Of a DNA stretch of 64,000 nt, positions 1-64,000 are shown piece after piece. This stretch comes from Gordonia tangerina. Lineage in GTDB: Bacteria > Actinomycetota > Actinomycetes > Mycobacteriales > Mycobacteriaceae. The notes below the pieces were generated by a model. That model ran no database searches. It was not told the DNA's origin and was given only the letters and a program-made list of their open reading frames with translations. The translations under genes and the position numbers were made by a program. Every line of letters starts with the position of its first letter. Position 1 is the stretch's first letter. The DNA lies in NCBI RefSeq assembly GCF_021556435.1, contig NZ_JAKGCU010000013.1:62001-126000 (forward strand), in the 5' to 3' direction.

Positions 1-2470
1 TGGTCGCCACGTTCGCGGCCGCGGAGACGACGAACGCCGGCAACGTCTCCGGACGCGCCAGCGCCTCGGCCACCAACTCGTCGATGCCGTCGGTGCGGTC
101 TGCGGTGACCCGAACGCATCCTTCTAGAACGTCGGCCTCCACACGGATGTCCGGGTCGCCGTGGTCGGGGCTGGCCGCCAGGGCGGCTGCGACCCGCGAC
201 AACGCGCCCTCGGCCGACGTGGTCCGGTGCAGCAGCACATTCGCCCAGGTCAGCAACAGTTGCACCCGAGGACTCTTGGCCACTGCCGCGGGCGGCAGTT
301 TATCCACCAACCCCAACAGCGTTGCCATGTGCGCATGCTCGATGAGGGTGCGCCCGTCGGCTTCCACCAACGCCACCGCGCGGTCGGTATCACCCGCAGC
401 CAGTGCGTGATTGACGGCCTCCGCGGGCATCCCGTGGGCGGCGAACCACTCCGACGCGGTGCCGTGTAGGCGGATGATCGCATCGGGCATGTCGCGTTCG
501 AGTCGGCGCCGCAGGAACTCGGCAAACAACGGGTGGAAGCGGAACCACTCCCCTTCCTGATCCACCCTGCGCAAGAACAGATCTCGGGTTTCGATGTCCT
601 CCAGCAAAGCCTGTCCTCGCGGCTGACCGCTGAGCGCGGAGGCGAGACCGGCGCAGAGACGCTCGGGAGGTGAGACGGTCAGCAGGAACTCGAGTACCTC
701 GGGTTCCAGGGTGGACAGTACGTTCTCTGCCAGGAAGTCGCCGATGGCATGATGTCGGCCCGAGATGTGGCTGATGAGTTCGGCCGGGGTGTCGGCTCCC
801 CGCAACGACAGACAGGCCAGCTGCAACGCCGCCACCCATCCGTCGGTGGAGTTGCGCAACTCCGTGACCTCCGCACCCTGCAACGGCAGTCCGGCGACGT
901 CGACGAGGAACGAATGGGCTTCGGCCGCATCGAAACACAGACCAGCGATATCGATCTCGACGAGTTCGTCGAGCACCTGCATCCGGCTGATGGGCAGCCC
1001 CGCCCGCGATCGGCTGGTGATCACGACCTGTAGATGGTGGCATCCGCGTTCCAACAGGAAGTCCATCGCGGCGATCGACGCCGGATCGCTCACCCGGTGC
1101 CAGTCGTCGACGACGATCGCCAACTGCTCATGCCGGGCGTGGATCTCATTGATCAGCGACGTCAGCACGTACTGTTCGGCTTTCGCGCCGTGCTCCTCGA
1201 TGACCTCGGCGAGGTCCCCGACCACCACCGGCGCCGCACGCCGCAACGCCTCGACGATGTTGGCGAGGAACCGCGCGAGGTCGTTGTCGTCGTCGTCGAC
1301 GGTCAACCACGCCACCGCCACGCCGTCGCGTACGAGTTCTTCGCCCCACTGGGTGGCCACAGTGGTCTTCCCGTAGCCGGCGGGCGCATGGATGACGATG
1401 AGCCGGCGACGTTCGCCCGCCCGGAGGATCTCCATCAGCCGATCCCGCGGCACCTGCGCGCGTGGCCGCACTGGCGGCCGGAACTTGGTCGACGGAGTCG
1501 GCGGGGCCGTGGTGATCCCGGCCCGCACCCGCCGGTCGGGGCCGGCACCGATCGGGTCGGAGGCGGACTCGATCGGCAGCGCCATCTCGTCGACGGACAG
1601 TCCCAGCTGCCGTTGCACGTCACGCAGGCCCTCGCCGTATTCGACGACCGTTCCCGGCCGATCGTCCGGGTCGCGCGCCATGGCCCACTCCACCGCACGC
1701 GACAACGGCGCCGGAATACCCGCCGCACGAAGATCCGGGAGCGGTTCGGCCGACATCCGCAGGAACTGCGCGACCACCTGCTCGCCGCTGCGACGTTCGA
1801 AGGCGGCATGGCCGGTGAGTGCACAGAACAGGGTCGCTCCCAGGCCGTATACGTCGGTCGCGACCGACGGCGCCGCCCCGGACAACAGTTCGGGTGCGGT
1901 GAACGCCGGCGAACCGGTCACCATGTCGGCGTCGGTTTCGAAGCCGCCGGCGATACGTGCGATCCCGAAGTCGGTGAGCTGCGGTTCGCCGTATTCGGTG
2001 AGCAGGATGTTGCCCGGTTTGACGTCGCGGTGCAGGGTTCCCGACCGGTGGGCGGTTTCCAGGGCGCCCGACACCTTGATTCCCAACCGCAGCACATCCT
2101 GCCAGGCCAGCGGCCCGTGTTTCCGGATGCGGGAGTCCAGCGAATCATGCGGGTGGAACTGCATCACGATGTAGGGATGCCCGCCCGGCGTGCTGCCGAC
2201 CTCGAGGATGTTGACGATGTTCGGGTGCCCCGACAGCCGACCCATCGCGCGCTGTTCCCGTACGAAGCGTTCGAGGTTCTCCTCGTCGAGATGATCGGTG
2301 AGCACCTTGACGGCCACCGTCCGGTCCAGTTCCGCCTGCTCACAGCGGTAGACCGCGCCGAATCCGCCGTGGCCGATCAGGATCGGTTCGACGAATCCCG
2401 CGCCCACGAGTTGTCCGGCGATGTCGGGTACGACATCGCGCTGAGTGGTCTGCGGATCGTATTCGGCCAT
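1..2470 (-). CDS. pknK: PknK-type Ser/Thr protein kinase with MalT-like ATPase region (3' end outside window)
   Basis: Soluble serine/threonine kinase fused to a large STAND/MalT-like ATPase region, the architecture of mycobacterial PknK. Read on the minus strand from the ATG at 2470, it shows a glycine loop G-H-G-G-F-G (residues 33-38), the invariant Lys in V-A-V-K (55), the H-R-D-V-K-P-G-N catalytic loop, a D-F-G and an A-P-E motif. A P-loop H-A-P-A-G-Y-G-K-T follows near residue 362. From there the protein is helical TPR-like to the window edge, with 823 codons present. PknK proteins are about 1,100 residues, so roughly a quarter of the C-terminus (normally including a LuxR-like end) is missing. 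It is divergent from the benE-type gene. The family phosphorylates regulators and adjusts growth in stationary phase; the target here is unknown. Confidence 0.93.
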   Translation of the reverse strand, partial: MAEYDPQTTQRDVVPDIAGQLVGAGFVEPILIGHGGFGAVYRCEQAELDRTVAVKVLTDHLDEENLERFVREQRAMGRLSGHPNIVNILEVGSTPGGHPYIVMQFHPHDSLDSRIRKHGPLAWQDVLRLGIKVSGALETAHRSGTLHRDVKPGNILLTEYGEPQLTDFGIARIAGGFETDADMVTGSPAFTAPELLSGAAPSVATDVYGLGATLFCALTGHAAFERRSGEQVVAQFLRMSAEPLPDLRAAGIPAPLSRAVEWAMARDPDDRPGTVVEYGEGLRDVQRQLGLSVDEMALPIESASDPIGAGPDRRVRAGITTAPPTPSTKFRPPVRPRAQVPRDRLMEILRAGERRRLIVIHAPAGYGKTTVATQWGEELVRDGVAVAWLTVDDDDNDLARFLANIVEALRRAAPVVVGDLAEVIEEHGAKAEQYVLTSLINEIHARHEQLAIVVDDWHRVSDPASIAAMDFLLERGCHHLQVVITSRSRAGLPISRMQVLDELVEIDIAGLCFDAAEAHSFLVDVAGLPLQGAEVTELRNSTDGWVAALQLACLSLRGADTPAELISHISGRHHAIGDFLAENVLSTLEPEVLEFLLTVSPPERLCAGLASALSGQPRGQALLEDIETRDLFLRRVDQEGEWFRFHPLFAEFLRRRLERDMPDAIIRLHGTASEWFAAHGMPAEAVNHALAAGDTDRAVALVEADGRTLIEHAHMATLLGLVDKLPPAAVAKSPRVQLLLTWANVLLHRTTSAEGALSRVAAALAASPDHGDPDIRVEADVLEGCVRVTADRTDGIDELVAEALARPETLPAFVVSAAANVAT

Positions 2471-2733
2471 CGTTTGTGCCCTCGATCGCGCGTCGGGCGC
2501 GTTGTCAGTGCACAATCCAGCGTAGTCCGATAACGGCCACGGTCTCCCCGAAACGGACACGTGCACCCGGCGGGGGCGCCACCGCGTCGGGTGCGCGCCG
2601 AGTCGCCTGCGCGGCAATGATAAGGATCGTCGATCAACCACTCGAATCTCTGTCCTTAAACCGGGCGCCGCAGCCACCTAGCATGACGATCGACCGCGAA
2701 CCCATCTCTGATGCGATACCAGAAGGAACCGTC

Positions 2734-4035
2734 ATGCCTGCTCCCGACGCCATTGCGGGCGAGCGCGCGGTGCCCGGCGGAGATGTGGGCTCCGAGCCGT
2801 TCGTGGAACCGATCGCCCGACCGCGGGTGGGACCGCGGACGGCGCTGCGCGACATCGGCGGCACCTACCTCAGCAACGGGATCGTCGGGCTGATCTTCTC
2901 GGCCTCGGGTCCGGTGGCGGTGATCCTCGCGGCCGGATCAGCAGGTCAGCTGTCTGCGGCCCAGTTGTCGTCGTGGATCTTCGGCGTATTCGTGCTCAAC
3001 GGCATCCTGACGGTCGCCGCGAGCTGGATTTATCGCATGCCGTTGGCCTTCGCATGGACGATCCCCGGCACCGTGCTCGTCGGATCGGCGTTGGGTCACC
3101 TGTCCTGGGCGGAGGTGCTGGGCGCCTTCCTGGTCACCGGTGCGCTGATCCTCGCGGTCGGGATGACCGGGCGGGTGCGTCGGCTCATGTCGGCGTTGCC
3201 CGAACCGATCGTGATGGCGATGGTCGCAGGAGTGTTCCTGCAGTTCGGGGTCGGTGTGGTCACGTCGATCGGTGCCGATCCGGTGGTGGCGGTGCCGATC
3301 GTCCTGGTGTTCTTCGCATTGCAGTGTCACGGCAGCCTGACGCGATGGATGCCACCCATTATCGGGGCCTGCCTGGCCGGAGTGGTTGCAGTCGCGGTCA
3401 GCGGGCGTTTCGACTTCACCGAACGCCCGACCTCGTGGATCGCCACCCCGGTGCTGCAGACTCCCGAGTTCAGTCTTCGCGCGCTGCTCGAGCTGGTTGT
3501 TCCCTTGGCGATCACGGTGATCGTGGTGCAGAACAGCCAGGGCACCGCGGTGCTCAATGCCGCCGGGCATCGCACCCCGGTCAATGTGGTGACGATGCTG
3601 TGCGGCGCGTGGTCGATGCTCGCGGCCGCCGTCGGGTCGATCTCGACCTGCCTCGCCGGGCCGACCAACGCGCTGTTGGTTGCCGGTGGCGAACGGCGGC
3701 GTCAATACACCGCGGCGCTCACCTTCGGCGTCCTCGCCGTGGCTGTCGGTCTGGCGGCCCCGGTCTTCGTGGCACTGATGCTGGCGATGCCGTCGGCCTT
3801 CATCGCCACTGTCGGCGGGCTTGCGCTGTTGGGTGCGCTGCTGGGCGCCTTCCGCTCGGCGTTCGGCTCGCGGTTCAGCATGGGCGCGCTGGTCACCTTT
3901 CTGGTGTCGATCTCGGACCTGACCGTGCTGAACATCGGTTCGGCATTCTGGGGTCTGCTCGCGGGCCTCGCGGTGGCGTGGCTGTTGGAGCGGGAGGACT
4001 TTCGGACAGAAAAGGCGCGGGACCCTAAGCCCTGA
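2734..4035 (+). CDS. benE: BenE family benzoate/proton symporter-like membrane protein
   Basis: Inner-membrane transporter of the BenE family (benzoate:H+ symport is the named activity). The 433-residue product is almost entirely hydrophobic, with about 11-12 membrane segments. It carries the family's conserved S-N-G-I-V-G-L-I-F-S-A-S-G-P-V segment near the N-terminus and a central V-Q-N-S-Q-G-T-A-V-L region. The start at 2734 is chosen because AGAAGGA lies 7 nt upstream. An in-frame ATG at 2683 and longer versions exist without a good ribosome site. No benzoate catabolic genes are adjacent, so the substrate is inferred only from family. The last 11 nt overlap the convergent hpnE-like gene. 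Confidence 0.85.
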   Translation: MPAPDAIAGERAVPGGDVGSEPFVEPIARPRVGPRTALRDIGGTYLSNGIVGLIFSASGPVAVILAAGSAGQLSAAQLSSWIFGVFVLNGILTVAASWIYRMPLAFAWTIPGTVLVGSALGHLSWAEVLGAFLVTGALILAVGMTGRVRRLMSALPEPIVMAMVAGVFLQFGVGVVTSIGADPVVAVPIVLVFFALQCHGSLTRWMPPIIGACLAGVVAVAVSGRFDFTERPTSWIATPVLQTPEFSLRALLELVVPLAITVIVVQNSQGTAVLNAAGHRTPVNVVTMLCGAWSMLAAAVGSISTCLAGPTNALLVAGGERRRQYTAALTFGVLAVAVGLAAPVFVALMLAMPSAFIATVGGLALLGALLGAFRSAFGSRFSMGALVTFLVSISDLTVLNIGSAFWGLLAGLAVAWLLEREDFRTEKARDPKP

Positions 4036-5401
4036 GGCCACGCTGAACGGACTCCAGTACCACCTCGACGGCGCGCGCGGCGCTTTGGCAGGCACCTTCC
4101 ATGGTGGTGGTCCAGTCGGTGCGGGTCCAGTCACCGGCCAGCGCCAGGCCGGTGACCGCGGTGCGCTGATCGGGGCGGATGCCGGCGGTGCCGGGCCGTT
4201 GCGCGAAGGTCGATTTCGGCATCCGCACCACGTGACTATGGATCACCTCGGCATCGGCCGCGTCCGGGAAGTACTTGCGCAACATGGCCATCTGGATGTC
4301 GGTGATCTCGGCGTTGGATTTCGACGTCAGGTCGTAGGCGGCCGACACCGTGGTCGAGTAGAGGTGATGGCGCTCCGCCGAACGCCCGTGCATACGCTGG
4401 CGGTCCCAGACCTGTTCCAGCACACCCTCACCGCCGTAGAGGATCTCGCCCCAATCACTCATCCCGATCGAGCGATCCAGGTAGAGGTTCACACTGACGA
4501 TCGGCACCGGGGACAGCGCGTCGACCGCCGCGTAGATCTCCTCGTGGCCGGGCACCTGATCGAGCAGGCCTTTCACACCCCACACCGGCACCGCACAGAT
4601 CACCGCGTCGGCGGCGACCTTCTGTCCGTCGGTCAGGGTGACGCCGCTGACGGCCCCGTCGGACACGTCGATCGACGCCACCACGGCGCGGTGCCGCACG
4701 TCGACCCCGTTGTCGGCGAACACTTTCTGCGCCCCGTCGATGAACAGTGTGTCCAGGTCGACGGTGGGATAGCCGATCGAGATGGGGGTCCGTGTCGCGC
4801 GTGCCCGCCGGATGCCGGTCACCAGCAGATCCGCGGGCACCTTGGCCGAGGAGATGGTGGGTTTGTCACCGGTCAGGCCGATCACGATGCCGTCCCACAA
4901 CGCGTCACGTGCCGACTGCGGCATACCGATGCGTCGGAACCACTCGTCGGCGGTGATGTCGTCGAGCCAGTCCGGTTGCCGCAGTGCCTGCCGGATCAGT
5001 GTCGCCTGGGCGCGCGCGGTGCGCAGCCGATCGAGGCCGGTAACGCCGGGCAGGTCCCCCACCGCGGTTCGGAGTCCGTCGAGCCCGCCGAACGCCGAGC
5101 GTCGAGTGGCGCCGCCGGGCATGCGGACGGTCATGTGTCCAGGGAAGGCGACGTGCTCGCGGGTACCAACGCTGTCGAGATAGCGCATCAGGTGTTCGTA
5201 GCCGCTGGCGAACACGTGCTGTCCGTTGTCGGGGACGTCGTCGACGGTCGCCACGGGCATCGCGATCGTGCGCCCACCGAGCGAGCCGCGTCGTTCCAGC
5301 AGTGTCACCTGCTGTCCCGCCTCGGCCAGCCACACCGCCGAGGCGAGCCCGGCCAGTCCCCCACCCACGACCACGCAGTGTCTGCGACGGTTCTCCGACA
5401 T
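4025..5401 (-). CDS. hpnE: FAD-dependent squalene-associated amine oxidase/desaturase (HpnE-like)
   Basis: FAD-binding protein of 458 residues in the phytoene-desaturase/amine-oxidase superfamily, closest in pattern to HpnE (hydroxysqualene dehydroxylase), which makes squalene from hydroxysqualene. It opens with the dinucleotide-binding motif V-V-V-G-G-G-L-A-G-L-A (residues 10-20) and an E-R-R-x-x-L-G-G-R-T ribose loop. It has the HpnE-like D-N-G-Q-H-V-F segment near residue 58, and ends with an A-G-D-W FAD motif near residue 433. The usual partners hpnC and hpnD are not in the window, so a carotenoid or other isoprenoid substrate is possible. It follows qsuB by 59 nt on the same strand and could be co-transcribed with it. 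Confidence 0.78.
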   Translation of the reverse strand: MSENRRRHCVVVGGGLAGLASAVWLAEAGQQVTLLERRGSLGGRTIAMPVATVDDVPDNGQHVFASGYEHLMRYLDSVGTREHVAFPGHMTVRMPGGATRRSAFGGLDGLRTAVGDLPGVTGLDRLRTARAQATLIRQALRQPDWLDDITADEWFRRIGMPQSARDALWDGIVIGLTGDKPTISSAKVPADLLVTGIRRARATRTPISIGYPTVDLDTLFIDGAQKVFADNGVDVRHRAVVASIDVSDGAVSGVTLTDGQKVAADAVICAVPVWGVKGLLDQVPGHEEIYAAVDALSPVPIVSVNLYLDRSIGMSDWGEILYGGEGVLEQVWDRQRMHGRSAERHHLYSTTVSAAYDLTSKSNAEITDIQMAMLRKYFPDAADAEVIHSHVVRMPKSTFAQRPGTAGIRPDQRTAVTGLALAGDWTRTDWTTTMEGACQSAARAVEVVLESVQRGLRA

Positions 5402-5460
5402 GGGACGACAATAGCGGTCAGGGCTGACCGGTGAGGACTGACCGGTGACGCCGACGCGGG

Positions 5461-7248
5461 TCAGCTGCGGGTCCGGCCGCGTTGCGCCGCGAGTCGGACC
5501 GGCGCGTTGTCCACCCCGTACCCGTCGTAGTGGTCGAACCGCTGCACGAATTCGAAGAAGACCGAACCCACCGTGCGGGTGTAGAAGTGGATGAAGTGCC
5601 CCTGCGAGCCGGGACTGCGGTCGTAGAGCAGGTCGAGTTCCCGTAGCGCGGCGACGGTGTCGTCGTCGACCCCGAAGCGTCCGGCGACGTAGTCGTAGTA
5701 GTTGTCGGGCACGCTCAGGAATTCCAGTCCGGCATCGCGTGCGGTGCGCGCCAGCGCGACGATGTCGTCGCAGGCGAATGCGATGTGTTGGGCCAACGAC
5801 CCGTCTGCGACCGCGAGCGGTGCGACGTTGAGCGGGATACGTACCGCTCCGTCGGCGGTGCGCAAGACCTGGCTGCGGACCAACCCGGTGGGGCCGGGCA
5901 CCTCGGTCGGGTCGTCGGCGCTCAGCCCGAACACGCTGGTGAAGAACAGCACCGCGTCCTCAGTGGTCTGCCACGGTTGCGTCAGGTTCACATGGTCGAC
6001 GGCGTGGACCGGGCCGCCGGCGGCGGGTACTCCGTCGCGGAACTCGCTCACCCAGTCGGCTGTCCCGGTGGGCGGCTGGGTAACCCAGAAGAGTTCGGTG
6101 CCGTCGGGCGCGACGGCCGAGCCGAACGGCTGCTCGGAGGCATAGGTGCGGCGATATGCGGCCGGCGCCATCAGGTCGGCCGCCCGGCGCGACGTCGCGT
6201 CGGCGTCGGGGACCTGCAGGCCGATGGCGGCAACGTGTGGCACCTCGTCGCGAGCCTGCTGCTCGTTGAGCACCACTCGCGCCGAGCCGGCCTGCCACAG
6301 CGTCACGGGCTTGCTGCGATGCCGGCCACCGGGGATGAATCCGAGCTGCCCCAGCAACACCTCCACCTCACTGGTGTCTTCGGCTTTGATCTCCACGAAA
6401 TCGAACCCGTTGGGCGGTTTGGCATCCGCAACCGGCGCGAGGTGCAGCGCGTCCTGCAGCCACAGCAGCGATCGCAGCGCGTGCACGGCGGTGCGGCCCG
6501 GGTCGGTCTGCCGAAAGGTGTCGTTGAACACCTCCAGCGACAGCGGGCCCACGTAGCCGGCCGCGAGGACATGGCGCACGAAACCGGCCAGGTCGAATGC
6601 CCCCTCACCCGGGAACAGCCGGTGATGACGACTCCACGACAAGACATCCATCTGAAGGGCGGGGGCATCGGCGAGTTGCAGGTAGAAGATCTTGGCGCCG
6701 GGAATCTGCTCGATGTCCGCCGGATCGTGCCCACGCGAGAGCACGTGGAAGCTGTCCAGGCACACCCCCACTGCAGGGTGGTCGGCGAGTTCGACGATGC
6801 GCCAGGCGCGACGGTAGTCGTCGACGAAACGACCCCACGCGAGCGCCTCGAAGGCGATCCGGACGCCGTGATCGGCGGCCACGTCACCGATCTGCCGCAG
6901 TTGCGCGGCGCTGACCGCGTCGTCATCGATTGTCGCGGTGGCGACGTTGCTGCACACCAGGACGGTGTCGATGCCGAGCCGACCTGCGGTGGCGAAGGTG
7001 GCGGCCGCGCGGCGCAGATTATCGGCGAACACATCGTCGGCGACGCCCTCCAAGTCGCGTAGCGGTTGGTAGAGATCCAGGGTGAGACCGAGGCGGGCGG
7101 CCAGCGCGCGGATCTCCTCCGGAGAGTGTTCGCAGGCGATCAGATCGGGTTCGAAGACCTCCACTCCGTCGAATCCGGCAGCCGCGCAGGCGTGCAGTTT
7201 CTCCACGAGTGAGCCCGACAACGAGACGGTGGCGATGGAGGTCTTCAT
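5461..7248 (-). CDS. qsuB: 3-dehydroshikimate dehydratase, sugar-isomerase/VOC fusion
   Basis: Converts 3-dehydroshikimate to protocatechuate, the exit from quinate/shikimate catabolism into the beta-ketoadipate pathway. It has 595 residues in two parts. The N-terminal half (about 1-280) is a xylose-isomerase-like TIM barrel with metal-ligand type segments (A-F-E-A-L-A-W-G, C-L-D-S-F-H, S-L-E-V-F-N). The C-terminal half is 4-hydroxyphenylpyruvate-dioxygenase-like VOC (from about 290, ending H-F-I-H-F-Y...F-F-E-F-V-Q-R). This is the layout of Corynebacterium QsuB. Start ATG 7248; a GTG immediately upstream (7251) is an alternative. It is divergent from the TetR gene, and an operator-like site sits just before its start. 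Confidence 0.9.
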   Translation of the reverse strand: MKTSIATVSLSGSLVEKLHACAAAGFDGVEVFEPDLIACEHSPEEIRALAARLGLTLDLYQPLRDLEGVADDVFADNLRRAAATFATAGRLGIDTVLVCSNVATATIDDDAVSAAQLRQIGDVAADHGVRIAFEALAWGRFVDDYRRAWRIVELADHPAVGVCLDSFHVLSRGHDPADIEQIPGAKIFYLQLADAPALQMDVLSWSRHHRLFPGEGAFDLAGFVRHVLAAGYVGPLSLEVFNDTFRQTDPGRTAVHALRSLLWLQDALHLAPVADAKPPNGFDFVEIKAEDTSEVEVLLGQLGFIPGGRHRSKPVTLWQAGSARVVLNEQQARDEVPHVAAIGLQVPDADATSRRAADLMAPAAYRRTYASEQPFGSAVAPDGTELFWVTQPPTGTADWVSEFRDGVPAAGGPVHAVDHVNLTQPWQTTEDAVLFFTSVFGLSADDPTEVPGPTGLVRSQVLRTADGAVRIPLNVAPLAVADGSLAQHIAFACDDIVALARTARDAGLEFLSVPDNYYDYVAGRFGVDDDTVAALRELDLLYDRSPGSQGHFIHFYTRTVGSVFFEFVQRFDHYDGYGVDNAPVRLAAQRGRTRS

Positions 7249-7257
7249 CACTGCAAT

Positions 7258-7275
7258 GTACCAATCGGTTAATTA
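7258..7275 (+). promoter_or_regulatory. Operator-like site before qsuB, twin of 8089-8106
   Basis: An 18-nt AT-rich element in the 79-nt qsuB/TetR divergent gap. It matches the element before qsuD at 12 of 18 positions (consensus GTACYARTYSGTWMATTA). It includes GTAC-N6-GTTA and overlaps a 10-bp perfect palindrome GTTAATTAAC (7268-7277). It is probably bound by the adjacent TetR protein, which is inference. Confidence 0.5.
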
Positions 7276-7327
7276 ACGCCGCAAGGGTTGCCGCGCCCCG
7301 GAGGCTCACCCAGTAGAGTCGGCCGAC

Positions 7328-7972
7328 GTGGCCGCCAAGCCAAAAGCCGAACTGCAGCGCGATGCCGAACGCACCCGCGCGGAACTGTTGACGGTGGCCA
7401 CCGAGGTGTTCGCCGAGTCCGGCTACTCCGGCGCCCGCGTCGACGAGATCGCCGAACGCACCCGCACCACCAAGCGGATGATCTATTACTACTTCGGCGG
7501 CAAGGAGCAGCTCTACCTCGCCGTCCTCGAGCGGGCATACCGCGGCATCCGCGAGGCCGAGCAGAAACTGCAGGTCAACCACCGCAATCCAGTCGAGGCC
7601 ATCCGCCGGCTGGCCGAGGTCACCTTCGACCATCACATCGCCAACGACGATTTCATCCGCCTCGTGTCGATCGAGAACATTCATCGCGGCGAGTTCATCC
7701 GGCAGCTCGCCGATCTACCCCAGCTCTCCGCACCGGCCACGTCGCTGCTCGACGAGATCCTGCACGACGGACGCGCGAGCGGCGTCTTCCGCGACGACGC
7801 CAGCGCCCTGGACGTCCACCTGGTGATCAGTTCGTACTGCGTGTTCCAGGTAGCCAATCAGTACACCTTCGGCTTCCTGTTCGACGTCGACCTCACGGAG
7901 ACCTCTCAACGCGCCCATCTGCGCCGGATGATCGGTGACGTGGTGGTGGGCTGGCTGACCAGCCAGCCGTAA
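7328..7972 (+). CDS. TetR/AcrR family regulator, likely of the quinate/shikimate genes
   Basis: 214-residue repressor-type protein. A TetR N-terminal helix-turn-helix occupies about residues 15-62 (F-A-E-S-G-Y-S-G-A-R-V-D-E-I-A then K-R-M-I-Y-Y-Y-F-G-G-K-E-Q-L-Y). It is followed by a ligand-binding helical domain rich in aromatic residues. Start is GTG 7328. It sits between qsuB (divergent) and qsuD-shiA (same strand, 146 nt downstream), and similar dyad-like sites occur on both sides of it. This suggests it controls both directions in response to a pathway intermediate. Corynebacterium uses a LysR-type QsuR at the equivalent place, so a TetR here is a different solution. The effector is unknown. 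Confidence 0.88.
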   Translation: MAAKPKAELQRDAERTRAELLTVATEVFAESGYSGARVDEIAERTRTTKRMIYYYFGGKEQLYLAVLERAYRGIREAEQKLQVNHRNPVEAIRRLAEVTFDHHIANDDFIRLVSIENIHRGEFIRQLADLPQLSAPATSLLDEILHDGRASGVFRDDASALDVHLVISSYCVFQVANQYTFGFLFDVDLTETSQRAHLRRMIGDVVVGWLTSQP

Positions 7973-8088
7973 CCCCAGGTCATCGGGTTCATCCGCTCAC
8001 CGGATCGGCTTCACAGAGCGCTTGTGGAGAGCCCCGTCACATCCTTGCCCTTGACGCGACGCGCACCACAATGCTCTACTTTGCGAAC

Positions 8089-8106
8089 GTACTAGTTCGT
8101 ACATTA
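8089..8106 (+). promoter_or_regulatory. Operator-like site before qsuD, twin of 7258-7275
   Basis: GTAC-TAGTTC-GTAC followed by ATTA, 12 nt before the qsuD start codon. It contains the 6-bp palindrome ACTAGT and overlaps an inverted pair CGAAC (8084-8088) / GTTCG (8095-8099). Its similarity to the qsuB site and its place at the promoter suggest a TetR operator. Confidence 0.5.
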
Positions 8107-8118
8107 CGGAGAGCCCGC

Positions 8119-8994
8119 ATGAGCAACCCCACGTCCAGCCATCTCGTCGGCCTGATCGGCACCGGCGTCGGACCATCGCTGACCCCCGCCATGCACATGG
8201 CCGAGGGGCGCGCCCACGGCCTCGACTACGTGTACCGCACGATCGACCTGGCCCGACTGTCGCTGGCCCCGGAGCGGGTGGGCGAGGTACTCACGTGGGC
8301 ACGGATGCTGGGCTTCGACGCGGTCAATGTCACCCACCCCTGCAAGCAACTCGTCATCGAGCACCTCGATGCGATCGATCCCGTCGCGGCCGACCTCGGC
8401 GCGGTCAACACCGTGCTGTTCACCGAGGCGGGCGCCGTCGGCCACAACACCGACACCACCGGCTTCGCCCACGGTTTCACCGAGGGCCTCCCCGACGCGC
8501 GTCTCGACCATGTCGTGCTGGTGGGCGCGGGCGGCGCCGGAACCGCTGTCGCCGACGCCCTGCTCCGGCTGGGGTGCACCCACCTCACCGTGGTGGATCT
8601 CGACGTGGACCGCGCCTCCGCGGTGGCGCGTGAACTCGTCGGCCGCCACCCGCTGGCGCAGGTCGACGCGTCGTCGTTCGACAAACTCTCGATCCTGCTG
8701 CCGCACAGCGACGGCGTGGTGCACGCGACCCCGACCGGGATGGCCGCACATCCCGGCGTCGCCTTCGACCCGGCGCTGCTGCATTCCGACCTGTGGGTGG
8801 CCGACATCGTCTACCGCCCACTCGACACCGCGCTGCTGGCTGCGGCCCGAGCGGCCGGCTGCCGCACCCTCGACGGCGGTCACATGGCCGTGCACCAGGC
8901 CGTCGACGCCTTCGCGCTGATCACCGGACTCACCCCCGACGCCGATCGCATGTCCCAACATTTCCGCCGGCTGGCCACGAACCAGCCCCGATGA
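8119..8994 (+). CDS. qsuD: Quinate/shikimate dehydrogenase (AroE family, catabolic type)
   Basis: 291-residue NAD(P)-dependent dehydrogenase that oxidises shikimate (and usually quinate) to the 3-dehydro compound. The substrate domain shows S-L-T-P-A-M-H (residues 18-24), N-V-T-H-P-C-K with the catalytic Lys, and N-T-D-T-T-G-F. The Rossmann part has G-A-G-G-A-G-T-A-V followed by V-V-D-L-D. An Asp at the end of the second strand favours NAD+, which fits a catabolic rather than biosynthetic enzyme. ATG 8119 is preferred because ACGGAGAG stands just upstream. An in-frame ATG at 8071 would run through the operator-like site. Downstream, the MFS gene follows after 37 nt, probably as one operon. 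Confidence 0.9.
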   Translation: MSNPTSSHLVGLIGTGVGPSLTPAMHMAEGRAHGLDYVYRTIDLARLSLAPERVGEVLTWARMLGFDAVNVTHPCKQLVIEHLDAIDPVAADLGAVNTVLFTEAGAVGHNTDTTGFAHGFTEGLPDARLDHVVLVGAGGAGTAVADALLRLGCTHLTVVDLDVDRASAVARELVGRHPLAQVDASSFDKLSILLPHSDGVVHATPTGMAAHPGVAFDPALLHSDLWVADIVYRPLDTALLAAARAAGCRTLDGGHMAVHQAVDAFALITGLTPDADRMSQHFRRLATNQPR

Positions 8995-9031
8995 CCCTGC
9001 GCGCCGAGCAGAATCAGATCAAGGAGTCCCG

Positions 9032-10369
9032 ATGACCGCAACGTCTCAACCGCACGCCGCGCCGCAGCGAACACCGAAACGTGCCGCGCTGGCCAGCTTC
9101 ATGGGCAGCGCCGTGGAGTACTACGACTTCTTCCTTTTCGGGACGGCCGCGGCGCTGATCTTCCCGCACGTGTTCTTCCCGTCGGACAGCCAGGCGTCGT
9201 TGGTGATGTCGTTCGCGACATTCGGCTTCGCCTACATCGCGCGACCGGTCGGTGCGGTGATCCTCGGGCATTTCGGCGACCGTATCGGCCGACAACGTGT
9301 CCTGATGTTCACGTTGGTGATGATGGGCGTGTCGACCTTCATCATCGGCTGCCTGCCGACCTTCGACACCATCGGTTGGCTCGCCCCCGGCCTGCTGGTG
9401 ATCTGCCGTCTGATGCAAGGCCTTTCGGCTGCCGGAGAGCAGGCCGGGGCCAGCTCGCTGACCTTGGAGCACTCCCCCGACAACCAGCGGGCGTTCTTCA
9501 CCTCGTGGACCCTCACCGGCACTCAGGGCGGCCTGATCCTCGCCTCGCTGATCATGATCCCGTTCATGGCCCTACCCGACGACGCCAAGTACAGCTGGGG
9601 CTGGCGGGTACCGTTCTGGCTGTCGGCCGTCGTGGTGGTGGTCGCCTACTTCATCCGCCGTCAGCTGCATGAGACGCCGCAGTTCACCGAGGCCAAGGAA
9701 GCGGGCACCATCGCCAAGATGCCGCTGATCCCGCTGATGCGTTACGAGTGGCGCGCCGTGGTTCGGGTCATCCTGTGCGCGTTCATCGCGGCCGTGTCGA
9801 CGGTGTTCGCGAACCTGGCTTTGGCCTACGGCGACGAGGTGGGCCTCGACTCCGACATCACCCTGTGGCTTGTCGTGGTGGCCAACGTCGTCGCCCTGCT
9901 CACCCAGCCCGTGTTCGGCAAACTCGCTGACCACATCGGTCGCAAGCCGGTGTTCATCTACGGCGCGGCGTCGTCGGCGGTCCTGATGCCCTTCTATATG
10001 TTGTCGATGAGCCAGGACAATCACCTGATCACCTTCGCACTCGCGGTGGCCACCTTCTCCTTCGGATACGCGGCCGCCAACGCGGTGTGGCCGTCGTTCT
10101 ACGGCGAGATGTTCTCGACCCCGGTTCGGTTCTCCGGCATGGCGATCGGCACCCAGCTCGGCTTCCTGATGGCCGGGTTCGCGCCGTCGATCGTGACCGC
10201 GCTCGGCGGCGTCCGGGAAGGCGGCTGGGTGGTCATCAGCATCTTCACCGCGGTGGTGTGCCTGATCGCGGCCGGTGCTGCACTCACCGCCCGCGAGACC
10301 AAGGATGTGCCGACGGCCCAGCTCGGTCGGACCAGCCCGGAGGAACTCAAAGAGCTCGTGCTGAACTGA
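9032..10369 (+). CDS. shiA: MFS metabolite/H+ symporter, shikimate transporter-like
   Basis: 445-residue permease of the metabolite:H+ symporter branch of MFS (KgtP/ProP/ShiA type). It begins with the subfamily hallmark A-x-x-x-G-S-A-V-E-Y-Y-D-F-F-L-F-G. The loop after helix 2 has G-H-F-G-D-R-I-G-R-Q-R, repeated in degenerate form mid-protein as G-K-L-A-D-H-I-G-R-K. About 12 membrane helices are visible. AAGGAG precedes the ATG. Lying directly behind qsuD, it most likely imports shikimate, quinate or dehydroshikimate; the precise substrate is inference from context. Confidence 0.87.
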   Translation: MTATSQPHAAPQRTPKRAALASFMGSAVEYYDFFLFGTAAALIFPHVFFPSDSQASLVMSFATFGFAYIARPVGAVILGHFGDRIGRQRVLMFTLVMMGVSTFIIGCLPTFDTIGWLAPGLLVICRLMQGLSAAGEQAGASSLTLEHSPDNQRAFFTSWTLTGTQGGLILASLIMIPFMALPDDAKYSWGWRVPFWLSAVVVVVAYFIRRQLHETPQFTEAKEAGTIAKMPLIPLMRYEWRAVVRVILCAFIAAVSTVFANLALAYGDEVGLDSDITLWLVVVANVVALLTQPVFGKLADHIGRKPVFIYGAASSAVLMPFYMLSMSQDNHLITFALAVATFSFGYAAANAVWPSFYGEMFSTPVRFSGMAIGTQLGFLMAGFAPSIVTALGGVREGGWVVISIFTAVVCLIAAGAALTARETKDVPTAQLGRTSPEELKELVLN

Positions 10370-10737
10370 TCGGTGACCTCTGGCGGAATAGATTCCGACG
10401 GACCGCCGTTGATGACTGCGACGGCCCCGGAATCTCTGCCCCCGGGCCCCACCCCTTTTCGCCGCTGCGAGCGGCCACGTGCCGAGAGGCGCACTGTCCG
10501 GGGCCGTCCACCACTCGAGAGCCGCCATCTGATCGGATGGCGGCTCTCGCTGTCGGCGGCTCGGGAGTCGGCGACCGATGTGACATAGGTAATCCCACGG
10601 CCGGTTCGGCAGGTCGGCCGCGGTTCTGACGCCAGGATCGGCCCGCATTTTGCCCACTGAAGGTTTCGGAACACCGCAGCCTGGCCACGCTGGAGATGTA
10701 CGCACCCAACACATGACGAAGGGAGCGATTCCACATC
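10370..10737. other. 368-nt non-coding gap after the shiA-like gene
   Basis: It holds a strong inverted repeat (10516-10549) and, at its right end, the ribosome site GAAGGGAG (10718-10725) for the next gene. No convincing reading frame was seen on either strand. Confidence 0.6.
10516..10549. terminator. 14-bp inverted repeat, probable terminator of the qsuD-shiA operon
   Basis: Arms CGAGAGCCGCCATC (10516-10529) and its exact complement (10536-10549) with a 6-nt loop. No U-run follows, as is usual in high-GC actinobacteria. It sits 147 nt after the transporter stop. Confidence 0.6.
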
Positions 10738-11766
10738 ATGGTTTCCACGCAGACCCGACCGACCAGCGCCGCGATTGCGCAGCAGTTGCGGACGATTCTG
10801 ACGCTGACCAACGCCGAGATCCAGATCGCCGAGATACGCCAGGCGCAGGCACGAACCGACGCCGTCCGCGACGAACTCGCAGGAAACGCCCGTAAGGGTC
10901 GTTCCCGCGCGCACGACATCGAGACCGCTCTTCGTGAGCGTGGCGGCTTCGCCGACATGATTCGCCCTGCGATCGGTCGGGCCAACGCGCTGGTGAAGAG
11001 TGTCGTTGATCAAGCGCAGCCCCTCGACGAGGCGCTGCTGAGTGACCTGGCCCTGGAACAGCAGCTGGTGGGTCGCGCCAAGTATCTCAAGGCGCTGGCC
11101 ACCGGGAACCAGGACTCCGAGCTCGCCACCATGGCCGATCGATTGGTCCAGGCACACACCGAGACAGTTGAGTGGATCACCACGGTCCTCGCGGAAGAAG
11201 CGCTCGGTGGCCCGGCGGCGCTGCGTCGTACGCCTACCCAGTGGGCAAGCGGCCTGGCCACCCGCGCCATCACACTGCCGGCCTCGCTGACCGCGCACGG
11301 TATCGATCGAGTAGCCGCTGCGCTCCGCAAATCCCCATCTGTTGCCGCTGAAGTACGCGACCGGTTGGGGCAGCGCGTCAGCGCAGTCGCCGACACCGCC
11401 GACCACGCCGGTGACACCGTGATGAACATCGGTGAGGCGACCGCTCGTAGTGTGGCCGCCGGTCGCGATGCAGCGCTCGAAGCCGTCGAGGGCAGCGCAC
11501 GCGCCAACGGTGCGTCCGACGTCGCCCCCGGTATCCACCAGGTACGGGAGGCCACCGGCATCGTCGAATCAACCGAGCTGCCCATCAATGACTATTCCGA
11601 CCTCAATGTCGGCCAAGCGGTCTCGGCGGTCAAGGAATTGACCGAGCCGTCTGATATCCGAGTCGTCCTCGCCTACGAGGAGGCACACAAGCAACGACAG
11701 CGCGTCGTGTCGGCCGCAGAAGACCGGCTCGCCGACATCGCCAAGGATGTGGTGGGCGTGTCCTGA
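10738..11766 (+). CDS. Ferritin-like-domain protein with C-terminal helical motif, function unknown
   Basis: 342-residue, Ala-rich, almost wholly helical soluble protein. The middle (about residues 93-160) looks like a ferritin-like four-helix segment (L-L-S-D-L-A-L-E-Q-Q-L...A-D-R-L-V-Q-A-H-T-E-T-V-E-W), but without a clear di-iron E-x-x-H pair in both halves. Residues about 170-250 are amphipathic repeats. The C-terminus has L-P-I-N-D-Y-S-D-L-N-V-G-Q-A-V-S-A-V, then a Y-E-x-x-H-K-x-R stretch. That motif recurs at the end of several actinobacterial helical proteins. GAAGGGAG precedes the start. It stands alone between two hairpins, so it is probably monocistronic. Its biochemical role is not known. 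Confidence 0.75.
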   Translation: MVSTQTRPTSAAIAQQLRTILTLTNAEIQIAEIRQAQARTDAVRDELAGNARKGRSRAHDIETALRERGGFADMIRPAIGRANALVKSVVDQAQPLDEALLSDLALEQQLVGRAKYLKALATGNQDSELATMADRLVQAHTETVEWITTVLAEEALGGPAALRRTPTQWASGLATRAITLPASLTAHGIDRVAAALRKSPSVAAEVRDRLGQRVSAVADTADHAGDTVMNIGEATARSVAAGRDAALEAVEGSARANGASDVAPGIHQVREATGIVESTELPINDYSDLNVGQAVSAVKELTEPSDIRVVLAYEEAHKQRQRVVSAAEDRLADIAKDVVGVS

Positions 11767-11805
11767 TCGACACTGTCCACCAACTCCTGGCCCACCAAGG
11801 GCCCG

Positions 11806-11842
11806 CAGTGCCGCCACCGGCTCAGCGCCGGTGGCGGCACTG
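11806..11842. terminator. 16-bp perfect inverted repeat between convergent genes
   Basis: Arms 11806-11821 and 11827-11842, all 16 pairs matching, loop TCAGC. It lies 40 nt after one gene's stop and 73 nt after the stop of the convergent Gfo/Idh gene, so it probably works in both directions. Confidence 0.75.
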
Positions 11843-11914
11843 TCGTCGACACCCCAGACGGCCACCGAAACCTCGCCGTCGGCCGATGAGGCGAGCAGGG
11901 TCAAGCACAGACCG

Positions 11915-12871
11915 TCAGATCTGGTGACGCTGAATTTCTTCCACGACCCGCAGCGTCGCCCGCGTGCGCCGCTGATCGCTCGCCGGATCGGCATCGCCGT
12001 CCACCAGGTCGGCGAATCGACGGATCTCGTGGACCATGTTGTTCGACGGCCCGCCGAAGGTGTGGTCGGTGACGGTGCCGTCGTGCATCCGGATCTGCGC
12101 GACGGTCGGTTGGGCCACGTGGTCGAAGGTCAGTGTGCCGTGCTCGCCCTGAATCTCGTCGGGCCGATCCGACGCGGTGATCTTCGAATACGACAGGTCG
12201 ACGACGAAGTCGTCGTAAGCGGCCAGCACGGCGCCCGCGCCGTCGACGCCACTGGCGATCGGCACCGATGACCCCGTCACCCGATTCGGTTCGCCGAAGA
12301 ACTCGACCATGGCGGCGATCGTGTACACGCCCAAGTCCAGCAATGCCCCGCCCGCGAGCGCCGGGTCGAAGATGTTGACGTGTTCACCGGCGAGCACCTT
12401 GTCGTAGCGGGCCGAGCGCTGACAGTACGACAACGACGCCCGCCGCACAGGACCCACCGTTGCCATCAGAGCGGCGACGTGGCGAAGCGCGGGGTCGTGT
12501 ACGTTGCGCATCGCCTCCAGCACCACCACCTTTCGGGCTGCGGCCGCCTCCAGCAGCGTGTCGAATTCCGCCACCGTGGGCACGGCCGGCTTTTCCACCA
12601 GCACGTGCTTACCGGCGTCGACGACCCGTCTCGCCTGCTCGGCGTGCGCACCGTTCGGCGAGGCGAGATACACCGCGTCGATCTCCGCGTCGGCGAGTAG
12701 ACCGTCGAGGTCGTCGGTCCAATGGGTCACCCCGGTGTCGGCGGCGAACTTCGCGGCACGTCGCGGGTCGCGGGAGTACACGGTGGTGACCGCCACCTCG
12801 TCGACCGATGCGGCCGCGTCCAGGAAGTTCCGGGTGATGGTGCTGGTACCGACGGTGGCGATCCGGATCAT
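11915..12871 (-). CDS. Gfo/Idh/MocA family oxidoreductase
   Basis: 318-residue NAD(P)-binding oxidoreductase of the glucose-fructose oxidoreductase/inositol dehydrogenase family. The N-terminal Rossmann motif is I-A-T-V-G-T-S-T-I-T, slightly unusual because the third Gly is replaced. Y-L-A-S-P-N-G-A-H-A-E-Q and the catalytic-type E-K-P-A-V motif follow, near residues 72-98. The C-terminal beta-sheet domain is typical. The start at 12871 puts the Rossmann motif at the N-terminus; an in-frame extension to 12982 is unlikely. Substrate is probably a sugar or cyclitol, but the context does not say which. Confidence 0.82.
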   Translation of the reverse strand: MIRIATVGTSTITRNFLDAAASVDEVAVTTVYSRDPRRAAKFAADTGVTHWTDDLDGLLADAEIDAVYLASPNGAHAEQARRVVDAGKHVLVEKPAVPTVAEFDTLLEAAAARKVVVLEAMRNVHDPALRHVAALMATVGPVRRASLSYCQRSARYDKVLAGEHVNIFDPALAGGALLDLGVYTIAAMVEFFGEPNRVTGSSVPIASGVDGAGAVLAAYDDFVVDLSYSKITASDRPDEIQGEHGTLTFDHVAQPTVAQIRMHDGTVTDHTFGGPSNNMVHEIRRFADLVDGDADPASDQRRTRATLRVVEEIQRHQI

Positions 12872-12917
12872 GTGCCCATTCTCGCAGCGTGGATCATCGG
12901 CTCGCCGCGAAACGACA

Positions 12918-12946
12918 GCGCCCACCGCCGGCTCAGCGGTGGGCGC
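12918..12946. terminator. 11-bp inverted repeat downstream of msrA
   Basis: GCGCCCACCGC (12918-12928) and its complement (12936-12946), 7-nt loop, 14 nt beyond the msrA stop on the minus strand. Confidence 0.6.
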
Positions 12947-12959
12947 CGTGTCGCTGGAA

Positions 12960-13508
12960 CTAGGTGGTGCCGGCGTCCGCACGCTTGGGCAACACCCACC
13001 CGGCGCGCGGGAAGTGGCAGGTGTAGCCGTTCGGATAGCGCAGGAGGTAGTCCTGATGCTCCGGCTCGGCCTCCCAGAACGGACCGGCGGGCTCGATGGT
13101 GGTGACCGCCGCGCCCGGCCACAGCCCCGATGCGTCGACGTCGGCGATCGTGTCGCGCGCGACCGTCTCCTGCTCCGCGGTCAGTGGGAAGATCGCCGAC
13201 CGGTAGCTCGAACCCACGTCGTTGCCTTGCCGATCCTTGGTGCTCGGGTCATGGATCTGGAAGAAGAACGCCAAGATGTCGCGGAACGACGTCTGCGTCG
13301 GATCGAAGACGATCTCGACCGCCTCCGCGTGACCGGGATGATTGCGGTAGGTGGCGTGATCATTGGACCCGCCCGTGTACCCGACCCGGGTGTCGAGCAC
13401 GCCGGGCTGTCGGCGGATGAGGTCTTCCATCCCCCAAAAGCATCCGCCGGCAAGCACGGCGGTCTCGGTGCCGGGGCGGCGGGTGATCTGGCCGGTATCG
13501 GTGGTCAT
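12960..13508 (-). CDS. msrA: Peptide methionine-(S)-sulfoxide reductase
   Basis: Reduces the S epimer of methionine sulfoxide in proteins. The 182 residues include the catalytic G-G-C-F-W-G motif (Cys 23), G-Y-T-G-G, the [11 protein letters not shown] segment and the H-Q-D-Y-L-L region typical of MsrA. The only cysteine besides Cys 23 is in Y-T-C-H-F-P near residue 166. The start ATG (13508) overlaps the msrB stop by 4 nt (ATGA), so translation is coupled. Confidence 0.93.
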
Positions 13509-13993
13509 GAGGCGTCCCTTTCCGTGGTGGTGTCGGTCTGATCGTCGGTGATGTCGAACAGCTTCCGGTAGTCGCCGTAACCTTCGGCTTCCAGGTCGGC
13601 GACCGCAACGAAGCGCAGCGCCGCCGAGTTCATGCAGTAACGTTGCCCGCCGGCCTCGCGTGGGCCATCGCCGAAGACGTGCCCGAGGTGGCTGTCGGCG
13701 CCCGCGGAACGAACCTCGGTGCGTCGCATCCACAACGTGCGATCCGACTTCGTGGTCACCGCGTCCTCGTCGATCGGCTTGGTGAAACTGGGCCATCCCG
13801 TACCCGAGTCGTACTTGTCGGTCGACGAGAACAGCGGCTGCCCCGACACGACGTCGACGTAGATGCCGGGCTCGTGGTTGTCCCAGTACTCGTTGTGGAA
13901 GGCCGGCTCGGTGCCGTCGCGCTGGGTGACGCGGTATTGCGCGTCGGTGAGACCGCGAACGGCCTCGTCGGTCTTGCGGTACTCGTTGCTCAC
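13505..13993 (-). CDS. msrB: Peptide methionine-(R)-sulfoxide reductase, single-cysteine form
   Basis: Reduces the R epimer of methionine sulfoxide. The 162-residue product has the family features E[12 protein letters not shown], G-x-G-W-P-S-F, [10 protein letters not shown] and R-Y-C-M-N-S with catalytic Cys 120. That is the only cysteine. The two C-x-x-C zinc pairs of many MsrB proteins are replaced (D-V-V-S near 47-50; A-D-S before H-L-G-H), so this is a zinc-free form. It starts at GTG 13993 behind GGAGG and is first in a coupled msrB-msrA operon. Confidence 0.93.
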
Positions 13994-14284
13994 GTTTCCT
14001 CCTTCGCGCCGCTGGCTGCGGCGTCACCCTGCACAACAAACCTCACCCCCGATTTGGTCCCGGCTGCCACAACGAGTTGCGCGGGCCGTCTGGGACGGCG
14101 CGGTTCCGGCGGGACGCCGCGGGTTGTCGACGACCCGCGCGATCCGAGGCGACCTGCGTGGTCGGAGACGACCCGCGTCGGCCCGGCATCATCGGCCGGC
14201 GAACGGTGATAGGCAGTCGAGGTCTCGTCATCCACTGGAACGACTCGCAATCTGCAGTTCACAAAGGTGCGCCACCATGGTGGC

Positions 14285-14515
14285 ATGAACGATGCGACAG
14301 AACTGGTCGCCTACGCCGAGAGCTGGTACCGCTACGGTGGCGGCGACCCCGACGACATTTTGGTGCGATTCGGGCTCACCGAGGTCGCCTATTTCACGCG
14401 GTTGCGCGAAGCGCTGAGTACCGACACCACGCTGGATCCGGCGGTGCGGGACGCGATAGACGTGGTGGCGGCCGGCCGGATCGAGGCCGGGCCGGGGCAC
14501 GCGATGCCGGCCTGA
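14285..14515 (+). CDS. Small DUF3263-like protein
   Basis: 76-residue protein. The pattern A-E-S-W-Y-R-Y-G-G-G...I-L-V-R-F-G-L-T-E-V-A-Y-F-T-R-L matches the small actinobacterial DUF3263 family. In that family a W-x-x-Y motif is followed by a helix-turn-helix-like F-x-x-S-x-x-x-Y-x-x-x-L segment. The start ATG 14285 is used; an in-frame ATG at 14267 lacks a ribosome site. A role in DNA binding is only suggested by the helical pattern. Confidence 0.65.
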   Translation: MNDATELVAYAESWYRYGGGDPDDILVRFGLTEVAYFTRLREALSTDTTLDPAVRDAIDVVAAGRIEAGPGHAMPA

Positions 14516-14538
14516 GGTCCCGGGTCTGGTGGCCGGAC

Positions 14539-15591
14539 TCAGCGGAGCTCGTCGACCAGACCCCACTCCCGCGCCGCATCGGCCGATATCGGCGATCCGG
14601 TGACGAACAGATGCAACGCGCGCCATCGGCCGATCCGCCGTGGGACGCTGACGGTGCCGCCGGCGCCGGGGAGAAGTCCCATCGACACCTCTGGCAGCCG
14701 GATCATCGTGTCCGGCGCGGCGACGATGCGATGGGCGAACGCCGGGATTTCGATACCGGCGCCGACGCATTGGCCGTGCAGCCGTACTTCGATGCGGTCG
14801 GCTAGCCGGGCGACCAATCGTCCCGCGCCGCCGCGGGTGCGCACGAAATGTGCGGTGGTGGCGTCGGGCGTGTGACCGAACTCGTCGAGGTCGCCGCCCG
14901 CACAGAAACACGGGCCGGCGCCGTCCACGACGACGCGATCGATGGTGTTGTCCAGCAACGGCATCCGCAACGCGTCGACAAACGCATCGCGCAACGCCAC
15001 CCCGTAGGCGTTGCGCCGCTCCGGCCGGTTGAGCGTGATGTGCAGGTCGTCGGCGCGGCGGTCCACCAGCACCGGGTCGCCGGCCGGTGGCGGCGGCAAC
15101 GGCCGTCCGAGCGCGCGACGTTCCTCGAGCCAGCGACCGAACTCGACGCCACCCTGCAGGGCCGAATAGCCCAGCGACTCCACGTCGAGCGCGGCGGGTA
15201 TCGACATCGATTCCGAGGCCCGGACCACCTGCGCCGCCACCGATGCCGCCTGCGGGGTGGCCTCGGCGGCCGCGACGAATGCGGTGATCGCCTCCTCGAC
15301 GTCGTCGACGGTGATGATCTCGCGGCCACCCGAGGCGTCGCCGTAGGTGAGGTCCAGGGCCGCCGTCAACGGTTCGAGCGCGGTATCCGGTGCACCTGAG
15401 GCGCGGCCGACGAGAATGCGGTCGGCCCGGCTGGCCACGTCGGCGGCACGTGCAACAGTCGACTGATCGGCGTCGTCGAGATCGATGACGACAACCGGCC
15501 GCACGGTCTCTCCCTGTGCGTTCAGCGCGCCCACTGCGTCGGCCCCATCGGCGAGTTCGTCCACAGTCATGGTCGTTACCTGCGGTGTCAT
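14539..15591 (-). CDS. Enoyl-CoA hydratase/isomerase family protein with N-terminal extension
   Basis: 350-residue crotonase-fold protein. The catalytic core starts at about residue 178 (L-H-I-T-L-N-R-P-E-R-R-N-A-Y). It contains the oxyanion-hole segments C-A-G-G-D-L and G-A-G-I-E-I-P, then L-P-E-V-S-M-G-L-L-P-G-A-G-G-T. The first 175 residues are an extra, poorly conserved domain. The crotonase core normally stands alone at about 260 residues, so the extension is notable. It is divergent from a CaiB-like/amidohydrolase pair with only 58 nt between the chosen starts, which suggests a shared CoA-ester pathway. Substrate unknown. Confidence 0.75.
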   Translation of the reverse strand: MTPQVTTMTVDELADGADAVGALNAQGETVRPVVVIDLDDADQSTVARAADVASRADRILVGRASGAPDTALEPLTAALDLTYGDASGGREIITVDDVEEAITAFVAAAEATPQAASVAAQVVRASESMSIPAALDVESLGYSALQGGVEFGRWLEERRALGRPLPPPPAGDPVLVDRRADDLHITLNRPERRNAYGVALRDAFVDALRMPLLDNTIDRVVVDGAGPCFCAGGDLDEFGHTPDATTAHFVRTRGGAGRLVARLADRIEVRLHGQCVGAGIEIPAFAHRIVAAPDTMIRLPEVSMGLLPGAGGTVSVPRRIGRWRALHLFVTGSPISADAAREWGLVDELR

Positions 15592-15649
15592 CTCTCCATC
15601 CTGTCCTGATGGGGCCGACGTGATCGCACCGGGAGGTAGCATCGCCCCG

Positions 15650-16870
15650 GTGTCGACCGCCACGCCTCGAGATCCGGTTCGCGATTGGGCGCGCAGCGGT
15701 GTGGCGTGGCTGACCGGCCACCCCGACGGCCCGCCGGTGATTCCGCCGGGGGTCGCGGCGACGCGGGCGAGCGAGCTCACCGATCTGATCGCCACCGCCA
15801 CGGCGGGTGCCGTCCGGCTCGACGGGGCGCAGCTGTTGGCCGAGCGGGCCGCATTCACCGGGCACCGACGGTCGGGCGCGTCGTCGGCGGGCGGCGCCTG
15901 CCGACTGCTACCCACCGCCGACGGATGGGCGGCGGTGTCGATCGCCCGTCCCGACGACCCCGCGCTGTACGGAGCGCTGATCGGATCGGACGACCTCGGC
16001 AACGACCCGTGGCGGGCCGTCGGCCAGTGGCTACGCGACCATCCGGGTACCGAACTCGACGAACGGGCCGAACTGTTGGGGGTGGCGGCGGGCAGCGTCG
16101 GCGTCCGCGACGCCCCGGTCGTCGATGTCACCGGCCGTCGACCCCGATCAGTCGCCGGCCTGCTCGTCGTCGACTTCAGTGCGCTGTGGGCCGGGCCGCT
16201 GTGTGCGCACCTCCTTGGACTCGCCGGCGCTTCGGTGATCAAAGTGGAGACGCCGACGCGGCCCGACGGCGCCCGCCGCGGCAACGCCGACTTCTATCGG
16301 CTGCTGCACGGGGGGCACCGGTCGGTGGTGCTCGATCCCGACGTCGACGACGACCGCGCCGCGTTGTATCGCCTGGCGTCGGCGGCCGACATCGTCATCG
16401 AGGCGTCACGACCACGCGCGCTGCGCGGATTCGGTCTGGACGCAGAGGAATTCGTTCGTTCCGGCACGACATGGCTGTCGATCACCGCGTGCGGTCGGGC
16501 GTCGAATCGGATCGGGTTCGGCGACGACGTGGCGGCCTCGGCCGGGCTCATCGCCCACGACGAGCGCGGACCGGTCTTCGTCGGCGACGCCATCGCCGAC
16601 CCGTTGACCGGGCTGACCGCCGCAGCACTGGCGATGAGTTCAGGTGACGATGATGCGCTGCACGACATCTCGATGAGTGGGGTGGTCGCGGCGACGCTCA
16701 CCGGCCACCACGACGCGGGTGTATGCGGCGCGAGTGGGTCCTGGTTCGTCGACACCGCCGACGGTCCGGTGCCGATCGCCAGGCCGCGCCGCCGCGAGCC
16801 CGTCGGCCAAGCGCCGCCCACGGGCGCGGACACCGATGCGGTGCTGCACGATCTCGGGATACGACGATGA
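15650..16870 (+). CDS. Divergent CaiB/BaiF-type CoA-transferase
   Basis: 406-residue protein in which the family signature (L-V-V-D-F-S-A-L-W-A-G-P-L-C-A-H-L-L-G, then G-A-S-V-I-K-V-E-T-P) appears only at about residues 112-150, not at the N-terminus as in normal type III CoA-transferases. The preceding part looks like an additional or truncated domain. A later L-H-D-I-S-M-S-G-V-V segment matches the region around the family's catalytic Asp. Start GTG 15650 follows GGGAGG at a long spacing; GTG 15620 is an alternative. The stop overlaps the next gene's ATG by 4 nt. Activity as a transferase or racemase is uncertain. Confidence 0.65.
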   Translation: MSTATPRDPVRDWARSGVAWLTGHPDGPPVIPPGVAATRASELTDLIATATAGAVRLDGAQLLAERAAFTGHRRSGASSAGGACRLLPTADGWAAVSIARPDDPALYGALIGSDDLGNDPWRAVGQWLRDHPGTELDERAELLGVAAGSVGVRDAPVVDVTGRRPRSVAGLLVVDFSALWAGPLCAHLLGLAGASVIKVETPTRPDGARRGNADFYRLLHGGHRSVVLDPDVDDDRAALYRLASAADIVIEASRPRALRGFGLDAEEFVRSGTTWLSITACGRASNRIGFGDDVAASAGLIAHDERGPVFVGDAIADPLTGLTAAALAMSSGDDDALHDISMSGVVAATLTGHHDAGVCGASGSWFVDTADGPVPIARPRRREPVGQAPPTGADTDAVLHDLGIRR

Positions 16871-18255
16871 GTGACACGGTGTTCCGCGACGTCGAATTGC
16901 CGGAGGGTCGACGCGATGTGGTGATGCGCGGTGGCATCGTCGCCGACATCACCGCGCCCGGGACCGCCGCGGGCGCCACCATCATCGACGGCCGCGGTGG
17001 TGCACTCCTGCCGGGTCTGCACGATCACCATCTGCATCTGCATGCGATGGCGGCGGCCGCCGACTCGGTTCGGTGCGGCCCGCCGGACGTCACCGATCTC
17101 GACGCGCTGGAATCGGCCTTGGTTGCTGCGCAGGGCGACTGGATTCGGGGTGTCGGCTACACCGAGACCGTGGGCGGGTTGCTCGACAGAGCCTCCGTCG
17201 ATCTCCTCGTACCCGACCGTCCGGTTCGCATTCAGCACCGCAGTGGCGCACTGTGGATTCTCAACAGCCCAGCGTCCGAACTCGTGGGGCTCGATCGCGG
17301 CACCCATCCGGGAATCGAACGTGACGCCAACGGTATTCCGACCGGACGCCTGTGGCGCGCCGACGACTGGTTGCGGGCACATCTCCCCCACTCCCCACCC
17401 CCCGACTTGCGCGCGGTCGGGCAGCAACTCACGCGATCCGGCATCACCGGTGTCACCGATGCGACTCCCGATCTCAGCTCGGCCACGCTGGACGCACTCG
17501 TGACGGCCCATCGCATCGGCGCTGTGCCGCAACGACTTCAGCTTCTCGGTGTCGGCATCGACGACACGCCGAGCTTCGATGACACCATCACCGTCGGGCC
17601 GTACAAGATCGTCATCGCCGACAGCGCGCTCCCCGACCTCGAGGACCTCGCCGACACCATTCGCCGCGCACATGCGCGCCGTCGGCCGGTCGCGGTGCAC
17701 TGTGTGAGCCGGGTGGCGCTGGCACTGTTGCTGGCCGTCTTCGACGATGTCGGTGTGCTCGCCGGGGATCGGATCGAGCACGGCTCGATCATCGGCGCCG
17801 ACGCCATCGCCGATCTGGCCGCGCGGGGCCTGCGGGTGGTGACCCAGCCTGGGTTCGTCGCCGACCGCGGCGACGACTATCTGCGCCGGGTGGATGCCGG
17901 GGATCTGCCGGATCTGTACCGCTGTCGCAGTCTGCTCGCCGGTGGCGTCCACACCGCAATGTCGAGCGATGCCCCCTACGGTCCGCTTGATCCGTGGGTG
18001 GTGATCGCTGCAGCCGTGCAGCGGCGCGCACCGACCGGCGAGATCGTCGGCGCCGGTGAACGCGTCACTGCCGCCGACGCACTCGACGGCTACCTCGCCC
18101 CGCTCGACGACCCCGGCGGCCCGCCCCGGCGGGTCCAGGTCGGCGCGGACGCCGACCTGGTGCTGCTGGACCGGCCATTGGCCGACGCGCTGGCCGCGCC
18201 CGCCGCGCAGCGGGTGAGATGCACGGTCATCGCAGGCCAGGTCCTTGTCGAATGA
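16867..18255 (+). CDS. Amidohydrolase family protein (Amidohydro_3/YtcJ-like)
   Basis: 462-residue metal-dependent hydrolase. It shows the L-P-G-L-H-D-H-H-L-H-L-H metal site (about residues 47-58), a K-I-V-I-A-D strand, A-V-H-C-V-S, I-E-H-G-S-I-I and the S-S-D-A-P-Y-G-P-L-D-P-W loop that marks the Amidohydro_3 group. These enzymes hydrolyse amide or N-formyl bonds or act on lactone-like rings. The start overlaps the CaiB-like gene's stop (ATGA), and a strong terminator-like hairpin follows. The physiological substrate is not evident. Confidence 0.78.
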   Translation: MSDTVFRDVELPEGRRDVVMRGGIVADITAPGTAAGATIIDGRGGALLPGLHDHHLHLHAMAAAADSVRCGPPDVTDLDALESALVAAQGDWIRGVGYTETVGGLLDRASVDLLVPDRPVRIQHRSGALWILNSPASELVGLDRGTHPGIERDANGIPTGRLWRADDWLRAHLPHSPPPDLRAVGQQLTRSGITGVTDATPDLSSATLDALVTAHRIGAVPQRLQLLGVGIDDTPSFDDTITVGPYKIVIADSALPDLEDLADTIRRAHARRRPVAVHCVSRVALALLLAVFDDVGVLAGDRIEHGSIIGADAIADLAARGLRVVTQPGFVADRGDDYLRRVDAGDLPDLYRCRSLLAGGVHTAMSSDAPYGPLDPWVVIAAAVQRRAPTGEIVGAGERVTAADALDGYLAPLDDPGGPPRRVQVGADADLVLLDRPLADALAAPAAQRVRCTVIAGQVLVE

Positions 18256-18285
18256 CCCACGGTTCGACGACATCACCCCGATTCG

Positions 18286-18322
18286 CCGACATCACCTTGC
18301 TTCGGACGCAAGGTGATGTCGG
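18286..18322. terminator. 15-bp inverted repeat after the amidohydrolase gene
   Basis: CCGACATCACCTTGC (18286-18300) and its complement (18308-18322) with a 7-nt loop, 30 nt past the stop. A partial extra copy (GACATCACC, 18269-18277) lies just before it. Confidence 0.7.
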
Positions 18323-18455
18323 GAAACAGGGGCGACTGGGCAGACCCTGCTCGTCGGCGGCGACTGCCGGGCACCCGCAGCGTCCGGGTACCGTCGGCGA
18401 TCGGGTGACACCACGCGCAACAGCCCGCGCGCCGGTGGCCCAGGGAAGGCTGGAC

Positions 18456-19937
18456 ATGACCGACACCGAGCATCCGCTGCTGCGGCCGGGCCACAACTGC
18501 CACGACATCGGCCACGCCGATCGGCTCGCCTGCATCATCGACGCCGGCGAGTACTTCCGCCTGGCCAAAGCCGCCATGCTGGGCGCGCAACGCCGGATCA
18601 TGCTGATCGGCTGGGATTTCGACACCCGCATCCTGCTCGAGCCGGAAGGCGCCACCCTCGAGGGCCCCAACGAACTCGGCGCCTTCCTGAACTGGTTGCC
18701 TGGCCATCGACCCGGTCTTGAGGTGTATCTCCTGAAATGGAGCGTCGGGGCGCTCACCGCGATCAGCCGCGGGATGGCGCCGGTGTTCATCACCAATCTG
18801 CTCACCAAACCCAACGTTCATCTCGAGATCGACACCCACCACCCGCTGCATGCCGCCCACCACCAGAAGATCGCGGTCATCGACGACCGACTCGCGTTCT
18901 GCGGCGGTATCGACATGACCGTTGACCGGTGGGACAGCCCCGAACACCGCGACGACGACGAGCGTCGCACCACCCCGAACCACAAACGGTACGGACCGTG
19001 GCACGATGCAACGACGGCCGTCGACGGGCAGGCCGCACGCATCGTCGGTGCGGTGGCCCGGGACCGCTGGCGGGCCGCGACGGGCCAGGAACTGCCCGAG
19101 GTCACCGGCATCGACGCCGATCCATGGCCCACCGACCTCACTCCGACCATGCGGTCGATCGACGTGGGCGTCGCCCGTACCCTGCCGGAACTACCCGACC
19201 GCGAGGAGGTCCGGGAGATCGAGCAGCTGTATCTGACCGCCATCCGCGCCGCGCGACACACCCTGTACATCGAGAGTCAGTACCTGGCCTCACGCACCCT
19301 GGCCGACGCGATGGCCGAGCGGCTGCGCGACCCCGACGGCCCCGAGATCGTGGTGGTGCTGCCTCGCAACGCGGAGGGCTGGTTGGAGCAGAAAGCCATG
19401 GACGGCGCCCGCCGACGACTGCTGCATCAGCTCTGGCAGGCCGACGCACACGACCGCTTTCGCGCCTATCACCCGGTGACCGCGGCCGGCGCGGACATCT
19501 ACGTACACGCCAAGGTGCTCGTGGTCGACGACATGCTGCTGCGGGTCGGTTCGTCGAATCTCAACAACCGTTCCCTGGGCCTCGACAGCGAATGCGACCT
19601 GGCGGTCGAGGTCACCGCCGACGATCCGCTCGCCGACCAGCATCGCCGCGCCATCCTCGAGGTCCGCGACCGGCTGCTGGCCGAACACCTCGACGTGCCC
19701 GTCGAACGGGCGCGCAACGACCTCGACGACCGGGGTTCACTGGTTGCGACCATCGAGGCTCTGCGCGGAAAAGGCAAAACCCTCATGCGTTTCGACGCCT
19801 CCACCGTCGCCGATGAAGACAGTCCCCTGGCCGAGAACGATCTCGTCGACCCCGAAACCGCCAAGGGCAACCCGATTCTCACGCGCTCGATCCGGTTCCT
19901 GGCGGGGCGGCCGCTCTCCAAACTGGGACGGCGCTGA
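18456..19937 (+). CDS. Phospholipase D family protein with two HKD motifs
   Basis: 493-residue PLD-superfamily enzyme. HKD motif 1 is H-H-Q-K-I-A-V-I-D (His 136, Lys 138, Asp 143), followed by G-G-I-D. Motif 2 is H-A-K-V-L-V-V-D (His 351, Lys 353, Asp 358), followed by G-S-S-N-L-N-N-R-S. Together they form the usual single active site. No signal peptide is evident, so it is probably cytoplasmic or peripheral at the membrane; cardiolipin synthase-like or phosphodiesterase roles are both possible. Start 18456 is preferred for GGGAAGG just upstream; longer in-frame starts run back into the terminator hairpin. Confidence 0.83.
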   Translation: MTDTEHPLLRPGHNCHDIGHADRLACIIDAGEYFRLAKAAMLGAQRRIMLIGWDFDTRILLEPEGATLEGPNELGAFLNWLPGHRPGLEVYLLKWSVGALTAISRGMAPVFITNLLTKPNVHLEIDTHHPLHAAHHQKIAVIDDRLAFCGGIDMTVDRWDSPEHRDDDERRTTPNHKRYGPWHDATTAVDGQAARIVGAVARDRWRAATGQELPEVTGIDADPWPTDLTPTMRSIDVGVARTLPELPDREEVREIEQLYLTAIRAARHTLYIESQYLASRTLADAMAERLRDPDGPEIVVVLPRNAEGWLEQKAMDGARRRLLHQLWQADAHDRFRAYHPVTAAGADIYVHAKVLVVDDMLLRVGSSNLNNRSLGLDSECDLAVEVTADDPLADQHRRAILEVRDRLLAEHLDVPVERARNDLDDRGSLVATIEALRGKGKTLMRFDASTVADEDSPLAENDLVDPETAKGNPILTRSIRFLAGRPLSKLGRR

Positions 19938-20043
19938 GCGAGCGTCTCGCAGCCGGCCGACCCCTGTTCGGCGAGCTCGGCCTCCCAGAGTGAGTGCCTG
20001 CGTCGTCAACTCGCCGTCATCCGAGGCACCCGAAAACCAGACC

Positions 20044-20095
20044 TTGACATTCCGGACGCACCTATCAATGATTGTTTTATAGCTATCAGCGATAG
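20044..20095 (+). promoter_or_regulatory. Promoter and dyad in front of the TetR gene at 20106
   Basis: TTGACA (20044-20049) is a consensus -35 box, with AATGAT at 20067-20072 as a fair -10. CTATC-AGC-GATAG (20083-20095) is an inverted repeat directly before the ribosome site, and CTATCA also occurs at 20062-20067. Self-repression by the TetR product is likely. Confidence 0.5.
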
Positions 20096-20105
20096 GAGCG
20101 TTCGA

Positions 20106-20690
20106 ATGCCCCCCGCCACCCAGGACAAGCGCGCAACCCGACGTCAGCAGATCGTGGACGCCGCGTGGGAAGTAGCGAACGAGAGCGGTCTGGGCGCGGT
20201 CACCCTGCACGAGGTCGCCAGGCGCGTCGGAATGCGGCAGCCCTCGCTGTACAGCTATGTGTCATCGAAGCTTGACCTGTTCGATGTGATGTTCGCCGAA
20301 GCCTACGAGCACCTGCTCGCGCGGATCGACTCTCTGCCCGCCACCGGGTCGGCACGTGAGCAACTCCTACGCCTGTCCCAGACGATCGTCGACTACGTCG
20401 TCGAAAATCCTCCGCGCCAACAACTTCTGTTCCAGCGCACCATTCCCGGATTCGAGCCGTCGGAGGCCTCGTATCGGCGGGCCGAGCTTCTGGTGCGGCG
20501 TACCCAGAGCCTGCTCGTCGCGGCCGGCGCCACGGACCCTGCCCAACTCGACGCGTACACCGCCGTCATCGCCGGCATCGGCGCGCAGCAGATCGCCAAC
20601 GATCCCGGCGGTACCCGCTGGACCCGACATGTGGAGACGATGGTCGGTCTCGTCGTCGACCACTTCCCCCGAGAGAGAGTGACACCATGA
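20106..20690 (+). CDS. TetR/AcrR family regulator
   Basis: 194-residue TetR protein with a helix-turn-helix at about residues 12-58 (A-A-W-E-V-A-N-E-S-G...L-H-E-V-A-R-R-V-G-M-R-Q-P-S-L-Y-S-Y-V) and a variable ligand domain. AGGAG stands 7 nt before the ATG. Its stop overlaps the next ATG by 4 nt, so it heads a three-gene operon and probably regulates it. The effector is unknown. Confidence 0.88.
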   Translation: MPPATQDKRATRRQQIVDAAWEVANESGLGAVTLHEVARRVGMRQPSLYSYVSSKLDLFDVMFAEAYEHLLARIDSLPATGSAREQLLRLSQTIVDYVVENPPRQQLLFQRTIPGFEPSEASYRRAELLVRRTQSLLVAAGATDPAQLDAYTAVIAGIGAQQIANDPGGTRWTRHVETMVGLVVDHFPRERVTP

Positions 20691-21463
20691 ACACTTCCGA
20701 AAGCGTTCGGCCCGCAACGGAAATCAAGCGAATCCAGCATACCGAGGCGATGCGACTCACCGCCGCCGAGAATGCGCGCCTGCTCGATCTGCTCCAACTC
20801 ATCGACCCCGACGACTGGGGGAGGCCCACCGACTGCACCGGCTGGACGGTGCGCGACGTCGTGGTCCACCTGATCGCCTCAGCCCAGGCACAGGCCAACC
20901 CGGTGGAGTTCCTCTGGCAGGTTCGGTCGGGACGGCCGCTCACCGCAGAGATTGGTGGCGACCACTGGGTCGACGGGCTCAACGAGGCACGGTTGCGAGC
21001 CCGGACCCAGTGGCGAACCGATGACCTGCCGGCGCTGTGGGAACAGCACTCCGCCGCAGCATTGCGCGCCCGGACTCGGATGCCCGCGCCGGTGCGCGCA
21101 CTTCCGGTGTTGCCGATCGGCACCCCCCTCGGAGTCGACCTCGGCTGGAAACCTTTGGGCTACCTGTTCGGCATCGGCTTCACCCGCGACACGTGGATGC
21201 ATCGCGTCGACCTCTCGCGCGCGACCGGTGTTGCGCTGCAGCCCACCGCCGACCACGATGGGCGGATCGTGGAGGACATTCTCGCCGAGTGGTCACAACT
21301 CCACGAGCAGCCGTTCAGCCTCGATCTCCAGGGTCCCGCCGGAGGACGTTTCGAGGGCCGCAGCGGTGCAGCGACCATCAGTGTCGACGCGATCGAGTAT
21401 GCGCGCATCCTCTCCGGCCGCGCCGACGGCGACGGCGTACTCGCCAACAAACTTCCGCTCTGA
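20687..21463 (+). CDS. Maleylpyruvate isomerase-family (DinB/MDMPI) mycothiol-dependent-type protein
   Basis: 258-residue protein of the MDMPI/DinB-like group. The N-terminal helical bundle has L-L-D-L-L-Q-L-I-D-P-D-D-W-G-R-P-T-D-C-T-G-W-T-V-R-D. The next helix carries V-V-V-H-L-I, and R-D-T-W-M-H-R-V-D-L-S-R stands near residue 175. The His positions fit the three-His metal site of the fold. Members use mycothiol or act as metal-dependent transferases; few have known substrates. Translation is coupled to the upstream TetR gene. Confidence 0.78.
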   Translation: MNTSESVRPATEIKRIQHTEAMRLTAAENARLLDLLQLIDPDDWGRPTDCTGWTVRDVVVHLIASAQAQANPVEFLWQVRSGRPLTAEIGGDHWVDGLNEARLRARTQWRTDDLPALWEQHSAAALRARTRMPAPVRALPVLPIGTPLGVDLGWKPLGYLFGIGFTRDTWMHRVDLSRATGVALQPTADHDGRIVEDILAEWSQLHEQPFSLDLQGPAGGRFEGRSGAATISVDAIEYARILSGRADGDGVLANKLPL

Positions 21464-21491
21464 GAACCTACCCACCTCCAGGAGTTCGATC

Positions 21492-21941
21492 ATGTCACCC
21501 GCAACCGAAGCACCCAGCACCGCAACCACTCTGGCCGAAGACAACAAGGCCGCCGATCGGCGGTTCATCAACCAGATCATCAACGGGCAGGATCTGGGGT
21601 CGATCGGCGACATCGTCGCAGACGACTTCGTCGAGCAGAACCCGCCGCCCGGGCAGGGTCCAGGACGCGACGGGTTGCGTGACTTCCTGGCTCAGATGTT
21701 CCGCGCTTTCCCCGACCTGACGTGGACGGTCCACGAGATGGTGGCCGAGGGGGACCGCGTGGCCGCCTGGTCGACGTGGACCGGCACCCACCGCGAAGAT
21801 TTCCTCGGCATCGGAGCAACGGGCCGTTCGGTGACGGTCGAAGCCTGGACATTCGATCGATTCCATGACGGCAAGATGTGCGAGAGTCGCATCATCATGG
21901 ACGTGATGGGAATGGCGCAACAACTCCAGGGAGATGCCTGA
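21492..21941 (+). CDS. SnoaL-like ester cyclase/NTF2-fold protein
   Basis: 149-residue NTF2-fold protein of the SnoaL/ester-cyclase group. The pattern is a disordered N-terminus, then R-R-F-I-N-Q-I-I-N-G-Q-D, D-F-V-E-Q-N-P-P-P-G, G-L-R-D-F-L-A-Q-M-F-R-A-F-P-D-L-T-W-T-V and a final W-T-F-D-R-F-H-D-G-K strand pair. CCAGGAG lies 7 nt before the start. It is third in the TetR-MDMPI operon and its end faces the XRE regulator with only 2 nt between. The reaction is unknown. Confidence 0.8.
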   Translation: MSPATEAPSTATTLAEDNKAADRRFINQIINGQDLGSIGDIVADDFVEQNPPPGQGPGRDGLRDFLAQMFRAFPDLTWTVHEMVAEGDRVAAWSTWTGTHREDFLGIGATGRSVTVEAWTFDRFHDGKMCESRIIMDVMGMAQQLQGDA

Positions 21942-21943
21942 CC

Positions 21944-22837
21944 TCATCCGGTCGCGTGGTCCTCGGTATCGATCGCCTCCTGACTCGCCGCCCAGGATGC
22001 GAGAAGCTTGAGACCATCGGCGGTCGGCGTGCCGGCCGCCGCGGTGTAGATGTTGAGATGCAGCCCGGGCTCGGAGGGCAATTCCATCCCCTCGAAGTCG
22101 AGGTCGAGTTGCCCGACGGCCGGGTGCCGGAGCCGTTTGCGCCCACTGCGGTGGAATCGCACATCCTGCGATGCCCAGCGCTGACGAAACAGCTCACTAC
22201 GCGTGGACAATTGCCCGACCAGCTGGATCAACGCCTTGTCATTCGGGTTTCGACCGGCCTCGAGGCGCAGCATGGCAGCCGCATCTCGGGCGACCTGGTC
22301 GTAGTCGACAAAGAACTCCTGGGCCTCATCGGGATGCAGGTAGATGAATCTGGTCGTGTTGGCAGGCCGCCGAGTATGGGCGAGAACCGGCGAATACAAC
22401 GCCCGCGCAAGCTGATTCATTGCAACGATGTCGTGACGGCCGTTACGCACCCAGGCGGGTGCGTCGGAGATGGCGTCGAGGACCTGCTGGATGACCGGAC
22501 GCACCGTGGTGGCCGGCGGGCGGGTCCGACGCCCTGGCGCGCCCGCCTGCGACTGGCGCGCCAGGGCGAACAGGTGATCCTGTTCGGCTTCGTCGAGTTG
22601 CAGCGCACCGGCCAGCGCGGCAAGCACACTCTCCGATGCGCCGGTCAGATTGCCGCGCTCCATCCGGACGTAGTAGTCGACGGACACGCCGGCGAGCAGG
22701 GCCACCTCCTCGCGACGCAACCCCTTGACCCGGCGATTGCCGCCATACGCCGGCAACCCCGCCTGATCAGGGGTGATCCGTGCGCGCCGCGAGCCGAGGA
22801 ACTCGCGGATCTGGGTGCGCAGGTCGGTGCTATCCAT
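21944..22837 (-). CDS. XRE-family regulator with MmyB-like ligand-binding domain
   Basis: 297-residue transcription factor. The N-terminal XRE helix-turn-helix is at about residues 28-70 (G-L-R-R-E-E-V-A-L-L-A-G-V-S-V-D-Y-Y-V-R-M-E-R-G). The rest is the MmyB-like PAS-type domain common in actinobacteria (W-V-R-N-G-R-H-D-I-V-A-M-N, then F-F-V-D-Y-D and L-V-G-Q-L-S-T-R-S-E-L-F-R). ATG 22837 is the start that puts the HTH at the N-terminus. It is divergent from an alcohol dehydrogenase gene, with an operator-like dyad in the 102-nt gap. This group commonly controls a divergent oxidoreductase. Confidence 0.88.
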   Translation of the reverse strand: MDSTDLRTQIREFLGSRRARITPDQAGLPAYGGNRRVKGLRREEVALLAGVSVDYYVRMERGNLTGASESVLAALAGALQLDEAEQDHLFALARQSQAGAPGRRTRPPATTVRPVIQQVLDAISDAPAWVRNGRHDIVAMNQLARALYSPVLAHTRRPANTTRFIYLHPDEAQEFFVDYDQVARDAAAMLRLEAGRNPNDKALIQLVGQLSTRSELFRQRWASQDVRFHRSGRKRLRHPAVGQLDLDFEGMELPSEPGLHLNIYTAAAGTPTADGLKLLASWAASQEAIDTEDHATG

Positions 22838-22873
22838 GGGCCCCAGGGTAAGCACGATGCCATGTACCAGGGA

Positions 22874-22888
22874 GGTACTGGCAATACC
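22874..22888. promoter_or_regulatory. Dyad GGTANTGNCANTACC in the XRE/ADH divergent gap
   Basis: GGTACTGGCAATACC, a palindrome apart from centre positions, 51 nt before the ADH start and 36 nt from the regulator start. An almost identical copy precedes the aldo-keto reductase gene at 26818. A second overlapping inverted pair GTACC-AGGGA-GGTAC spans 22864-22878. Probable binding site of the XRE protein. Confidence 0.6.
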
Positions 22889-22939
22889 CGGAACAACCGT
22901 GACTCCCCACACCCGCGCACACGCGGTCTGATGGTTTTC

Positions 22940-23989
22940 ATGAAAGCCACCTACATGTACGCCGCCGGCGACGTCCGCGTCATCGATGTCCCCGACCCGA
23001 TCATCGAGCAACCGACCGATGCGCTGGTCCGGGTGACCCGTGCCTGCGTGTGTGGCAGCGATCTGCACCCGTATCACTCGATGCCCACCACCCCCGACGG
23101 CTCGCCCATGGGCCATGAGTTCATCGGGGTGATCGAGGCCGTCGGGTCCGACGTCACCACGCTGCGTGTCGGCGACTTCGTCATCTCCCCGTTCGCCGTC
23201 TCGTGTGGGACGTGCGAATACTGCCGTGCCGGTCTACAGACTTCGTGCGTGCGCGGCGGTTTCTGGAGCGACCCCCAGCTCGGCACCGCCGGCGCCCAGG
23301 CCGAGGCCGTTCGGGTGCCCCTCGCCGACGGCACGCTGGTGAAAGCTCCCGTGGACGCGAACGCCGACGACGCACTGTTGGCGTCGCTGCTCACCCTCTC
23401 GGATGTGTACGGCACCGGCTGGCATGCGGCCGTGCGCGGCGGGGTGACTGCCGGAAGCACGGTCACCGTGATCGGTGACGGCGCCGTCGGCCTGCTGGCA
23501 GTGTTGTCGGCTCGCCAACTCGGCGCCGAACAGATCATCTTGATGGGCCGACACCGGGCCCGGACCGATCTGGGCCGGGAGTTCGGCGCCACCGACGTGG
23601 TCGCCGAGCGCGGCGACGAGGGCATCGAGCAGATCCGGGCCCTCACCGGCGGCATGGGCAGCCAGATCGTCCTGGAAGCGGTCGGACATCGACCAGCCTA
23701 CGACCAGGCGATCGGCGCGGTCCGGCCCGGCGGCGTCATCAGCCGCGTCGGCGTTCCGCAATACGACGAGGCGCCCGTCGGCTTCGGCAGCCTCTTCGGC
23801 CCCAACGTGACCCTCACCGGCGGTCCCGCGCCGGTGCGGGCCTACATCGAACAGCTACTGCCCGCGGTGCTCGACGGTACCGTGGTGCCGGGCAAGGTAT
23901 TCGACCGGACGATGTCGTTGACCGAGACACCCAAGGCCTACACCGCGATGGATACCCGCGAGGCCTTGAAGGTCGCTGTCCGCCCGTGA
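22940..23989 (+). CDS. Zinc-dependent alcohol dehydrogenase
   Basis: 349-residue medium-chain dehydrogenase. Catalytic zinc ligands lie in C-V-C-G-S-D-L-H and G-H-E-F. The structural zinc loop has four Cys (C-G-T-C-E-Y-C-R-A-G-L-Q-T-S-C). The Rossmann motif is G-D-G-A-V-G-L-L-A. The family's N-terminus M-K-A-T-Y-M-Y-A-A-G supports ATG 22940; an in-frame ATG at 22931 is an alternative and neither has a strong ribosome site. It leads an operon with an aldo-keto reductase (17 nt gap) and an LLM oxidoreductase, all probably under the XRE regulator. Substrate unknown. Confidence 0.88.
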   Translation: MKATYMYAAGDVRVIDVPDPIIEQPTDALVRVTRACVCGSDLHPYHSMPTTPDGSPMGHEFIGVIEAVGSDVTTLRVGDFVISPFAVSCGTCEYCRAGLQTSCVRGGFWSDPQLGTAGAQAEAVRVPLADGTLVKAPVDANADDALLASLLTLSDVYGTGWHAAVRGGVTAGSTVTVIGDGAVGLLAVLSARQLGAEQIILMGRHRARTDLGREFGATDVVAERGDEGIEQIRALTGGMGSQIVLEAVGHRPAYDQAIGAVRPGGVISRVGVPQYDEAPVGFGSLFGPNVTLTGGPAPVRAYIEQLLPAVLDGTVVPGKVFDRTMSLTETPKAYTAMDTREALKVAVRP

Positions 23990-24006
23990 TCGAAAGGACC
24001 ACGCAC

Positions 24007-25026
24007 ATGCAGTACCGCCCACTCGGCCGCACCGGAGTTCAGGTCAGCCCACTGTGCCTGGGTGCGATGATGTTCGGACCGTGGGGAAATGACGACGAAC
24101 AAGACTCGGTCCGCATCATCCACGCGGCACTAGATGCGGGAATCAACTTCGTCGACACTGCCGATGTCTATTCCGCCGGTCGGTCCGAGGAGATCGTCGG
24201 AAAAGCACTCGGCGACCGACGCGACGACGTGTTCCTCGCGACGAAGTTCTTCATGCCGATGGGCGACGACCCCAATCACCGCGGTGGCTCGCGCCGCTGG
24301 ATCATGCGCGCGGTCGAGGATTCGCTGCGCCGCCTCGACACCGATCACATCGACCTCTACCAGGTGCATCGTCCCAGCCCCGATACCGACATCGACGAGA
24401 CGCTCGGCGCGCTCACCGATCTGGTACAGCACGGCAAGGTGCGTTACATCGGGTCTTCGTCGTTCTCCGGCTCCCAGATCGTGGAGGCCCAATGGGCGGC
24501 GAAGGACAATCGCCTCGTGCGGTTCGTGACCGAACAGCCCCCGTACTCGATCCTGGTTCGCGGTATAGAGGAGGACGTACTGCCGGCCGTGCAGCGACAC
24601 GGGATGGGCACGCTCACCTACAGCCCACTGGCGGGCGGATGGCTGTCGGGTCGGTGGCGCAAGGACTCCGCATCGTCACCGACGTCGAGTGCTCGACCCA
24701 GTGCGCGATTCGACATGTCAATCCCCGCGAATCAGCGCAAACTCGACATCGTGGAAGACCTTGCAGTGCTCGCCGAACAGTCCGGCATGACGTTGATCGA
24801 TCTTGCGATCGCGTTTGTCATCAACCATCCGGGCGTCACCGCCGCAATCGTCGGGCCTCGCACCATGCAACAGCTGGAGTCGTATCTGCCCGCCGCCGAT
24901 ATCTCCCTGTCCACGGACGTCCTCGACCGAATTGACGAACTGGTCGCACCGGGGCTGACACTCAACCCCGAGGACAACAGCTACGGGACACACGAGTTGA
25001 CACCGATCGCCCGCCGACGCAACTGA
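24007..25026 (+). CDS. Aldo/keto reductase
   Basis: 339-residue NADPH-dependent reductase of the AKR superfamily (YajO/Tas-like group). The catalytic set is visible: Asp and Tyr in F-V-D-T-A-D-V-Y, Lys in L-A-T-K-F-F, His in Y-Q-V-H-R-P. The cofactor-binding C-terminal part has A-I-V-G-P-R-T. ATG 24007 follows GAAAGGA; a start 21 nt earlier would overlap the upstream stop. It lies between ADH and LLM genes in one operon, suggesting carbonyl detoxification or metabolism. Confidence 0.88.
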   Translation: MQYRPLGRTGVQVSPLCLGAMMFGPWGNDDEQDSVRIIHAALDAGINFVDTADVYSAGRSEEIVGKALGDRRDDVFLATKFFMPMGDDPNHRGGSRRWIMRAVEDSLRRLDTDHIDLYQVHRPSPDTDIDETLGALTDLVQHGKVRYIGSSSFSGSQIVEAQWAAKDNRLVRFVTEQPPYSILVRGIEEDVLPAVQRHGMGTLTYSPLAGGWLSGRWRKDSASSPTSSARPSARFDMSIPANQRKLDIVEDLAVLAEQSGMTLIDLAIAFVINHPGVTAAIVGPRTMQQLESYLPAADISLSTDVLDRIDELVAPGLTLNPEDNSYGTHELTPIARRRN

Positions 25027-25047
25027 ATCCGCGCAAGGAGAATCGCT

Positions 25048-25905
25048 ATGGAACTGGCCCTGCACATCGCCGACTTCACCTGGTCCGGCGGCCCCGCCGA
25101 ACTCGGCCCCGCGCTGACCAAGCACGTCCGGGACGCCGAGGACATCGGCGTGCGGCGGATCAGCGTCATGGACCACTTCTGGCAGATCCGCCCCGTCGGA
25201 CCGGTCGACACCGAAATGCTCGAGGCCTATTCCGCTCTCGGCTTCATTGCTGCTCAGACGCAACACGCATTGCTGCATACCCTGGTCACCGGAGTCACCT
25301 ACCGCGAGCCCGCGCTGTTGGCCAAGGCCGTCACGACCTTGAACGTGCTGTCGGGCGGCCGTGTCGGTCTCGGCATCGGCGCGGCCTGGAATGACGAGGA
25401 GTCCGAGGGTCTGGGCTTCGCCTTCCCACCGACGGCAGAACGTTTCGAACGACTCGAGGAGACCATTCGCATCTGCGATCAGATGTGGTCGGAGTCGGAG
25501 GACGCCTTCACCGGCAAGCACTACCAGCTGGGCCGGACCCTCAATTCACCTCAGTCGCTGAGCAGTCCCCGGCCCTACCTGATGATCGGGGGCTCGGGCG
25601 AGAAGAAGACCTTGCGCCTGGTGGCTCAGTATGCGGACGCCTGCAACATCTTTGCCGGACCCGACGCGGCTCACAAACTGGACGTACTGCGCGGTCACTG
25701 TGACGACGTCGGCCGCGACTACGATGAGATCGACAAGACCACCATCTTCCCGATCAGCCCCAGCAACACGGTCGACGACATCGTCACCACCGCAAACGCG
25801 ATGGCAGCCTTGGGATTCACGTCGTCCTATGTGTTCGCCACCGGTATCACCGAGCCGGCACGCATCATCGAGCTGTTCGCCGAGGCCATGCCACGACTGG
25901 ATTGA
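25048..25905 (+). CDS. LLM-class (F420-type) oxidoreductase
   Basis: 285-residue luciferase-like TIM-barrel oxidoreductase. The pattern matches the F420-dependent branch in actinobacteria: a start in E-L-A-L-H-I-A-D-F, V-M-D-H-F-W-Q, L-L-H-T-L-V-T-G-V-T-Y-R-E-P, L-S-G-G-R-V-G-L-G-I-G-A-A-W, and P-Y-L-M-I-G-G-S-G-E-K-K-T-L. Typical length is about 290 residues. AAGGAG precedes the ATG. It is the last gene of the ADH-AKR-LLM operon and faces a convergent aldo-keto reductase gene 28 nt away. FMN instead of F420 cannot be excluded. Confidence 0.85.
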   Translation: MELALHIADFTWSGGPAELGPALTKHVRDAEDIGVRRISVMDHFWQIRPVGPVDTEMLEAYSALGFIAAQTQHALLHTLVTGVTYREPALLAKAVTTLNVLSGGRVGLGIGAAWNDEESEGLGFAFPPTAERFERLEETIRICDQMWSESEDAFTGKHYQLGRTLNSPQSLSSPRPYLMIGGSGEKKTLRLVAQYADACNIFAGPDAAHKLDVLRGHCDDVGRDYDEIDKTTIFPISPSNTVDDIVTTANAMAALGFTSSYVFATGITEPARIIELFAEAMPRLD

Positions 25906-25933
25906 CATCACAGGTCAGCCGTCAGGGCCGGCC

Positions 25934-26818
25934 TCAGGCCTCCGGGATGTCGCGACCGAACGCTTCGAGGGTCACCTGTTCCGGCTCGGGTCCGCCACGG
26001 ATTCCCGTCTCGAGTGAATCGATCTGCGACAGTTCCGCCTCGGAGAGTTCGAAGTCGAAGATGTCGAAGTTCTCGGCGATCCGGGCCGGCGTCACCGACT
26101 TGGGAATGGCTTGGCGGCCTTGCTGAAGGTGCCAGCGCAACATCACCTGTGCCGCCGTCTTGCCATGGATCGCAGCGATCTTCCCGATGGTCGGATCGTC
26201 CAACGTCGATCCCTTGGAACCGTCGCGGTAGAAGGTGATACCGCCGATCGGCGACCATGCCTGCGACAGCACGCCGTGTTCGGTGTCGGTGGCCAGCACG
26301 TCACGCTGCTGGAAGTACGGGTGCACCTCGACCTGGTTGATGGCGGGCACCACCGACGTCGTCTCCAGCAGTCGGGACAGATGATCCGGCATGAAATTGC
26401 TGACACCGATGGCCCGTACACGTCCGTCTGCGTACAGCTTTTCCAATGCGCGGTAGGCGTCGATGGTTCGCTGGAATTCCCCGGGCAGGGCCTGATGGAG
26501 GATGAGCAGGTCGATCTGCTCGACGCCGAGTTTGCCGGCACTCTTGTCGAAGGCGTGCAGCGTTTCCTCGTAGCCGTAGTCGCTGATCCAGATCTTGGTC
26601 TCGATGAAGACCTCGGACCGGTCGAGTCCGGATTCGGCGATCGCGGTGCCCACCCCTCGCTCATTCATGTAGGCGGCCGCGGTGTCGATGTGGCGGTATC
26701 CCACCTCCAACGCGGACCGCACGGCCGAAGCGGTCTCTTCCGGCGGCGTCTGGAATACGCCAAAGCCAAGCGCGGGAATCTCGACGCCATTGTTCAGAAT
26801 CGCTGTTGGAACACTCAT
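25934..26818 (-). CDS. Aldo/keto reductase (2,5-diketo-D-gluconate reductase type)
   Basis: 294-residue AKR of the 2,5-DKG reductase-like group. The catalytic residues are Asp and Tyr in D-T-A-A-A-Y, Lys in I-E-T-K-I-W and His in L-I-L-H-Q. The cofactor motif I-P-K-S-V-T-P-A-R-I is present near residue 240. It starts at ATG 26818, 51 nt downstream (in its own direction) of a dyad that is nearly the same as the one in the XRE/ADH gap, so it probably belongs to that regulon. Natural substrate unknown; small aldehydes or methylglyoxal are typical. Confidence 0.88.
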   Translation of the reverse strand: MSVPTAILNNGVEIPALGFGVFQTPPEETASAVRSALEVGYRHIDTAAAYMNERGVGTAIAESGLDRSEVFIETKIWISDYGYEETLHAFDKSAGKLGVEQIDLLILHQALPGEFQRTIDAYRALEKLYADGRVRAIGVSNFMPDHLSRLLETTSVVPAINQVEVHPYFQQRDVLATDTEHGVLSQAWSPIGGITFYRDGSKGSTLDDPTIGKIAAIHGKTAAQVMLRWHLQQGRQAIPKSVTPARIAENFDIFDFELSEAELSQIDSLETGIRGGPEPEQVTLEAFGRDIPEA

Positions 26819-26869
26819 GGCCACCACGTTATGGGGCGGAGAAAACGTGAGGGAGTGCTTGTCGGAACA

Positions 26870-26884
26870 GGTAATGGCAGTACC
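26870..26884. promoter_or_regulatory. Second copy of the GGTANTGNCANTACC dyad, before an AKR gene
   Basis: GGTAATGGCAGTACC, 13 of 15 identical to 22874-22888 and at the same 51-nt distance from the start codon it serves. Confidence 0.6.
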
Positions 26885-26985
26885 CCTGTCGTGGTGCGCG
26901 ATCACCTGACCTTGTAGACCGACAGAAACCCGGCTTCCACCACAATCTCGATGGGGTCGACTCCACGGGGCCTACCGGGTCGAGA

Positions 26986-27456
26986 TCACCCGGGCCAGCG
27001 CGCCGCCAACGCCGAGAGCGTGCCCTCGATTCCCGCGCCGTTCTTCTTGTCGTAGCCGAGCAGCTCGATGATCTTGGGCACCTTGATCCTCGAGTAGTCG
27101 AAGGTCTCGGTGACCCGCGTCTGAGATGGCGACACCGCCTCCAACTCCCACCGCCACTTGTGGCCCATGGGATGTTGCCATTCCACCAGCTCGTCATCGG
27201 TGAACGAGGTGACCGTGGAGGTGATCTTGTAGGGCACGCCGTACTGCTTCATCCCGACGCTGAATCGGGCGCCGGGACCGAGTCTGTCGGGACCGGTCAC
27301 CGGCGTGTCACGCACGGTGCCCGACCCGTCAAGCTCGGCATGGCGGTGCGGATCGGCCACCAACGCGAACACCTCGGCGGCGGGGGCGTCTACGATGACC
27401 TGGCGGGCCACCGTGTGCGGCCCGCGGTCGACGCTGGTGACGGAGTGTTGTGCCAT
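26986..27456 (-). CDS. SRPBCC/START-like domain protein (polyketide cyclase type)
   Basis: 156-residue protein of the SRPBCC helix-grip fold. The pattern is A-R-Q-V-I-V-D-A-P-A-A-E-V-F-A-L-V-A-D-P-H-R-H near residues 17-39, then G-P-G-A-R-F-S-V, P-Y-K-I-T-S-T-V and W-R-W-E-L near residue 105. Such proteins bind hydrophobic ligands. It is probably monocistronic. No function can be named. Confidence 0.78.
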   Translation of the reverse strand: MAQHSVTSVDRGPHTVARQVIVDAPAAEVFALVADPHRHAELDGSGTVRDTPVTGPDRLGPGARFSVGMKQYGVPYKITSTVTSFTDDELVEWQHPMGHKWRWELEAVSPSQTRVTETFDYSRIKVPKIIELLGYDKKNGAGIEGTLSALAARWPG

Positions 27457-27652
27457 GGTTCCAACGTACGCCGATCGCGGCTTCTCAGGCTGTCGCAGCC
27501 GCGGCGTCGCGGCCCGGTAGAGCCGAGACCAACGCGTACCGCAAGCAGTTCGCGGTAGGCGAGTCGAGATCGTCTTCGCCAGCGCGCCCGGTTGTGTGCC
27601 CGCCGCGACCGACAGCCGTCGCCGGCCCATCACCAGTGCGGTCGTGGTGACC

Positions 27653-28501
27653 TCACTCGCGCGGAACGCCGTGGCCAGGGAGTCCTTCGGACACCCGATC
27701 CGGAAACTCAGGAGCACGTTTGTCGAGGAACGCCTGCACACCCTCTTTCACATCGGCCGAGGTGCCGCGGCGGAAGATGGCCTCAGATTCCGCGCGGTGA
27801 GCAACCTCGGGCTCCGATGCACCGAGCATCCGCCACATGAGTGAGCGGGTCATGGCCACCGAAACCGGCGCGGTACCCGCAACCATCTCTTCAGCCACCG
27901 TGACCGCCCGCGCCACCACCTGATCCGCGGGTACGATCTCACGGACCATGCCGCGCTCACATGCTTCGATCGCAGTAACCATCTGGCCACCCAGGGTCCA
28001 TTCGAGGGCGGTCGAGATGCCGACGACCCGCGGCAGAAACCACGTGGAGCATGCCTCGGGGACCAGCCCGCGCCGGGTGAACACAAACCCGAACTTCGCT
28101 GTTTCCGAGGCGATCCGCACGTCGGCGGGAAGCGTCATGGTCACCCCCACGCCGGCCGCAGGACCGTTGATCGCAGCGACGACCGGTTTCGTCGATCGGT
28201 AGATTCGAAGTGCAACCTGCCCTCCGGCGTCCGCGGGCGCCCGCCCCGAATCGTCGGCATCGAGCACAAAGGTCTCTCCGCCGGAGGCAAGATCTGCCCC
28301 GGCGCAGAATGCACGACCGGTCCCCGTGAGGACGACTGCACGGACGGAGTCGTCGGCGTCGGTCTCGTCGAACGCCGCGATGATCTCGCGGCGCAGGTCC
28401 TCGGTGAAGGCGTTGAGCCGGGTCGGTCTGTTGAGTCTGACCACCTCGACCGAGCCGACCCGCTCGGTGCGCACCACACCGGATTCGGCGGCAGAGCTCA
28501 T
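27653..28501 (-). CDS. Enoyl-CoA hydratase/isomerase family protein
   Basis: 282-residue crotonase. It has L-N-R-P-T-R-L-N-A-F near residue 24, the first oxyanion segment F-C-A-G-A-D-L-A-S and the second G-P-A-A-G-V-G-V-T-M. The usual catalytic Glu region reads R-R-G-L-V-P-E-A-C-S-T-W. The C-terminal end (K-E-G-V-Q-A-F-L-D-K-R-A-P-E-F) is normal. It is third in an operon after the PDR-type reductase and another crotonase, with only 4 nt to the latter, and probably driven from the dyad at 30329. Confidence 0.88.
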   Translation of the reverse strand: MSSAAESGVVRTERVGSVEVVRLNRPTRLNAFTEDLRREIIAAFDETDADDSVRAVVLTGTGRAFCAGADLASGGETFVLDADDSGRAPADAGGQVALRIYRSTKPVVAAINGPAAGVGVTMTLPADVRIASETAKFGFVFTRRGLVPEACSTWFLPRVVGISTALEWTLGGQMVTAIEACERGMVREIVPADQVVARAVTVAEEMVAGTAPVSVAMTRSLMWRMLGASEPEVAHRAESEAIFRRGTSADVKEGVQAFLDKRAPEFPDRVSEGLPGHGVPRE

Positions 28502-28505
28502 GCCG

Positions 28506-29306
28506 TCACCGCCCCTTCCATTGCGGCGCCCGCTTCTCGGCAAACGCCCGCGGACCTTCTTTGGCATCCTCGCTGCTCAGCACCGTGCGGATGGCGGTCC
28601 GGTTGACCGACCAGGCCTCGTCGTCCCAGCCGCGCTGCGACTTCGACGTCTCGTGCATGACGCGCTTGCTCTCCGACACGGCGACCGGTGCGTTGGCGGC
28701 GATCACCGCGGCGAGTTCGAGCGCGACATCGAGGGCGGTCCCCGCGGGAGCGACCGCATTGACCAGTCCCAGTTCATAAGCGCGTGCCGCGGCGACCGGT
28801 CGGCCGGTGAGCGCGATCTCCGCAGCGACCTTCTGCGGCACCTGACGGTGGATCCTGAGCAGTCCGCCGGCCGCGGCGATGAGTCCTCGCCGAACCTCGG
28901 GCAGACCCACCGAGGCCTCCTCGTCGATGACGGCGAGGTCGGCAGCCAGGACGATCTCGGTGCCACCTCCCAGGGCGAATCCGTTGACGGCCGCGACGAT
29001 CGGCTTGGGGATCCAGTGGCGCACAATGCCTGCGAAATCCCACTCGCGATGATCCGGGTCGTCGATCCGGCGACCCGAAGCGATCTCCTTGAGATCCGCT
29101 CCCGCACAGAATGCCCGGCCGGCACCGGTCAGGACGACGACCCGGACGTCCTTGTCGTCGGCGGCCCGCTCCAGAGCAGCACCCGCCGCGATCGACAGTG
29201 CCGAGTTGACGGCGTTCAGCGCATCCGGCCGGTTCAGCGTGACGATGGCGACGTGATCACGCACGTCGTATCGGACAACGGATTCGTGTGCATCGGTGGT
29301 GTTCAT
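28506..29306 (-). CDS. Enoyl-CoA hydratase/isomerase family protein
   Basis: 266-residue crotonase. It shows L-N-R-P-D-A-L-N-A-V, F-C-A-G-A-D-L-K-E-I, a G-F-A-L-G-G-G-T-E-I oxyanion loop and the catalytic region L-P-E-V-R-R-G-L-I-A-A-A-G-G. It starts at ATG 29306 behind GAGGAG; longer in-frame starts have no ribosome site. It is in the middle of the reductase-ECH-ECH operon. Hydration of an enoyl-CoA from side-chain or ring degradation is expected, but the substrate is unknown. Confidence 0.9.
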   Translation of the reverse strand: MNTTDAHESVVRYDVRDHVAIVTLNRPDALNAVNSALSIAAGAALERAADDKDVRVVVLTGAGRAFCAGADLKEIASGRRIDDPDHREWDFAGIVRHWIPKPIVAAVNGFALGGGTEIVLAADLAVIDEEASVGLPEVRRGLIAAAGGLLRIHRQVPQKVAAEIALTGRPVAAARAYELGLVNAVAPAGTALDVALELAAVIAANAPVAVSESKRVMHETSKSQRGWDDEAWSVNRTAIRTVLSSEDAKEGPRAFAEKRAPQWKGR

Positions 29307-29323
29307 CGGACTCCTCATCGCCG

Positions 29324-30295
29324 TCAGCTCTGCAGGTCGAGAACCAGTCGCTTGGAACAACTCCGTGAGACACAGACCATCATGCAGTTGTTCTCGGCCT
29401 GTTCCTCGTCGGTCAACACCGAATCACGGTGATCTGGAACGCCTTCCAGCACCCCGGTCTCGCACGTACCGCAGGTGCCCTCCCGGCAGGAGAAGTCGGC
29501 GTCGACGCCCTCACGCAGCAGTGCGTCCAGCACGGATTCGTCCTCCCCGACGGTGATCTCGCGTCCACCTTCGCCGAGTACCACCTCGAATGTCGTTCCG
29601 GCCGTGTCGGTGTCGACTCGCGCCTTCGGCGCGAATCGTTCGACATGCAATTCGATGTCGTCGCGTGTAGCACACAGGGACTCCATGGCATCGAGCAGCG
29701 GCTCGGGGCCACAGCAGTACACCGCGGTCCCCGGCTGTACCGCCTGCAGAGCAGCCGCGAGATCGAGCAGTCCGAACTCGTCCTGCGGCCGCACCAGAAC
29801 CTGGTCCGGATGGCGCTCTGCCAGGTCGTGCGCGAAGGCCATCCCCGATCGGGTTCGCCCGCCGAACAGAAGAGTCCACTGGGCGCCCGATGACTCCGCC
29901 TGCGCGATCATCGGGATCAGCGGGGTGATACCGATACCACCGGCGACGAACAGGTATGCGGAATTGTCAACGAGGGGAAAGTGATTGCGCGGACCCTTGA
30001 CGTCGATGATGTCGCCGACCTCGACCTCGTCGTGTACGCGTTGGGATCCACCTCGACCGTCGAGCTCGCGCAAGATGGCGATCCGGAGTCGGGAGCGGTC
30101 GGAGACCTCTCCACACAGGGAGTACTGGCGGATCGTGTCATCGTCGAGGACCAGGTCGATGTGCGATCCGGGTTGCCAGTCGGGCACCGTGCCGCCGTCG
30201 GGGTCGGCCAGGCTCAGTGAGACCACACCATCGGCCACGGACTCCTTGGCGACCACCTGCATCTTGTGGTGGACATGCTCCGTGTTCTGTGCCAT
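29324..30295 (-). CDS. PDR/VanB-type flavin reductase with C-terminal [2Fe-2S] domain
   Basis: 323-residue electron-transfer protein of the phthalate-dioxygenase-reductase class. A flavin-binding R-Q-Y-S-L-C-G motif and a G-G-I-G-I-T-P-L-I-P-M nucleotide motif come first. A C-terminal plant-type ferredoxin domain follows, with cluster ligands Cys 270, 275, 278 and 308 (C-x4-C-x2-C-x29-C). It moves electrons from NAD(P)H to an oxygenase. The only Rieske oxygenase in the window (58424-59605) has a similar operator, so the two may be partners although 28 kb apart. It heads an operon with two crotonases, divergent from an SDR. Confidence 0.9.
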   Translation of the reverse strand: MAQNTEHVHHKMQVVAKESVADGVVSLSLADPDGGTVPDWQPGSHIDLVLDDDTIRQYSLCGEVSDRSRLRIAILRELDGRGGSQRVHDEVEVGDIIDVKGPRNHFPLVDNSAYLFVAGGIGITPLIPMIAQAESSGAQWTLLFGGRTRSGMAFAHDLAERHPDQVLVRPQDEFGLLDLAAALQAVQPGTAVYCCGPEPLLDAMESLCATRDDIELHVERFAPKARVDTDTAGTTFEVVLGEGGREITVGEDESVLDALLREGVDADFSCREGTCGTCETGVLEGVPDHRDSVLTDEEQAENNCMMVCVSRSCSKRLVLDLQS

Positions 30296-30328
30296 GGCAG
30301 CTCTCTGTCGGTGGTGCTGGATGATCCG

Positions 30329-30351
30329 TTAATCTTAAGGTATTAGATTAA
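30329..30351. promoter_or_regulatory. Regulon site A: TTAATCT-N9-AGATTAA
   Basis: Perfect 7-bp inverted arms in the divergent gap between the reductase gene (start 34 nt away) and the SDR gene (start 66 nt away). Core TCTTAAGGTATTAGA (30333-30347). Strongest member of the ten-site set. Confidence 0.7.
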
Positions 30352-30416
30352 TTGGATCAACCACGTCATCCGGCCCAAAGCCCCGTTACACCGGATGACC
30401 TGCATACGGAGGAATC

Positions 30417-31205
30417 ATGACCGCGCACCCACAGACACAGTCCGCGTCGATCCAGGACTTCTTCCGGCTCGACGGTCGGGTCGCGATCGTGACAGGTGCC
30501 GGCTCGGGACTCGGCGCCGGGATCGCCGTCGCGCTGGCCGAGTCGGGTGCCGACGTCGTCATCACCGGCCGACGACCCGATCCGCTGACGTCCGTCGCGG
30601 AGGACATCCGCCGACTCGGCCGTCACGCCCTGCCCGTGCCGACCGACGTGACCGACCCCGAGCAGTGCGACGCAAGCGTGCGCGCAACGATGAAGGAGTT
30701 CGGCCGGGTCGACGTCCTGGTCAACAATGCCGGCGTCACACATACGTCGCCCGCGACACGGGAACGCCCGGACGACTTCCGCTCGGTACTCGACGTGAAT
30801 CTGCTCGGCAGCTATTGGATGGCGCAGGCATGCGCGCGGGTGATGGAGCCCGGCTCCAGCATCGTGAACGTGGCCAGCATGCTCGGCCTGATCGCGTCGT
30901 CACTGCCCCAGGCTGCATACACCTCGAGCAAGGCCGGTGTCATTGGTCTGACGCGGGACCTGTCACAACAATGGTCGGGGCGTAAAGGGATTCGGGTCAA
31001 CTCGATCGCACCCGGATTCGTCGAGACCGACATGATCGCGCAGATGACCGATCAGACTCGCAGTGAGTTCCTCCGCGGCTGCCCCATGGGCCGAATGGGC
31101 ACCCAGCGCGAGATCGACGCCGCCGTGGTCTTTCTCGCGGGCCCGGGCGCCTCGTACATCACCGGATCGACGCTCGCCGTGGACGGCGGCACGTCGGGTC
31201 ACTGA
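30417..31205 (+). CDS. Short-chain dehydrogenase/reductase
   Basis: 262-residue classical SDR. The cofactor motif is T-G-A-G-S-G-L-G (about residues 26-33), with N-N-A-G-V near 98. The active site is the Ser in V-N-V-A-S-M plus Y-T-S-S-K. The end A-V-D-G-G-T-S-G-H is typical. GGAGG precedes the ATG. A basic G-R-R-P after the second strand suggests NADP preference. It probably oxidises a hydroxy group or hydroxyacyl-CoA within the island's pathway and shares regulatory site A with the reductase operon. Confidence 0.9.
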   Translation: MTAHPQTQSASIQDFFRLDGRVAIVTGAGSGLGAGIAVALAESGADVVITGRRPDPLTSVAEDIRRLGRHALPVPTDVTDPEQCDASVRATMKEFGRVDVLVNNAGVTHTSPATRERPDDFRSVLDVNLLGSYWMAQACARVMEPGSSIVNVASMLGLIASSLPQAAYTSSKAGVIGLTRDLSQQWSGRKGIRVNSIAPGFVETDMIAQMTDQTRSEFLRGCPMGRMGTQREIDAAVVFLAGPGASYITGSTLAVDGGTSGH

Positions 31206-31220
31206 GCGGCGCGCGTACGG

Positions 31221-32207
31221 TCACGCGAAAGCAGGTGGCGGATCACTGGTCTCACCGACCTGATAGCAGGAGTGCGCGTCCTCCTGCTCGAACCCCAGCA
31301 ACCGGCACATCCGCACGGCCGAGGCATCGTCGGGATCGATCCGCAACATCGAGACCTGGACACCGGCATCTTTCTGCCGCTCCATGGCCGCCACCAGCAA
31401 CACGCCGCCGAGGCCGCGGCCACGCGCGCCCGGGTCGAGGACGACGGCATGGATGGGCGCAGCACGGAGTTCCAGGTGGATTCGCTGATCAGTCGAATAC
31501 CAGACGAACCCGACGATCCGACCGGCGTCGTCACGCGCCTCGATCACCTGCCCCCCGCCCCGACCGACATCGGACTCGAGCCGGTCGCGTTGTGCGTCGG
31601 GAAGTGCCGCACGACCGAGGATGTCGACGACCGCGGCGTCCCCGCCGGCAAGCTCTCGGGGCTCTCCGACGACGAGGCCGTCGGGGATCTCGGGTCGGTC
31701 GATCGGCAGGGCAAACGGTCCGGTCAGATGCCGGACCACCGTCCACTGGCGACTGACCGCGGGAACATCGAAGCGTTTCGTGAGGCGCTCCGACGCCGGG
31801 TGGGTCGAGTATGCCCAGCACCGCAACGCCGTTGCACCCGAGCCGTCCCAGCCACGCACACCGCCGACGTCCAGTCCGATCTCTTCGACGAGCAACGTGG
31901 TGATGCCCCGGGAACGGTAGTCGGGATGAACCGCGTAGGACACCGTGCCGAGTCCTTCGTCGTCGACGAACAGGTGGAGGTAGGCGACGACGACCATCGG
32001 ACCGTCCTCCTGCGGACCCAGATCACGGCGGGCCTTGATCGCCAGGTGGCGGACGGTCCCGCTGCCGTCGTCGGCGACCGGGACGATCTCCGGGTCGATA
32101 TGGGAGAAGCCGGCTTCCTCGTCGTAGTCGGTCGCGGCGGCGACGAGTTCGAGGACTGCATCGAGGTCGTCGTCGGACAGCTTCGGACGCCACTCGTACG
32201 AGATCAT
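31221..32207 (-). CDS. Tandem GNAT acetyltransferase (MshD-like)
   Basis: 328-residue protein with two GNAT folds in tandem, the architecture of mycothiol synthase MshD. Acetyl-CoA loops are visible as Y-R-S-R-G-I-T-T in the first half and G-A-R-G-R-G-L-G-G in the second. It is too diverged and out of the mycothiol context to be called mshD. It lies convergent to the SDR gene (15 nt apart) and divergent from the acyl-CoA dehydrogenase, sharing the gap that holds site E. The acceptor is unknown. Confidence 0.75.
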   Translation of the reverse strand: MISYEWRPKLSDDDLDAVLELVAAATDYDEEAGFSHIDPEIVPVADDGSGTVRHLAIKARRDLGPQEDGPMVVVAYLHLFVDDEGLGTVSYAVHPDYRSRGITTLLVEEIGLDVGGVRGWDGSGATALRCWAYSTHPASERLTKRFDVPAVSRQWTVVRHLTGPFALPIDRPEIPDGLVVGEPRELAGGDAAVVDILGRAALPDAQRDRLESDVGRGGGQVIEARDDAGRIVGFVWYSTDQRIHLELRAAPIHAVVLDPGARGRGLGGVLLVAAMERQKDAGVQVSMLRIDPDDASAVRMCRLLGFEQEDAHSCYQVGETSDPPPAFA

Positions 32208-32288
32208 CGGTCGAACACTCCTGTCACAGCGAACACACCTATCGCTTTTCGGTATACACCCCGGCGCGGGGCTACGGGCCGGAACGGT

Positions 32289-32312
32289 TTAAACCTACAG
32301 CAGTTAGGTATA
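32289..32312. promoter_or_regulatory. Regulon site E before the acyl-CoA dehydrogenase gene
   Basis: TTAAAC, a 12-nt centre and GGTATA, with core CCTACAGCAGTTAGG (32294-32308). It ends 10 nt before the start codon, so bound protein would block the promoter or initiation directly. Confidence 0.6.
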
Positions 32313-32322
32313 GGATCTCCAC

Positions 32323-33474
32323 ATGCAGAGTGATCTCTTCGACGCCGACCACGAACTCTTCGGAGAATCGGTCCGCGGTTTCGTGACCAAGAACGTCGTA
32401 CCCAACCTCGAGAAATGGGATGCCGACCGCCTGATTGATCGGGAGACGTGGCGCGCTGCCGGCGCCCAGGGAATTCTCGGGCTCGCGGCGCCCGCAGAGT
32501 ACGGGGGCCCCGGCGAGACCGACTACCGATTCCGGGTCGTCATCCAGTCGGAGATCGCGAGAGTCGGCGCCTCCGCACTTCAGTCCGGGTTCTCCACCAA
32601 CGACGACATCGTCTTGAACTACCTTCTCCGGCACGCCGACGACGAGCAGAAACGCCGGTGGGTGCCCGGTTTCGTCACCGGCGAGACGATCGGCGCCATC
32701 GCGATGTCGGAACCGGGCGCGGGCAGTGACCTGCGCGCCGTCACCACCACGGCTCGACGTTCCGGTGACGATTGGGTCATCAACGGGTCGAAGACGTTCA
32801 TCACCAGCGGCATCCTCGCCGATCTGGTGATCGTCTTCGCGAAGACCGATCCCGAGGCCGGCTCCCGGGGTTTCAGCTTGTTCGTCGTTCAGGACGGGAT
32901 GCCCGGCTTCACCCGGGGCCGCAAGCTCGACAAGGTCGGCCTGCATGCGCAGGACACCGCGGAACTGTCGTTCGACGACGTCCGTGTCCCGATGGAGAAT
33001 CTGCTCGGCGAGGAAGGTGCGGGCTTCGCGTACCTCATGCAGAGCCTCCCGCTAGAACGCCTCGGCATCGGGATCGCCGCGCAGATGTCGGCGGAGGCAG
33101 TGCTCGGCTGGACGCTCGACTACGTCAAGGAGCGCACTGCGTTCGGGAAGCGGATCGGCGAGTTCCAGGGCCTCGGCTTCACCCTCGCCGACCTGCAGAC
33201 CTCCGTCGAGGTCTCCCGCGCATACCTCGACCGCTGCGTCCGCGAACACAACAAGGGAACTCTCACCGCAGTCGATGCGGCCAAGGCCAAGTTGTGGGCG
33301 ACCGAGCTGCAGGGCCGTGTCGTCGATGCCGGTGTGCAGTTGCATGGCGGATACGGCTACATGCTGGAGTACCCGGTGGCCAAGGCCTACATCGACTCTC
33401 GGATCCAACGAATCTACGGTGGCACCAACGAGATCATGAAAGAGATCATCCACCGGGATCTGATCAAGAAGTAG
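32323..33474 (+). CDS. Acyl-CoA dehydrogenase
   Basis: 383-residue flavoprotein of the acyl-CoA dehydrogenase family, which introduces the 2,3 double bond in an acyl-CoA. It shows A-M-S-E-P-G-A-G-S-D-L, W-V-I-N-G-S-K-T-F-I-T and E-R-T-A-F-G-K-R-I. The C-terminal R-I-Y-G-G-T-N-E-I carries the catalytic Glu position. The spacing between site E and the ATG leaves little room for a leader, so translation may be close to leaderless. It is convergent to the MFS gene (11-nt overlap at the ends) and belongs to the putative regulon. Confidence 0.93.
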   Translation: MQSDLFDADHELFGESVRGFVTKNVVPNLEKWDADRLIDRETWRAAGAQGILGLAAPAEYGGPGETDYRFRVVIQSEIARVGASALQSGFSTNDDIVLNYLLRHADDEQKRRWVPGFVTGETIGAIAMSEPGAGSDLRAVTTTARRSGDDWVINGSKTFITSGILADLVIVFAKTDPEAGSRGFSLFVVQDGMPGFTRGRKLDKVGLHAQDTAELSFDDVRVPMENLLGEEGAGFAYLMQSLPLERLGIGIAAQMSAEAVLGWTLDYVKERTAFGKRIGEFQGLGFTLADLQTSVEVSRAYLDRCVREHNKGTLTAVDAAKAKLWATELQGRVVDAGVQLHGGYGYMLEYPVAKAYIDSRIQRIYGGTNEIMKEIIHRDLIKK

Positions 33475-34912
33475 GCCTCGCCGCAACGGCGGCCACCGGC
33501 GCGTCGCGCGTGTCCGATCCGCGCGGGCGTGGTCGAGACGACAACCCGATCACGCCCGCCGCACCGGCCGCCAGCCCGCCGATCACGAAGACCACCGTGT
33601 ACGCCGCCGCAGACGCGAGCTCGTGGCCGACTCCCGTCATCGTGGCGAACAATGACGCAACCGTGGCGCTCGCGATCGAGCTACCGATGATCCGCGCAAT
33701 CGCGTTGACACCGTTGACGGTTGCCGTCTCGGCGGCGGGGACCGCATCGGTGAGCAGCGACGGCAGGGTCGCGTACGCGCCGCTCACGAAGATGTTGACC
33801 ACCACTGCCGCGACGATGAGTTGCCACGGCTGATCGCGCGCCACGGCGAGCATCGCGAATGCGACAACGCCGCAGCCGCATACAGCGGCGAGAACACGGG
33901 AAGCACGGAATCGATGGATCAGACGCCCACTCAGTGCGGCCGCGATCACCCCAGCGATGGACCCGGGCAGCAGAAACGCCACACTCGCCCCGAAGACGCT
34001 GAACCCGAACCCGTATCCGGTCACCTCGGGATCCGCTTGGACGAACTGTGCGATCCCGAGGAACTGGACGTACATCGCCGCACCGACCAGCACCGCGGCG
34101 ATGTGGGCAGGGGTGACGCCTCGGCCCGAAAGAGATCCGGGCGGCACCAGTGGATCCGGAGTGCGCCGCTCGTGGACGTACCAGAGGACGAGACAGCCCA
34201 GCCCTCCGAGAGCGAGCGGGACCATCAGGATCGGACCGCGTCGGGGCCCTTCCGCCAGGGCGATCAGCAACGCGCACAATCCGATCGCCAGGAGAATCGC
34301 TCCCACGACGTCGAACCCGCGACCGGTCGACTCGGGTGCCGGGGTCCGGGGAACCGCTGCGCCGACCAGGACCAGAGAGATGATCGCGAGCGCCAGCAGC
34401 ATCCAGAAGACCCGGCGGTAGGACCCGTCACCGGCGACCAGGACACCTGCAGCCACCATGCCCAGGCCGGCACCACCGGCCATGATCCCCGACATCAGCC
34501 CGATCGCTTGGGTGAGGCGACGCTCGTCCATGATCATCCGCAGGACCGCCACACCGATCGGGAAGATGGCGAACGCCGAACCCTGCAGCACCCGGCCGAC
34601 GATCAGGATGGGCAGGCTCGGCGCCACCACGCACAACACCGAACCGACGACGACCACCACCAGGGTGCCGATCAACACCGGCCGACCTCCGCGACGGTCG
34701 GCGATCCGGCCGAGCACGGGCGTACACACCGCCGCCGACAAGAGATTTGCGGTGAGGACCCAGCCGATCGCCGTCGGTCCGACCGACAGTTGATCGGTCA
34801 TCGTCGGGATCACCGGAACGACTGCGGCCTGCAGAACCGACAGGGTCATGACGGCGCAGCACAGCGCCGCAACCGCACGACGCGACGACCGCACGATGCT
34901 CGCACCCGTCAT
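33464..34912 (-). CDS. MFS drug-type exporter (DHA2/EmrB-like)
   Basis: 482-residue transporter with about 14 membrane segments. Features include V-I-P-T-M-T-D-Q-L in helix 1, L-G-R-I-A-D-R-R-G-G-R-P (the A-loop) and L-Q-G-S-A-F-A-I-F-P-I-G. A proton-driven exporter of the EmrB/QacA class is the likely type, perhaps for pathway intermediates. ATG 34912 is used; the GTG at 34936 would begin 3 nt from site B. It is divergent from an alpha/beta hydrolase, with site B between them. Confidence 0.83.
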   Translation of the reverse strand: MTGASIVRSSRRAVAALCCAVMTLSVLQAAVVPVIPTMTDQLSVGPTAIGWVLTANLLSAAVCTPVLGRIADRRGGRPVLIGTLVVVVVGSVLCVVAPSLPILIVGRVLQGSAFAIFPIGVAVLRMIMDERRLTQAIGLMSGIMAGGAGLGMVAAGVLVAGDGSYRRVFWMLLALAIISLVLVGAAVPRTPAPESTGRGFDVVGAILLAIGLCALLIALAEGPRRGPILMVPLALGGLGCLVLWYVHERRTPDPLVPPGSLSGRGVTPAHIAAVLVGAAMYVQFLGIAQFVQADPEVTGYGFGFSVFGASVAFLLPGSIAGVIAAALSGRLIHRFRASRVLAAVCGCGVVAFAMLAVARDQPWQLIVAAVVVNIFVSGAYATLPSLLTDAVPAAETATVNGVNAIARIIGSSIASATVASLFATMTGVGHELASAAAYTVVFVIGGLAAGAAGVIGLSSRPRPRGSDTRDAPVAAVAARPTS

Positions 34913-34939
34913 TTCGCCACCCCACTCGTGCCGCACACC

Positions 34940-34963
34940 TTAAACCTTATATCATTAGTTTAA
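34940..34963. promoter_or_regulatory. Regulon site B: TTAAAC-N12-GTTTAA
   Basis: Perfect 6-bp arms, core CCTTATATCATTAGT (34945-34959), in the MFS/alpha-beta hydrolase divergent gap, 27 nt and 36 nt from the two starts. Confidence 0.68.
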
Positions 34964-34999
34964 TCCGGCTACGACCGTCGCCGAGGACAGGAGAGGCAG

Positions 35000-35854
35000 A
35001 TGCCAGACACCACAACAGCCGTCCGGCTCCGCGGCGACGGGGTCACCTTGGCTGCTGACCGGTGGGATCCCGTGGACCCGCCGAGTAGGGGGATCGCGCT
35101 CCTTCTCCACGGCGGCGGTCAGACGCGACACTCCTGGCAGCACACCGGCCGACGACTCGCCGATCACGGTTGGACCGCGATCACGATCGATGCCCGCGGT
35201 CACGGCGAGAGCGACTGGGCCGACGACGGCGACTACTCGATCTCGGCTCACGCCCGCGACCTGGCCGCCGTTGTGGCAGAACTTGATTTCCGCCCGGTAC
35301 TCGTCGGCGCGTCACTCGGAGGGATGACCTCGCTGATCGCGCAGGGCACCGACCCGACACTCGCCCGCGCGCTCGTCCTCGTCGATATCACCCCCCGTGC
35401 GGAACCCGAAGGGCTGGAGAAGATCAGCTCGTTCATGCACGACGGACTGGCCGGCTTCGATTCGCTGGAGGACGCCGCAGCCGCGGTCTCCGCCTACAAC
35501 CCCCATCGCCGGCGCCCGCCACGGCCGGACGGCCTCCGGAAGAACCTGCGACTGCGCGACGGCCGGTGGTACTGGCACTGGGACCCGAGAGTGCTCACCG
35601 ATCGCGCCAATGGACCGGAGAACGCCGGCGTCCGCGAGGAACAGGCGCGCGATGCCGCCCGATCGATCACGGTACCGACCCTCCTGATCCGCGGTGCCCA
35701 GTCCGACGTCGTCAGCGCTGAGGGCGCGCGCGATCTGCTGGAGCTGATCCCCACCGCGCGTCAGATCGACGTCAGCGGTGCCGGGCACATGGTCAGCGGA
35801 GACGACAACGATGTCCTCAGCGAGGGACTCATCGAGTTCCTCGAGGACGTGTGA
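35000..35854 (+). CDS. Alpha/beta hydrolase
   Basis: 284-residue soluble hydrolase. The oxyanion region is L-L-H-G-G-G-Q-T, the nucleophile elbow V-G-A-S-L-G-G-M (Ser in G-A-S-L-G), with D-A-R-G-H-G-E-S between. The catalytic His is expected in the final S-G-A-G-H-M. AGGAGAGG precedes the start. Sharing regulatory site B, it probably cleaves an ester, lactone or C-C bond in the pathway. Substrate unknown. Confidence 0.87.
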   Translation: MPDTTTAVRLRGDGVTLAADRWDPVDPPSRGIALLLHGGGQTRHSWQHTGRRLADHGWTAITIDARGHGESDWADDGDYSISAHARDLAAVVAELDFRPVLVGASLGGMTSLIAQGTDPTLARALVLVDITPRAEPEGLEKISSFMHDGLAGFDSLEDAAAAVSAYNPHRRRPPRPDGLRKNLRLRDGRWYWHWDPRVLTDRANGPENAGVREEQARDAARSITVPTLLIRGAQSDVVSAEGARDLLELIPTARQIDVSGAGHMVSGDDNDVLSEGLIEFLEDV

Positions 35855-35863
35855 TCCTGATGC

Positions 35864-38275
35864 CTAGCGGGTGGCAGCGACCTCGGTCGACGACGTATCG
35901 TCCGCACCGGGTTGCAGTACTCCCGAGCGCACCAGATCGTCGATCTCGTTATCGCCCAAACCGAGTAGGTCCGCAACGATCTCCCGTGTGTGTTGCCCGG
36001 CGAGTGGCGCCTGCCGTGCAGGCGGATCGGCGATGTCGTCGAAGACGGCCACGCGAGCGGATGCGGGCAGGTCGGCGAAGAGCAGATCGTGACCGATCGT
36101 CGTGAAGGCACCACGATGGGTGAGCTGCGGATCGGTCAGCAACTGCGGAAGCCGCAGCATCGCGCCGGCCGGCACGCCCACGGACTGAAGTGTCGCGGCG
36201 GCATCCTGCGGATCACGAGCGCTCAGCCAGGCCGCGACCGCGGCGTCCACCTCGGCGCGGTGTTCGAGGCGCTGCCCCCTGGTCGCGAGGCGGCCGTCAT
36301 CGGCAAGATCTGGTCTGTCGATGATGCCGCACAATGCTTTCCACTCATCGTCGTCGCGGACCGTGACGACACACCACTCGTCGTCACCGGCGCACGGGAA
36401 CACTCCGCTCGGGGCAGCGTACGGGTCGCTGTTGCCCGGCGCGGTGACCGTACCCGGGCGCAGTCCCTCGGTGACCAGTTGGACTCCGAGTTGAACCAGT
36501 GCCGTGTCCGCCTGGGCGACTTCGAGGTTCGTACCACGGCCGGTGTGTCGGCGATCGATCAGCGCGGCGAGCACAGCGATCGCCGCGACGTGGGCGGCGA
36601 TGTGATCGGGATAGACGGTCTGCCCATCGCAGAGCAACTCGGCGTCGTCGGGGTAGCGCCACAGCGCCGACACCCCGCACGACGCACGTACCAACGGACC
36701 GTAGCCGAGACGGGTGCGCCACGGACCTGTGCTGCCGAACGAACTCGACTCCGATACCACGATGCGGGGATTGATCTTCGCGAGACTCTCGTACGAGAAG
36801 CCCATCGACGCAAGTGTTCCCGGCTTGAAGTTGGCGAGGACGACGTCTGCGTCTGCGACCAGCCGACGGAACAGGTCCGCACCCTCGGGGCTACGCAGAT
36901 CGATGCCGAGACTGCGCTTGTTGCGATGTCCCCACGCGACCGAGGCGGCCAGCGCGGACCCCCGCTTTGACTGCCGGAGGCCGTCCGGAAAATCAGCGTT
37001 CTCGATCTTGATCACGTCGGCGCCGTAATCCGCGAACTGTCGACTCAGTTCTGCGCCGAACACGATCACGCCGAGATCGAGGACCCGCAGTCCGGCGAGC
37101 GGGGCCGCGGACCTGTCGCCTGAACCGACGACCGGGCGTCCGCGTGGCGCGATGTCGATGTCGTCGTGCTCGCCGAGCTGCGGTGCGCGCGTTCGTATGC
37201 CGGCACGCTCGCCTCCGATGCTGATGTAGCCGGAGGGAACCCGGGCATGCATGCCCGGGGCGATCTCGGTGTCGATCAACGATCCGGAGGCATCGAAGTG
37301 CTCGGTGGCGAGAACCTCCGTCAATGTGTGCACACCACCGACAGGTACCCCGCGGCGTGCGCCTTCGGCGACCAACTCGTCCTGTGTGTGCCTGGCGAAC
37401 AGTTCGGCGATCAGGGGATGCAGTGTGTCGGCGGCCGCGAAGCGGGCCGGGATGGTGTCGAACCTCGGATCGGCGAACGCCTCCGGCGAGCCGAGCCACT
37501 CGAACATCGCACGCCACTGCCGCTTGGCGAGCAGACAGATCCGCACGTGACCGTCCTTGCAGGCGAACACGGGGTAGAAGTTCGCTGCATCCGGCCGACC
37601 CCGCGGATAGTCCTCCGACCGTCCTGCGGCCGCGGAACCCTGCGTCCCGAATCCCGGGTCGAAGCCGTGGACGATCGCCTCGAACGCCGACAGATCCACC
37701 GTATCGCCATAACCGCTCACGACTTTTCGGTGATAGGCGAGGAGTGCCGCCCATGCGATGTGAGCGCCGACGGATTCCTCCACCAGACCCGCCGGCGGGA
37801 GGAGGGGCTCGACTCCGGGGGCACCGGACCGCGACAGCACCCCGGACATCGCGTAGAGCACCGGTTCGGTCGCCACCCAGTCGCGGTAGGGACCGGTCTG
37901 CCCGAAACCGCTGACCGATACCCACACCAGTCCGGGAACCAGGGACCGGAGGTCCTCGGCCCCGAGACCGTGATCGGCGAGCAGACCCGGTCGTTGCGAC
38001 TCGATCAGGATGTCCGATCGTTGCGCCAGTTCGCGCAACCGACTCCGGCCGGCCTCGTTGTCGAGGACCAGCGTGATACTGAGTTTGTTGGCATTACGCA
38101 GGGCGAACGGAACACTCACACCGTCGATCACCGGCTCGGCCGCGCGTGAGCGCGAGCCCACCGACGGCTCGATACGGATCACCTCGGCGCCGAGATCGGC
38201 CAGGTAGCGGCCCGCGGACTCACCGAGTCCCTCGGTGAGGTCGAGAACGCGCACACCGCGAAGTGGAAGGGTCAT
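35864..38275 (-). CDS. Fused tandem CaiB/BaiF CoA-transferase (two family III domains)
   Basis: 803-residue protein formed by two complete type III CoA-transferase domains. Half 1 starts at residue 1 (L-R-G-V-R-V-L-D-L-T-E-G...G-A-E-V-I-R-I-E-P). Half 2 starts at about 396 (L-A-G-L-R-V-L-D-L-G-V...G-A-D-V-I-K-I-E-N). Ordinary family members are about 400-residue interlocked dimers, so the fusion makes a built-in dimer. The active-site region differs: G-Y-G-D-T-V-D-L-S in half 1, G-R-G-T-N-L-E-V-A in half 2, so one site may be inactive. It is last in the operon beginning at 41725, and would transfer CoA between acids. Confidence 0.88.
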   Translation of the reverse strand: MTLPLRGVRVLDLTEGLGESAGRYLADLGAEVIRIEPSVGSRSRAAEPVIDGVSVPFALRNANKLSITLVLDNEAGRSRLRELAQRSDILIESQRPGLLADHGLGAEDLRSLVPGLVWVSVSGFGQTGPYRDWVATEPVLYAMSGVLSRSGAPGVEPLLPPAGLVEESVGAHIAWAALLAYHRKVVSGYGDTVDLSAFEAIVHGFDPGFGTQGSAAAGRSEDYPRGRPDAANFYPVFACKDGHVRICLLAKRQWRAMFEWLGSPEAFADPRFDTIPARFAAADTLHPLIAELFARHTQDELVAEGARRGVPVGGVHTLTEVLATEHFDASGSLIDTEIAPGMHARVPSGYISIGGERAGIRTRAPQLGEHDDIDIAPRGRPVVGSGDRSAAPLAGLRVLDLGVIVFGAELSRQFADYGADVIKIENADFPDGLRQSKRGSALAASVAWGHRNKRSLGIDLRSPEGADLFRRLVADADVVLANFKPGTLASMGFSYESLAKINPRIVVSESSSFGSTGPWRTRLGYGPLVRASCGVSALWRYPDDAELLCDGQTVYPDHIAAHVAAIAVLAALIDRRHTGRGTNLEVAQADTALVQLGVQLVTEGLRPGTVTAPGNSDPYAAPSGVFPCAGDDEWCVVTVRDDDEWKALCGIIDRPDLADDGRLATRGQRLEHRAEVDAAVAAWLSARDPQDAAATLQSVGVPAGAMLRLPQLLTDPQLTHRGAFTTIGHDLLFADLPASARVAVFDDIADPPARQAPLAGQHTREIVADLLGLGDNEIDDLVRSGVLQPGADDTSSTEVAATR

Positions 38276-38304
38276 CGCTGATCTCCGATCGAACGTGTTC
38301 TGTC

Positions 38305-39744
38305 TCAGCGGAAGTAGACGGACTTGGTGGCCTGGTAGGGCGCCAGGCCCTCGGGGCCGAGTTCGCGGCCGAGGCCGGATGCCTTGACACCACCGAACGG
38401 GGCGGCCAGATCGAGTGCGTAGTGATTCACGCCGACGGTTCCGCTCTGGATGCGATCGGCGATCGACAGGCCGCGCTCCTCATCGGTGGTCCACACCGTC
38501 CCTCCGAGCCCGTAATCCGAGTCGTTGGCGATGGCGACGGCCTCGTCGTCGTCGGCGTACGGGGTGATCGTCAGCACCGGACCGAAGATCTCCTCCTGCG
38601 CGATCCGGGCTCCGTTGTCGACACCCTCGAAGACGGTCGGAGCCACATACCATCCGGTGGCCTGGTCCTCGGGAGTGCCGCCACCGGTGGTGATCCGATG
38701 ACCTTCGGCGCGACCGGATTCGATGTAGCCGAGCACTCGATCCCGCTGGGCCCCGCTGACGAGTGGACCCACCTGGGTGGCTGTGTCCAGCGGATCACCG
38801 ATCCGCAGAGCGCGCACGGTGTCGGTGACTACGTCGACGACCTCGCCGTATCGACTGCGGGGGGCCAGGATTCGCGTGCTGGCATGGCAGGTCTGGCCGT
38901 TGTTCACCAGGGACACCCCGAGCAGGTTGGCGGCGAACACGTCCAGATCGGCGTCCTCTGCGACGATCGCGGCCGATTTGCCCCCGAGTTCGAGGGTGAC
39001 CGGACGTAGCAGTCGCCCGCAGACCTCGCCGATCGCCCGGCCCGCCGGCGTCGACCCGGTGAAGGCGACCTTGTCGACTCCGGGATGTTCGACGAGGTAT
39101 GCGCTGACCTCACGCCCAGCGGGCACGATGTTCAGAACGCCTGGCGGCAGGCCCGCCTCGACGGCTGCGTCGGCGAAGACGTAGGCGTCGAGCGCGGTTT
39201 CCGGAGCGGGTTTGAGGACGACCGTGCAGCCCGCGGCCAGGGCCGGCGCGACCTTCATCGCCGCAAGCGACTGCGGATAGTTCCACGGTGTGATGGCCGC
39301 GACGACACCGACCGCCTCACGTCGGACCACTGTGCGGCCGCCGAGGGCGCTGGGACGAACGTCGTCCGTCTCCTGCTTGCGGATCAGATCGGCGTAGTAC
39401 CGCAGCATGAGCCCCGGCGCATAGCCGTTCACCCCGACCGACAACGCGATCGGCATGCCGTTCTCCCGACTCGTCAGGGCCGCGGTCTCCTTGGCGCGAA
39501 CCTTCAGCGCCGCGGCGAAACGCTCGAGATGATCGGCGCGTTCGCCGGCGGACAGCGCGCGCCAGGCCGGCAGCGCTCGGCGTGCGGCCGAGACGGCGGC
39601 GTCGACATCGGCCTGCTGCGCGAGTGCGGCGGTGCCGAGGACCTTCTCCGTCGCCGCCTCGACCACGTCGTAGGTGACGTCGCCGGCCGGGTCGACCCAC
39701 TGGCCGTCGGTGAACAGGCTGCGCCGATCCAGGGTTGTGTCCAT
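38305..39744 (-). CDS. Aldehyde dehydrogenase
   Basis: 479-residue NAD(P)-dependent aldehyde dehydrogenase. It shows T-P-W-N-Y-P, K-P-A-P-E-T, F-T-G-S-T-P-A-G, the general-base Glu in L-E-L-G-G-K-S and the nucleophile Cys in N-N-G-Q-T-C-H. E-E-I-F-G-P-V-L and the C-terminal G-V-K-A-S-G-L-G-R-E are normal. It follows the Cys-less thiolase homologue by 45 nt in the same operon. A natural reading is oxidation of the aldehyde that such a retro-aldolase would release. Confidence 0.92.
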   Translation of the reverse strand: MDTTLDRRSLFTDGQWVDPAGDVTYDVVEAATEKVLGTAALAQQADVDAAVSAARRALPAWRALSAGERADHLERFAAALKVRAKETAALTSRENGMPIALSVGVNGYAPGLMLRYYADLIRKQETDDVRPSALGGRTVVRREAVGVVAAITPWNYPQSLAAMKVAPALAAGCTVVLKPAPETALDAYVFADAAVEAGLPPGVLNIVPAGREVSAYLVEHPGVDKVAFTGSTPAGRAIGEVCGRLLRPVTLELGGKSAAIVAEDADLDVFAANLLGVSLVNNGQTCHASTRILAPRSRYGEVVDVVTDTVRALRIGDPLDTATQVGPLVSGAQRDRVLGYIESGRAEGHRITTGGGTPEDQATGWYVAPTVFEGVDNGARIAQEEIFGPVLTITPYADDDEAVAIANDSDYGLGGTVWTTDEERGLSIADRIQSGTVGVNHYALDLAAPFGGVKASGLGRELGPEGLAPYQATKSVYFR

Positions 39745-39789
39745 GTCGATCCTTCGCGTCGTATCGATCCTTGTCGGGCGAGTTGCGGG

Positions 39790-40974
39790 TCAGAGAGTGT
39801 CGTGATGTCCGAAGAGCGTCGAGCTCACCAGTGGTGCCATCGGTCCTCCGATGAACAACGATGTCCTCGCTCCCTCAACGGGATTCGTGGACGTTCCACG
39901 GATCTGCCGCACGGCCTCGACGGCCAGACCCGCACCGTTGACGAACGAGTCGGCAATATTGCCGCCACTGGTGTTGACGGGCAGCTTGCCGATCCCCGCT
40001 GTCAGGTTGTCGACAGTGAGCACGCTGCCCGCTGCGGGGCCGGTCGGCGCCAGGCCGTGATCGATGAGCGCGGCGACCGCCGGACCGCTGAAGTTCTCGT
40101 AGACCTGCACGACATCGACGTCGTCGGGGCCGAGACCGGCTGCGGCCCAGAGACGATCGGCGACCCCGGGCCGTTCCGGTCGACCCGCGAAACCCGCACT
40201 GGTGTAGAGATCGTCATTGTCGATGATCGACGAATAGCCCCCAGGCGCCCCTTGCGCACCGGCAAGCACATACGCGGCATCGGACCGCAGGGCTTTGGCC
40301 CGCTCGGCAGAGACCAGCACCAGCGCCACCGCGCCGTCGTTCTCCCTGGAGCAGTCGAACAGGTGAAACGGCTCCGCGATCATCCGCGACGCATCGTAGG
40401 TCTCCTCGTCGAGCGGCTTGCCGTACCCGGCGGCGGTCGGATTGTTCTGTGCGTGCCGGTATGCGGCGAGCACCAACGCCCGCATGGCTTCTCGGGGCAC
40501 ACCGTCGTGCTCGAGCAGCCGCTGCGTGCGCAGCGCACACACCTGCGCGGGTGACCCGATGCCGTGCGCGAGATAGTGCGAACCGTAGAAGTACTTGGCG
40601 TAGCCGAGACGTCCGGTGTCGTCCTGCGACATCGAGCGGTACACGACGACGCACTCTGCCTGCCCGGCCGCGATCGCGACCGCGGCGTTGTTGATCGCCG
40701 CCGCTACGGTGCCACCGCCACCGCCCCACATCATGTTCGACCACCGCACGTCGTGCACGCCGAGCGCGCCCCCGATGGTGGCACCGTCGTGCCCGCCGCC
40801 GGCATAGGAGACGAAACCGTCGAGCTCGCGAGGCGAGATCCCGGCATCCGTGCAGGCCGAGACGATCGCCTCCAGCGTCATGCGCAGCTCGCCGTGCGGC
40901 GCCTCGCCACGTTTGTAATGCAGGTCGGATACACCGACGACCGCGGAGGTCCCCCGCAACGCGATTGCGCTCAT
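39790..40974 (-). CDS. Thiolase-superfamily protein lacking the nucleophilic Cys (Ltp2-type aldolase candidate)
   Basis: 394-residue thiolase-fold protein. Where a thiolase has its nucleophilic Cys, this one reads M-M-W-G-G-G-G-G (81-88). The usual G-H-P loop is replaced (S-G-G-N-I-A-D-S-F-V-N-G) and the final C-x-G is G-G-P-M-A. It therefore cannot work as an ordinary thiolase. In steroid catabolism, such proteins (Ltp2 and relatives) with a DUF35 partner are retro-aldolases acting on beta-hydroxyacyl-CoA. Here a DUF35 protein lies just upstream with a 4-nt overlap, and an aldehyde dehydrogenase follows. Function as an aldolase is inference. Confidence 0.82.
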   Translation of the reverse strand: MSAIALRGTSAVVGVSDLHYKRGEAPHGELRMTLEAIVSACTDAGISPRELDGFVSYAGGGHDGATIGGALGVHDVRWSNMMWGGGGGTVAAAINNAAVAIAAGQAECVVVYRSMSQDDTGRLGYAKYFYGSHYLAHGIGSPAQVCALRTQRLLEHDGVPREAMRALVLAAYRHAQNNPTAAGYGKPLDEETYDASRMIAEPFHLFDCSRENDGAVALVLVSAERAKALRSDAAYVLAGAQGAPGGYSSIIDNDDLYTSAGFAGRPERPGVADRLWAAAGLGPDDVDVVQVYENFSGPAVAALIDHGLAPTGPAAGSVLTVDNLTAGIGKLPVNTSGGNIADSFVNGAGLAVEAVRQIRGTSTNPVEGARTSLFIGGPMAPLVSSTLFGHHDTL

Positions 40975-41414
40975 GACTGCGCCCCTTCGCGTCGGCGCCA
41001 CCGCAGCAGCGGCCATGTCGCGCCCTCGTCGAGTTCGATGTGTCCGACGACCTGCTCACCGATCCGCACATCGGTGTCGTCGCCGGTCAGAATGCCGAGC
41101 ACGCGTCGGTTGTCCGCTCCGGGCAGTTCGACGAGGACCGTCACGTACGGCAGCCGATCGGCGAGTTCGGCGATGAATGGGGTGTGGCTACGCGCCCAGC
41201 TGTAGACCGTGCCCACTGCTTCCACCGCTTCCCATCCGGGATCGAAGGTGTGGCAGGTGGCACAGATCCACTGTGGACCCCAGATCCATCGAGCGCAGCT
41301 CCCGCACCGCTGCAGGCGGAGCTCACCGGCGAGCAGACCGTCCCAGTACTCCCGGTCGAGCCCGTCCGCGGCAGGCCCCCACGGGAGGTCGCGCACGTCG
41401 GTGTCGGCGGTCAT
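40971..41414 (-). CDS. DUF35 Zn-ribbon/OB-fold protein, partner of the thiolase-like protein
   Basis: 147-residue protein with the DUF35 layout. An N-terminal helix (L-D-R-E-Y-W-D-G-L-L-A-G-E-L-R-L-Q) leads to a zinc ribbon C-x-x-C...C-x-x-C (C-G-S-C and C-A-T-C near residues 37-54), then an OB fold (V-G-T-V-Y-S-W-A, V-T-V-L-V-E-L, G-E-Q-V-V-G-H). These proteins bind CoA substrates beside thiolase-fold partners. Both ends overlap their neighbours by 4 nt, so it is translated in a tightly coupled trio. Confidence 0.9.
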   Translation of the reverse strand: MTADTDVRDLPWGPAADGLDREYWDGLLAGELRLQRCGSCARWIWGPQWICATCHTFDPGWEAVEAVGTVYSWARSHTPFIAELADRLPYVTVLVELPGADNRRVLGILTGDDTDVRIGEQVVGHIELDEGATWPLLRWRRREGAQS

Positions 41415-41725
41415 GCCGTCGCTCCGGACACTGGGAAGTTCTCCAGCGCCGCGGCCTTCCACTCTCCGTCGTGCAGTTCCCAGATCGATCGCAACCCGAT
41501 CACGCCGTCTGCGGTGTCGTAGATCGTCTCGCCGACCTGTCGCTCACCCTCGAGCCGCACGTCCTTGATCTCGAACCCGTTCACCGCACCGCGCGGCACG
41601 GTGACCCCTTCGAACACGGCGGGGATGTTCTCCTGCACCATGTCGGCGATCGCCGCCTTCATGTCCCCCGCCACGACATGCCCCACGTGACGCTCATACA
41701 GCGTGCGGAAGTCTTCTGCAGCCAT
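41411..41725 (-). CDS. NTF2-like fold protein
   Basis: 104-residue protein of the NTF2/SnoaL fold (F-R-T-L-Y-E-R-H-V-G-H-V-V-A-G-D near the start, V-N-G-F-E-I-K-D-V-R mid-way, W-E-L-H-D-G-E-W-K-A near the end). AGGAGAATCG precedes ATG 41725. It is the first gene of the five-gene operon (NTF2, DUF35, thiolase-like, ALDH, CaiB fusion). It could be a small isomerase or hydratase or a structural subunit; nothing decides this. Confidence 0.8.
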   Translation of the reverse strand: MAAEDFRTLYERHVGHVVAGDMKAAIADMVQENIPAVFEGVTVPRGAVNGFEIKDVRLEGERQVGETIYDTADGVIGLRSIWELHDGEWKAAALENFPVSGATA

Positions 41726-41786
41726 TCGATTCTCCTTGATCCACCGGCGCCGTCGGCGCACCCCGACGCAGCGCGTCGACTCACCA

Positions 41787-41808
41787 TTAACCTTAAGCCT
41801 TTAGATAT
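41787..41808. promoter_or_regulatory. Regulon site C before the aldolase-type operon
   Basis: TTAACC, centre, GATAT, with core CCTTAAGCCTTTAGA (41791-41805), 61 nt upstream of the 41725 start on the minus strand. Confidence 0.6.
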
Positions 41809-41862
41809 TGGGGAGTCAACGGGCGCCCGCGACCGGCAACGCGGCCACCGTTGAGCACCGGC

Positions 41863-43359
41863 TCAGGCGAAGTCGAACCCGCCGTCGGCCGTCACGACGA
41901 CGGACGCTCCGGCCTTCTCCTCGACCAGCAGCCTCTGCATCGCCTCGGGATCGACAGTGGACGCCAGTGTGCGCGCGCCGTCGGCGACGCGAGCAGCCAC
42001 GAAGCCGCGCTCGGGCACACCCGACCGGTCGTACAGCACAGCCCACGACTCGGCCGTCGCCGGCCCCGCGTAGGTCGGATCTGCGCGCACGGTCGGTTCC
42101 CGGTCGACCTCAGCCTGCACGTCCTCGCGTCGGAATCCACCGGCGGGCGGCTCGGTCCGATACACCCCGAATGCATGTTTGGTCAGGTAGCCGCTGTTCG
42201 CGGTCACGAGGCCATAGGAGCCCGCTGATTCCCGCAACCGGGTGGCCATCGTCGCGATCGCATGGGTGCTGTAGTTGTTCCACGGCCCGCCGGCGAACGT
42301 GAGCCCTCCGGTGAGCGTCAGCGGACGGCCCGGATCGTCGAGCGGTAGTCCGAGTTCCCGTGCGGCGACCTGAACCGCCGACGGAAAGCAGGAATACACG
42401 TCGACGTGGGCCACGTCGTCGATGCCGATGCCGGCCAACTCGAGGGCCCTGGCGCCGGCGATGCGGATCGCCGGCGAACGATCCAGCGCACCGCGCTCGG
42501 CGATGTCATACGTGTCGCGCGACTCGGTGCCGGACTGCGGGAACACCCAGTTGTCACGTGGGATGCCGAGTGCCGTGGCGGTCTCGACCGAGCACAGGAG
42601 CACGGCAGCACCCTGCTCGACCATGTTGTTCGAGTTCAGCAGCTTGGTGTACGGCGAGACGATCCACCGGTTGCCTTCCGACGGTGTGGCGATCTCGTCG
42701 GCGGTGTACTCACGTTGCGTCCAGGCGTGTGGGTTCGTCGCGGCCACCTTGCTGAAGCCCGACCACAGGGCACCGATCGCGTCTCGGTGCTCGGCGACGG
42801 TCCTGCCCGCGTGCAGACGCAGCGCTTGCTCGAACAACGGATAGATGTAGGCAGGTCGGTCCAGTCCCGCACGCATCTCGGTGGCCGATCGCATCGGCAC
42901 CTCGTCGACGACGATCGGCGCCGTGGGCACCGACTCGTCCTGCGTCGTCCAGTCCGGGCGAGCACCCTGCGCCCGCAGCTTCATCCGCGTACGCCACGAC
43001 TCGGCGCCGCCGATCAACACCACGTCGGAACGACCCGCGATGATGTCCTCGGCAGCCATGTTGACGAGCACCTGCGGCGTGCTGCCACCACTGCCGGTGT
43101 ATGCGGTGTGTCGAGGTGATGCCCCGATGCGCTCACCGACCAGGGCGCCGGGATCGCGGTACCTCCACGACAGTAGGCCGACGATCCGGACGGAGTCGAC
43201 GAGTTCGAGCAGCCGCTCGCTGCCCGCCTCCCCGGCAGCAGTGCGCGCGGCGTCGGCGATCAGATCCACCGGCTCGCGGCCACCGTCCCGGTCGTTGATC
43301 TGGCCTCCGCCGACGAGGACCGGTGTGCGTGGGTCGAGTGGCACGCTGGGTCCACTCAT
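41863..43359 (-). CDS. Acetyl-CoA acetyltransferase-like thiolase homologue, no Cys at the usual site
   Basis: 498-residue protein of the long thiolase-like group seen in mycobacteria. It starts with P-V-L-V-G-G-G-Q and contains V-L-I-G-G-A-E-S-W-R-T-R, an H-V-D-V-Y-S-C-F-P-S-A-V-Q strand and G-G-L-T-F-A-G-G-P-W-N-N-Y-S-T-H. At the expected nucleophile position it reads Y-T-G-S-G-G-S-T-P with no Cys. The last 110 residues look like an added OB-type domain. Its activity is therefore uncertain; an aldolase or acyl-transfer role is possible. It appears monocistronic, with site D upstream. Confidence 0.82.
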   Translation of the reverse strand: MSGPSVPLDPRTPVLVGGGQINDRDGGREPVDLIADAARTAAGEAGSERLLELVDSVRIVGLLSWRYRDPGALVGERIGASPRHTAYTGSGGSTPQVLVNMAAEDIIAGRSDVVLIGGAESWRTRMKLRAQGARPDWTTQDESVPTAPIVVDEVPMRSATEMRAGLDRPAYIYPLFEQALRLHAGRTVAEHRDAIGALWSGFSKVAATNPHAWTQREYTADEIATPSEGNRWIVSPYTKLLNSNNMVEQGAAVLLCSVETATALGIPRDNWVFPQSGTESRDTYDIAERGALDRSPAIRIAGARALELAGIGIDDVAHVDVYSCFPSAVQVAARELGLPLDDPGRPLTLTGGLTFAGGPWNNYSTHAIATMATRLRESAGSYGLVTANSGYLTKHAFGVYRTEPPAGGFRREDVQAEVDREPTVRADPTYAGPATAESWAVLYDRSGVPERGFVAARVADGARTLASTVDPEAMQRLLVEEKAGASVVVTADGGFDFA

Positions 43360-43431
43360 GGTCGCGCCGCCTCGATGTTCACGACGGCCGGGTGCGCGGG
43401 TGTACAGCGTTTCACGATCATCCTCACAAAC

Positions 43432-43454
43432 CTAGACTAATGGCTTTAGATTAA
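43432..43454. promoter_or_regulatory. Regulon site D in the 43359/43456 gap
   Basis: Core ACTAATGGCTTTAGA (43436-43450) followed by TTAA. It lies 72 nt upstream of the thiolase-like gene and ends 1 nt before the GTG of the small gene on the other strand. Confidence 0.55.
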
Positions 43455-43455
43455 C

Positions 43456-43737
43456 GTGCGCACGCCGGAGTGTCAGGAGCGGGTGGCGCTGTCGGTCCAG
43501 CTCCTGAATGAGTCGGGTCGGGCCGTCGAACTGACCCACGAGCTGTGGGGACCGATCCTGGCCGATGAACAAGACGCCGACACCATTCGAGCAGATCTGG
43601 ATCTGCGGATGATCTCGGAATGGATCTCGGAAAAGGAGATCATGTACATCAGCCAGTACGAAGAAGACGATGACGCACTGGAGTGCATCCGCACCAAACT
43701 CCGGGCTTTCGTCGCGCCGGCGATCATCGGTCGCTGA
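43456..43737 (+). CDS. Small protein of unknown function, possibly leaderless
   Basis: 93-residue acidic protein, not recognised. It reads V-A-L-S-V-Q-L-L-N-E-S-G-R-A-V-E-L-T-H-E-L-W near the start, then an acidic stretch I-S-E-W-I-S-E-K-E and Y-E-E-D-D-D-A-L-E. The GTG at 43456 is 2 nt after regulatory site D and has no ribosome site, so if expressed its mRNA would be leaderless. Later in-frame starts are few. It may instead be a chance open frame. Confidence 0.45.
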   Translation: MRTPECQERVALSVQLLNESGRAVELTHELWGPILADEQDADTIRADLDLRMISEWISEKEIMYISQYEEDDDALECIRTKLRAFVAPAIIGR

Positions 43738-43769
43738 CGCTCGGCAACGTGCCGCGTTTCGACCAAAAA

Positions 43770-43784
43770 TCTACGCACAGTAGG
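43770..43784. promoter_or_regulatory. Regulon site J before the secreted lipase gene
   Basis: TCTACGCACAGTAGG, dyad CTAC-GCACA-GTAG, 53 nt before the ATG at 43838. It has an A-run on its left like site H. It is a weaker member of the set. Confidence 0.45.
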
Positions 43785-43837
43785 TAGTGTGATCGTCCTG
43801 ACAGCAACATGACCTCCTCTCGGAACCGAGGACCCGC

Positions 43838-44779
43838 ATGGGCAGAGTCCGGATCACTGACCATCCACAGCTCGTTCATCGCGCCATCCTGACATCTGCT
43901 TGGATGGTCGCGATCACCGTTCTCGCAGTGGCGCCGAACGCTCGCGCGGACAATCTATACGGGCCGCCGCAATCCGACTGGAAATCAGCTGTCGCCTACT
44001 CGATCCAGCACCCCGAGGCCTTGCCGATCGGGATGAATGTCCCAGGATGTCGGCCGACGACCGAGCACCCGCGTCCCGTTGTGCTGTTGAACGGTGCATT
44101 CCTGAACAAGTATGCGACGTGGTCCATGTACGCCCCACAGCTGGCGGCAGCGGGCTATTGCGTGTTCGGTCTGGACTACGGCGGCCCCACCTCGGGTCCC
44201 TTCCATCAGGTCGGCGACCTCCGGACGTCGGCCCGCGAGGTCGGCGCATTCATCGAGCACGTGGCCTCCCGCACCGGTTCCGACGAGGTGGACGTCGTCG
44301 GATACTCCGAGGGCGGCCTGGTGCCCTTCCACTACCTCAACGAGCTCGGCGGCACCCGCAGGGTGAACACCTTCATTGCTCTCGCCTCGCCCGTCCAGGG
44401 CATGAGTGGTTACGGATTTCTCGAGTGGATTGCCCACATCCCGGGCGGCACTGGAGCTTTGGAGACCATCCTCCCGGCAGCCGTGGACGGCACCAAGAAC
44501 TCCGAGTACATGCGGGCAATTCGGCGCGACGGCCTGACGCTCCCCGACGTCCGATACGTGACCGTCAGTTCCAGACACGACCTCGTCGTCGATCCCGCGG
44601 AGGCGACGCTTACTCCCGGCCCTAACGTGACCAACACCGTGATCCAGGACGCTTGTCCCGAAGATCATGTTTTTCACGGCTCGGTCATCTACGACGACAT
44701 CACTCTCCGACTCGTACAGAACGAACTGCACCCGTCCTCGGCGCAGGCGCCACATTGCCACCCCGTCGCGCCGGGCTAG
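43838..44779 (+). CDS. Secreted lipase/esterase (alpha/beta hydrolase)
   Basis: 313-residue exported enzyme. A signal peptide covers about residues 1-37 (basic start, A-W-M-V-A-I-T-V-L-A-V-A core, cleavage after A-R-A). The lipase nucleophile motif is G-Y-S-E-G-G with Ser 157. P-V-V-L-L-N-G-A-F supplies the oxyanion region, and D-H-V-F-H-G near the end gives the likely His. The pattern matches actinobacterial triacylglycerol-lipase-like esterases. It could release a hydrophobic acid from an ester outside the cell for import by the neighbouring Mce system. Confidence 0.87.
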   Translation: MGRVRITDHPQLVHRAILTSAWMVAITVLAVAPNARADNLYGPPQSDWKSAVAYSIQHPEALPIGMNVPGCRPTTEHPRPVVLLNGAFLNKYATWSMYAPQLAAAGYCVFGLDYGGPTSGPFHQVGDLRTSAREVGAFIEHVASRTGSDEVDVVGYSEGGLVPFHYLNELGGTRRVNTFIALASPVQGMSGYGFLEWIAHIPGGTGALETILPAAVDGTKNSEYMRAIRRDGLTLPDVRYVTVSSRHDLVVDPAEATLTPGPNVTNTVIQDACPEDHVFHGSVIYDDITLRLVQNELHPSSAQAPHCHPVAPG

Positions 44780-44793
44780 ACCGACTGGGTCCG

Positions 44794-45864
44794 TCAGCCA
44801 ACGACGCGCAGCGGCGCGGTAGGTGCGTCGTCCGGCACGAGACCCGAATGATCTCGTGCCCGGTTCTCGGCACGGATCTCGTCCTCTTCGGCCATGCCTC
44901 GACGGACTGCTTCCTGGGCGTTGGGCGGTAGCGTCGGGAGCAACTCGAGCACTCGCTGCCGGTGTCTGGCAATGGCCTTGCGTTCGGGCATACCCGGGTT
45001 CGGCTGGACCTGCGGGATGATCTCGGTGAAATCATCCTTGGTGCCACCGCCGGAGATACCCGCCGCCGCCATCGCCTCCTCCTGCGCGGCCACCGCCGAG
45101 TCCTTCTCCTCCGACATACCGATGGGACCGAACCGGTCCCCGGAGAGGAACTGCTTGACCACCGGCTGCTCGGAAGTCAACAACACCTCCCGCGGACCGA
45201 ACATCACCAACTCCTTGCGAAACAGCATCCCGATGTTGTCCGGAATCGTGCGGGCGATGTTGATGTTGTGCGTCACCACCAACACCGTCGCATCGATCTG
45301 CGCATTGATGTCGATCAGCAGCTGCGAGATGTAGGCGGTACGCACCGGATCCAGACCCGAATCCGGCTCGTCACACAAAATAATCTGCGGATCGAGCACC
45401 AGCGCACGCGCCAGGCCGGCACGCTTGCGCATACCGCCGGAGATCTCACCGGGAAGTTTGTCCTCGGCACCGGTCAGACCGACCAGGTCGATCTTCTCCA
45501 TCACGATGTCGCGGACTTCGTCTTCCTTCTTCTTGGTGTGCTCACGAAGCGGGAAGGCGATGTTGTCGTACAGGCTCATCGACCCGAACAGCGCACCGTC
45601 CTGGAACAGCACACCGAACAGCTTGCGGATCTCGTAGAGCTCCTTGGCCGAACACTGCGTGATGTCGGTGCCGTCGATGACCACCGAGCCCTGCTCGGGA
45701 TGCAGCAGACCGATCAGGGTCTTGAGGAACACGGACTTGCCGGTACCCGACGGCCCGAGCAACGCCGACACCTCACCGGTGGGCAACGTCAGCGACACAT
45801 CACGCCAGATATTCTGCGAACCAAACGATTTCGTCAGACCCGAAACACTGACCTCAACACCCAT
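44794..45864 (-). CDS. mceG: Mce transporter ATPase
   Basis: 356-residue ABC ATPase of the Mkl/MlaF group that powers Mce importers. Walker A G-P-S-G-T-G-K-S (37-44), the signature S-G-G-M-R-K-R, Walker B I-I-L-C-D-E-P and switch His (V-V-T-H-N) are intact. The C-terminal extension beyond about residue 260 is typical of actinobacterial MceG. ATG 45864 follows GGGAG; a GTG directly before it is an alternative. In Mycobacterium tuberculosis mceG is unlinked and serves several mce loci. Here it is the last gene of the mce operon, 50 nt after the Mce-associated gene. Confidence 0.93.
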   Translation of the reverse strand: MGVEVSVSGLTKSFGSQNIWRDVSLTLPTGEVSALLGPSGTGKSVFLKTLIGLLHPEQGSVVIDGTDITQCSAKELYEIRKLFGVLFQDGALFGSMSLYDNIAFPLREHTKKKEDEVRDIVMEKIDLVGLTGAEDKLPGEISGGMRKRAGLARALVLDPQIILCDEPDSGLDPVRTAYISQLLIDINAQIDATVLVVTHNINIARTIPDNIGMLFRKELVMFGPREVLLTSEQPVVKQFLSGDRFGPIGMSEEKDSAVAAQEEAMAAAGISGGGTKDDFTEIIPQVQPNPGMPERKAIARHRQRVLELLPTLPPNAQEAVRRGMAEEDEIRAENRARDHSGLVPDDAPTAPLRVVG

Positions 45865-45914
45865 CACTCACTCCCTGATCGATCCGGACGGCGTCACCTG
45901 CATCCGACGGCGCA

Positions 45915-46736
45915 TCACTTCGGTGCCGCCTGGCCACCGAGGTTCGACCCGATCCCGCTGATGTCGGTGATGACCCAGTCATTGTTCTTGTCGATGGTCA
46001 TCTTGTAGGTCGCAGTGGACTCGATGCCGTCCGGTGCCTGCGCGTTCTTGGTGAACACGTTGACGAACGCCTGGACCTGGTAGACCCCACCGGACTCCGA
46101 CTCGACCTTCGCCGAGATGGGCTGCGCGGTCGAACTCCATTGGAGCGGCTTGATGAGTTGTTCCATCGACGTCGACGCCTTGTCGAGCCGATCGCCGAGT
46201 TCCGGAGTGGTCCCCTTGGTCAGCCGCGATCGCCAGTCGTCCGGGTTCTCGAAGCTCATCCGCGCTGCGCCGGTGGCGTAGTCCAGCGCCACCTGCTCGG
46301 CCTTCGTCCGGTCGGCACTCGCCGCGTTCAGGTCATCCACCTCGGAGCGTGCCGCGACGAGTTGCCAGCTCAGTACTGCGATGACGGCGATCGCCGCGAC
46401 GACGGCCAGGGTGACGAGGATCGACCGAGTCGAGAACGATCGGTTGGTCCACCGGTTCGATCCGCTGCTCGATCCAACGGTCGATCCGCCAGTGGACGTT
46501 TCGTTCGCCGCGGCTCCGGAGTCGGTCGAGGCCGGCGACTTGTCGAATTCTGAGTTGTCGGATTCCGAGTCACCGAATTCCGGGTTGACCTCTTCGGTTG
46601 TTGCGGCTGTCTTCTCGGTCGTGGTCTCGGTGGTCGTGGTCGACATGGCGTCGGCCTCCTTCCGGTGTTGTTCACCTTGTCCGGTGTCTGGGTCGTTCTC
46701 GGTTCCTGAGCCGCTCTCGTCGGTGCGGTCGACCAT
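45915..46736 (-). CDS. Mce-associated membrane protein
   Basis: 273-residue protein. A low-complexity Thr/Ser/Glu-rich cytoplasmic region (about 1-100) is followed by one membrane helix (S-I-L-V-T-L-A-V-V-A-A-I-A-V-I-A-V-L-S) and an extracytoplasmic domain of the Mas/VirB8-like NTF2 fold (A-E-Q-V-A-L-D-Y-A-T-G-A-A-R, then W-V-I-T-D-I-S). Such proteins usually follow mceF and stabilise the complex. The start overlaps the mceF stop by 1 nt. Confidence 0.85.
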   Translation of the reverse strand: MVDRTDESGSGTENDPDTGQGEQHRKEADAMSTTTTETTTEKTAATTEEVNPEFGDSESDNSEFDKSPASTDSGAAANETSTGGSTVGSSSGSNRWTNRSFSTRSILVTLAVVAAIAVIAVLSWQLVAARSEVDDLNAASADRTKAEQVALDYATGAARMSFENPDDWRSRLTKGTTPELGDRLDKASTSMEQLIKPLQWSSTAQPISAKVESESGGVYQVQAFVNVFTKNAQAPDGIESTATYKMTIDKNNDWVITDISGIGSNLGGQAAPK

Positions 46737-47692
46737 CAACGACCTCCCGCCGGGACCCGCACGGTGAGGGCACCTCTCGGTGTGGTTGCGGCCAGTGCGC
46801 GATCGAGGACGGCCCCCACGTCGACGGTGCGGAGCGATGCAGCCCCCGCCTGGGCGGCAGGCAGGAGATTGACCCCGATCACGTTGAGGTGTGCCGAGTT
46901 CTCGTCGAGGAACTTCTGCAACTCGGTGAAGAGCGGGCTACCGCCGTCGCGGATACCGGCGAGCAGCGGTCCGGTCACCGTGGCGTCCCGGACGGACGCC
47001 AGCAGCTCCTCGAAACCCGTACCGAAGCCCAGCATTCTCGGCGAGGTCTCCCGCATCAGGGCCGGGATGGGGGCCGACCTCATCAGCAGCGGCTGCATCG
47101 TGCTGAGCAACGTGATGAACGAGTCCGACTGCTGTGTCAGCTCACCGGACAGCAATCCGCCAGCCCGGTTCAGGGTACCGAGCACATCGACGCCGTCGGG
47201 GAGACCCTCGTCCACCGTGTCGAAGATCCGCCGGACTGCGTCCGAGTCGGTCTGCTGAAGGAGGACAGTGAGCTGCTCGGACAGCTCCTTGAACGTGGTC
47301 GGGACGGAGACGCGATCCGTATCGATCGTGGCATTCTCCGCCAGGTAGGGACCCGCGGCCGTCTCGGGCAGAACCGCCACATAGGCCTCGCCCAGGGCGG
47401 AGAGGTTGTCCACACGGAACCTGCTGTCGACGGGGATCTGCTGGGACTGGTCGTAGTTCAAGGTCAACTTCACGCCTGTCGCGGTCTGGTCGATACCGAC
47501 GACATGACCTATCTCGATGCCGCGCAACAACACCCGGGACCCGGTCATGATCCCGTTCGTGTCGGGAACCACCAACGACGCGGACCGCTCACTCGGAGTG
47601 CGCACGTGCAGACCGACATTCATGATGTAGGCGACCGACAACGCGGCGAGGACGAGCATGGCGAGCACGGAGACTCTGGTCTTGGTGATCAT
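46736..47692 (-). CDS. mceF: MCE family protein MceF
   Basis: 318-residue substrate-binding subunit. It has an N-terminal membrane anchor (V-S-V-L-A-M-L-V-L-A-A-L-S-V), an MCE domain at about residues 35-110 with V-P-D-T-N-G-I-M-T-G-S-R-V-L-L-R-G-I-E-I-G, then a helical region. ATG 47692 overlaps the mceE stop (ATGA). Sixth mce gene in the operon. Confidence 0.9.
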   Translation of the reverse strand: MITKTRVSVLAMLVLAALSVAYIMNVGLHVRTPSERSASLVVPDTNGIMTGSRVLLRGIEIGHVVGIDQTATGVKLTLNYDQSQQIPVDSRFRVDNLSALGEAYVAVLPETAAGPYLAENATIDTDRVSVPTTFKELSEQLTVLLQQTDSDAVRRIFDTVDEGLPDGVDVLGTLNRAGGLLSGELTQQSDSFITLLSTMQPLLMRSAPIPALMRETSPRMLGFGTGFEELLASVRDATVTGPLLAGIRDGGSPLFTELQKFLDENSAHLNVIGVNLLPAAQAGAASLRTVDVGAVLDRALAATTPRGALTVRVPAGGR

Positions 47693-48690
47693 CGAACCGC
47701 CCCCAGCATCCGCAGGACCGTGGTGGCGTCCCCGACGAGTTGGTCGCCGTCCCGATTCTGCACCGACGTGACATTGACCGACGGCTTCTCCGCGAACGGC
47801 AGGATCGTTGTTCGTAGGAAGTCGGACAGCCGGGCTACGGTCGCCGGGCCCTTGTCCCACATCCCCCGACCGGCCTCGGTGGTCTCGGCGACCGACGTGA
47901 GCATCGGGATCAGCCACAGTCCACCGACGAAGATCGAACCCACCGACGGGAGCAACGTACTGATGTGCGCGACAACCGACTTGGCGACACGGGTCCAGAA
48001 ATCCGCGCCCTGTTCACCGAACACCGCGGCGATCTGATCCGTCCGATCGGTGAACGAGGTGGACGTTCGATCCAGACCGACGAGCAGGCGGTCGATCTCG
48101 GAGGTACTGCCCGCCAGGTCGTCGAGGTCGGCGGACACAGTCGACGCCATCTTCCGGACGTCCTTCAACTGGGGCATCGTCTTGTTCAGGGTCGCCATCG
48201 TGTCCTGGACCTTCTGGATGCTGCCGCCGTTGACGAAGTACGCGAGTACGGCGATCGTGTCCTCCAATTGCGGCGGTGACGTCGTGCGCGACTTCGGCAC
48301 CACACTTCCTTCGGCCAGGTACCCGGATTGACCGGTGTCACGCGCCTCCGGCGTCAGCGCGAGGTAGGTGTCCCCGAGCAACGTGTTCTGCCGGATGATC
48401 GCCGTCGTGTCCGCCGGCACCCGAGCATCCTGCGTGAGGCCGACTTTCACATCCACACCGTCATCGGTGACAGCCGTCGATCGGACCTGGCCGACACGAA
48501 GCCCGTTCATCATCACGTCGGCGCCCGCCGGGAGATTCAGGACGCTGTCGAACTGCAGTGTGACGTCGAAATCTTGGCTGACGCCTGCCCGCACCGAGGG
48601 AAGGTCGTTGGGGCCGAAGGCACATCCGCTCACCAGCAGAACGGGTAGAAGTGCCAACAGGCAGCCCCACGTACGCAAAGTCGTTCGCAT
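47689..48690 (-). CDS. mceE: MCE family lipoprotein MceE
   Basis: 333-residue protein with a lipoprotein signal: basic start, hydrophobic L-L-A-L-L-P-V-L-L, and lipobox V-S-G-C (Cys 23). It has an MCE domain with L-P-A-G-A-D-V-M-M-N-G-L-R-V-G. A lipoprotein at the fifth mce position matches the standard gene order. ATG 48690 with GGGAG 8 nt upstream is used; a GTG at 48714 overlaps the mceD stop and is an alternative. Confidence 0.9.
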   Translation of the reverse strand: MRTTLRTWGCLLALLPVLLVSGCAFGPNDLPSVRAGVSQDFDVTLQFDSVLNLPAGADVMMNGLRVGQVRSTAVTDDGVDVKVGLTQDARVPADTTAIIRQNTLLGDTYLALTPEARDTGQSGYLAEGSVVPKSRTTSPPQLEDTIAVLAYFVNGGSIQKVQDTMATLNKTMPQLKDVRKMASTVSADLDDLAGSTSEIDRLLVGLDRTSTSFTDRTDQIAAVFGEQGADFWTRVAKSVVAHISTLLPSVGSIFVGGLWLIPMLTSVAETTEAGRGMWDKGPATVARLSDFLRTTILPFAEKPSVNVTSVQNRDGDQLVGDATTVLRMLGAVR

Positions 48691-48710
48691 GGAGGTCGCT
48701 CCCAGGATTG

Positions 48711-49799
48711 TCACCGTGTCGCCGCCTTCTGCAGGATGAGGTTCAGGAGATTCACCGAGCCTGTACGGCCTTCGGCTGAGCACGCCGCACCGAGCGCGCG
48801 GCATTGAGCTGCCGAGACCGAGACCCCAGGTGCCTTGTAGGGCACGGAGAGTCCGCCGGCGGCATTCTCCTGCTGGCGAAGGGCGGTGGCGATGGACGGC
48901 ACCATTCCGTACAGCTTCTGCAGATCCGGTGCGCGTGCCGCCGCCAGGGTGATCAGGTCAGTCACCGGCCCGTGCATCAATGGCCACAGGATCGAGCCGT
49001 AGTTGCGCTGGATGTCGTAGATGGTCGCCACGGTCCAGCCGACCCCGCGGTCGAACTTGGAGACGGAGGCGAACAACTCTGTTCCCAGGCTCGCCACGTC
49101 CGGCATCTGGTTCAGGATCGACATGATCTGCGGCCACTGACGTAGTGCGTTGTCGGTGAGCGGAGCCATGTTCGCGATCGAGGCGCCGATGTCGGCGATG
49201 AACTGATCCGGGTTCTTCGATGCGGCCGCCGCGTGGCGGAACATGTTCTCGGCGTCCGGTGCGGTACCCGCAAGAGCTTTGTCGAGTCCATTGATCGTGC
49301 CTCCGACGTCATCGGTACCCGATTTGGTCAGGTTCTTGATGAAATCGGATGCGGAGCCGGTGATCTCGGAAATGCTCTTTGGGGTGTGTGTTCGCGACCG
49401 CGCGATACACTCTCCGGATCTCAGAGTCGGTCCGCCGGAATAGTTTCCGACGAGTTCCAGGGTTCGGTCCGCGAGGAGCGATTTTGATCGGGTCACCGCC
49501 TGCACGTCGGCCGGGTAGTCCCGGCCCGACCGCAGATCGAAGGTGACCTGGACGTGGTCGCCGGCAGATCGTACGCCGGTGACCTCACCGACCGGCATGC
49601 CCATCTGGGTGACCGGGTTGCCCACGTAGAGCCCGATGGCATCGGTCATCTCGGCACAGAAACCGTCTCCGCCGGTACCCGCTCCGCCGGTGCGGTCGGC
49701 GGCCCTGCTGATCCCGAGGCCCAGGGTCGCACCGATCGCGACGACCACGACTGCACCGATAGCGGCAAGCGACCGCCTGCTCAGATTGTGTATTCCCAT
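48711..49799 (-). CDS. mceD: MCE family protein MceD
   Basis: 362-residue subunit with membrane anchor (A-A-I-G-A-V-V-V-V-A-I-G-A-T-L-G-L-G), an MCE domain including Y-V-G-N-P-V-T-Q-M-G-M-P-V-G-E-V and several extracytoplasmic Cys. ATG 49799 lies 1 nt after the mceC stop. Fourth mce gene. Confidence 0.9.
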   Translation of the reverse strand: MGIHNLSRRSLAAIGAVVVVAIGATLGLGISRAADRTGGAGTGGDGFCAEMTDAIGLYVGNPVTQMGMPVGEVTGVRSAGDHVQVTFDLRSGRDYPADVQAVTRSKSLLADRTLELVGNYSGGPTLRSGECIARSRTHTPKSISEITGSASDFIKNLTKSGTDDVGGTINGLDKALAGTAPDAENMFRHAAAASKNPDQFIADIGASIANMAPLTDNALRQWPQIMSILNQMPDVASLGTELFASVSKFDRGVGWTVATIYDIQRNYGSILWPLMHGPVTDLITLAAARAPDLQKLYGMVPSIATALRQQENAAGGLSVPYKAPGVSVSAAQCRALGAACSAEGRTGSVNLLNLILQKAATR

Positions 49800-49800
49800 C

Positions 49801-50796
49801 TCAGCACTTCCGTCCGGGGATCGGCACGCAGATGTCGGAGGCGAGGATCGTGCCGCCGCCGATCTCACGGATACCGTTCGGTGTCAACCACTTCGCGAGC
49901 TGATCACGCATTGCCAGGAGATTGTCCAACGCGGGCCCCATGTGCTTCTGCATCTCGGTGATCGCATCACGGATCGCATAGATGTTCGTGCGCACGAGAT
50001 CGCTGTGCTTGAGGTAGAACTTCTCGAACGGCATCACCCGACTGAGGATCATGCCCAGCAGGTAATAGGTGTAGTTGAAGCCCGCCGCGTTGTTGTGGTA
50101 CGTCGTCACCACGATGTCGATCTTCCGGATGAGGTCGAACACGAACTCCCGGTTGGCATTGAAGTTCTGCAGGTATTCGCTCGCAAGCGCGGCAACCCGG
50201 TGCATCTGGGCTCGCTGTCGGTCGAATACTCCCGTGACGGCGTTCATCCCCTCGACGATCGATCGCAGTGATGTCGAGTTGGACTGCAGTGCGCTCGCCA
50301 CCTGTTCGAGATTCGCGTTGACGTCGGTGGCGTCGACTTGATCGGTGACCGTCGGCGCACTCTGCAGGACGTCACCGATCGAGTACGGCACCGCGACACG
50401 GTCGGCGGGGATCACTCCTCCGGATGTCTGTGTCCCCATGGGGATCAGGGTGATTGCATATCCGCCGACGGGGGTCAGCATCCGCACCTCGACGCGTGAC
50501 TGATCACCGACGGCGGTCGACTCGTCGACCCGCATAGACACCTTGACGCGGTTCGGTTCGAGCGTCACATCCGATACCTTGCCGACGCTGATACCGGCCA
50601 CTCGGACGTCTTGGCCGGTGGTGATGGCCGAGGCATCGGTCGTCTCGAACGCGATGGTCTTCTGGTTCGCCGGTCGCAGGTAGAAGATGCCCAATGTTGC
50701 CAGGATGGCGACCACGACGACGATGACGCCGACCCCCAACAGGCCGTCGCTGGACCATGCGTTCTTGACCCGATCGCCTAATCTGCGTTGTCTCAC
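49801..50796 (-). CDS. mceC: MCE family protein MceC
   Basis: 331-residue subunit with anchor (L-L-G-V-G-V-I-V-V-V-V-A-I-L-A-T-L-G), an MCE domain with I-T-T-G-Q-D-V-R-V-A-G-I-S-V-G-K-V and a long helical tail. GTG 50796 overlaps the mceB stop (GTGA), preferred over an ATG further upstream at 50874 that lies inside mceB. Third mce gene. Confidence 0.9.
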   Translation of the reverse strand: MRQRRLGDRVKNAWSSDGLLGVGVIVVVVAILATLGIFYLRPANQKTIAFETTDASAITTGQDVRVAGISVGKVSDVTLEPNRVKVSMRVDESTAVGDQSRVEVRMLTPVGGYAITLIPMGTQTSGGVIPADRVAVPYSIGDVLQSAPTVTDQVDATDVNANLEQVASALQSNSTSLRSIVEGMNAVTGVFDRQRAQMHRVAALASEYLQNFNANREFVFDLIRKIDIVVTTYHNNAAGFNYTYYLLGMILSRVMPFEKFYLKHSDLVRTNIYAIRDAITEMQKHMGPALDNLLAMRDQLAKWLTPNGIREIGGGTILASDICVPIPGRKC

Positions 50797-51800
50797 TTCG
50801 CGCACAGCACGACCCCGCTCCCGTTCAGTAGGACCTGGACGTCGGTCGGCAGTTGTGCGCGACCCTTGCTGCATCCGGTGGACGTCGACCGCCCCGAGTC
50901 CGAGATCTGCAACCCGGCCAGCGCGCTCGGCATGAGCTTGAACGAGTTCAGTGCATCCGTCATGGAGTGGAACACCGACGTCAGCAGGACGTCGACGTCC
51001 AGCTCTGGACTCACTCCCAGGGACTTCAGGATGCGCTCGATCGGCTCGAGCAACGCCGGTCCGTAGGTCGCGGTCTTCGGGAACTCGTCGAGGACCGTCA
51101 TCGCGTTGCTGATCGGCAGATTCACCGCATGGAGGAACTGCAGTACGTACTTCGACCGGCCGCCCATCGAGTCTGAGATCCGCCCCATGTTGCGGGCGAG
51201 GGTCTCGATGACCCGTTGGCGGTCGTCCGCGAAGGATGCGAGTTTCTGCGCGTTGTCCAGCATCGGCCCGAGGCCCGAGCCATCCCCTTGGAGCAGCGCG
51301 ATGGCGTTCTCGCTGAACTCGTTCACCTGTTGCGTGTTCATCGTGGACAGGACCGGCTGCAGACCGTTGAACAGTTCGGTGATGTCGAACGACGGCGTCG
51401 TCTTGCTCGCCGGGATCGACGACACGGGCCGCCCGGGATTCTCACCCTCGGACACGTCGACGTAGCGCACACCGGTCAGGTTCTGATACTTGATGGCGAG
51501 CGCTGTCGTATCGGTCAGCTGGTGCTCGCTACCCATCGTGAAGGCGACATGGGCCACCGGCCGGCCGTCCACCTCTCGCAGCTCGACGGAAGTCACCTTT
51601 CCGATCCGCATGCCCTTCATCCGCACGTCCCCGTTCACGTTCAGACCGGAGGCGTCGGTGAAGTCGGCTGAGTACGAGCTGGTCTCGACCTGCACGGGAT
51701 TGCGCATGGCATTGATCACGAGGACGAACAACAGCACGGTGATGGTTGCCACCGCCAGCACCTTCACAGCGGAGACGATCGTCTGCGTCCTGTGCGACAT
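50793..51800 (-). CDS. mceB: MCE family protein MceB
   Basis: 335-residue subunit. It has an anchor (V-L-A-V-A-T-I-T-V-L-L-F-V-L-V), an MCE domain with L-N-V-N-G-D-V-R-M-K-G-M-R-I-G-K-V and a C-terminal Cys pair region (S-T-G-C-S, V-V-L-C-A-K). ATG 51800 with AGAGG 5 nt before it is used; GTG 51806 is possible. Second mce gene. Confidence 0.9.
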   Translation of the reverse strand: MSHRTQTIVSAVKVLAVATITVLLFVLVINAMRNPVQVETSSYSADFTDASGLNVNGDVRMKGMRIGKVTSVELREVDGRPVAHVAFTMGSEHQLTDTTALAIKYQNLTGVRYVDVSEGENPGRPVSSIPASKTTPSFDITELFNGLQPVLSTMNTQQVNEFSENAIALLQGDGSGLGPMLDNAQKLASFADDRQRVIETLARNMGRISDSMGGRSKYVLQFLHAVNLPISNAMTVLDEFPKTATYGPALLEPIERILKSLGVSPELDVDVLLTSVFHSMTDALNSFKLMPSALAGLQISDSGRSTSTGCSKGRAQLPTDVQVLLNGSGVVLCAK

Positions 51801-51802
51801 GG

Positions 51803-52888
51803 TCACCTCTTCTTTCTCGGCAGGCGTTGCGTGACGCCCATCTGCGCCAACGGACCTGCGACGGCGGGCATGGAGTCGAGGACGATGCGCAACTGGAGGG
51901 TCTGCTGATCCTTGGTCCCGACGAACGCACTCTCCAGACCGTCGATGAGCGCAACCGTCTTGTCCATAGTCATCCCGCCGCCGATCACGCCGGGCAGTGG
52001 ATCGGCCATCTTCTCCAGAAGTGTTGTCAAAGGGGTCAATTCGCTGTCATGGGATGCCAGCAGCGCACCCGCCTTGCCGAACAGGTCGCTCGAGGCGATC
52101 TCGAGCGCTGCGTCGGTCTCCTTGTGGAACGCGTCGTCGACCCCCCGGCTACCGTCCGGCAACTTGTTGTAGGGACTCTCCGTGATCGCATAGAGCGCAC
52201 TGGTGACCTGTCGGTTGAACGCCGGGAACTCGTCGAGTACCGCATTCATACGGCGGATCAGCGTGATGGGCATCTGCCGCTGGGTCTTGGCGACGGTGTC
52301 CGCGACGATGATGCCCGACCGGATCAAGGGAGCGAGTCCGTTGGCGTACCGGATCACCTTGTCCAGACTCGCGATCATGTCCTTCGTCAGGGTGCCGTCG
52401 ACGACGAGCGACCCTCGCTCGAGCATCGTCGACATCGTGTAGTCGGGGGACGAGTCCCGTGCCAGCACCTGACCGTCGCGCAGGGGCGCTCCGCCGGACT
52501 TCTCGATGAGGTTGACCGCGGTGATGCCGAAATAGTTCTCAGGCCGGAAGTCGACATCGAGGCTGTCGGTGAGCACCGAGGTCGCCGATGGCCGGAGAAC
52601 GACGTCTACCTGGACATCTCCTGCGCGAGGGGAGGATACGCTGGTCACCTCGCCGACCTCGGCTCCGCGGAGGAGGACCTTGGAGCCGACCTTGACCCCC
52701 GGACCGAGCGCCGGGATCACCAGCTGGACCCGGGTGCCCTCGGGCTCTGTCGCCTTGGGGTAGACGATCCACGCGACCGCGATGACGAGCACCATCACCG
52801 CGATACTGGCTGTGCCCACCACTCCGAGTGTGCGTAACTGTCCGCGGAGATCCCCGCGGATGAAATCCTGGCTCGTGTGCCTGGCCAT
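51803..52888 (-). CDS. mceA: MCE family protein MceA
   Basis: 361-residue subunit with anchor (A-S-I-A-V-M-V-L-V-I-A-V-A-W-I-V) and MCE domain (L-G-P-G-V-K-V-G-S-K-V-L-L-R-G-A-E-V-G-E-V). It follows yrbEB with 1 nt between. The MCE subunits form the periplasmic hexameric channel that delivers lipids to the permease. Confidence 0.9.
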   Translation of the reverse strand: MARHTSQDFIRGDLRGQLRTLGVVGTASIAVMVLVIAVAWIVYPKATEPEGTRVQLVIPALGPGVKVGSKVLLRGAEVGEVTSVSSPRAGDVQVDVVLRPSATSVLTDSLDVDFRPENYFGITAVNLIEKSGGAPLRDGQVLARDSSPDYTMSTMLERGSLVVDGTLTKDMIASLDKVIRYANGLAPLIRSGIIVADTVAKTQRQMPITLIRRMNAVLDEFPAFNRQVTSALYAITESPYNKLPDGSRGVDDAFHKETDAALEIASSDLFGKAGALLASHDSELTPLTTLLEKMADPLPGVIGGGMTMDKTVALIDGLESAFVGTKDQQTLQLRIVLDSMPAVAGPLAQMGVTQRLPRKKR

Positions 52889-52889
52889 G

Positions 52890-53759
52890 TCATCCTCTGA
52901 AGGGCAACTCGGGGTTCAGGCCCCAAATCGCGACGGTCATCAAGAAGTTCAGTACGACGATCGCCACCAGGCTCGCGCGGATGGCACGGCCCGATGCCGA
53001 ACCGACCCCCGCCGGCCCGCCGTTGGCGAAATAGCCGTAGTAGCAATGGATCATTGTCACCACTGCGCAGAACACCAGCGCCTTGATCACCGAGGCGATG
53101 AGGTCGGGCAGTGTGACGAACTGGGCGAAGTAGTGGTCGTAGGTCCCGCTCGGTTGCTCGTGGAACAGTTTGATGATCAAACCGCCGGTGATGAAGCTGA
53201 CGACCAGCGCCATCAGATAGCTGGGCAATACCACCAGCATTCCGCCGACGAGGCGGGTTCCGACGACGAACGGGATGGCGCGAAGGCCCATCGACTCGGT
53301 GGCGTCGATCTCCTCCGAGATCCGCATGGCCCCGATCTCCGCGGTCATCCGACACCCCGCCTGTGCCGCGAATCCGATACCGGTGATGATCGGCGCGATG
53401 ACGCGGATGTTGCCGAACGATCCGATGATGCCAGTGAGCGCGCCGAAGCCGAGGAGGTCGAATGCCATGAACGCCTGGATGGCCACGACCGCTCCGACGG
53501 CGACACCCAGGAAGAACATCAGGCTCACCACGCCGCCGTCGACGATGAGAGATCCGCTCCCCCAGGCCATGTCGTTCATCGTCTTGGCTGTCTGCTTGCG
53601 GTAGTGACGGATCGTGGTGGGCAACAGAACGATGGTCTTCCAGACGAAGACCACGATCTGGCCGATCTCCATGGCGATGCCGAGGAGGCCTCGGCCGATC
53701 GCCTGCATCCCCCTGGTGAGGAGGTTGGCGCCTGCCGGTTCGCCGGTCAACGATGCCAT
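52890..53759 (-). CDS. yrbEB: YrbE/MlaE-family permease, second copy
   Basis: 289-residue integral membrane permease of the MlaE group. It has about five helices and the conserved I-T-G-I-G-F-A-A-Q-A-G-C-R-M-T-A-E-I-G-A-M-R segment, then E-I-D-A-T-E-S-M-G. It follows yrbEA with 1 nt between; together they form the membrane part of the Mce importer. Confidence 0.92.
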   Translation of the reverse strand: MASLTGEPAGANLLTRGMQAIGRGLLGIAMEIGQIVVFVWKTIVLLPTTIRHYRKQTAKTMNDMAWGSGSLIVDGGVVSLMFFLGVAVGAVVAIQAFMAFDLLGFGALTGIIGSFGNIRVIAPIITGIGFAAQAGCRMTAEIGAMRISEEIDATESMGLRAIPFVVGTRLVGGMLVVLPSYLMALVVSFITGGLIIKLFHEQPSGTYDHYFAQFVTLPDLIASVIKALVFCAVVTMIHCYYGYFANGGPAGVGSASGRAIRASLVAIVVLNFLMTVAIWGLNPELPFRG

Positions 53760-53760
53760 C

Positions 53761-54621
53761 TCAGGCCAGCCTCGGCGGGAAGAACATCGTCTGCAACTGG
53801 CTGACCATCAGATTGGTCATGAATATGCAGAACACGGACAGCACCACGGAGGCGTTCACCGCGTTCGCGACGCCCTTCGGGCCGCCTTTTGCCTCGAGCC
53901 CTCGCAGGCTGGCGATGATGACGACGAGGATCGCGAACAGCACTGCCTTGAGCATCGAGAACGCCAGATCGGTCGGTGTCGCGAAGGCACCGAACGACTG
54001 CCAGAAGCTTGCCGGGACCACGTCGTTCACGTTTGCCGAGATCGCGAGGCCGGCGGCCACTCCCGACGCGATGATGATGATGCACAGGGCGGGCGCGATC
54101 ATCAACATCGCGAGGAATCGCGGGACGATGAGCCGCTGGATCGGGTTGACGCCCATGACCCGCATCGCCTCTATCTCTTCGCGAATCGACCTGGCTCCGA
54201 GGTCGGATGCGATGGCGGACGCCGCCGCACCACTCATCAGCAGGCCCGCGGCCATGGGAGCCCCCTGGCCGACGACACCGAGACCGCTGGCGGCTCCGGC
54301 CAGCGAGTTGGCACCGACCTGGTCCATCACGCCGCCGACCTGAACCGAGACCTCCGCGCCGATCGGCACGGCCATCAACAGCGCCGGCAGCGCGGTGACC
54401 TTGAAGAGCTTCCACATCTGCTCGATGACCTCGCCGACCGGAAGTCGAAGCGCCAGCGAGTCGGTGACGGAGAACCGGAAGACATCCGCGGCGAGCCGGG
54501 CAGAGCGGCCCAGAGTGTTGATGCTCCGGATCAGACGGTCCAGGACACCTGCCGCAATCCTCTGTATCTTGATCGCCCCCCGTGGCGATGCGCGACCTGC
54601 GCGAAGCGCAACTGCGCCCAT
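53761..54621 (-). CDS. yrbEA: YrbE/MlaE-family permease, first copy
   Basis: 286-residue permease with the MlaE core (G-A-A-A-S-A-I-A-S-D-L-G-A-R-S-I-R-E-E-I-E-A-M-R-V-M-G), five or so helices and a short basic N-terminus. ATG 54621 lies behind AGGAGGAAGG; an adjacent GTG (54624) is an alternative. First gene of the ten-gene mce operon, about 180 nt downstream of the shared promoter element. Confidence 0.92.
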   Translation of the reverse strand: MGAVALRAGRASPRGAIKIQRIAAGVLDRLIRSINTLGRSARLAADVFRFSVTDSLALRLPVGEVIEQMWKLFKVTALPALLMAVPIGAEVSVQVGGVMDQVGANSLAGAASGLGVVGQGAPMAAGLLMSGAAASAIASDLGARSIREEIEAMRVMGVNPIQRLIVPRFLAMLMIAPALCIIIIASGVAAGLAISANVNDVVPASFWQSFGAFATPTDLAFSMLKAVLFAILVVIIASLRGLEAKGGPKGVANAVNASVVLSVFCIFMTNLMVSQLQTMFFPPRLA

Positions 54622-54775
54622 CACACCTTCCTCCTACCTCTGTCGGCTGCCGATCCGCGGAAGCGGTCGGTATTCGTCGTCTCGGACTGTCGAGTCGGGT
54701 ACTGCAGGCGTGGGCCGTTCGTTGATGTGGCGACCACACCGGGCTGATCACGTGTGCTGCATCACAACACCTACG

Positions 54776-54818
54776 TGTATACCTACATGAGACGCGATAC
54801 GTCAATCGTCATTTGTCA
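54776..54818 (-). promoter_or_regulatory. Predicted mce promoter with element shared with the P450 operon
   Basis: On the minus strand TTGACG (54805-54800), an 18-nt spacer and TATACA (54781-54776) form a good promoter. The -35 box sits in a 20-nt block (54799-54818) that matches 62255-62274 at 17 of 20 positions. The block lies at a similar distance (about 180 and 160 nt) upstream of the two operons. Confidence 0.6.
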
Positions 54819-54877
54819 TCAGCTCCGCCGCTGCCCAAACGTCTTTGCTAGCGCAACGGGCGGCGATCCCGGGCGTT

Positions 54878-54931
54878 TGAACACGCCGATCATACATAGT
54901 GTTCAGACGTGATGTCAATCACTTCTGAACA
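54878..54931. promoter_or_regulatory. 32-bp near-perfect palindrome plus a third half-site
   Basis: TGTTCAGA (54900-54907) pairs with TCTGAACA (54924-54931). Inside it GTGAT (54909-54913) pairs with ATCAC (54918-54922) about the same centre, leaving one mismatched pair and a 4-nt middle. A further TGAACAC at 54878-54884 pairs with GTGTTCA at 54899-54905. Probable operator for a dimeric or paired-dimer repressor serving the mce operon, the SDR gene or both. Confidence 0.6.
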
Positions 54932-55006
54932 GTTGACCCAGTTCAGCGGCCCGCGGCGCCCCCTTGGACGGCTCAGACCCGCGCCTCGGCGCAGGTGTTG
55001 CCAACA

Positions 55007-55030
55007 TCAATCTACTGGTGTTAGTTTTAC
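55007..55030. promoter_or_regulatory. Regulon site I before the frameshifted SDR gene
   Basis: Core TCTACTGGTGTTAGT (55011-55025), left flank TCAA and right flank TTTA, 68 nt before the ATG at 55099. Close to site F in its left half and site B in its right half. Confidence 0.5.
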
Positions 55031-55098
55031 TGCTTGTGAGTGGTGTCACACTCCGATGCCCCCGTGTCCAGAAGAGGCCCGGCGAGAAAGGAACCGAC

Positions 55099-55921
55099 AT
55101 GCAGAGACTCGACGGCAAGGTCGTCTTCATCACGGGCGTGGCCCGCGGACAGGGACGGTCGCACGCCATCCGGATGGCAGAGGAGTGCGTCCATCATCGG
55201 GCTCGACAACTGCGATCAGATCCCGACCGTGTTCTACCCGATGGCCACCCGAGAAGATCTCGCCGAAACTGAACGACTCGTGAAGGCAGCCGGCGGCCAG
55301 ATCGTCACGTCGGTCGGCGATGTACGCAACCGCGACGACATCCGACGCACCCTCGATCTGGGCACCGAACAGTTCGGCCGCCTCGACGTCGTCATCGCCA
55401 ACGCCGGGATCATGCCGGTGATCGGCCCGGGCGAGCAGTCGCAGGCATGGCACGATGCCGTCGATGTGATGCTCACCGGGGTCTGGAACGTCCTCGACAT
55501 CGCCGCACCGCGGCTCGTCACGCAGGGCGAAGGCGGCTCGATCATCATCACCAGTTCGGCTGCCGGCCTGACGAGTATAGGGCTCAACACCTTTGCGGGA
55601 CAGGCGGGATACTCAGCATCCAAACACGGAGTCGTCGGCCTGATGCGACTGTTCTCCAAGCAGTTGGCAACAGAATCGATCCGCGTCAACACCATCCACC
55701 CGACCGGGGTCAACACCCCCATGGTGGCCAATGCCGAGTACGGCGAGTTCGTGAACTCCCATCCGGAGGTCGCGAACGACGAGGCATACAAGAACCCGAT
55801 GCCGGTCGAACTGATCGAGGCGGTCGACGTGAGCAACGCGATGGTGTTCCTGGCCTCGGACGAGGCCCGCTACATCACCGGCGTCACCTTGCCCGTCGAC
55901 GCGGGCTACAACAACCGCTGA
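55099..55921 (+). pseudogene. Mycofactocin-type short-chain dehydrogenase, frameshifted near 55186
   Basis: The reading from ATG 55099 gives a perfect SDR start (L-D-G-K-V-V-F-I-T-G-V-A-R-G-Q-G-R-S-H-A) and then leaves frame after M-A-E-E at 55185. From 55187 the next frame continues correctly (A-S-I-I-G-L-D...Y-P-M-A-T-R-E-D-L-A) to the catalytic Y-S-A-S-K-H and the end at 55921. The G-R-S-H-A and Y-P-M-A-T-R-E-D-L motifs mark the mycofactocin-coupled SDR group (carveol dehydrogenase type). Restoring two bases (a Gly codon) at 55186 would give about 275 residues. It could be a real inactivating mutation or a sequencing error. Confidence 0.8.
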
Positions 55922-55931
55922 CAACTGACCG

Positions 55932-55967
55932 ACGACGTCGCCTTTCTGTACCGAAGGGCGACGTCGT
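55932..55967. terminator. Bidirectional hairpin between the SDR and TetR genes
   Basis: ACGACGTCGCC (55932-55942) pairs with 55957-55967; extra CTT/AAG pairing is possible in the loop. It lies between two convergent stops. Confidence 0.65.
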
Positions 55968-55991
55968 TCTCATGGTCGAATCGGAAACAGG

Positions 55992-56624
55992 TCAGGCGCG
56001 CTCTGCGGCCGGCACGGCCGACGGAAGAAAGGCTGGCAGGACGAAGTCCCGCAGCATCTCACGATGGACCGGATCGTCCGGGCGATCGAAGTCGAGCCGA
56101 CCGACGAGGATGAACTGCACGAGTGCGATCCACTCCGCCATCTTCTGCTTGTCCAGATCCGGGCGCACCTCACCACGCTCGACGGCCCGGTCGATGACCG
56201 GCTCCCACATCTCGGCGGTGAGTCGCGCCGCGAGACCCGAACTGCCGACGAGCGGTTCGGCCATCTGCATGTGCTCGGGACTGACCAGGATGCGGACGAG
56301 CGGGTCCTTGCGACCGCGGTCGACGAGGAAGATCAACCCCTCGACGAGTTGATCCGCGAACGTCTCCTGATCCAGCAGGAACTTTCGCGCCTTGACGAAG
56401 AGCATGCGGGAACGACGTTCGATGAGTGCGGAGATCAGTGTGTCGCGATCACCGAAATATCGGTACACCGTGGGACGCGAGACTCCCGCCTCCCGGCCGA
56501 TGTCGTCCATCGTGGTCTTGGCGACCCCGTAACGCTGGAACACGCGCTCGGCCGCGACCATGATCTGTTTACGGGCCTCGTCGACATCCTCGCTGAGGAC
56601 ATTGCCTGTCTTACGCCGCGCCAC
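55992..56624 (-). CDS. TetR/AcrR family regulator
   Basis: 210-residue TetR protein with helix-turn-helix at about residues 20-65 (A-E-R-V-F-Q-R-Y-G-V-A-K-T-T-M-D-D-I-G-R-E-A-G-V-S-R-P-T-V-Y-R-Y-F). GTG 56624 follows a strong GGAGGT. A separate inverted repeat precedes it. It is a candidate regulator of the mce/SDR/P450 promoters; its ligand and targets are not shown. Confidence 0.88.
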   Translation of the reverse strand: MARRKTGNVLSEDVDEARKQIMVAAERVFQRYGVAKTTMDDIGREAGVSRPTVYRYFGDRDTLISALIERRSRMLFVKARKFLLDQETFADQLVEGLIFLVDRGRKDPLVRILVSPEHMQMAEPLVGSSGLAARLTAEMWEPVIDRAVERGEVRPDLDKQKMAEWIALVQFILVGRLDFDRPDDPVHREMLRDFVLPAFLPSAVPAAERA

Positions 56625-56636
56625 CGTTTACCTCCT

Positions 56637-56667
56637 GCGTTTCATCGAAAAATGATACAAGAAACGC
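56637..56667. promoter_or_regulatory. Inverted repeat GCGTTTC-N17-GAAACGC before the TetR gene
   Basis: Perfect 7-bp arms spanning the ribosome-site side of the promoter, with a TATCAT box on the minus strand between them. Likely autoregulatory. Confidence 0.45.
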
Positions 56668-56712
56668 ATTGCGTCCATTGTAGCGGCCAGCAGGGTCGGC
56701 GCACCCGACCGT

Positions 56713-56744
56713 ACGAGGCATCACCGGGGTCGGTGATGCCTCGT
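56713..56744. terminator. 13-bp perfect hairpin after the acyl-CoA ligase gene
   Basis: ACGAGGCATCACC (56713-56725) and its complement (56732-56744), loop GGGGTC, 24 nt beyond the ligase stop on the minus strand. Confidence 0.7.
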
Positions 56745-56768
56745 GGTCGAGCTGTGGTCAGCAGACGG

Positions 56769-58289
56769 TCAGCGCACCTTGCTGAATCGGGCGTCGACGT
56801 CCTTGTATTCATCGCGGATCATCGTCTTGGCGATCTTGCCGGAGGGCAGACGCGGGAGCGGATCCTGGCGGATCACCACATATCGTGGGACCTTGAAGTC
56901 GGCGAGGACTTTCTCACAGTGGGCGACGATCGTGTCGGCGTCGAGGTCCTTCGAGACGGTGACGATGGCGGCGGGGGTCTCGCCGAATCGGTCGTCGTGC
57001 GCAGCGATCACCGACACCTCGGCGACGCCGTCGATCGCGCCGATGGCGATCTCCAGCTCGACCGGGGAGATGTTGATGCCGCCCGAGATGATCAAGTCCT
57101 TGAGACGATCGACGAACTTCACCCTCCCCTCGGGGTCGCTGACGCCGAGATCCCCGCTGTGCAACCAACCGTCGCGTATTGCCTGTGATGTCGATTGCGG
57201 ATCGTTCCAGTAACCGGGTGTCACGCCCGGCCCGCGGACGACGAGCTCGCCCTCCTCGCCCGGCGCCGCAGGCTCTCCGTTCTCGGTGAACACCTTCACC
57301 TCGGTGAAGATCGAGCCCGTGCCGCATCGGTCCGGGAACTCCAGCGCTTCGTCACGGATCGTCGCGGTCGCCACTCCACCCGCTTCGGTCATGCCGTAGA
57401 TCTGGCGGAGTAGAACGCCCTTGTCGGCCCATCGTTTGAGGAGTTGTCCTGGTACAGCAGCGCCGCCGACGATTGCCGTCTTGAGCGAACTGAGGTCGGC
57501 CTCGGCGAATTCCGGTGCGCGCGAGATCGCCTCGAAGATGAGCGGCACCCCGAAGATCGCCTTGACCGCATGCTTCTCCAGCAACGTCACTGCGTTGGAC
57601 GGATTGAGTTCGGGTTCGACGATCAGCGTTCCCCCGAGAACAGTGGTGATCAGGAGCCCGTAGACGAGGCCCGGAGTGAACGCCAACGGGAGTACGAGCA
57701 GCGTCGTCGTCCCCGGCCGGAACCCCTCCTCGGTGAGGGTGTTCTCCAGCACGATCGACAGCAGCGTGCGGTTGGTGAGGATCACGCCCTTCGACAGCCC
57801 CGTCGATCCACTCGTGAACAGGACCGTGGTCGGTTCATCTGGCTCACGATCGACGCGGAAGTCGTCTGCCCCACCTGATCGGAGTCCGTCGAGCTCCGCG
57901 TAGGAGATGACCGCGAACTCCTCTCCGATGGCAGCGGTGTCCTCGGCGAGCTGTTCGAATCCCGGAGCCGCGATCACCACCGAGATCCCCGCGTCGTCGG
58001 CGATCTTCCGCAGCTCGGCCGGCTTGTACCGGCTGTTCAACGGCACGAGAACGGCACCGGACTTGAGCACACCGAGCGACGCGACCGGCCACTCGAGCGA
58101 ATTGGGACCCAGCACGCCGACCCGATCCCCCTCGGCGACACCGCGTTCCTCGACGAGGAGTCGGGCCACCCGGCTACTCCAGTCCCTCAGATCCCGGTAG
58201 GTGAGCGAGGATTCGGAGAACACCACCGCGTCGGTGTCCCCCTTGGTGCGGGCCCACCAGTCCAGGGCGGCTCCGATCGTTGCGGTCAT
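56769..58289 (-). CDS. AMP-dependent acyl-CoA ligase (FadD-like)
   Basis: 506-residue adenylate-forming ligase. It has the P-loop-like T-S-G-S-T-G-L-S-K-G, Y-G-M-T-E-A-G, S-G-D-L-G, the hinge D-R-L-K-D-L-I-I-S-G-G-I-N-I and the catalytic Lys in P-S-G-K-I-A-K. AAGGAAG precedes the ATG. It would activate the imported or oxidised acid to its CoA ester, the entry to the island's CoA-dependent steps. It stands alone with site G upstream and a strong terminator downstream. Confidence 0.92.
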   Translation of the reverse strand: MTATIGAALDWWARTKGDTDAVVFSESSLTYRDLRDWSSRVARLLVEERGVAEGDRVGVLGPNSLEWPVASLGVLKSGAVLVPLNSRYKPAELRKIADDAGISVVIAAPGFEQLAEDTAAIGEEFAVISYAELDGLRSGGADDFRVDREPDEPTTVLFTSGSTGLSKGVILTNRTLLSIVLENTLTEEGFRPGTTTLLVLPLAFTPGLVYGLLITTVLGGTLIVEPELNPSNAVTLLEKHAVKAIFGVPLIFEAISRAPEFAEADLSSLKTAIVGGAAVPGQLLKRWADKGVLLRQIYGMTEAGGVATATIRDEALEFPDRCGTGSIFTEVKVFTENGEPAAPGEEGELVVRGPGVTPGYWNDPQSTSQAIRDGWLHSGDLGVSDPEGRVKFVDRLKDLIISGGINISPVELEIAIGAIDGVAEVSVIAAHDDRFGETPAAIVTVSKDLDADTIVAHCEKVLADFKVPRYVVIRQDPLPRLPSGKIAKTMIRDEYKDVDARFSKVR

Positions 58290-58352
58290 CGTTCTTCCTT
58301 CATCTGGTGTCTGGCGTGACAGTTGGTGTAGTCAGGTGTGGTGGGGCCGCCA

Positions 58353-58367
58353 CCTAACGCAATTAGG
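58353..58367. promoter_or_regulatory. Regulon site G: CCTAA-CGCAA-TTAGG
   Basis: A 15-bp element with perfect 5-bp arms, 63 nt upstream of the acyl-CoA ligase start. It lacks the TTAA left flank of other sites but has ATAATT on its right. Confidence 0.6.
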
Positions 58368-58423
58368 ATAATTCGGACAGCGTCGACGAGTGGGCGGTTT
58401 CGCCGAACCCGTCGGTATCACGT

Positions 58424-59605
58424 TCAGCCCACCTGGGCGCGTCCGTTCGCGACGAGTTTCTTGATCTCTCTGCGGAACACCTGGTTGGCGATCTCGTTGC
58501 GGCCGAGCAACATGTCGCCGGCGTCCGCACTACCCATGCCGCGCTGGGAGTCCCGCAGAAGAGGGAAGTCCTCGTTGTGCAGCACCGCGAGGAGGATCTC
58601 CCAGTTCTTGTTCCAGAGCCGCTCCCACCGCTCCTGCGCCATCCCGCTGTCCTCGACCGTCGGAACGATCAGCCGTTGCTCCATCCGGGACTTCGTCGGG
58701 TCGGTGGGATGTGGCCGGAACGTCAACAGCTGGAAGTGATCCGGCTGCCGGAGGAGGGTGCTGTTGGGCAGTAGGAAGTGCGTTTCGGTGACGTACTTGT
58801 CGAGGTTCTCGTCACCGGGGTCCTCCTCGAGGAACCGATCGATCGACTTGCGCGGTGCGATGAACCGGCAGTGCCGACCGAAGTCCTCGAACGCCATCAC
58901 GTTCGTGTGGATGATCTTGCCGGCGGTGTTGGGATGCGCGTACTGGATGTGATAGCCGTCCAGGAAGGCGTCCTGCATGATCTTCCAGTTGGTGGGCTCG
59001 TCGAAGCCGCCAGCCCGGAAACACACCGACTTGTCGAGTTCGTACTCGGCGAGGATTCCGTCGATCTCCGGTCCGAGCCACGCGGCGACATCGATGTCCT
59101 CCTTGGCGTTGTCGACGACCCAGATGAAGCCGTGTCGCTCCTCGGTCGGGATCTCGATCAGCCCGTGGTCGCCGCGGTCAACGTCACCGAATGTGGAGTC
59201 GCGGGTGATGGTTCGCAGCGACCCGTCCGGGTCGTAGGACCAGCGGTGGTAGCCGCACGAGAAGATGCGGCAACGGCCCTTCTCGCTCTCCTCCAGCAGT
59301 GCACCCCGGTGGCGGCAAAGGTTCACGAACGACTTGACCCCGCCGTCCTTCTGACGGACCACGATGATGTTGTTGCGCGGCATCGTCACGGTGATGAAGT
59401 CGTTGGCTTTCGCCAGCTCCGACGAGTGGGCGACGATCGACGGGACCCGACCGAAGACGTGATCGCGTTCGTCCTTGGCCAGTACCGGGTCGGTGAACTC
59501 GCCCGGCTCGAAGGGAATGATCTCGTCGAACTTGTCCGTCGTCTCGTGTCGTAGGAGTTCGAGCGCTCGACGGATCCGATCCTGACGCGGGAGCGAGGTG
59601 GTCAT
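58424..59605 (-). CDS. Rieske non-heme iron oxygenase, alpha-subunit type
   Basis: 393-residue aromatic-ring-hydroxylating-dioxygenase-type protein. The Rieske [2Fe-2S] ligands are Cys 97, His 99, Cys 117 and His 120 (C-R-H...C-G-Y-H). The mononuclear iron site is D-A-F-L-D-G-Y-H-I-Q-Y-A-H (His 219, His 224, with a bridging Asp just before). ATG 59605 follows GGAGG. It needs a reductase, and the PDR-type protein at 29324 is the only obvious candidate. Site F lies 69 nt upstream. It could hydroxylate a ring or demethylate; the substrate is unknown. Confidence 0.9.
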   Translation of the reverse strand: MTTSLPRQDRIRRALELLRHETTDKFDEIIPFEPGEFTDPVLAKDERDHVFGRVPSIVAHSSELAKANDFITVTMPRNNIIVVRQKDGGVKSFVNLCRHRGALLEESEKGRCRIFSCGYHRWSYDPDGSLRTITRDSTFGDVDRGDHGLIEIPTEERHGFIWVVDNAKEDIDVAAWLGPEIDGILAEYELDKSVCFRAGGFDEPTNWKIMQDAFLDGYHIQYAHPNTAGKIIHTNVMAFEDFGRHCRFIAPRKSIDRFLEEDPGDENLDKYVTETHFLLPNSTLLRQPDHFQLLTFRPHPTDPTKSRMEQRLIVPTVEDSGMAQERWERLWNKNWEILLAVLHNEDFPLLRDSQRGMGSADAGDMLLGRNEIANQVFRREIKKLVANGRAQVG

Positions 59606-59673
59606 GGGTCCTCCGAAAGGCTGTCGTTGGCCGGGTCTGTGAGTACCGGACCCGATCAGGTCCAGCACTGCCA

Positions 59674-59697
59674 TTAATCTACAGCTATAAGGTTTAA
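59674..59697. promoter_or_regulatory. Regulon site F: TTAATC-N12-GTTTAA before the Rieske gene
   Basis: Core TCTACAGCTATAAGG (59678-59692), 68 nt upstream of the start at 59605. Confidence 0.62.
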
Positions 59698-59703
59698 GAG
59701 GCA

Positions 59704-59747
59704 ACGACGGCCAGCCGATGACGATGAGAGGGAAGGCTGGCCGTCGT
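59704..59747. terminator. 13-bp perfect hairpin after the P450 gene
   Basis: ACGACGGCCAGCC (59704-59716) pairs with 59735-59747. It ends the SDR-ferredoxin-P450 operon just before site F, so the Rieske gene is a separate unit. Confidence 0.7.
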
Positions 59748-59760
59748 CACTTCCCCCTGG

Positions 59761-60990
59761 TCAGGACTCCGGAGTGAATCGGATGGGCATCTTCACGCAG
59801 CCCCGGACCTGACTCGCATGAAACACAGGCGGGTCGGATTCGACGAGGTCGTAATCGGGAATCCGGCGGTGGATCTCCTCCAGGGCGATGGTCAGCTCGA
59901 TCCGCGCCAGGTGCGAGCCCAGGCATCGGTGCGCGCCGCCGCCGAAAGCGAGGTGGCGATTCGGGCGGCGGGTGACGTCGAGCTCGTCCGGCTCGTCGAA
60001 CTCGCCGTCGTCACGATTGGCCGAACACAGCAGCAGGATCAGCTGTTCGCCTTCCTTGACGGACATGCCACCCAACTCGACGTCACGCGTGGCGCGACGC
60101 CCCGGGACCACCGCGGCCTCGATCCGGAGGATCTCCTCGACCGCGCTCGGGATCATCGCCGGGTCGTCGATGATCTGCTGCCGCTGTTCTGGGTTGTTGA
60201 CCAGGTGCACGATCGCCCACGCCAACGAACCCTGCACGGTGTGCAGGCCGGCGATGAGGAGCAGGAAGAACATGCGGTTCAGCTCTTCGTCGGTCAGCAG
60301 ACGCAGCCCGTCGGCGAGCTCGACCTCGGTGTGGATCAGTTGCGATGTCACGTCGTCGCCGGGGTTGGCCCGCCGTTCGTCGACCATCTTCTGGAAGTAG
60401 CCGAGCATCTGCATACCGGCGATGGCGCGGGCCTCCAGCGACTCTTCCTCGGTGCCGCCGGGTTTGCCGAACAGCACCACATCGGTGGCGTCGGTGAACA
60501 GCGGCGCGTCCTCGATGGGCCAATCCATGAGGGCGAGGAAGATCCGGGCGGGCAGCTCGTGGGCGAACGCCGAGATGTACTCGGCCTCACCCTTGCTCGC
60601 GAAGTCGTCGAGCAGGTCGTTGACCACCGTGCGGATGCTCTCGGACAGCTTCTTCATGCGCGCGGGCCCGAACAGCGGTTGCAGCGCCTTGCGATACCCG
60701 GTGTGCTCCGGGGGATCGAGTTCGATCGGGATGAACTTCCCGAACGCCTCGTTCGTCACCAGGTTGTTGGGGTAACTGGAGAAGGTCTCGGCATCCCGGA
60801 GCACCTCATGGATCTCCTGGTAGCGGGTGACGATCCAGTGACCGCCATACGCGGTCGAGTAGACCACCGGCCCTTTGGACGCGAGTTCGGCTGCCATCTC
60901 CTGGAAGCGGTCCACCGGTGCGGCGATGTTCTGGTCGTAGACGTCGAAGTCGACGGTGACGTCCTCACGGGAACGTTCGGCTGTTGTCAT
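59761..60990 (-). CDS. Cytochrome P450 with atypical I-helix
   Basis: 409-residue soluble bacterial P450. It has E-I-L-R (286-289), heme loop F-G-G-G-A-H-R-C-L-G with Cys 356, and the C-helix H-T-G-Y-R. In the I-helix the normal A-G-x-D/E-T reads A-G-L-H-T (247-251): the acid before Thr is His 250. The start overlaps the ferredoxin stop by 4 nt. It probably hydroxylates a hydrophobic substrate brought in by the Mce system; the family cannot be fixed from sequence. Confidence 0.92.
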   Translation of the reverse strand: MTTAERSREDVTVDFDVYDQNIAAPVDRFQEMAAELASKGPVVYSTAYGGHWIVTRYQEIHEVLRDAETFSSYPNNLVTNEAFGKFIPIELDPPEHTGYRKALQPLFGPARMKKLSESIRTVVNDLLDDFASKGEAEYISAFAHELPARIFLALMDWPIEDAPLFTDATDVVLFGKPGGTEEESLEARAIAGMQMLGYFQKMVDERRANPGDDVTSQLIHTEVELADGLRLLTDEELNRMFFLLLIAGLHTVQGSLAWAIVHLVNNPEQRQQIIDDPAMIPSAVEEILRIEAAVVPGRRATRDVELGGMSVKEGEQLILLLCSANRDDGEFDEPDELDVTRRPNRHLAFGGGAHRCLGSHLARIELTIALEEIHRRIPDYDLVESDPPVFHASQVRGCVKMPIRFTPES

Positions 60991-61223
60991 GACTGATCCT
61001 CCGGGGCTGTGGTGATGGGCTGGAGCGCCAGGGCACGCTCGGGGCAGAGGGACACGGCCTCATTGGCCGGTCCGACCTCGTCTGATCCGAGCGCATGATC
61101 GGGCACGATCGGGTCGCCCTGGTCGTCGCAGTCGATCAGGTCCGGTGCGGCGCCGTAACACAATCCGTGCCCGGCGCACGCGACCCGATCCACGGTCAGA
61201 ATGCTCTCCTGCGTGGATGACAT
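60987..61223 (-). CDS. Ferredoxin ([3Fe-4S]/[4Fe-4S] type) for the P450
   Basis: 78-residue electron carrier. The cluster motif is C-A-G-H-G-L-C...C-P with Cys 16, His 19 in the variable position, Cys 22 and Cys 60-Pro. A His at that position is known in mycobacterial P450 ferredoxins. It overlaps the P450 start (ATGA), the usual redox pairing. A ferredoxin reductase is not adjacent. Confidence 0.92.
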   Translation of the reverse strand: MSSTQESILTVDRVACAGHGLCYGAAPDLIDCDDQGDPIVPDHALGSDEVGPANEAVSLCPERALALQPITTAPEDQS

Positions 61224-61228
61224 GGCGT

Positions 61229-62098
61229 TCAGGCGTTGGGATTCTTTTGGTCGAGATCCTCCGCGAACCACATACCGACGCGCGAGAGGGTTCCGCCATC
61301 CGTCGAGCCGATGGTGGCGCCGGTGATGTATGCGGAGTCGTCCGAGGCCAGGAAGAGCGCGACCTTGGCATTGTCGACCAGTGACGGCGGACGGTTGAGC
61401 TTGAGCGGGATCGGCGAGACGAACGGATCCCACGGGCCGGAGACCTCTTCGTAGGACTGGCCGACGACGGGCGAACCGGCGGGCATCAGGAAGTTCGGCG
61501 ACATACCGTGAGTCGGCGCCAGCGCGTTGACGCGGATACCGTATGGGCCGAGGTCCAGGCTCAGGCCGCGAACGAAACCGTTGACGCCCGCCTTGGTCGC
61601 GCTGTAGAGCGCGATGTCGTGGTACGCGACGAGCGACGCCGCCGATGACGTCGCGAGGATCGTGCCGCCACCATTGGCCTTCAGTGCCGGCACAGCGGCC
61701 TGCGCGGTGTAGATCACGCCGCTGAGATTGATCCCCAACACGTGCTGCCAGTCGTCCTCGGTCAGGTCCTCGAAGAGGACCGACTCTCCACCCGCAACAG
61801 TGGGAACACCTCCGCGAGAGACGATTCCCGCGTTGGCCCAAGCGATGTCGAGCTTGCCGAAGTGCTTGACCGTCTCGTCCACAGCGGAGACGATCTGCGA
61901 CTTCTGCGCCACGTCGGCCGTGATGGCGATGGCCTCACCACCCTGCTGCTCGACGAGCTTCGCGGTCTGTTCTGCCCGGTCACCGTCGATGTCCACGACG
62001 GCGATCCGCGCGCCCTCGGACGAGAAGAGTTGGGACGATTGACGTCCCAGGCCCGAACCGGCACCGGTGATCAGGGCTACCTTGCCTTCAAGCTTCAT
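61229..62098 (-). CDS. Short-chain dehydrogenase/reductase
   Basis: 289-residue SDR. It has the cofactor motif T-G-A-G-S-G-L-G-R (about 11-19), with V-V-D-I-D giving an NAD-type Asp. N-A-G-I-V follows, and the active site is S-S-A-A-S...Y-S-A-T-K. It begins at ATG 62098. Five nucleotides separate its stop from the ferredoxin start, so it leads an SDR-ferredoxin-P450 operon and probably oxidises a hydroxyl made or used by the P450. Confidence 0.9.
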   Translation of the reverse strand: MKLEGKVALITGAGSGLGRQSSQLFSSEGARIAVVDIDGDRAEQTAKLVEQQGGEAIAITADVAQKSQIVSAVDETVKHFGKLDIAWANAGIVSRGGVPTVAGGESVLFEDLTEDDWQHVLGINLSGVIYTAQAAVPALKANGGGTILATSSAASLVAYHDIALYSATKAGVNGFVRGLSLDLGPYGIRVNALAPTHGMSPNFLMPAGSPVVGQSYEEVSGPWDPFVSPIPLKLNRPPSLVDNAKVALFLASDDSAYITGATIGSTDGGTLSRVGMWFAEDLDQKNPNA

Positions 62099-62232
62099 GT
62101 GATCGGATTCCTTGCTCTCGAATTGCCCGGGCACTCGCCGATCTGGGCCGCCGACGATTGCGCCTTGAGTGGGCTCCACTGGGATGCTCGACCGGCACAT
62201 TCGGAAAATGTGACGTCGACCACCTTGCAGCC

Positions 62233-62274
62233 ACCGTAAGACTTCTTACATGAAACGTCAAGCGATATTTGTCA
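62233..62274 (-). promoter_or_regulatory. Predicted SDR-ferredoxin-P450 promoter with mce-shared element and dyad
   Basis: On the minus strand TTGACG (62261-62256), a 17-nt spacer and a weak TACGGT (62238-62233). The 20-nt block 62255-62274 is 17 of 20 identical to 54799-54818. GTAAGA-CT-TCTTAC (62236-62249) is a perfect dyad over the -10 side and could hold a repressor. Confidence 0.58.
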
Positions 62275-62424
62275 GCACCTCGGTAACCCAACAACCGGAT
62301 GTCGGGCAACAGATCTCGAGCCCTGGAGCGCGACATCGCGGACACAGACCACACGCAGGCTGAGCCGACGATGCGTCCACGGGCAACCGGCCGGACGCGG
62401 AGATAGACCACCGCGACGCGAAAA

Positions 62425-62439
62425 ACTACTCTTGCTAGG
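62425..62439. promoter_or_regulatory. Regulon site H before the TetR gene at 62472
   Basis: ACTACTCTTGCTAGG after an A-run and followed by TAC, 32 nt before the start codon. It keeps the CT and AG positions common to the ten sites, so the TetR product may control the set and itself. Weaker dyad than A, B or G. Confidence 0.42.
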
Positions 62440-62471
62440 TACATCACACGAGGGCACAGGAAGGTGGACCG

Positions 62472-63119
62472 ATGGCGCGACCATCCAAGCCGCTGATCAG
62501 TCGCGATGCGGCGGTCGAGGCATCGATCGAGATCATCGACTCCGACGGCCTCGAGGCATTCAGCCTGCCCCGGCTGGCCAAGCACATGGGAGTACGCGCG
62601 CCCTCGCTATATCACCACTTCTCGGACAAGAACGAGATACTCACCGAGGTTGCCCGCTACATCGCCGGGACGTCGGTGGCCCGCCCCCGCCGTCGGCCGG
62701 GAGCCGACTGGCCCGAGTACTTCGTCGCATTGGCACTCAATTTCCGGCAGTCGATCCTGCGGCACCGCAACGCTGCTCCGATTCTGCTGCAGCATCTTCC
62801 GCGCGAGCTGTTCGTCGGTACCTACGAGGAGACCGCACAGTTCCTACTGGACTCCGGGGTCCCTGCTGAGTTGCATGTGCGCATCCTCGACGGGATGGAA
62901 ACTTTGTCGATCGGCACCGTGCTCATGGAGGCCATGCGCCCGCCGAGCACGAAGTCAACAATCTTCCCGAACGTTGACAAAACCTCACAGCCCCTTCTCA
63001 CCGAGGCCCTCGCCAGCAACCCGCTGACCCAGAAGCAACTGTTCGAGGAAATGGTGCGCAGCTTCCTCCATGGGGTCATCCGGGATCACGAGCTGGACAG
63101 CGAGGCCGTGGCCGGCTGA
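62472..63119 (+). CDS. TetR/AcrR family regulator, candidate master regulator of the island
   Basis: 215-residue TetR protein with helix-turn-helix at about residues 11-56 (I-I-D-S-D-G-L-E-A-F-S-L-P-R-L-A-K-H-M-G-V-R-A-P-S-L-Y-H-H-F) and a TetR_C_1-like ligand domain of about 150 residues. AGGAAGG precedes the ATG. It is divergent from the SDR-ferredoxin-P450 operon. A member of the ten-site set stands before its own start, making it the best internal candidate for the regulator; this is inference. Confidence 0.87.
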   Translation: MARPSKPLISRDAAVEASIEIIDSDGLEAFSLPRLAKHMGVRAPSLYHHFSDKNEILTEVARYIAGTSVARPRRRPGADWPEYFVALALNFRQSILRHRNAAPILLQHLPRELFVGTYEETAQFLLDSGVPAELHVRILDGMETLSIGTVLMEAMRPPSTKSTIFPNVDKTSQPLLTEALASNPLTQKQLFEEMVRSFLHGVIRDHELDSEAVAG

Positions 63120-63139
63120 GCGCCTCGGCCACGGCCTCG
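63101..63139. terminator. 13-bp hairpin spanning the TetR stop codon
   Basis: CGAGGCCGTGGCC (63101-63113) pairs with 63127-63139; the stop codon TGA (63117-63119) lies in the loop. It also lies 6 nt beyond the convergent aldehyde dehydrogenase stop, so it may serve both. Confidence 0.6.
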
Positions 63140-63144
63140 CCGGG

Positions 63145-64000
63145 TCACTGGGTCGGCTGTGGCGCCGGGAAGTGAACCGTCTTGGTCTCGAAGAATTCCT
63201 CGAGTCCTTCGGGCCCGCCTTCACGTCCGACGCCGGACTGCTTGTATCCGCCGAATGGCAGCGTGAAGTCGATCGTGGACGTGTTCACGTTGACCGTTCC
63301 GGTCCGAATACGTTGCGCGAGTGCGAAACCACGCTCTGAATCGGCGGTGAACACCGCGCCCGAGAGTCCATAGATCGAGTCATTGGCGATCGCCACCGCA
63401 TCGTCCTCGTCCTCGTAGGTGATGATCGAGATGACCGGACCGAACACTTCTTCCTGCGCGATCGTCATGTCGTTGCGCACGTTGTCGACGATGGTCGGCT
63501 CGACGAAGAAGCCCTGATCGACGCCACGCCCACCACCGTGCACGATTTCCGCCCCCTCCGCGCGGGCAGTCTCGATGTAGCTCTCGACGCGATCGCGCTG
63601 ACGTGCCGAGGTCAACGGGCCGAGGAAGTTGGTCTGTTCCCAGGGGTTACCCATGGGGATCATCCCCAGTGCCGCCTTGTACGCGGCCACCACCTCGTCG
63701 TGACGGTTGCGCGACACCAGGACTCGCGTGAGCGCGATGCACGCCTGCCCTGACTGCATGCACCCGCCCATCGGGAGTGCCTGCATCACGGTGTTCAGGT
63801 CGGCGTCGTCGAGGATGATCGCCGCGGACTTGCCTCCGAGTTCGAGCGAGACCTTCGCAACCCGCTCGCTGGCCAGGTTCATGATCCGGCGTCCGGTGGC
63901 GGTGCTGCCGGTGAAGGTGATGTGGTCGACCTTCGGATTGGTGACGAGCGATTCGGAGACCTCGCGGTCGGCGACCAGAACGCTCAGGACACCTTCGGGA
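63145..64000 (-). CDS. Aldehyde dehydrogenase (5' part outside window)
   Basis: The C-terminal 285 residues of an NAD(P)-dependent aldehyde dehydrogenase; the gene runs past the right edge. It shows F-T-G-S-T-A-T-G, the general base in L-E-L-G-G-K-S, the nucleophile Cys in S-G-Q-A-C-I, E-E-V-F-G-P-V-I and the ending G-Y-K-Q-S-G-V-G-R-E. About 200 N-terminal residues are missing. The in-frame Met at 63882 is internal, not a start. It is probably part of the same catabolic island. Confidence 0.92.
   Translation of the reverse strand, partial: PEGVLSVLVADREVSESLVTNPKVDHITFTGSTATGRRIMNLASERVAKVSLELGGKSAAIILDDADLNTVMQALPMGGCMQSGQACIALTRVLVSRNRHDEVVAAYKAALGMIPMGNPWEQTNFLGPLTSARQRDRVESYIETARAEGAEIVHGGGRGVDQGFFVEPTIVDNVRNDMTIAQEEVFGPVISIITYEDEDDAVAIANDSIYGLSGAVFTADSERGFALAQRIRTGTVNVNTSTIDFTLPFGGYKQSGVGREGGPEGLEEFFETKTVHFPAPQPTQ

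Follow-up and report, generated by a model that had tools for sequence, protein, structure and literature searches.

A 23-bp palindrome repeated at promoters of a Gordonia tangerina catabolic island and its likely TetR-family repressor

A catabolic island with a repeated promoter element

The window, a 64,000-nt stretch of the Gordonia tangerina genome, contains a catabolic island whose main genes and candidate operator sites are collected in Table 1. Within the long aldolase-type operon, the Ltp2-like aldolase matches a lipid-transfer protein structure (6ok1, E 2e-49), and the nearest entries for the island's P450 are those named CYP125MRCA and camphor-type P450s; no ring-cleavage dioxygenase was found among 43 protein queries scanned with Pfam. 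The substrate of the pathway is possibly a steroid side chain or an alicyclic terpenoid. Two TetR-family proteins are encoded here: P0001, from position 62472, and P0002 (55992–56624), inside the island.

Table 1. Principal genes of the island and palindromic sites, with matrix scores for the sites (window coordinates unless indicated)
Feature	Coordinates	Strand	Basis or context
FAD/2Fe-2S reductase and two enoyl-CoA hydratase-like proteins, operon	27653..30295	-	Pfam
Acyl-CoA dehydrogenase	32323..33474	+	Pfam
Operon: 116-aa ORF, ChsH2-like OB protein (DUF35), Ltp2-like aldolase, ALDH, double CaiB	35864..41761	-	Pfam
Thiolase-like protein type 1 (TLP1)	41863..43359	-	PF18313, NF006103 above cut-off
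Mycofactocin-type SDR	55040..55921	+	NF009467 above cut-off; TIGR03971 E 6e-87, just below cut-off
Acyl-CoA ligase	56769..58289	-	PF00501
Rieske oxygenase alpha subunit	58424..59605	-	PF00355, PF00848
TetR-family protein P0001, proposed repressor	62472..63119	+	PF00440, PF02909
Site A	30329..30351	.	Between reductase (29324-30295 -) and SDR (30417-31205 +); 32.4, perfect dyad match
Degenerate 12th site	32234..32256	.	38 nt before GNAT gene (31221-32207 -); 13.0, rank 12 in 72.6 kb
Site B	32290..32312	.	Between GNAT and acyl-CoA dehydrogenase (32323-33474 +); 26.6
Site C	34941..34963	.	Between MFS transporter and alpha/beta hydrolase; 31.4
Site D	41787..41809	.	Before operon 41761-35864; 28.1; TTGACT abuts site
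Site E	43432..43454	.	Before TLP1 (41863-43359 -); 26.1
Site F	43766..43788	.	Before lipase-like gene (43838-44779 +); 18.5, weak
Site G	55007..55029	.	Before mycofactocin-type SDR (55040-55921 +); 28.4
Site H	58349..58371	.	Before acyl-CoA ligase (56769-58289 -); 18.0, weak
Site I	59674..59696	.	Before Rieske oxygenase (probable start 59605 -); 30.0
Site J	62421..62443	.	40 nt before tetR gene at 62472; 17.9, weak
11th site	Centre 64728, extended coordinates (beyond window)		87 nt before aldehyde dehydrogenase gene

The initial annotation had described ten dyads with CT at positions 2–3 and AG at positions 13–14 of each core, and all ten are found. The core and outer arms are both present, but the full element is wider than had been described, forming a palindrome of 23 bp that comes close to TWAAYCTAATGNCATTAGRTTWA. 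Sites H and J are weak, as claimed, and so is F; site I, which had been grouped with H and J, is instead the third strongest. Every copy had been placed within about 75 nt of a start codon; site I falls within the longest ORF, but its centre lies 80 nt upstream of the probable Rieske start at 59605 (preceded by GGAGGA), and site E stands 13 nt ahead of a doubtful 93-aa ORF and 84 nt ahead of the thiolase-like gene. In this genome strong sites are absent from the neighbourhood of the second tetR, the mce operon and the CYP/SDR unit; the nearest scored sites lie 394 nt from the mce operon and 232 nt from the CYP/SDR unit. A different dyad, TTCAGA-N16-TCTGAA, lies at 54902–54929, and a search of the relatives' stretches did not find it.

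The dyads are confined to the island

Repeats of this kind could be an artefact of AT-rich promoter gaps and by-eye selection. The loose pattern of the initial annotation, HCTWMNNNNNNWAGD, which had come with a caution about chance occurrence, has matches in the window at the ten sites and at five further places (7491, 53636, 60591, 62617 and 63180), all within predicted genes; F, H and J are also weak as sites. On the other side, the window holds 25 strand matches to HCTWMNNNNNNWAGD where dinucleotide shuffles lead one to expect 2.6 and reach at most 7, and the 23-bp dyad occurs six times in the real sequence and never in the shuffles.

Genome-wide counts were made by pattern searches, and the matrix was applied to 72.6 kb. 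With up to three mismatches, TTAANCTWANNNNNTWAGNTTAA has seven sites in the 5.29-Mb genome (reversed control, 2), all in the island (C4:92329-126739) and one of them new, 0.7 kb beyond the window end. Of the 12 strand matches that HCTWMNNNNNNWAGDNTWA makes across the genome, 11 fall on eight of the ten sites and 1 lies outside them (reversed control, 17 matches); weak sites F and J are missed by the patterns applied genome-wide. The leave-one-out matrix ranks the ten sites 2–11 across the 72.6 kb, and one match in 2 Mb of simulated intergenic-like DNA reaches 17.9. The check proposed with the initial annotation, that top matches be confined to promoter gaps of the island, is thus passed by the patterns across the genome and by the matrix over 72.6 kb. 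Together with recurrence in relatives, these ranks and this confinement argue against chance for the set, and the artefact explanation, to which we attach almost no probability, is refuted for the full set; sites F and H, taken singly, could be chance.

The sites recur ahead of operon-leading genes in relatives

Besides this genome, 22 others have P0001 at 1e-30, and we scored stretches from 15 of them (730 kb). These contain 137 sites scoring at least 14, versus a mean of 11.8 (maximum 71) for 100 permuted matrices, and 55 sites at a score of 26, versus 0.01, counts that are enriched by design because the relatives were chosen for carrying the TetR or pattern matches. The relatives are not independent. 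The comparison of leading with internal genes is less affected by the choice of relatives. For this comparison, each genome contributed its best match to a gene provided identity was at least 50%, genes less than 260 nt from a stretch end were dropped and the Rieske start was shifted by 99 nt.

A site precedes the operon-leading genes RED in 13/15 relatives, SDR1 in 13/13, X116 (the 116-aa ORF that heads the aldolase-type operon) in 13/14, RIESKE in 14/14 and GNAT in 8/10 (41–45 nt ahead in 7/10), and precedes none of the operon-internal genes, with 0/13 for ECH1 and CYP and 0/14 each for CAIB, ALDH1, LTP and DUF35. Sites also precede TLP1 (7/13), SDRM (5/11) and HYD (4/13), and coverage is patchy for FADD (3/15, with a strong site of 30.5 in G164), MFS (2/9) and ACAD (1/14), site B being kept between GNAT and ACAD in G129. 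For the lipase-like gene, the one orthologue examined has a site whose centre falls 10 nt within the aligned start. Of the 137 sites, 35 have no scored orthologue nearby. Outside this count, two genomes (G186 and G123) have a site 241 nt before a second CYP copy, and at two loci (L044 and L045) sites stand ahead of ALDH1 and CaiB homologues that look like the first genes of separate units. The suggestion that the sites form one regulon is supported, in that the element recurs before orthologous leading genes in the 15 relatives and its presence follows that of the TetR gene at 62472 in a survey of 201 genomes.

P0001 is the favoured regulator

First, at least three sites are found in 19 of the 23 genomes with P0001 and in 2 of the 178 without it. 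No sites were found in two genomes with distant P0001 homologues (G183 and G081, 54–60% identical). Among 21 actinobacterial loci (L033–L053), 20 have a match of at least 16, the exception being a 5.6-kb contig (L041). Gammaproteobacterial loci that match only the helix-turn-helix (L054–L074; 17/21 with a match of at least 16) were set aside because their DNA is presumed AT-rich, whereas the matrix was built for GC-rich DNA.

Second, the same sites could in principle be operators of P0002, which co-occurs with the island, being present in 19 of the 201 genomes, 18 of which also hold P0001. However, two Rhodococcus, one Nocardioides and two mycobacterial genomes combine a P0001 homologue and nearby sites with no P0002 match at 1e-20, no site precedes the P0002 gene in any of 13 relatives, and the P0002 promoter carries a different conserved element in six Gordonia genomes. 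On account of these five genomes, P0001 is favoured over P0002, in line with the initial annotation, and we consider P0002 an improbable owner of the sites.

Third, P0001 has the expected domains, passing the gathering scores of PF00440 (TetR_N helix-turn-helix; 39.3 bits versus 24) and PF02909 (27.1 versus 21). Its predicted model (pLDDT 85.5) has the all-helical TetR fold with a C-terminal ligand/dimer domain; the best PDB matches are to the tetracycline repressor TetR(D) (TM ~0.7), also as the TetR–operator complex 1qpi, so that the model suggests a common fold. The NCBIfam TetR(tet) equivalog cut-off of 265 bits is not reached (87.8 bits, E 8e-25).

The site ahead of tetR itself, J, is weak. 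A strand-aware scan gave weak dyads (13.0–16.4) 30–44 nt upstream in four genomes (G129, G117, G192 and G164); 1 of the 15 relatives has a site above threshold within 250 nt, and stronger sites stand 139–168 nt ahead of tetR at three loci (L038, L040 and L052). Site J may be a putative autoregulatory site.

Promoter layout suggests repression

In the best promoters, a -35 box adjoins the dyad and the right half of the dyad contains the -10; the reductase, Rieske and aldolase units have a separate -35-like box just upstream of the dyad. Under a rule selected after the alignment was viewed, a -35-like hexamer faces the gene in 61 of 105 gene–site pairs (background 2.1%), including 17/18 for Rieske and none for ALDH2 (0/5) or HYD (0/3). 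In this genome only 4/15 pairs have the hexamer. In the best promoters, where the dyad fills the spacer and holds the -10, a bound protein should block RNA polymerase.

An activator or alternative sigma factor might bind the dyads instead, as might be expected from their similar distances to start codons across genomes (45–47 nt for 7/13 RED sites) and from the -10-like hexamer inside them. A sigma factor, however, has no need of a symmetric 23-bp palindrome, and the separate -35-like box of the reductase, Rieske and aldolase units leaves the dyad occupying the spacer and -10, where repressors act; we rate this explanation as unlikely, marginally more so than ownership by P0002. Judged from sequence comparisons, the sites are very probably operators of one TetR-family repressor, P0001.

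Discussion

The system is most likely an uncharacterised TetR-family repressor regulon of the KstR or BkaR kind. As in those systems, one motif is repeated before several catabolic units and conserved in relatives. KstR is a TetR-family repressor of cholesterol catabolism with a palindromic operator that overlaps a putative -10, is repeated before many lipid-catabolic genes and belongs to a regulon conserved out to Rhodococcus and Nocardia (PMC1995591, PMC3388012). The likeness lies in one such repressor that would act through a palindrome overlapping a putative -10 and repeated before catabolic genes; the 14-bp KstR motif TnnAACnnGTTnnA differs from the island core, CTWA-N5-TWAG within 23 bp, and the gene sets differ. 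The consensus of 117 sites is a different palindrome from TnnAACnnGTTnnA. A mycobacterial motif before fatty-acid genes, TAC-N6-GTA (PMC3388012), was rejected as a match since the island core is CTA/TAG.

BkaR (PMC3920632) is a TetR-type repressor whose 24-bp palindrome controls nearby catabolic genes, an arrangement like the one proposed for P0001. It differs in its core, GTTA(N)T(N4)A(N)TAAC, in its branched-chain keto-acid genes and in the two motif copies of its own promoter, where the site before tetR here is weak. Mce3R (PMC11667970) is likewise a TetR-family repressor tied to the lipid genes of an actinobacterium, but it is a double-TetR protein binding a non-palindrome, whereas P0001 (215 aa) is a single TetR protein and no site lies near the mce operon here. 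No description of the motif or regulon was found in titles and abstract openings of open-licence papers, among the matches listed.

The tetracycline repressor offers a second comparison. Its Arg28 is paired with operator base G+2 and its Gln38 with A+3, and the tetO half-site carries TAG at +4 to +6. The island half-site has TAG at the same positions, and its core has tetO-like geometry; the tetO operator is 15 bp and the island element 23 bp, and, unlike in the tetracycline system, the repeated island sites precede catabolic genes. The two residues are described as contacting G+2 and A+3 (PMC7102968). The equivalent residues in P0001 are Pro33 and Ala43, and the associated motif shows no G preference at +2 and favours T at +3.

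In the favoured reading, a P0001 dimer would bind the 23-bp palindrome. Its two recognition helices would contact the CTW/WAG cores at ±4 to ±6, in the manner of the tetracycline repressor on tetO, while the outer TTWA arms would probably be read by its conserved N-terminal arm. Seated on the dyad, over the spacer and -10 of the best promoters, the repressor would exclude RNA polymerase until a ligand, probably the substrate of the island pathway or a CoA-ester intermediate, releases it and the units are induced together. A broader evolutionary reading, for which we see the case as evenly balanced, is that a branch of the tetracycline-repressor subfamily became master repressor of a modular catabolic island, with sites in six actinobacterial genera. 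This branch would have kept the tetO-like core geometry, lost the Arg28/Gln38 readout and gained recognition of the outer arms through a near-invariant N-terminal arm, MARPSKPLISR; with the operator forming part of the -35/-10 spacer in the main units, shuffled operons would remain co-regulated.

For a catabolic island that is widespread and apparently undescribed, and whose enzymes include a P450, a Rieske oxygenase, a mycofactocin-type SDR and an Ltp2-like aldolase, the operator is now well defined and a candidate regulator can be named. Regulon membership suggests which genes belong to the pathway, the repressor is a handle for substrate discovery via ligand screening, and the paired substitutions of TetR contact residues and operator bases lend themselves to direct testing. 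Most likely, to go by the sequence, the island is kept off by its neighbouring repressor until its food is present.

Confinement of a 23-bp palindrome to the catabolic island

All ten cores of the putative operators (sites A to J, 30333 to 62425) were re-located in the sequence at the positions of the initial annotation. The core pattern gives 25 strand matches in the window against 2.6 expected, comprising the ten sites and five places in coding sequence, all of the latter of the CTTC...AAG type with outer arms missing. Extended outwards, each of the sites becomes a 23-bp palindrome. At up to 3 mismatches, TTAANCTWANNNNNTWAGNTTAA has 6 window matches versus 0 in 100 shuffles, and genome-wide (5,288,639 bases, 66 contigs) 7 sites versus 2 for the reversed control. 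All seven fall within C4:92329 to C4:126739, so that the proposed confinement to the island, searched as this 23-bp pattern, held for 7/7 sites. One of the seven is outside the window, 0.7 kb beyond its end, and precedes an aldehyde dehydrogenase gene by 87 nt.

With a matrix built from the ten sites, each scored with itself left out, every site ranked 11th or better in 72.6 kb. The scores form two groups, seven strong (26–32) and three weak (F, H and J, about 18); of the sites previously called weaker, H and J are indeed so, and I, before the Rieske gene, is the third strongest. Simulated intergenic-like sequence of 2 Mb held one match scoring 17.9 or more; the window's gaps total about 4.9 kb, from rough gene calls. 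This site before the aldehyde dehydrogenase gene at 63145, the 11th in all, scores 19.7, and 8 of 15 relatives have a site before this gene's orthologue. In its longest form the Rieske ORF takes a TTG start that precedes site I, and the ribosome site of the ATG at 59605 is the better one.

Coordinates of features discussed (whole window unless marked)
Feature	Position	Strand	Remark
GNAT gene	31221-32207	-	
Dyad TTCAGA-N16-TCTGAA	54902-54929		between mce operon and mycofactocin-type SDR
Second TetR gene (P0002)	55992-56624		
Conserved element GTNTCNTGTATC	56654-56665	-	just before second tetR gene
Rieske gene, longest ORF	58424-59704		
TetR gene (P0001)	62472-63119	+	
Aldehyde dehydrogenase gene	L001:1145-2739 (63145 to beyond window end)		runs off window

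Conservation before orthologous unit leaders

Across 730 kb from 15 relatives (six genus codes), the matrix found 137 sites at score 14 or more, versus a mean of 11.8 and a maximum of 71 for 100 column-permuted matrices; at score 26 there were 55 real sites versus 0.01. Of the 137, 102 are at most 300 nt before or 60 nt after the start of an island orthologue, and 35 lie outside that range of any. Sites are mostly kept with unit leaders despite shuffled gene order across genomes. They precede orthologues of Rieske (14/14), SDR1 (13/13), the 116-aa ORF leading the aldolase operon (13/14), the reductase (13/15) and GNAT (8/10), and also ALDH2 (8/15), thiolase-like TLP1 (7/13), ECH2 (6/11), the mycofactocin-type SDRM (5/11), hydrolase (4/13), SDR3 (2/14), TetR (1/15) and lipase (1/1). 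No site precedes orthologues of the operon-internal genes ECH1 (0/13), CaiB, ALDH1, aldolase and DUF35 (0/14 each) and CYP (0/13), nor those of the second TetR (0/13), X93 (0/4) or ALDH3 (0/1), nor the relatives' mce genes (0/2 or 0/3 each). Site-bearing leaders and site-free internal genes support a single regulon. Among its proposed members, Rieske, reductase, SDR and the aldolase operon recur, but the acyl-CoA ligase FADD (3/15), MFS (2/9) and acyl-CoA dehydrogenase ACAD (1/14) are patchy.

Sites precede SDR3 in several mycobacterial loci, ALDH1 or CaiB homologues that seemingly lead their own units in two of these loci, and ACAD (one site) in Nocardioides. Two sites in Rhodococcus erythropolis are 1.5 kb beyond the TetR homologue, where no island orthologue was matched.

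Probable assignment to P0001

The closest named relatives of P0001, the proposed repressor, are from Gordonia soli (88%) and G. polyisoprenivorans (87%), and homologues with sites nearby occur in Aldersonia, Nocardia, Mycolicibacterium, Rhodococcus and Nocardioides. P0001 was found in 23/201 family genomes (E 1e-30 or better). Counting as site-rich any genome in which TWAANCTWANNNNNTWAGNTTWA occurs at least three times at up to 2 mismatches, 19/23 genomes with P0001 are site-rich versus 2/178 without (Fisher p 9e-21, uncorrected for kinship); reversed TWAANCTWANNNNNTWAGNTTWA reaches three copies in 2/23 P0001 genomes. The two site-rich genomes that lack P0001 are G035, where the control stands at 13 versus 9, and G065. 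Against P0001 as regulator, genomes G081 and G183, with distant homologues, have 0 sites in the pattern search.

The second TetR, P0002, occurs in 19/201 genomes, and because 18 of these also have P0001, genome counts alone cannot tell the two apart. Five genomes (two Rhodococcus, one Nocardioides, two mycobacterial) combine a P0001 homologue and nearby sites with no P0002 match (1e-20), which argues for P0001, as initially preferred. Weak dyads 30–44 nt upstream of the P0001 gene are repeated in G129, G117, G192 and G164; loci L038, L040 and L052 have stronger ones, 139–168 nt upstream. Separately, the GTNTCNTGTATC element, conserved in six Gordonia genomes, differs from the regulon dyad and is possibly a promoter or P0002's own operator.

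Predicted operator recognition and action

P0001 is a TetR-fold protein by domain match and structure model. Its best-scoring NCBIfam family is tetracycline repressor (8e-25, far below the family cut-off), and the predicted structure matches TetR(D), including operator complex 1qpi. In TetR, Arg28 pairs with G and Gln38 with A. PMC7102968 describes these as the only base-hydrogen-bonding side chains, at G+2 and A+3, with Tyr42 contacting T+4. The aligned P0001 residues are Pro33, Ala43 and Tyr47. A logo of 117 relatives' sites, chosen by the matrix itself, shows T at +3 (76%), +4 (86%), +8 (95%) and +9 (79%), A at +5 (90%) and G at +6 (100%); at +2, G reaches 23%. Alignment and logo together describe an operator core that is TetR-like in geometry, differs at the two contacts lost in P0001 and extends outwards. 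Because six N-terminal arm residues (M1, R3, P4, P7, L8, R11) are invariant in 27 sequences, the sequences suggest that this arm may read the outer bases. Some relatives have P0001 paralogues (L027, L028, L032; 50–55%) with Thr for Ala at the Gln38 position, and two of these lie near the same island.

Orienting sites towards their own genes gave 105 gene–site pairs with 90 distinct sites. Under a rule framed after viewing the alignment (TTG or TTTAC hexamer starting 18–21 nt before the dyad centre), a −35-like hexamer is present in 61/105 pairs, against 2.1% of 2540 shifted windows: reductase 14/14, Rieske 17/18, 116-aa ORF 13/14, GNAT 7/10, TLP1 3/8, SDRM 2/6 and FADD 1/4, with none for ALDH2 (0/5), hydrolase (0/3) or TetR (0/2). 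The window's own genome has it in 4/15 pairs (reductase, 116-aa ORF, SDRM, Rieske). On the dyad's opposite side it occurs in 16/105, 12 of them SDR1 pairs; SDR1 sites are mostly common to the reductase or ECH2 unit. A TANNNT hexamer, itself part of the motif, occupies the dyad's right half in 84/105. At units with this layout, P0001 would sit over the spacer and −10 and, when bound, would shut out polymerase; because of this placement, the layout points to repression through polymerase exclusion.

Place among known regulons and island function

Among the matches listed, the literature on regulator, motif and cluster holds no description of this regulon. In action, the P0001 system would resemble the KstR (PMC1995591) and BkaR (PMC3920632) regulons, but operator and gene set differ.

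No site lies near the mce operon in the window scan. The perfect TTCAGA-N16-TCTGAA dyad, separate from the regulon dyad and not found in the relatives' stretches, is possibly the operator of another regulator.

The island encodes a Rieske oxygenase, an FAD/2Fe-2S reductase, a P450, three SDRs (one clearly mycofactocin-type), an acyl-CoA ligase, an acyl-CoA dehydrogenase, a pair of ECH proteins, a thiolase-like protein, CaiB, an Ltp2/ChsH2-like aldolase pair, ALDHs, lipase-like and hydrolase proteins, MFS and the mce operon. This set is consistent with an island that would oxidise, CoA-activate and shorten by retro-aldol cleavage a hydrophobic alicyclic or steroid-like compound.
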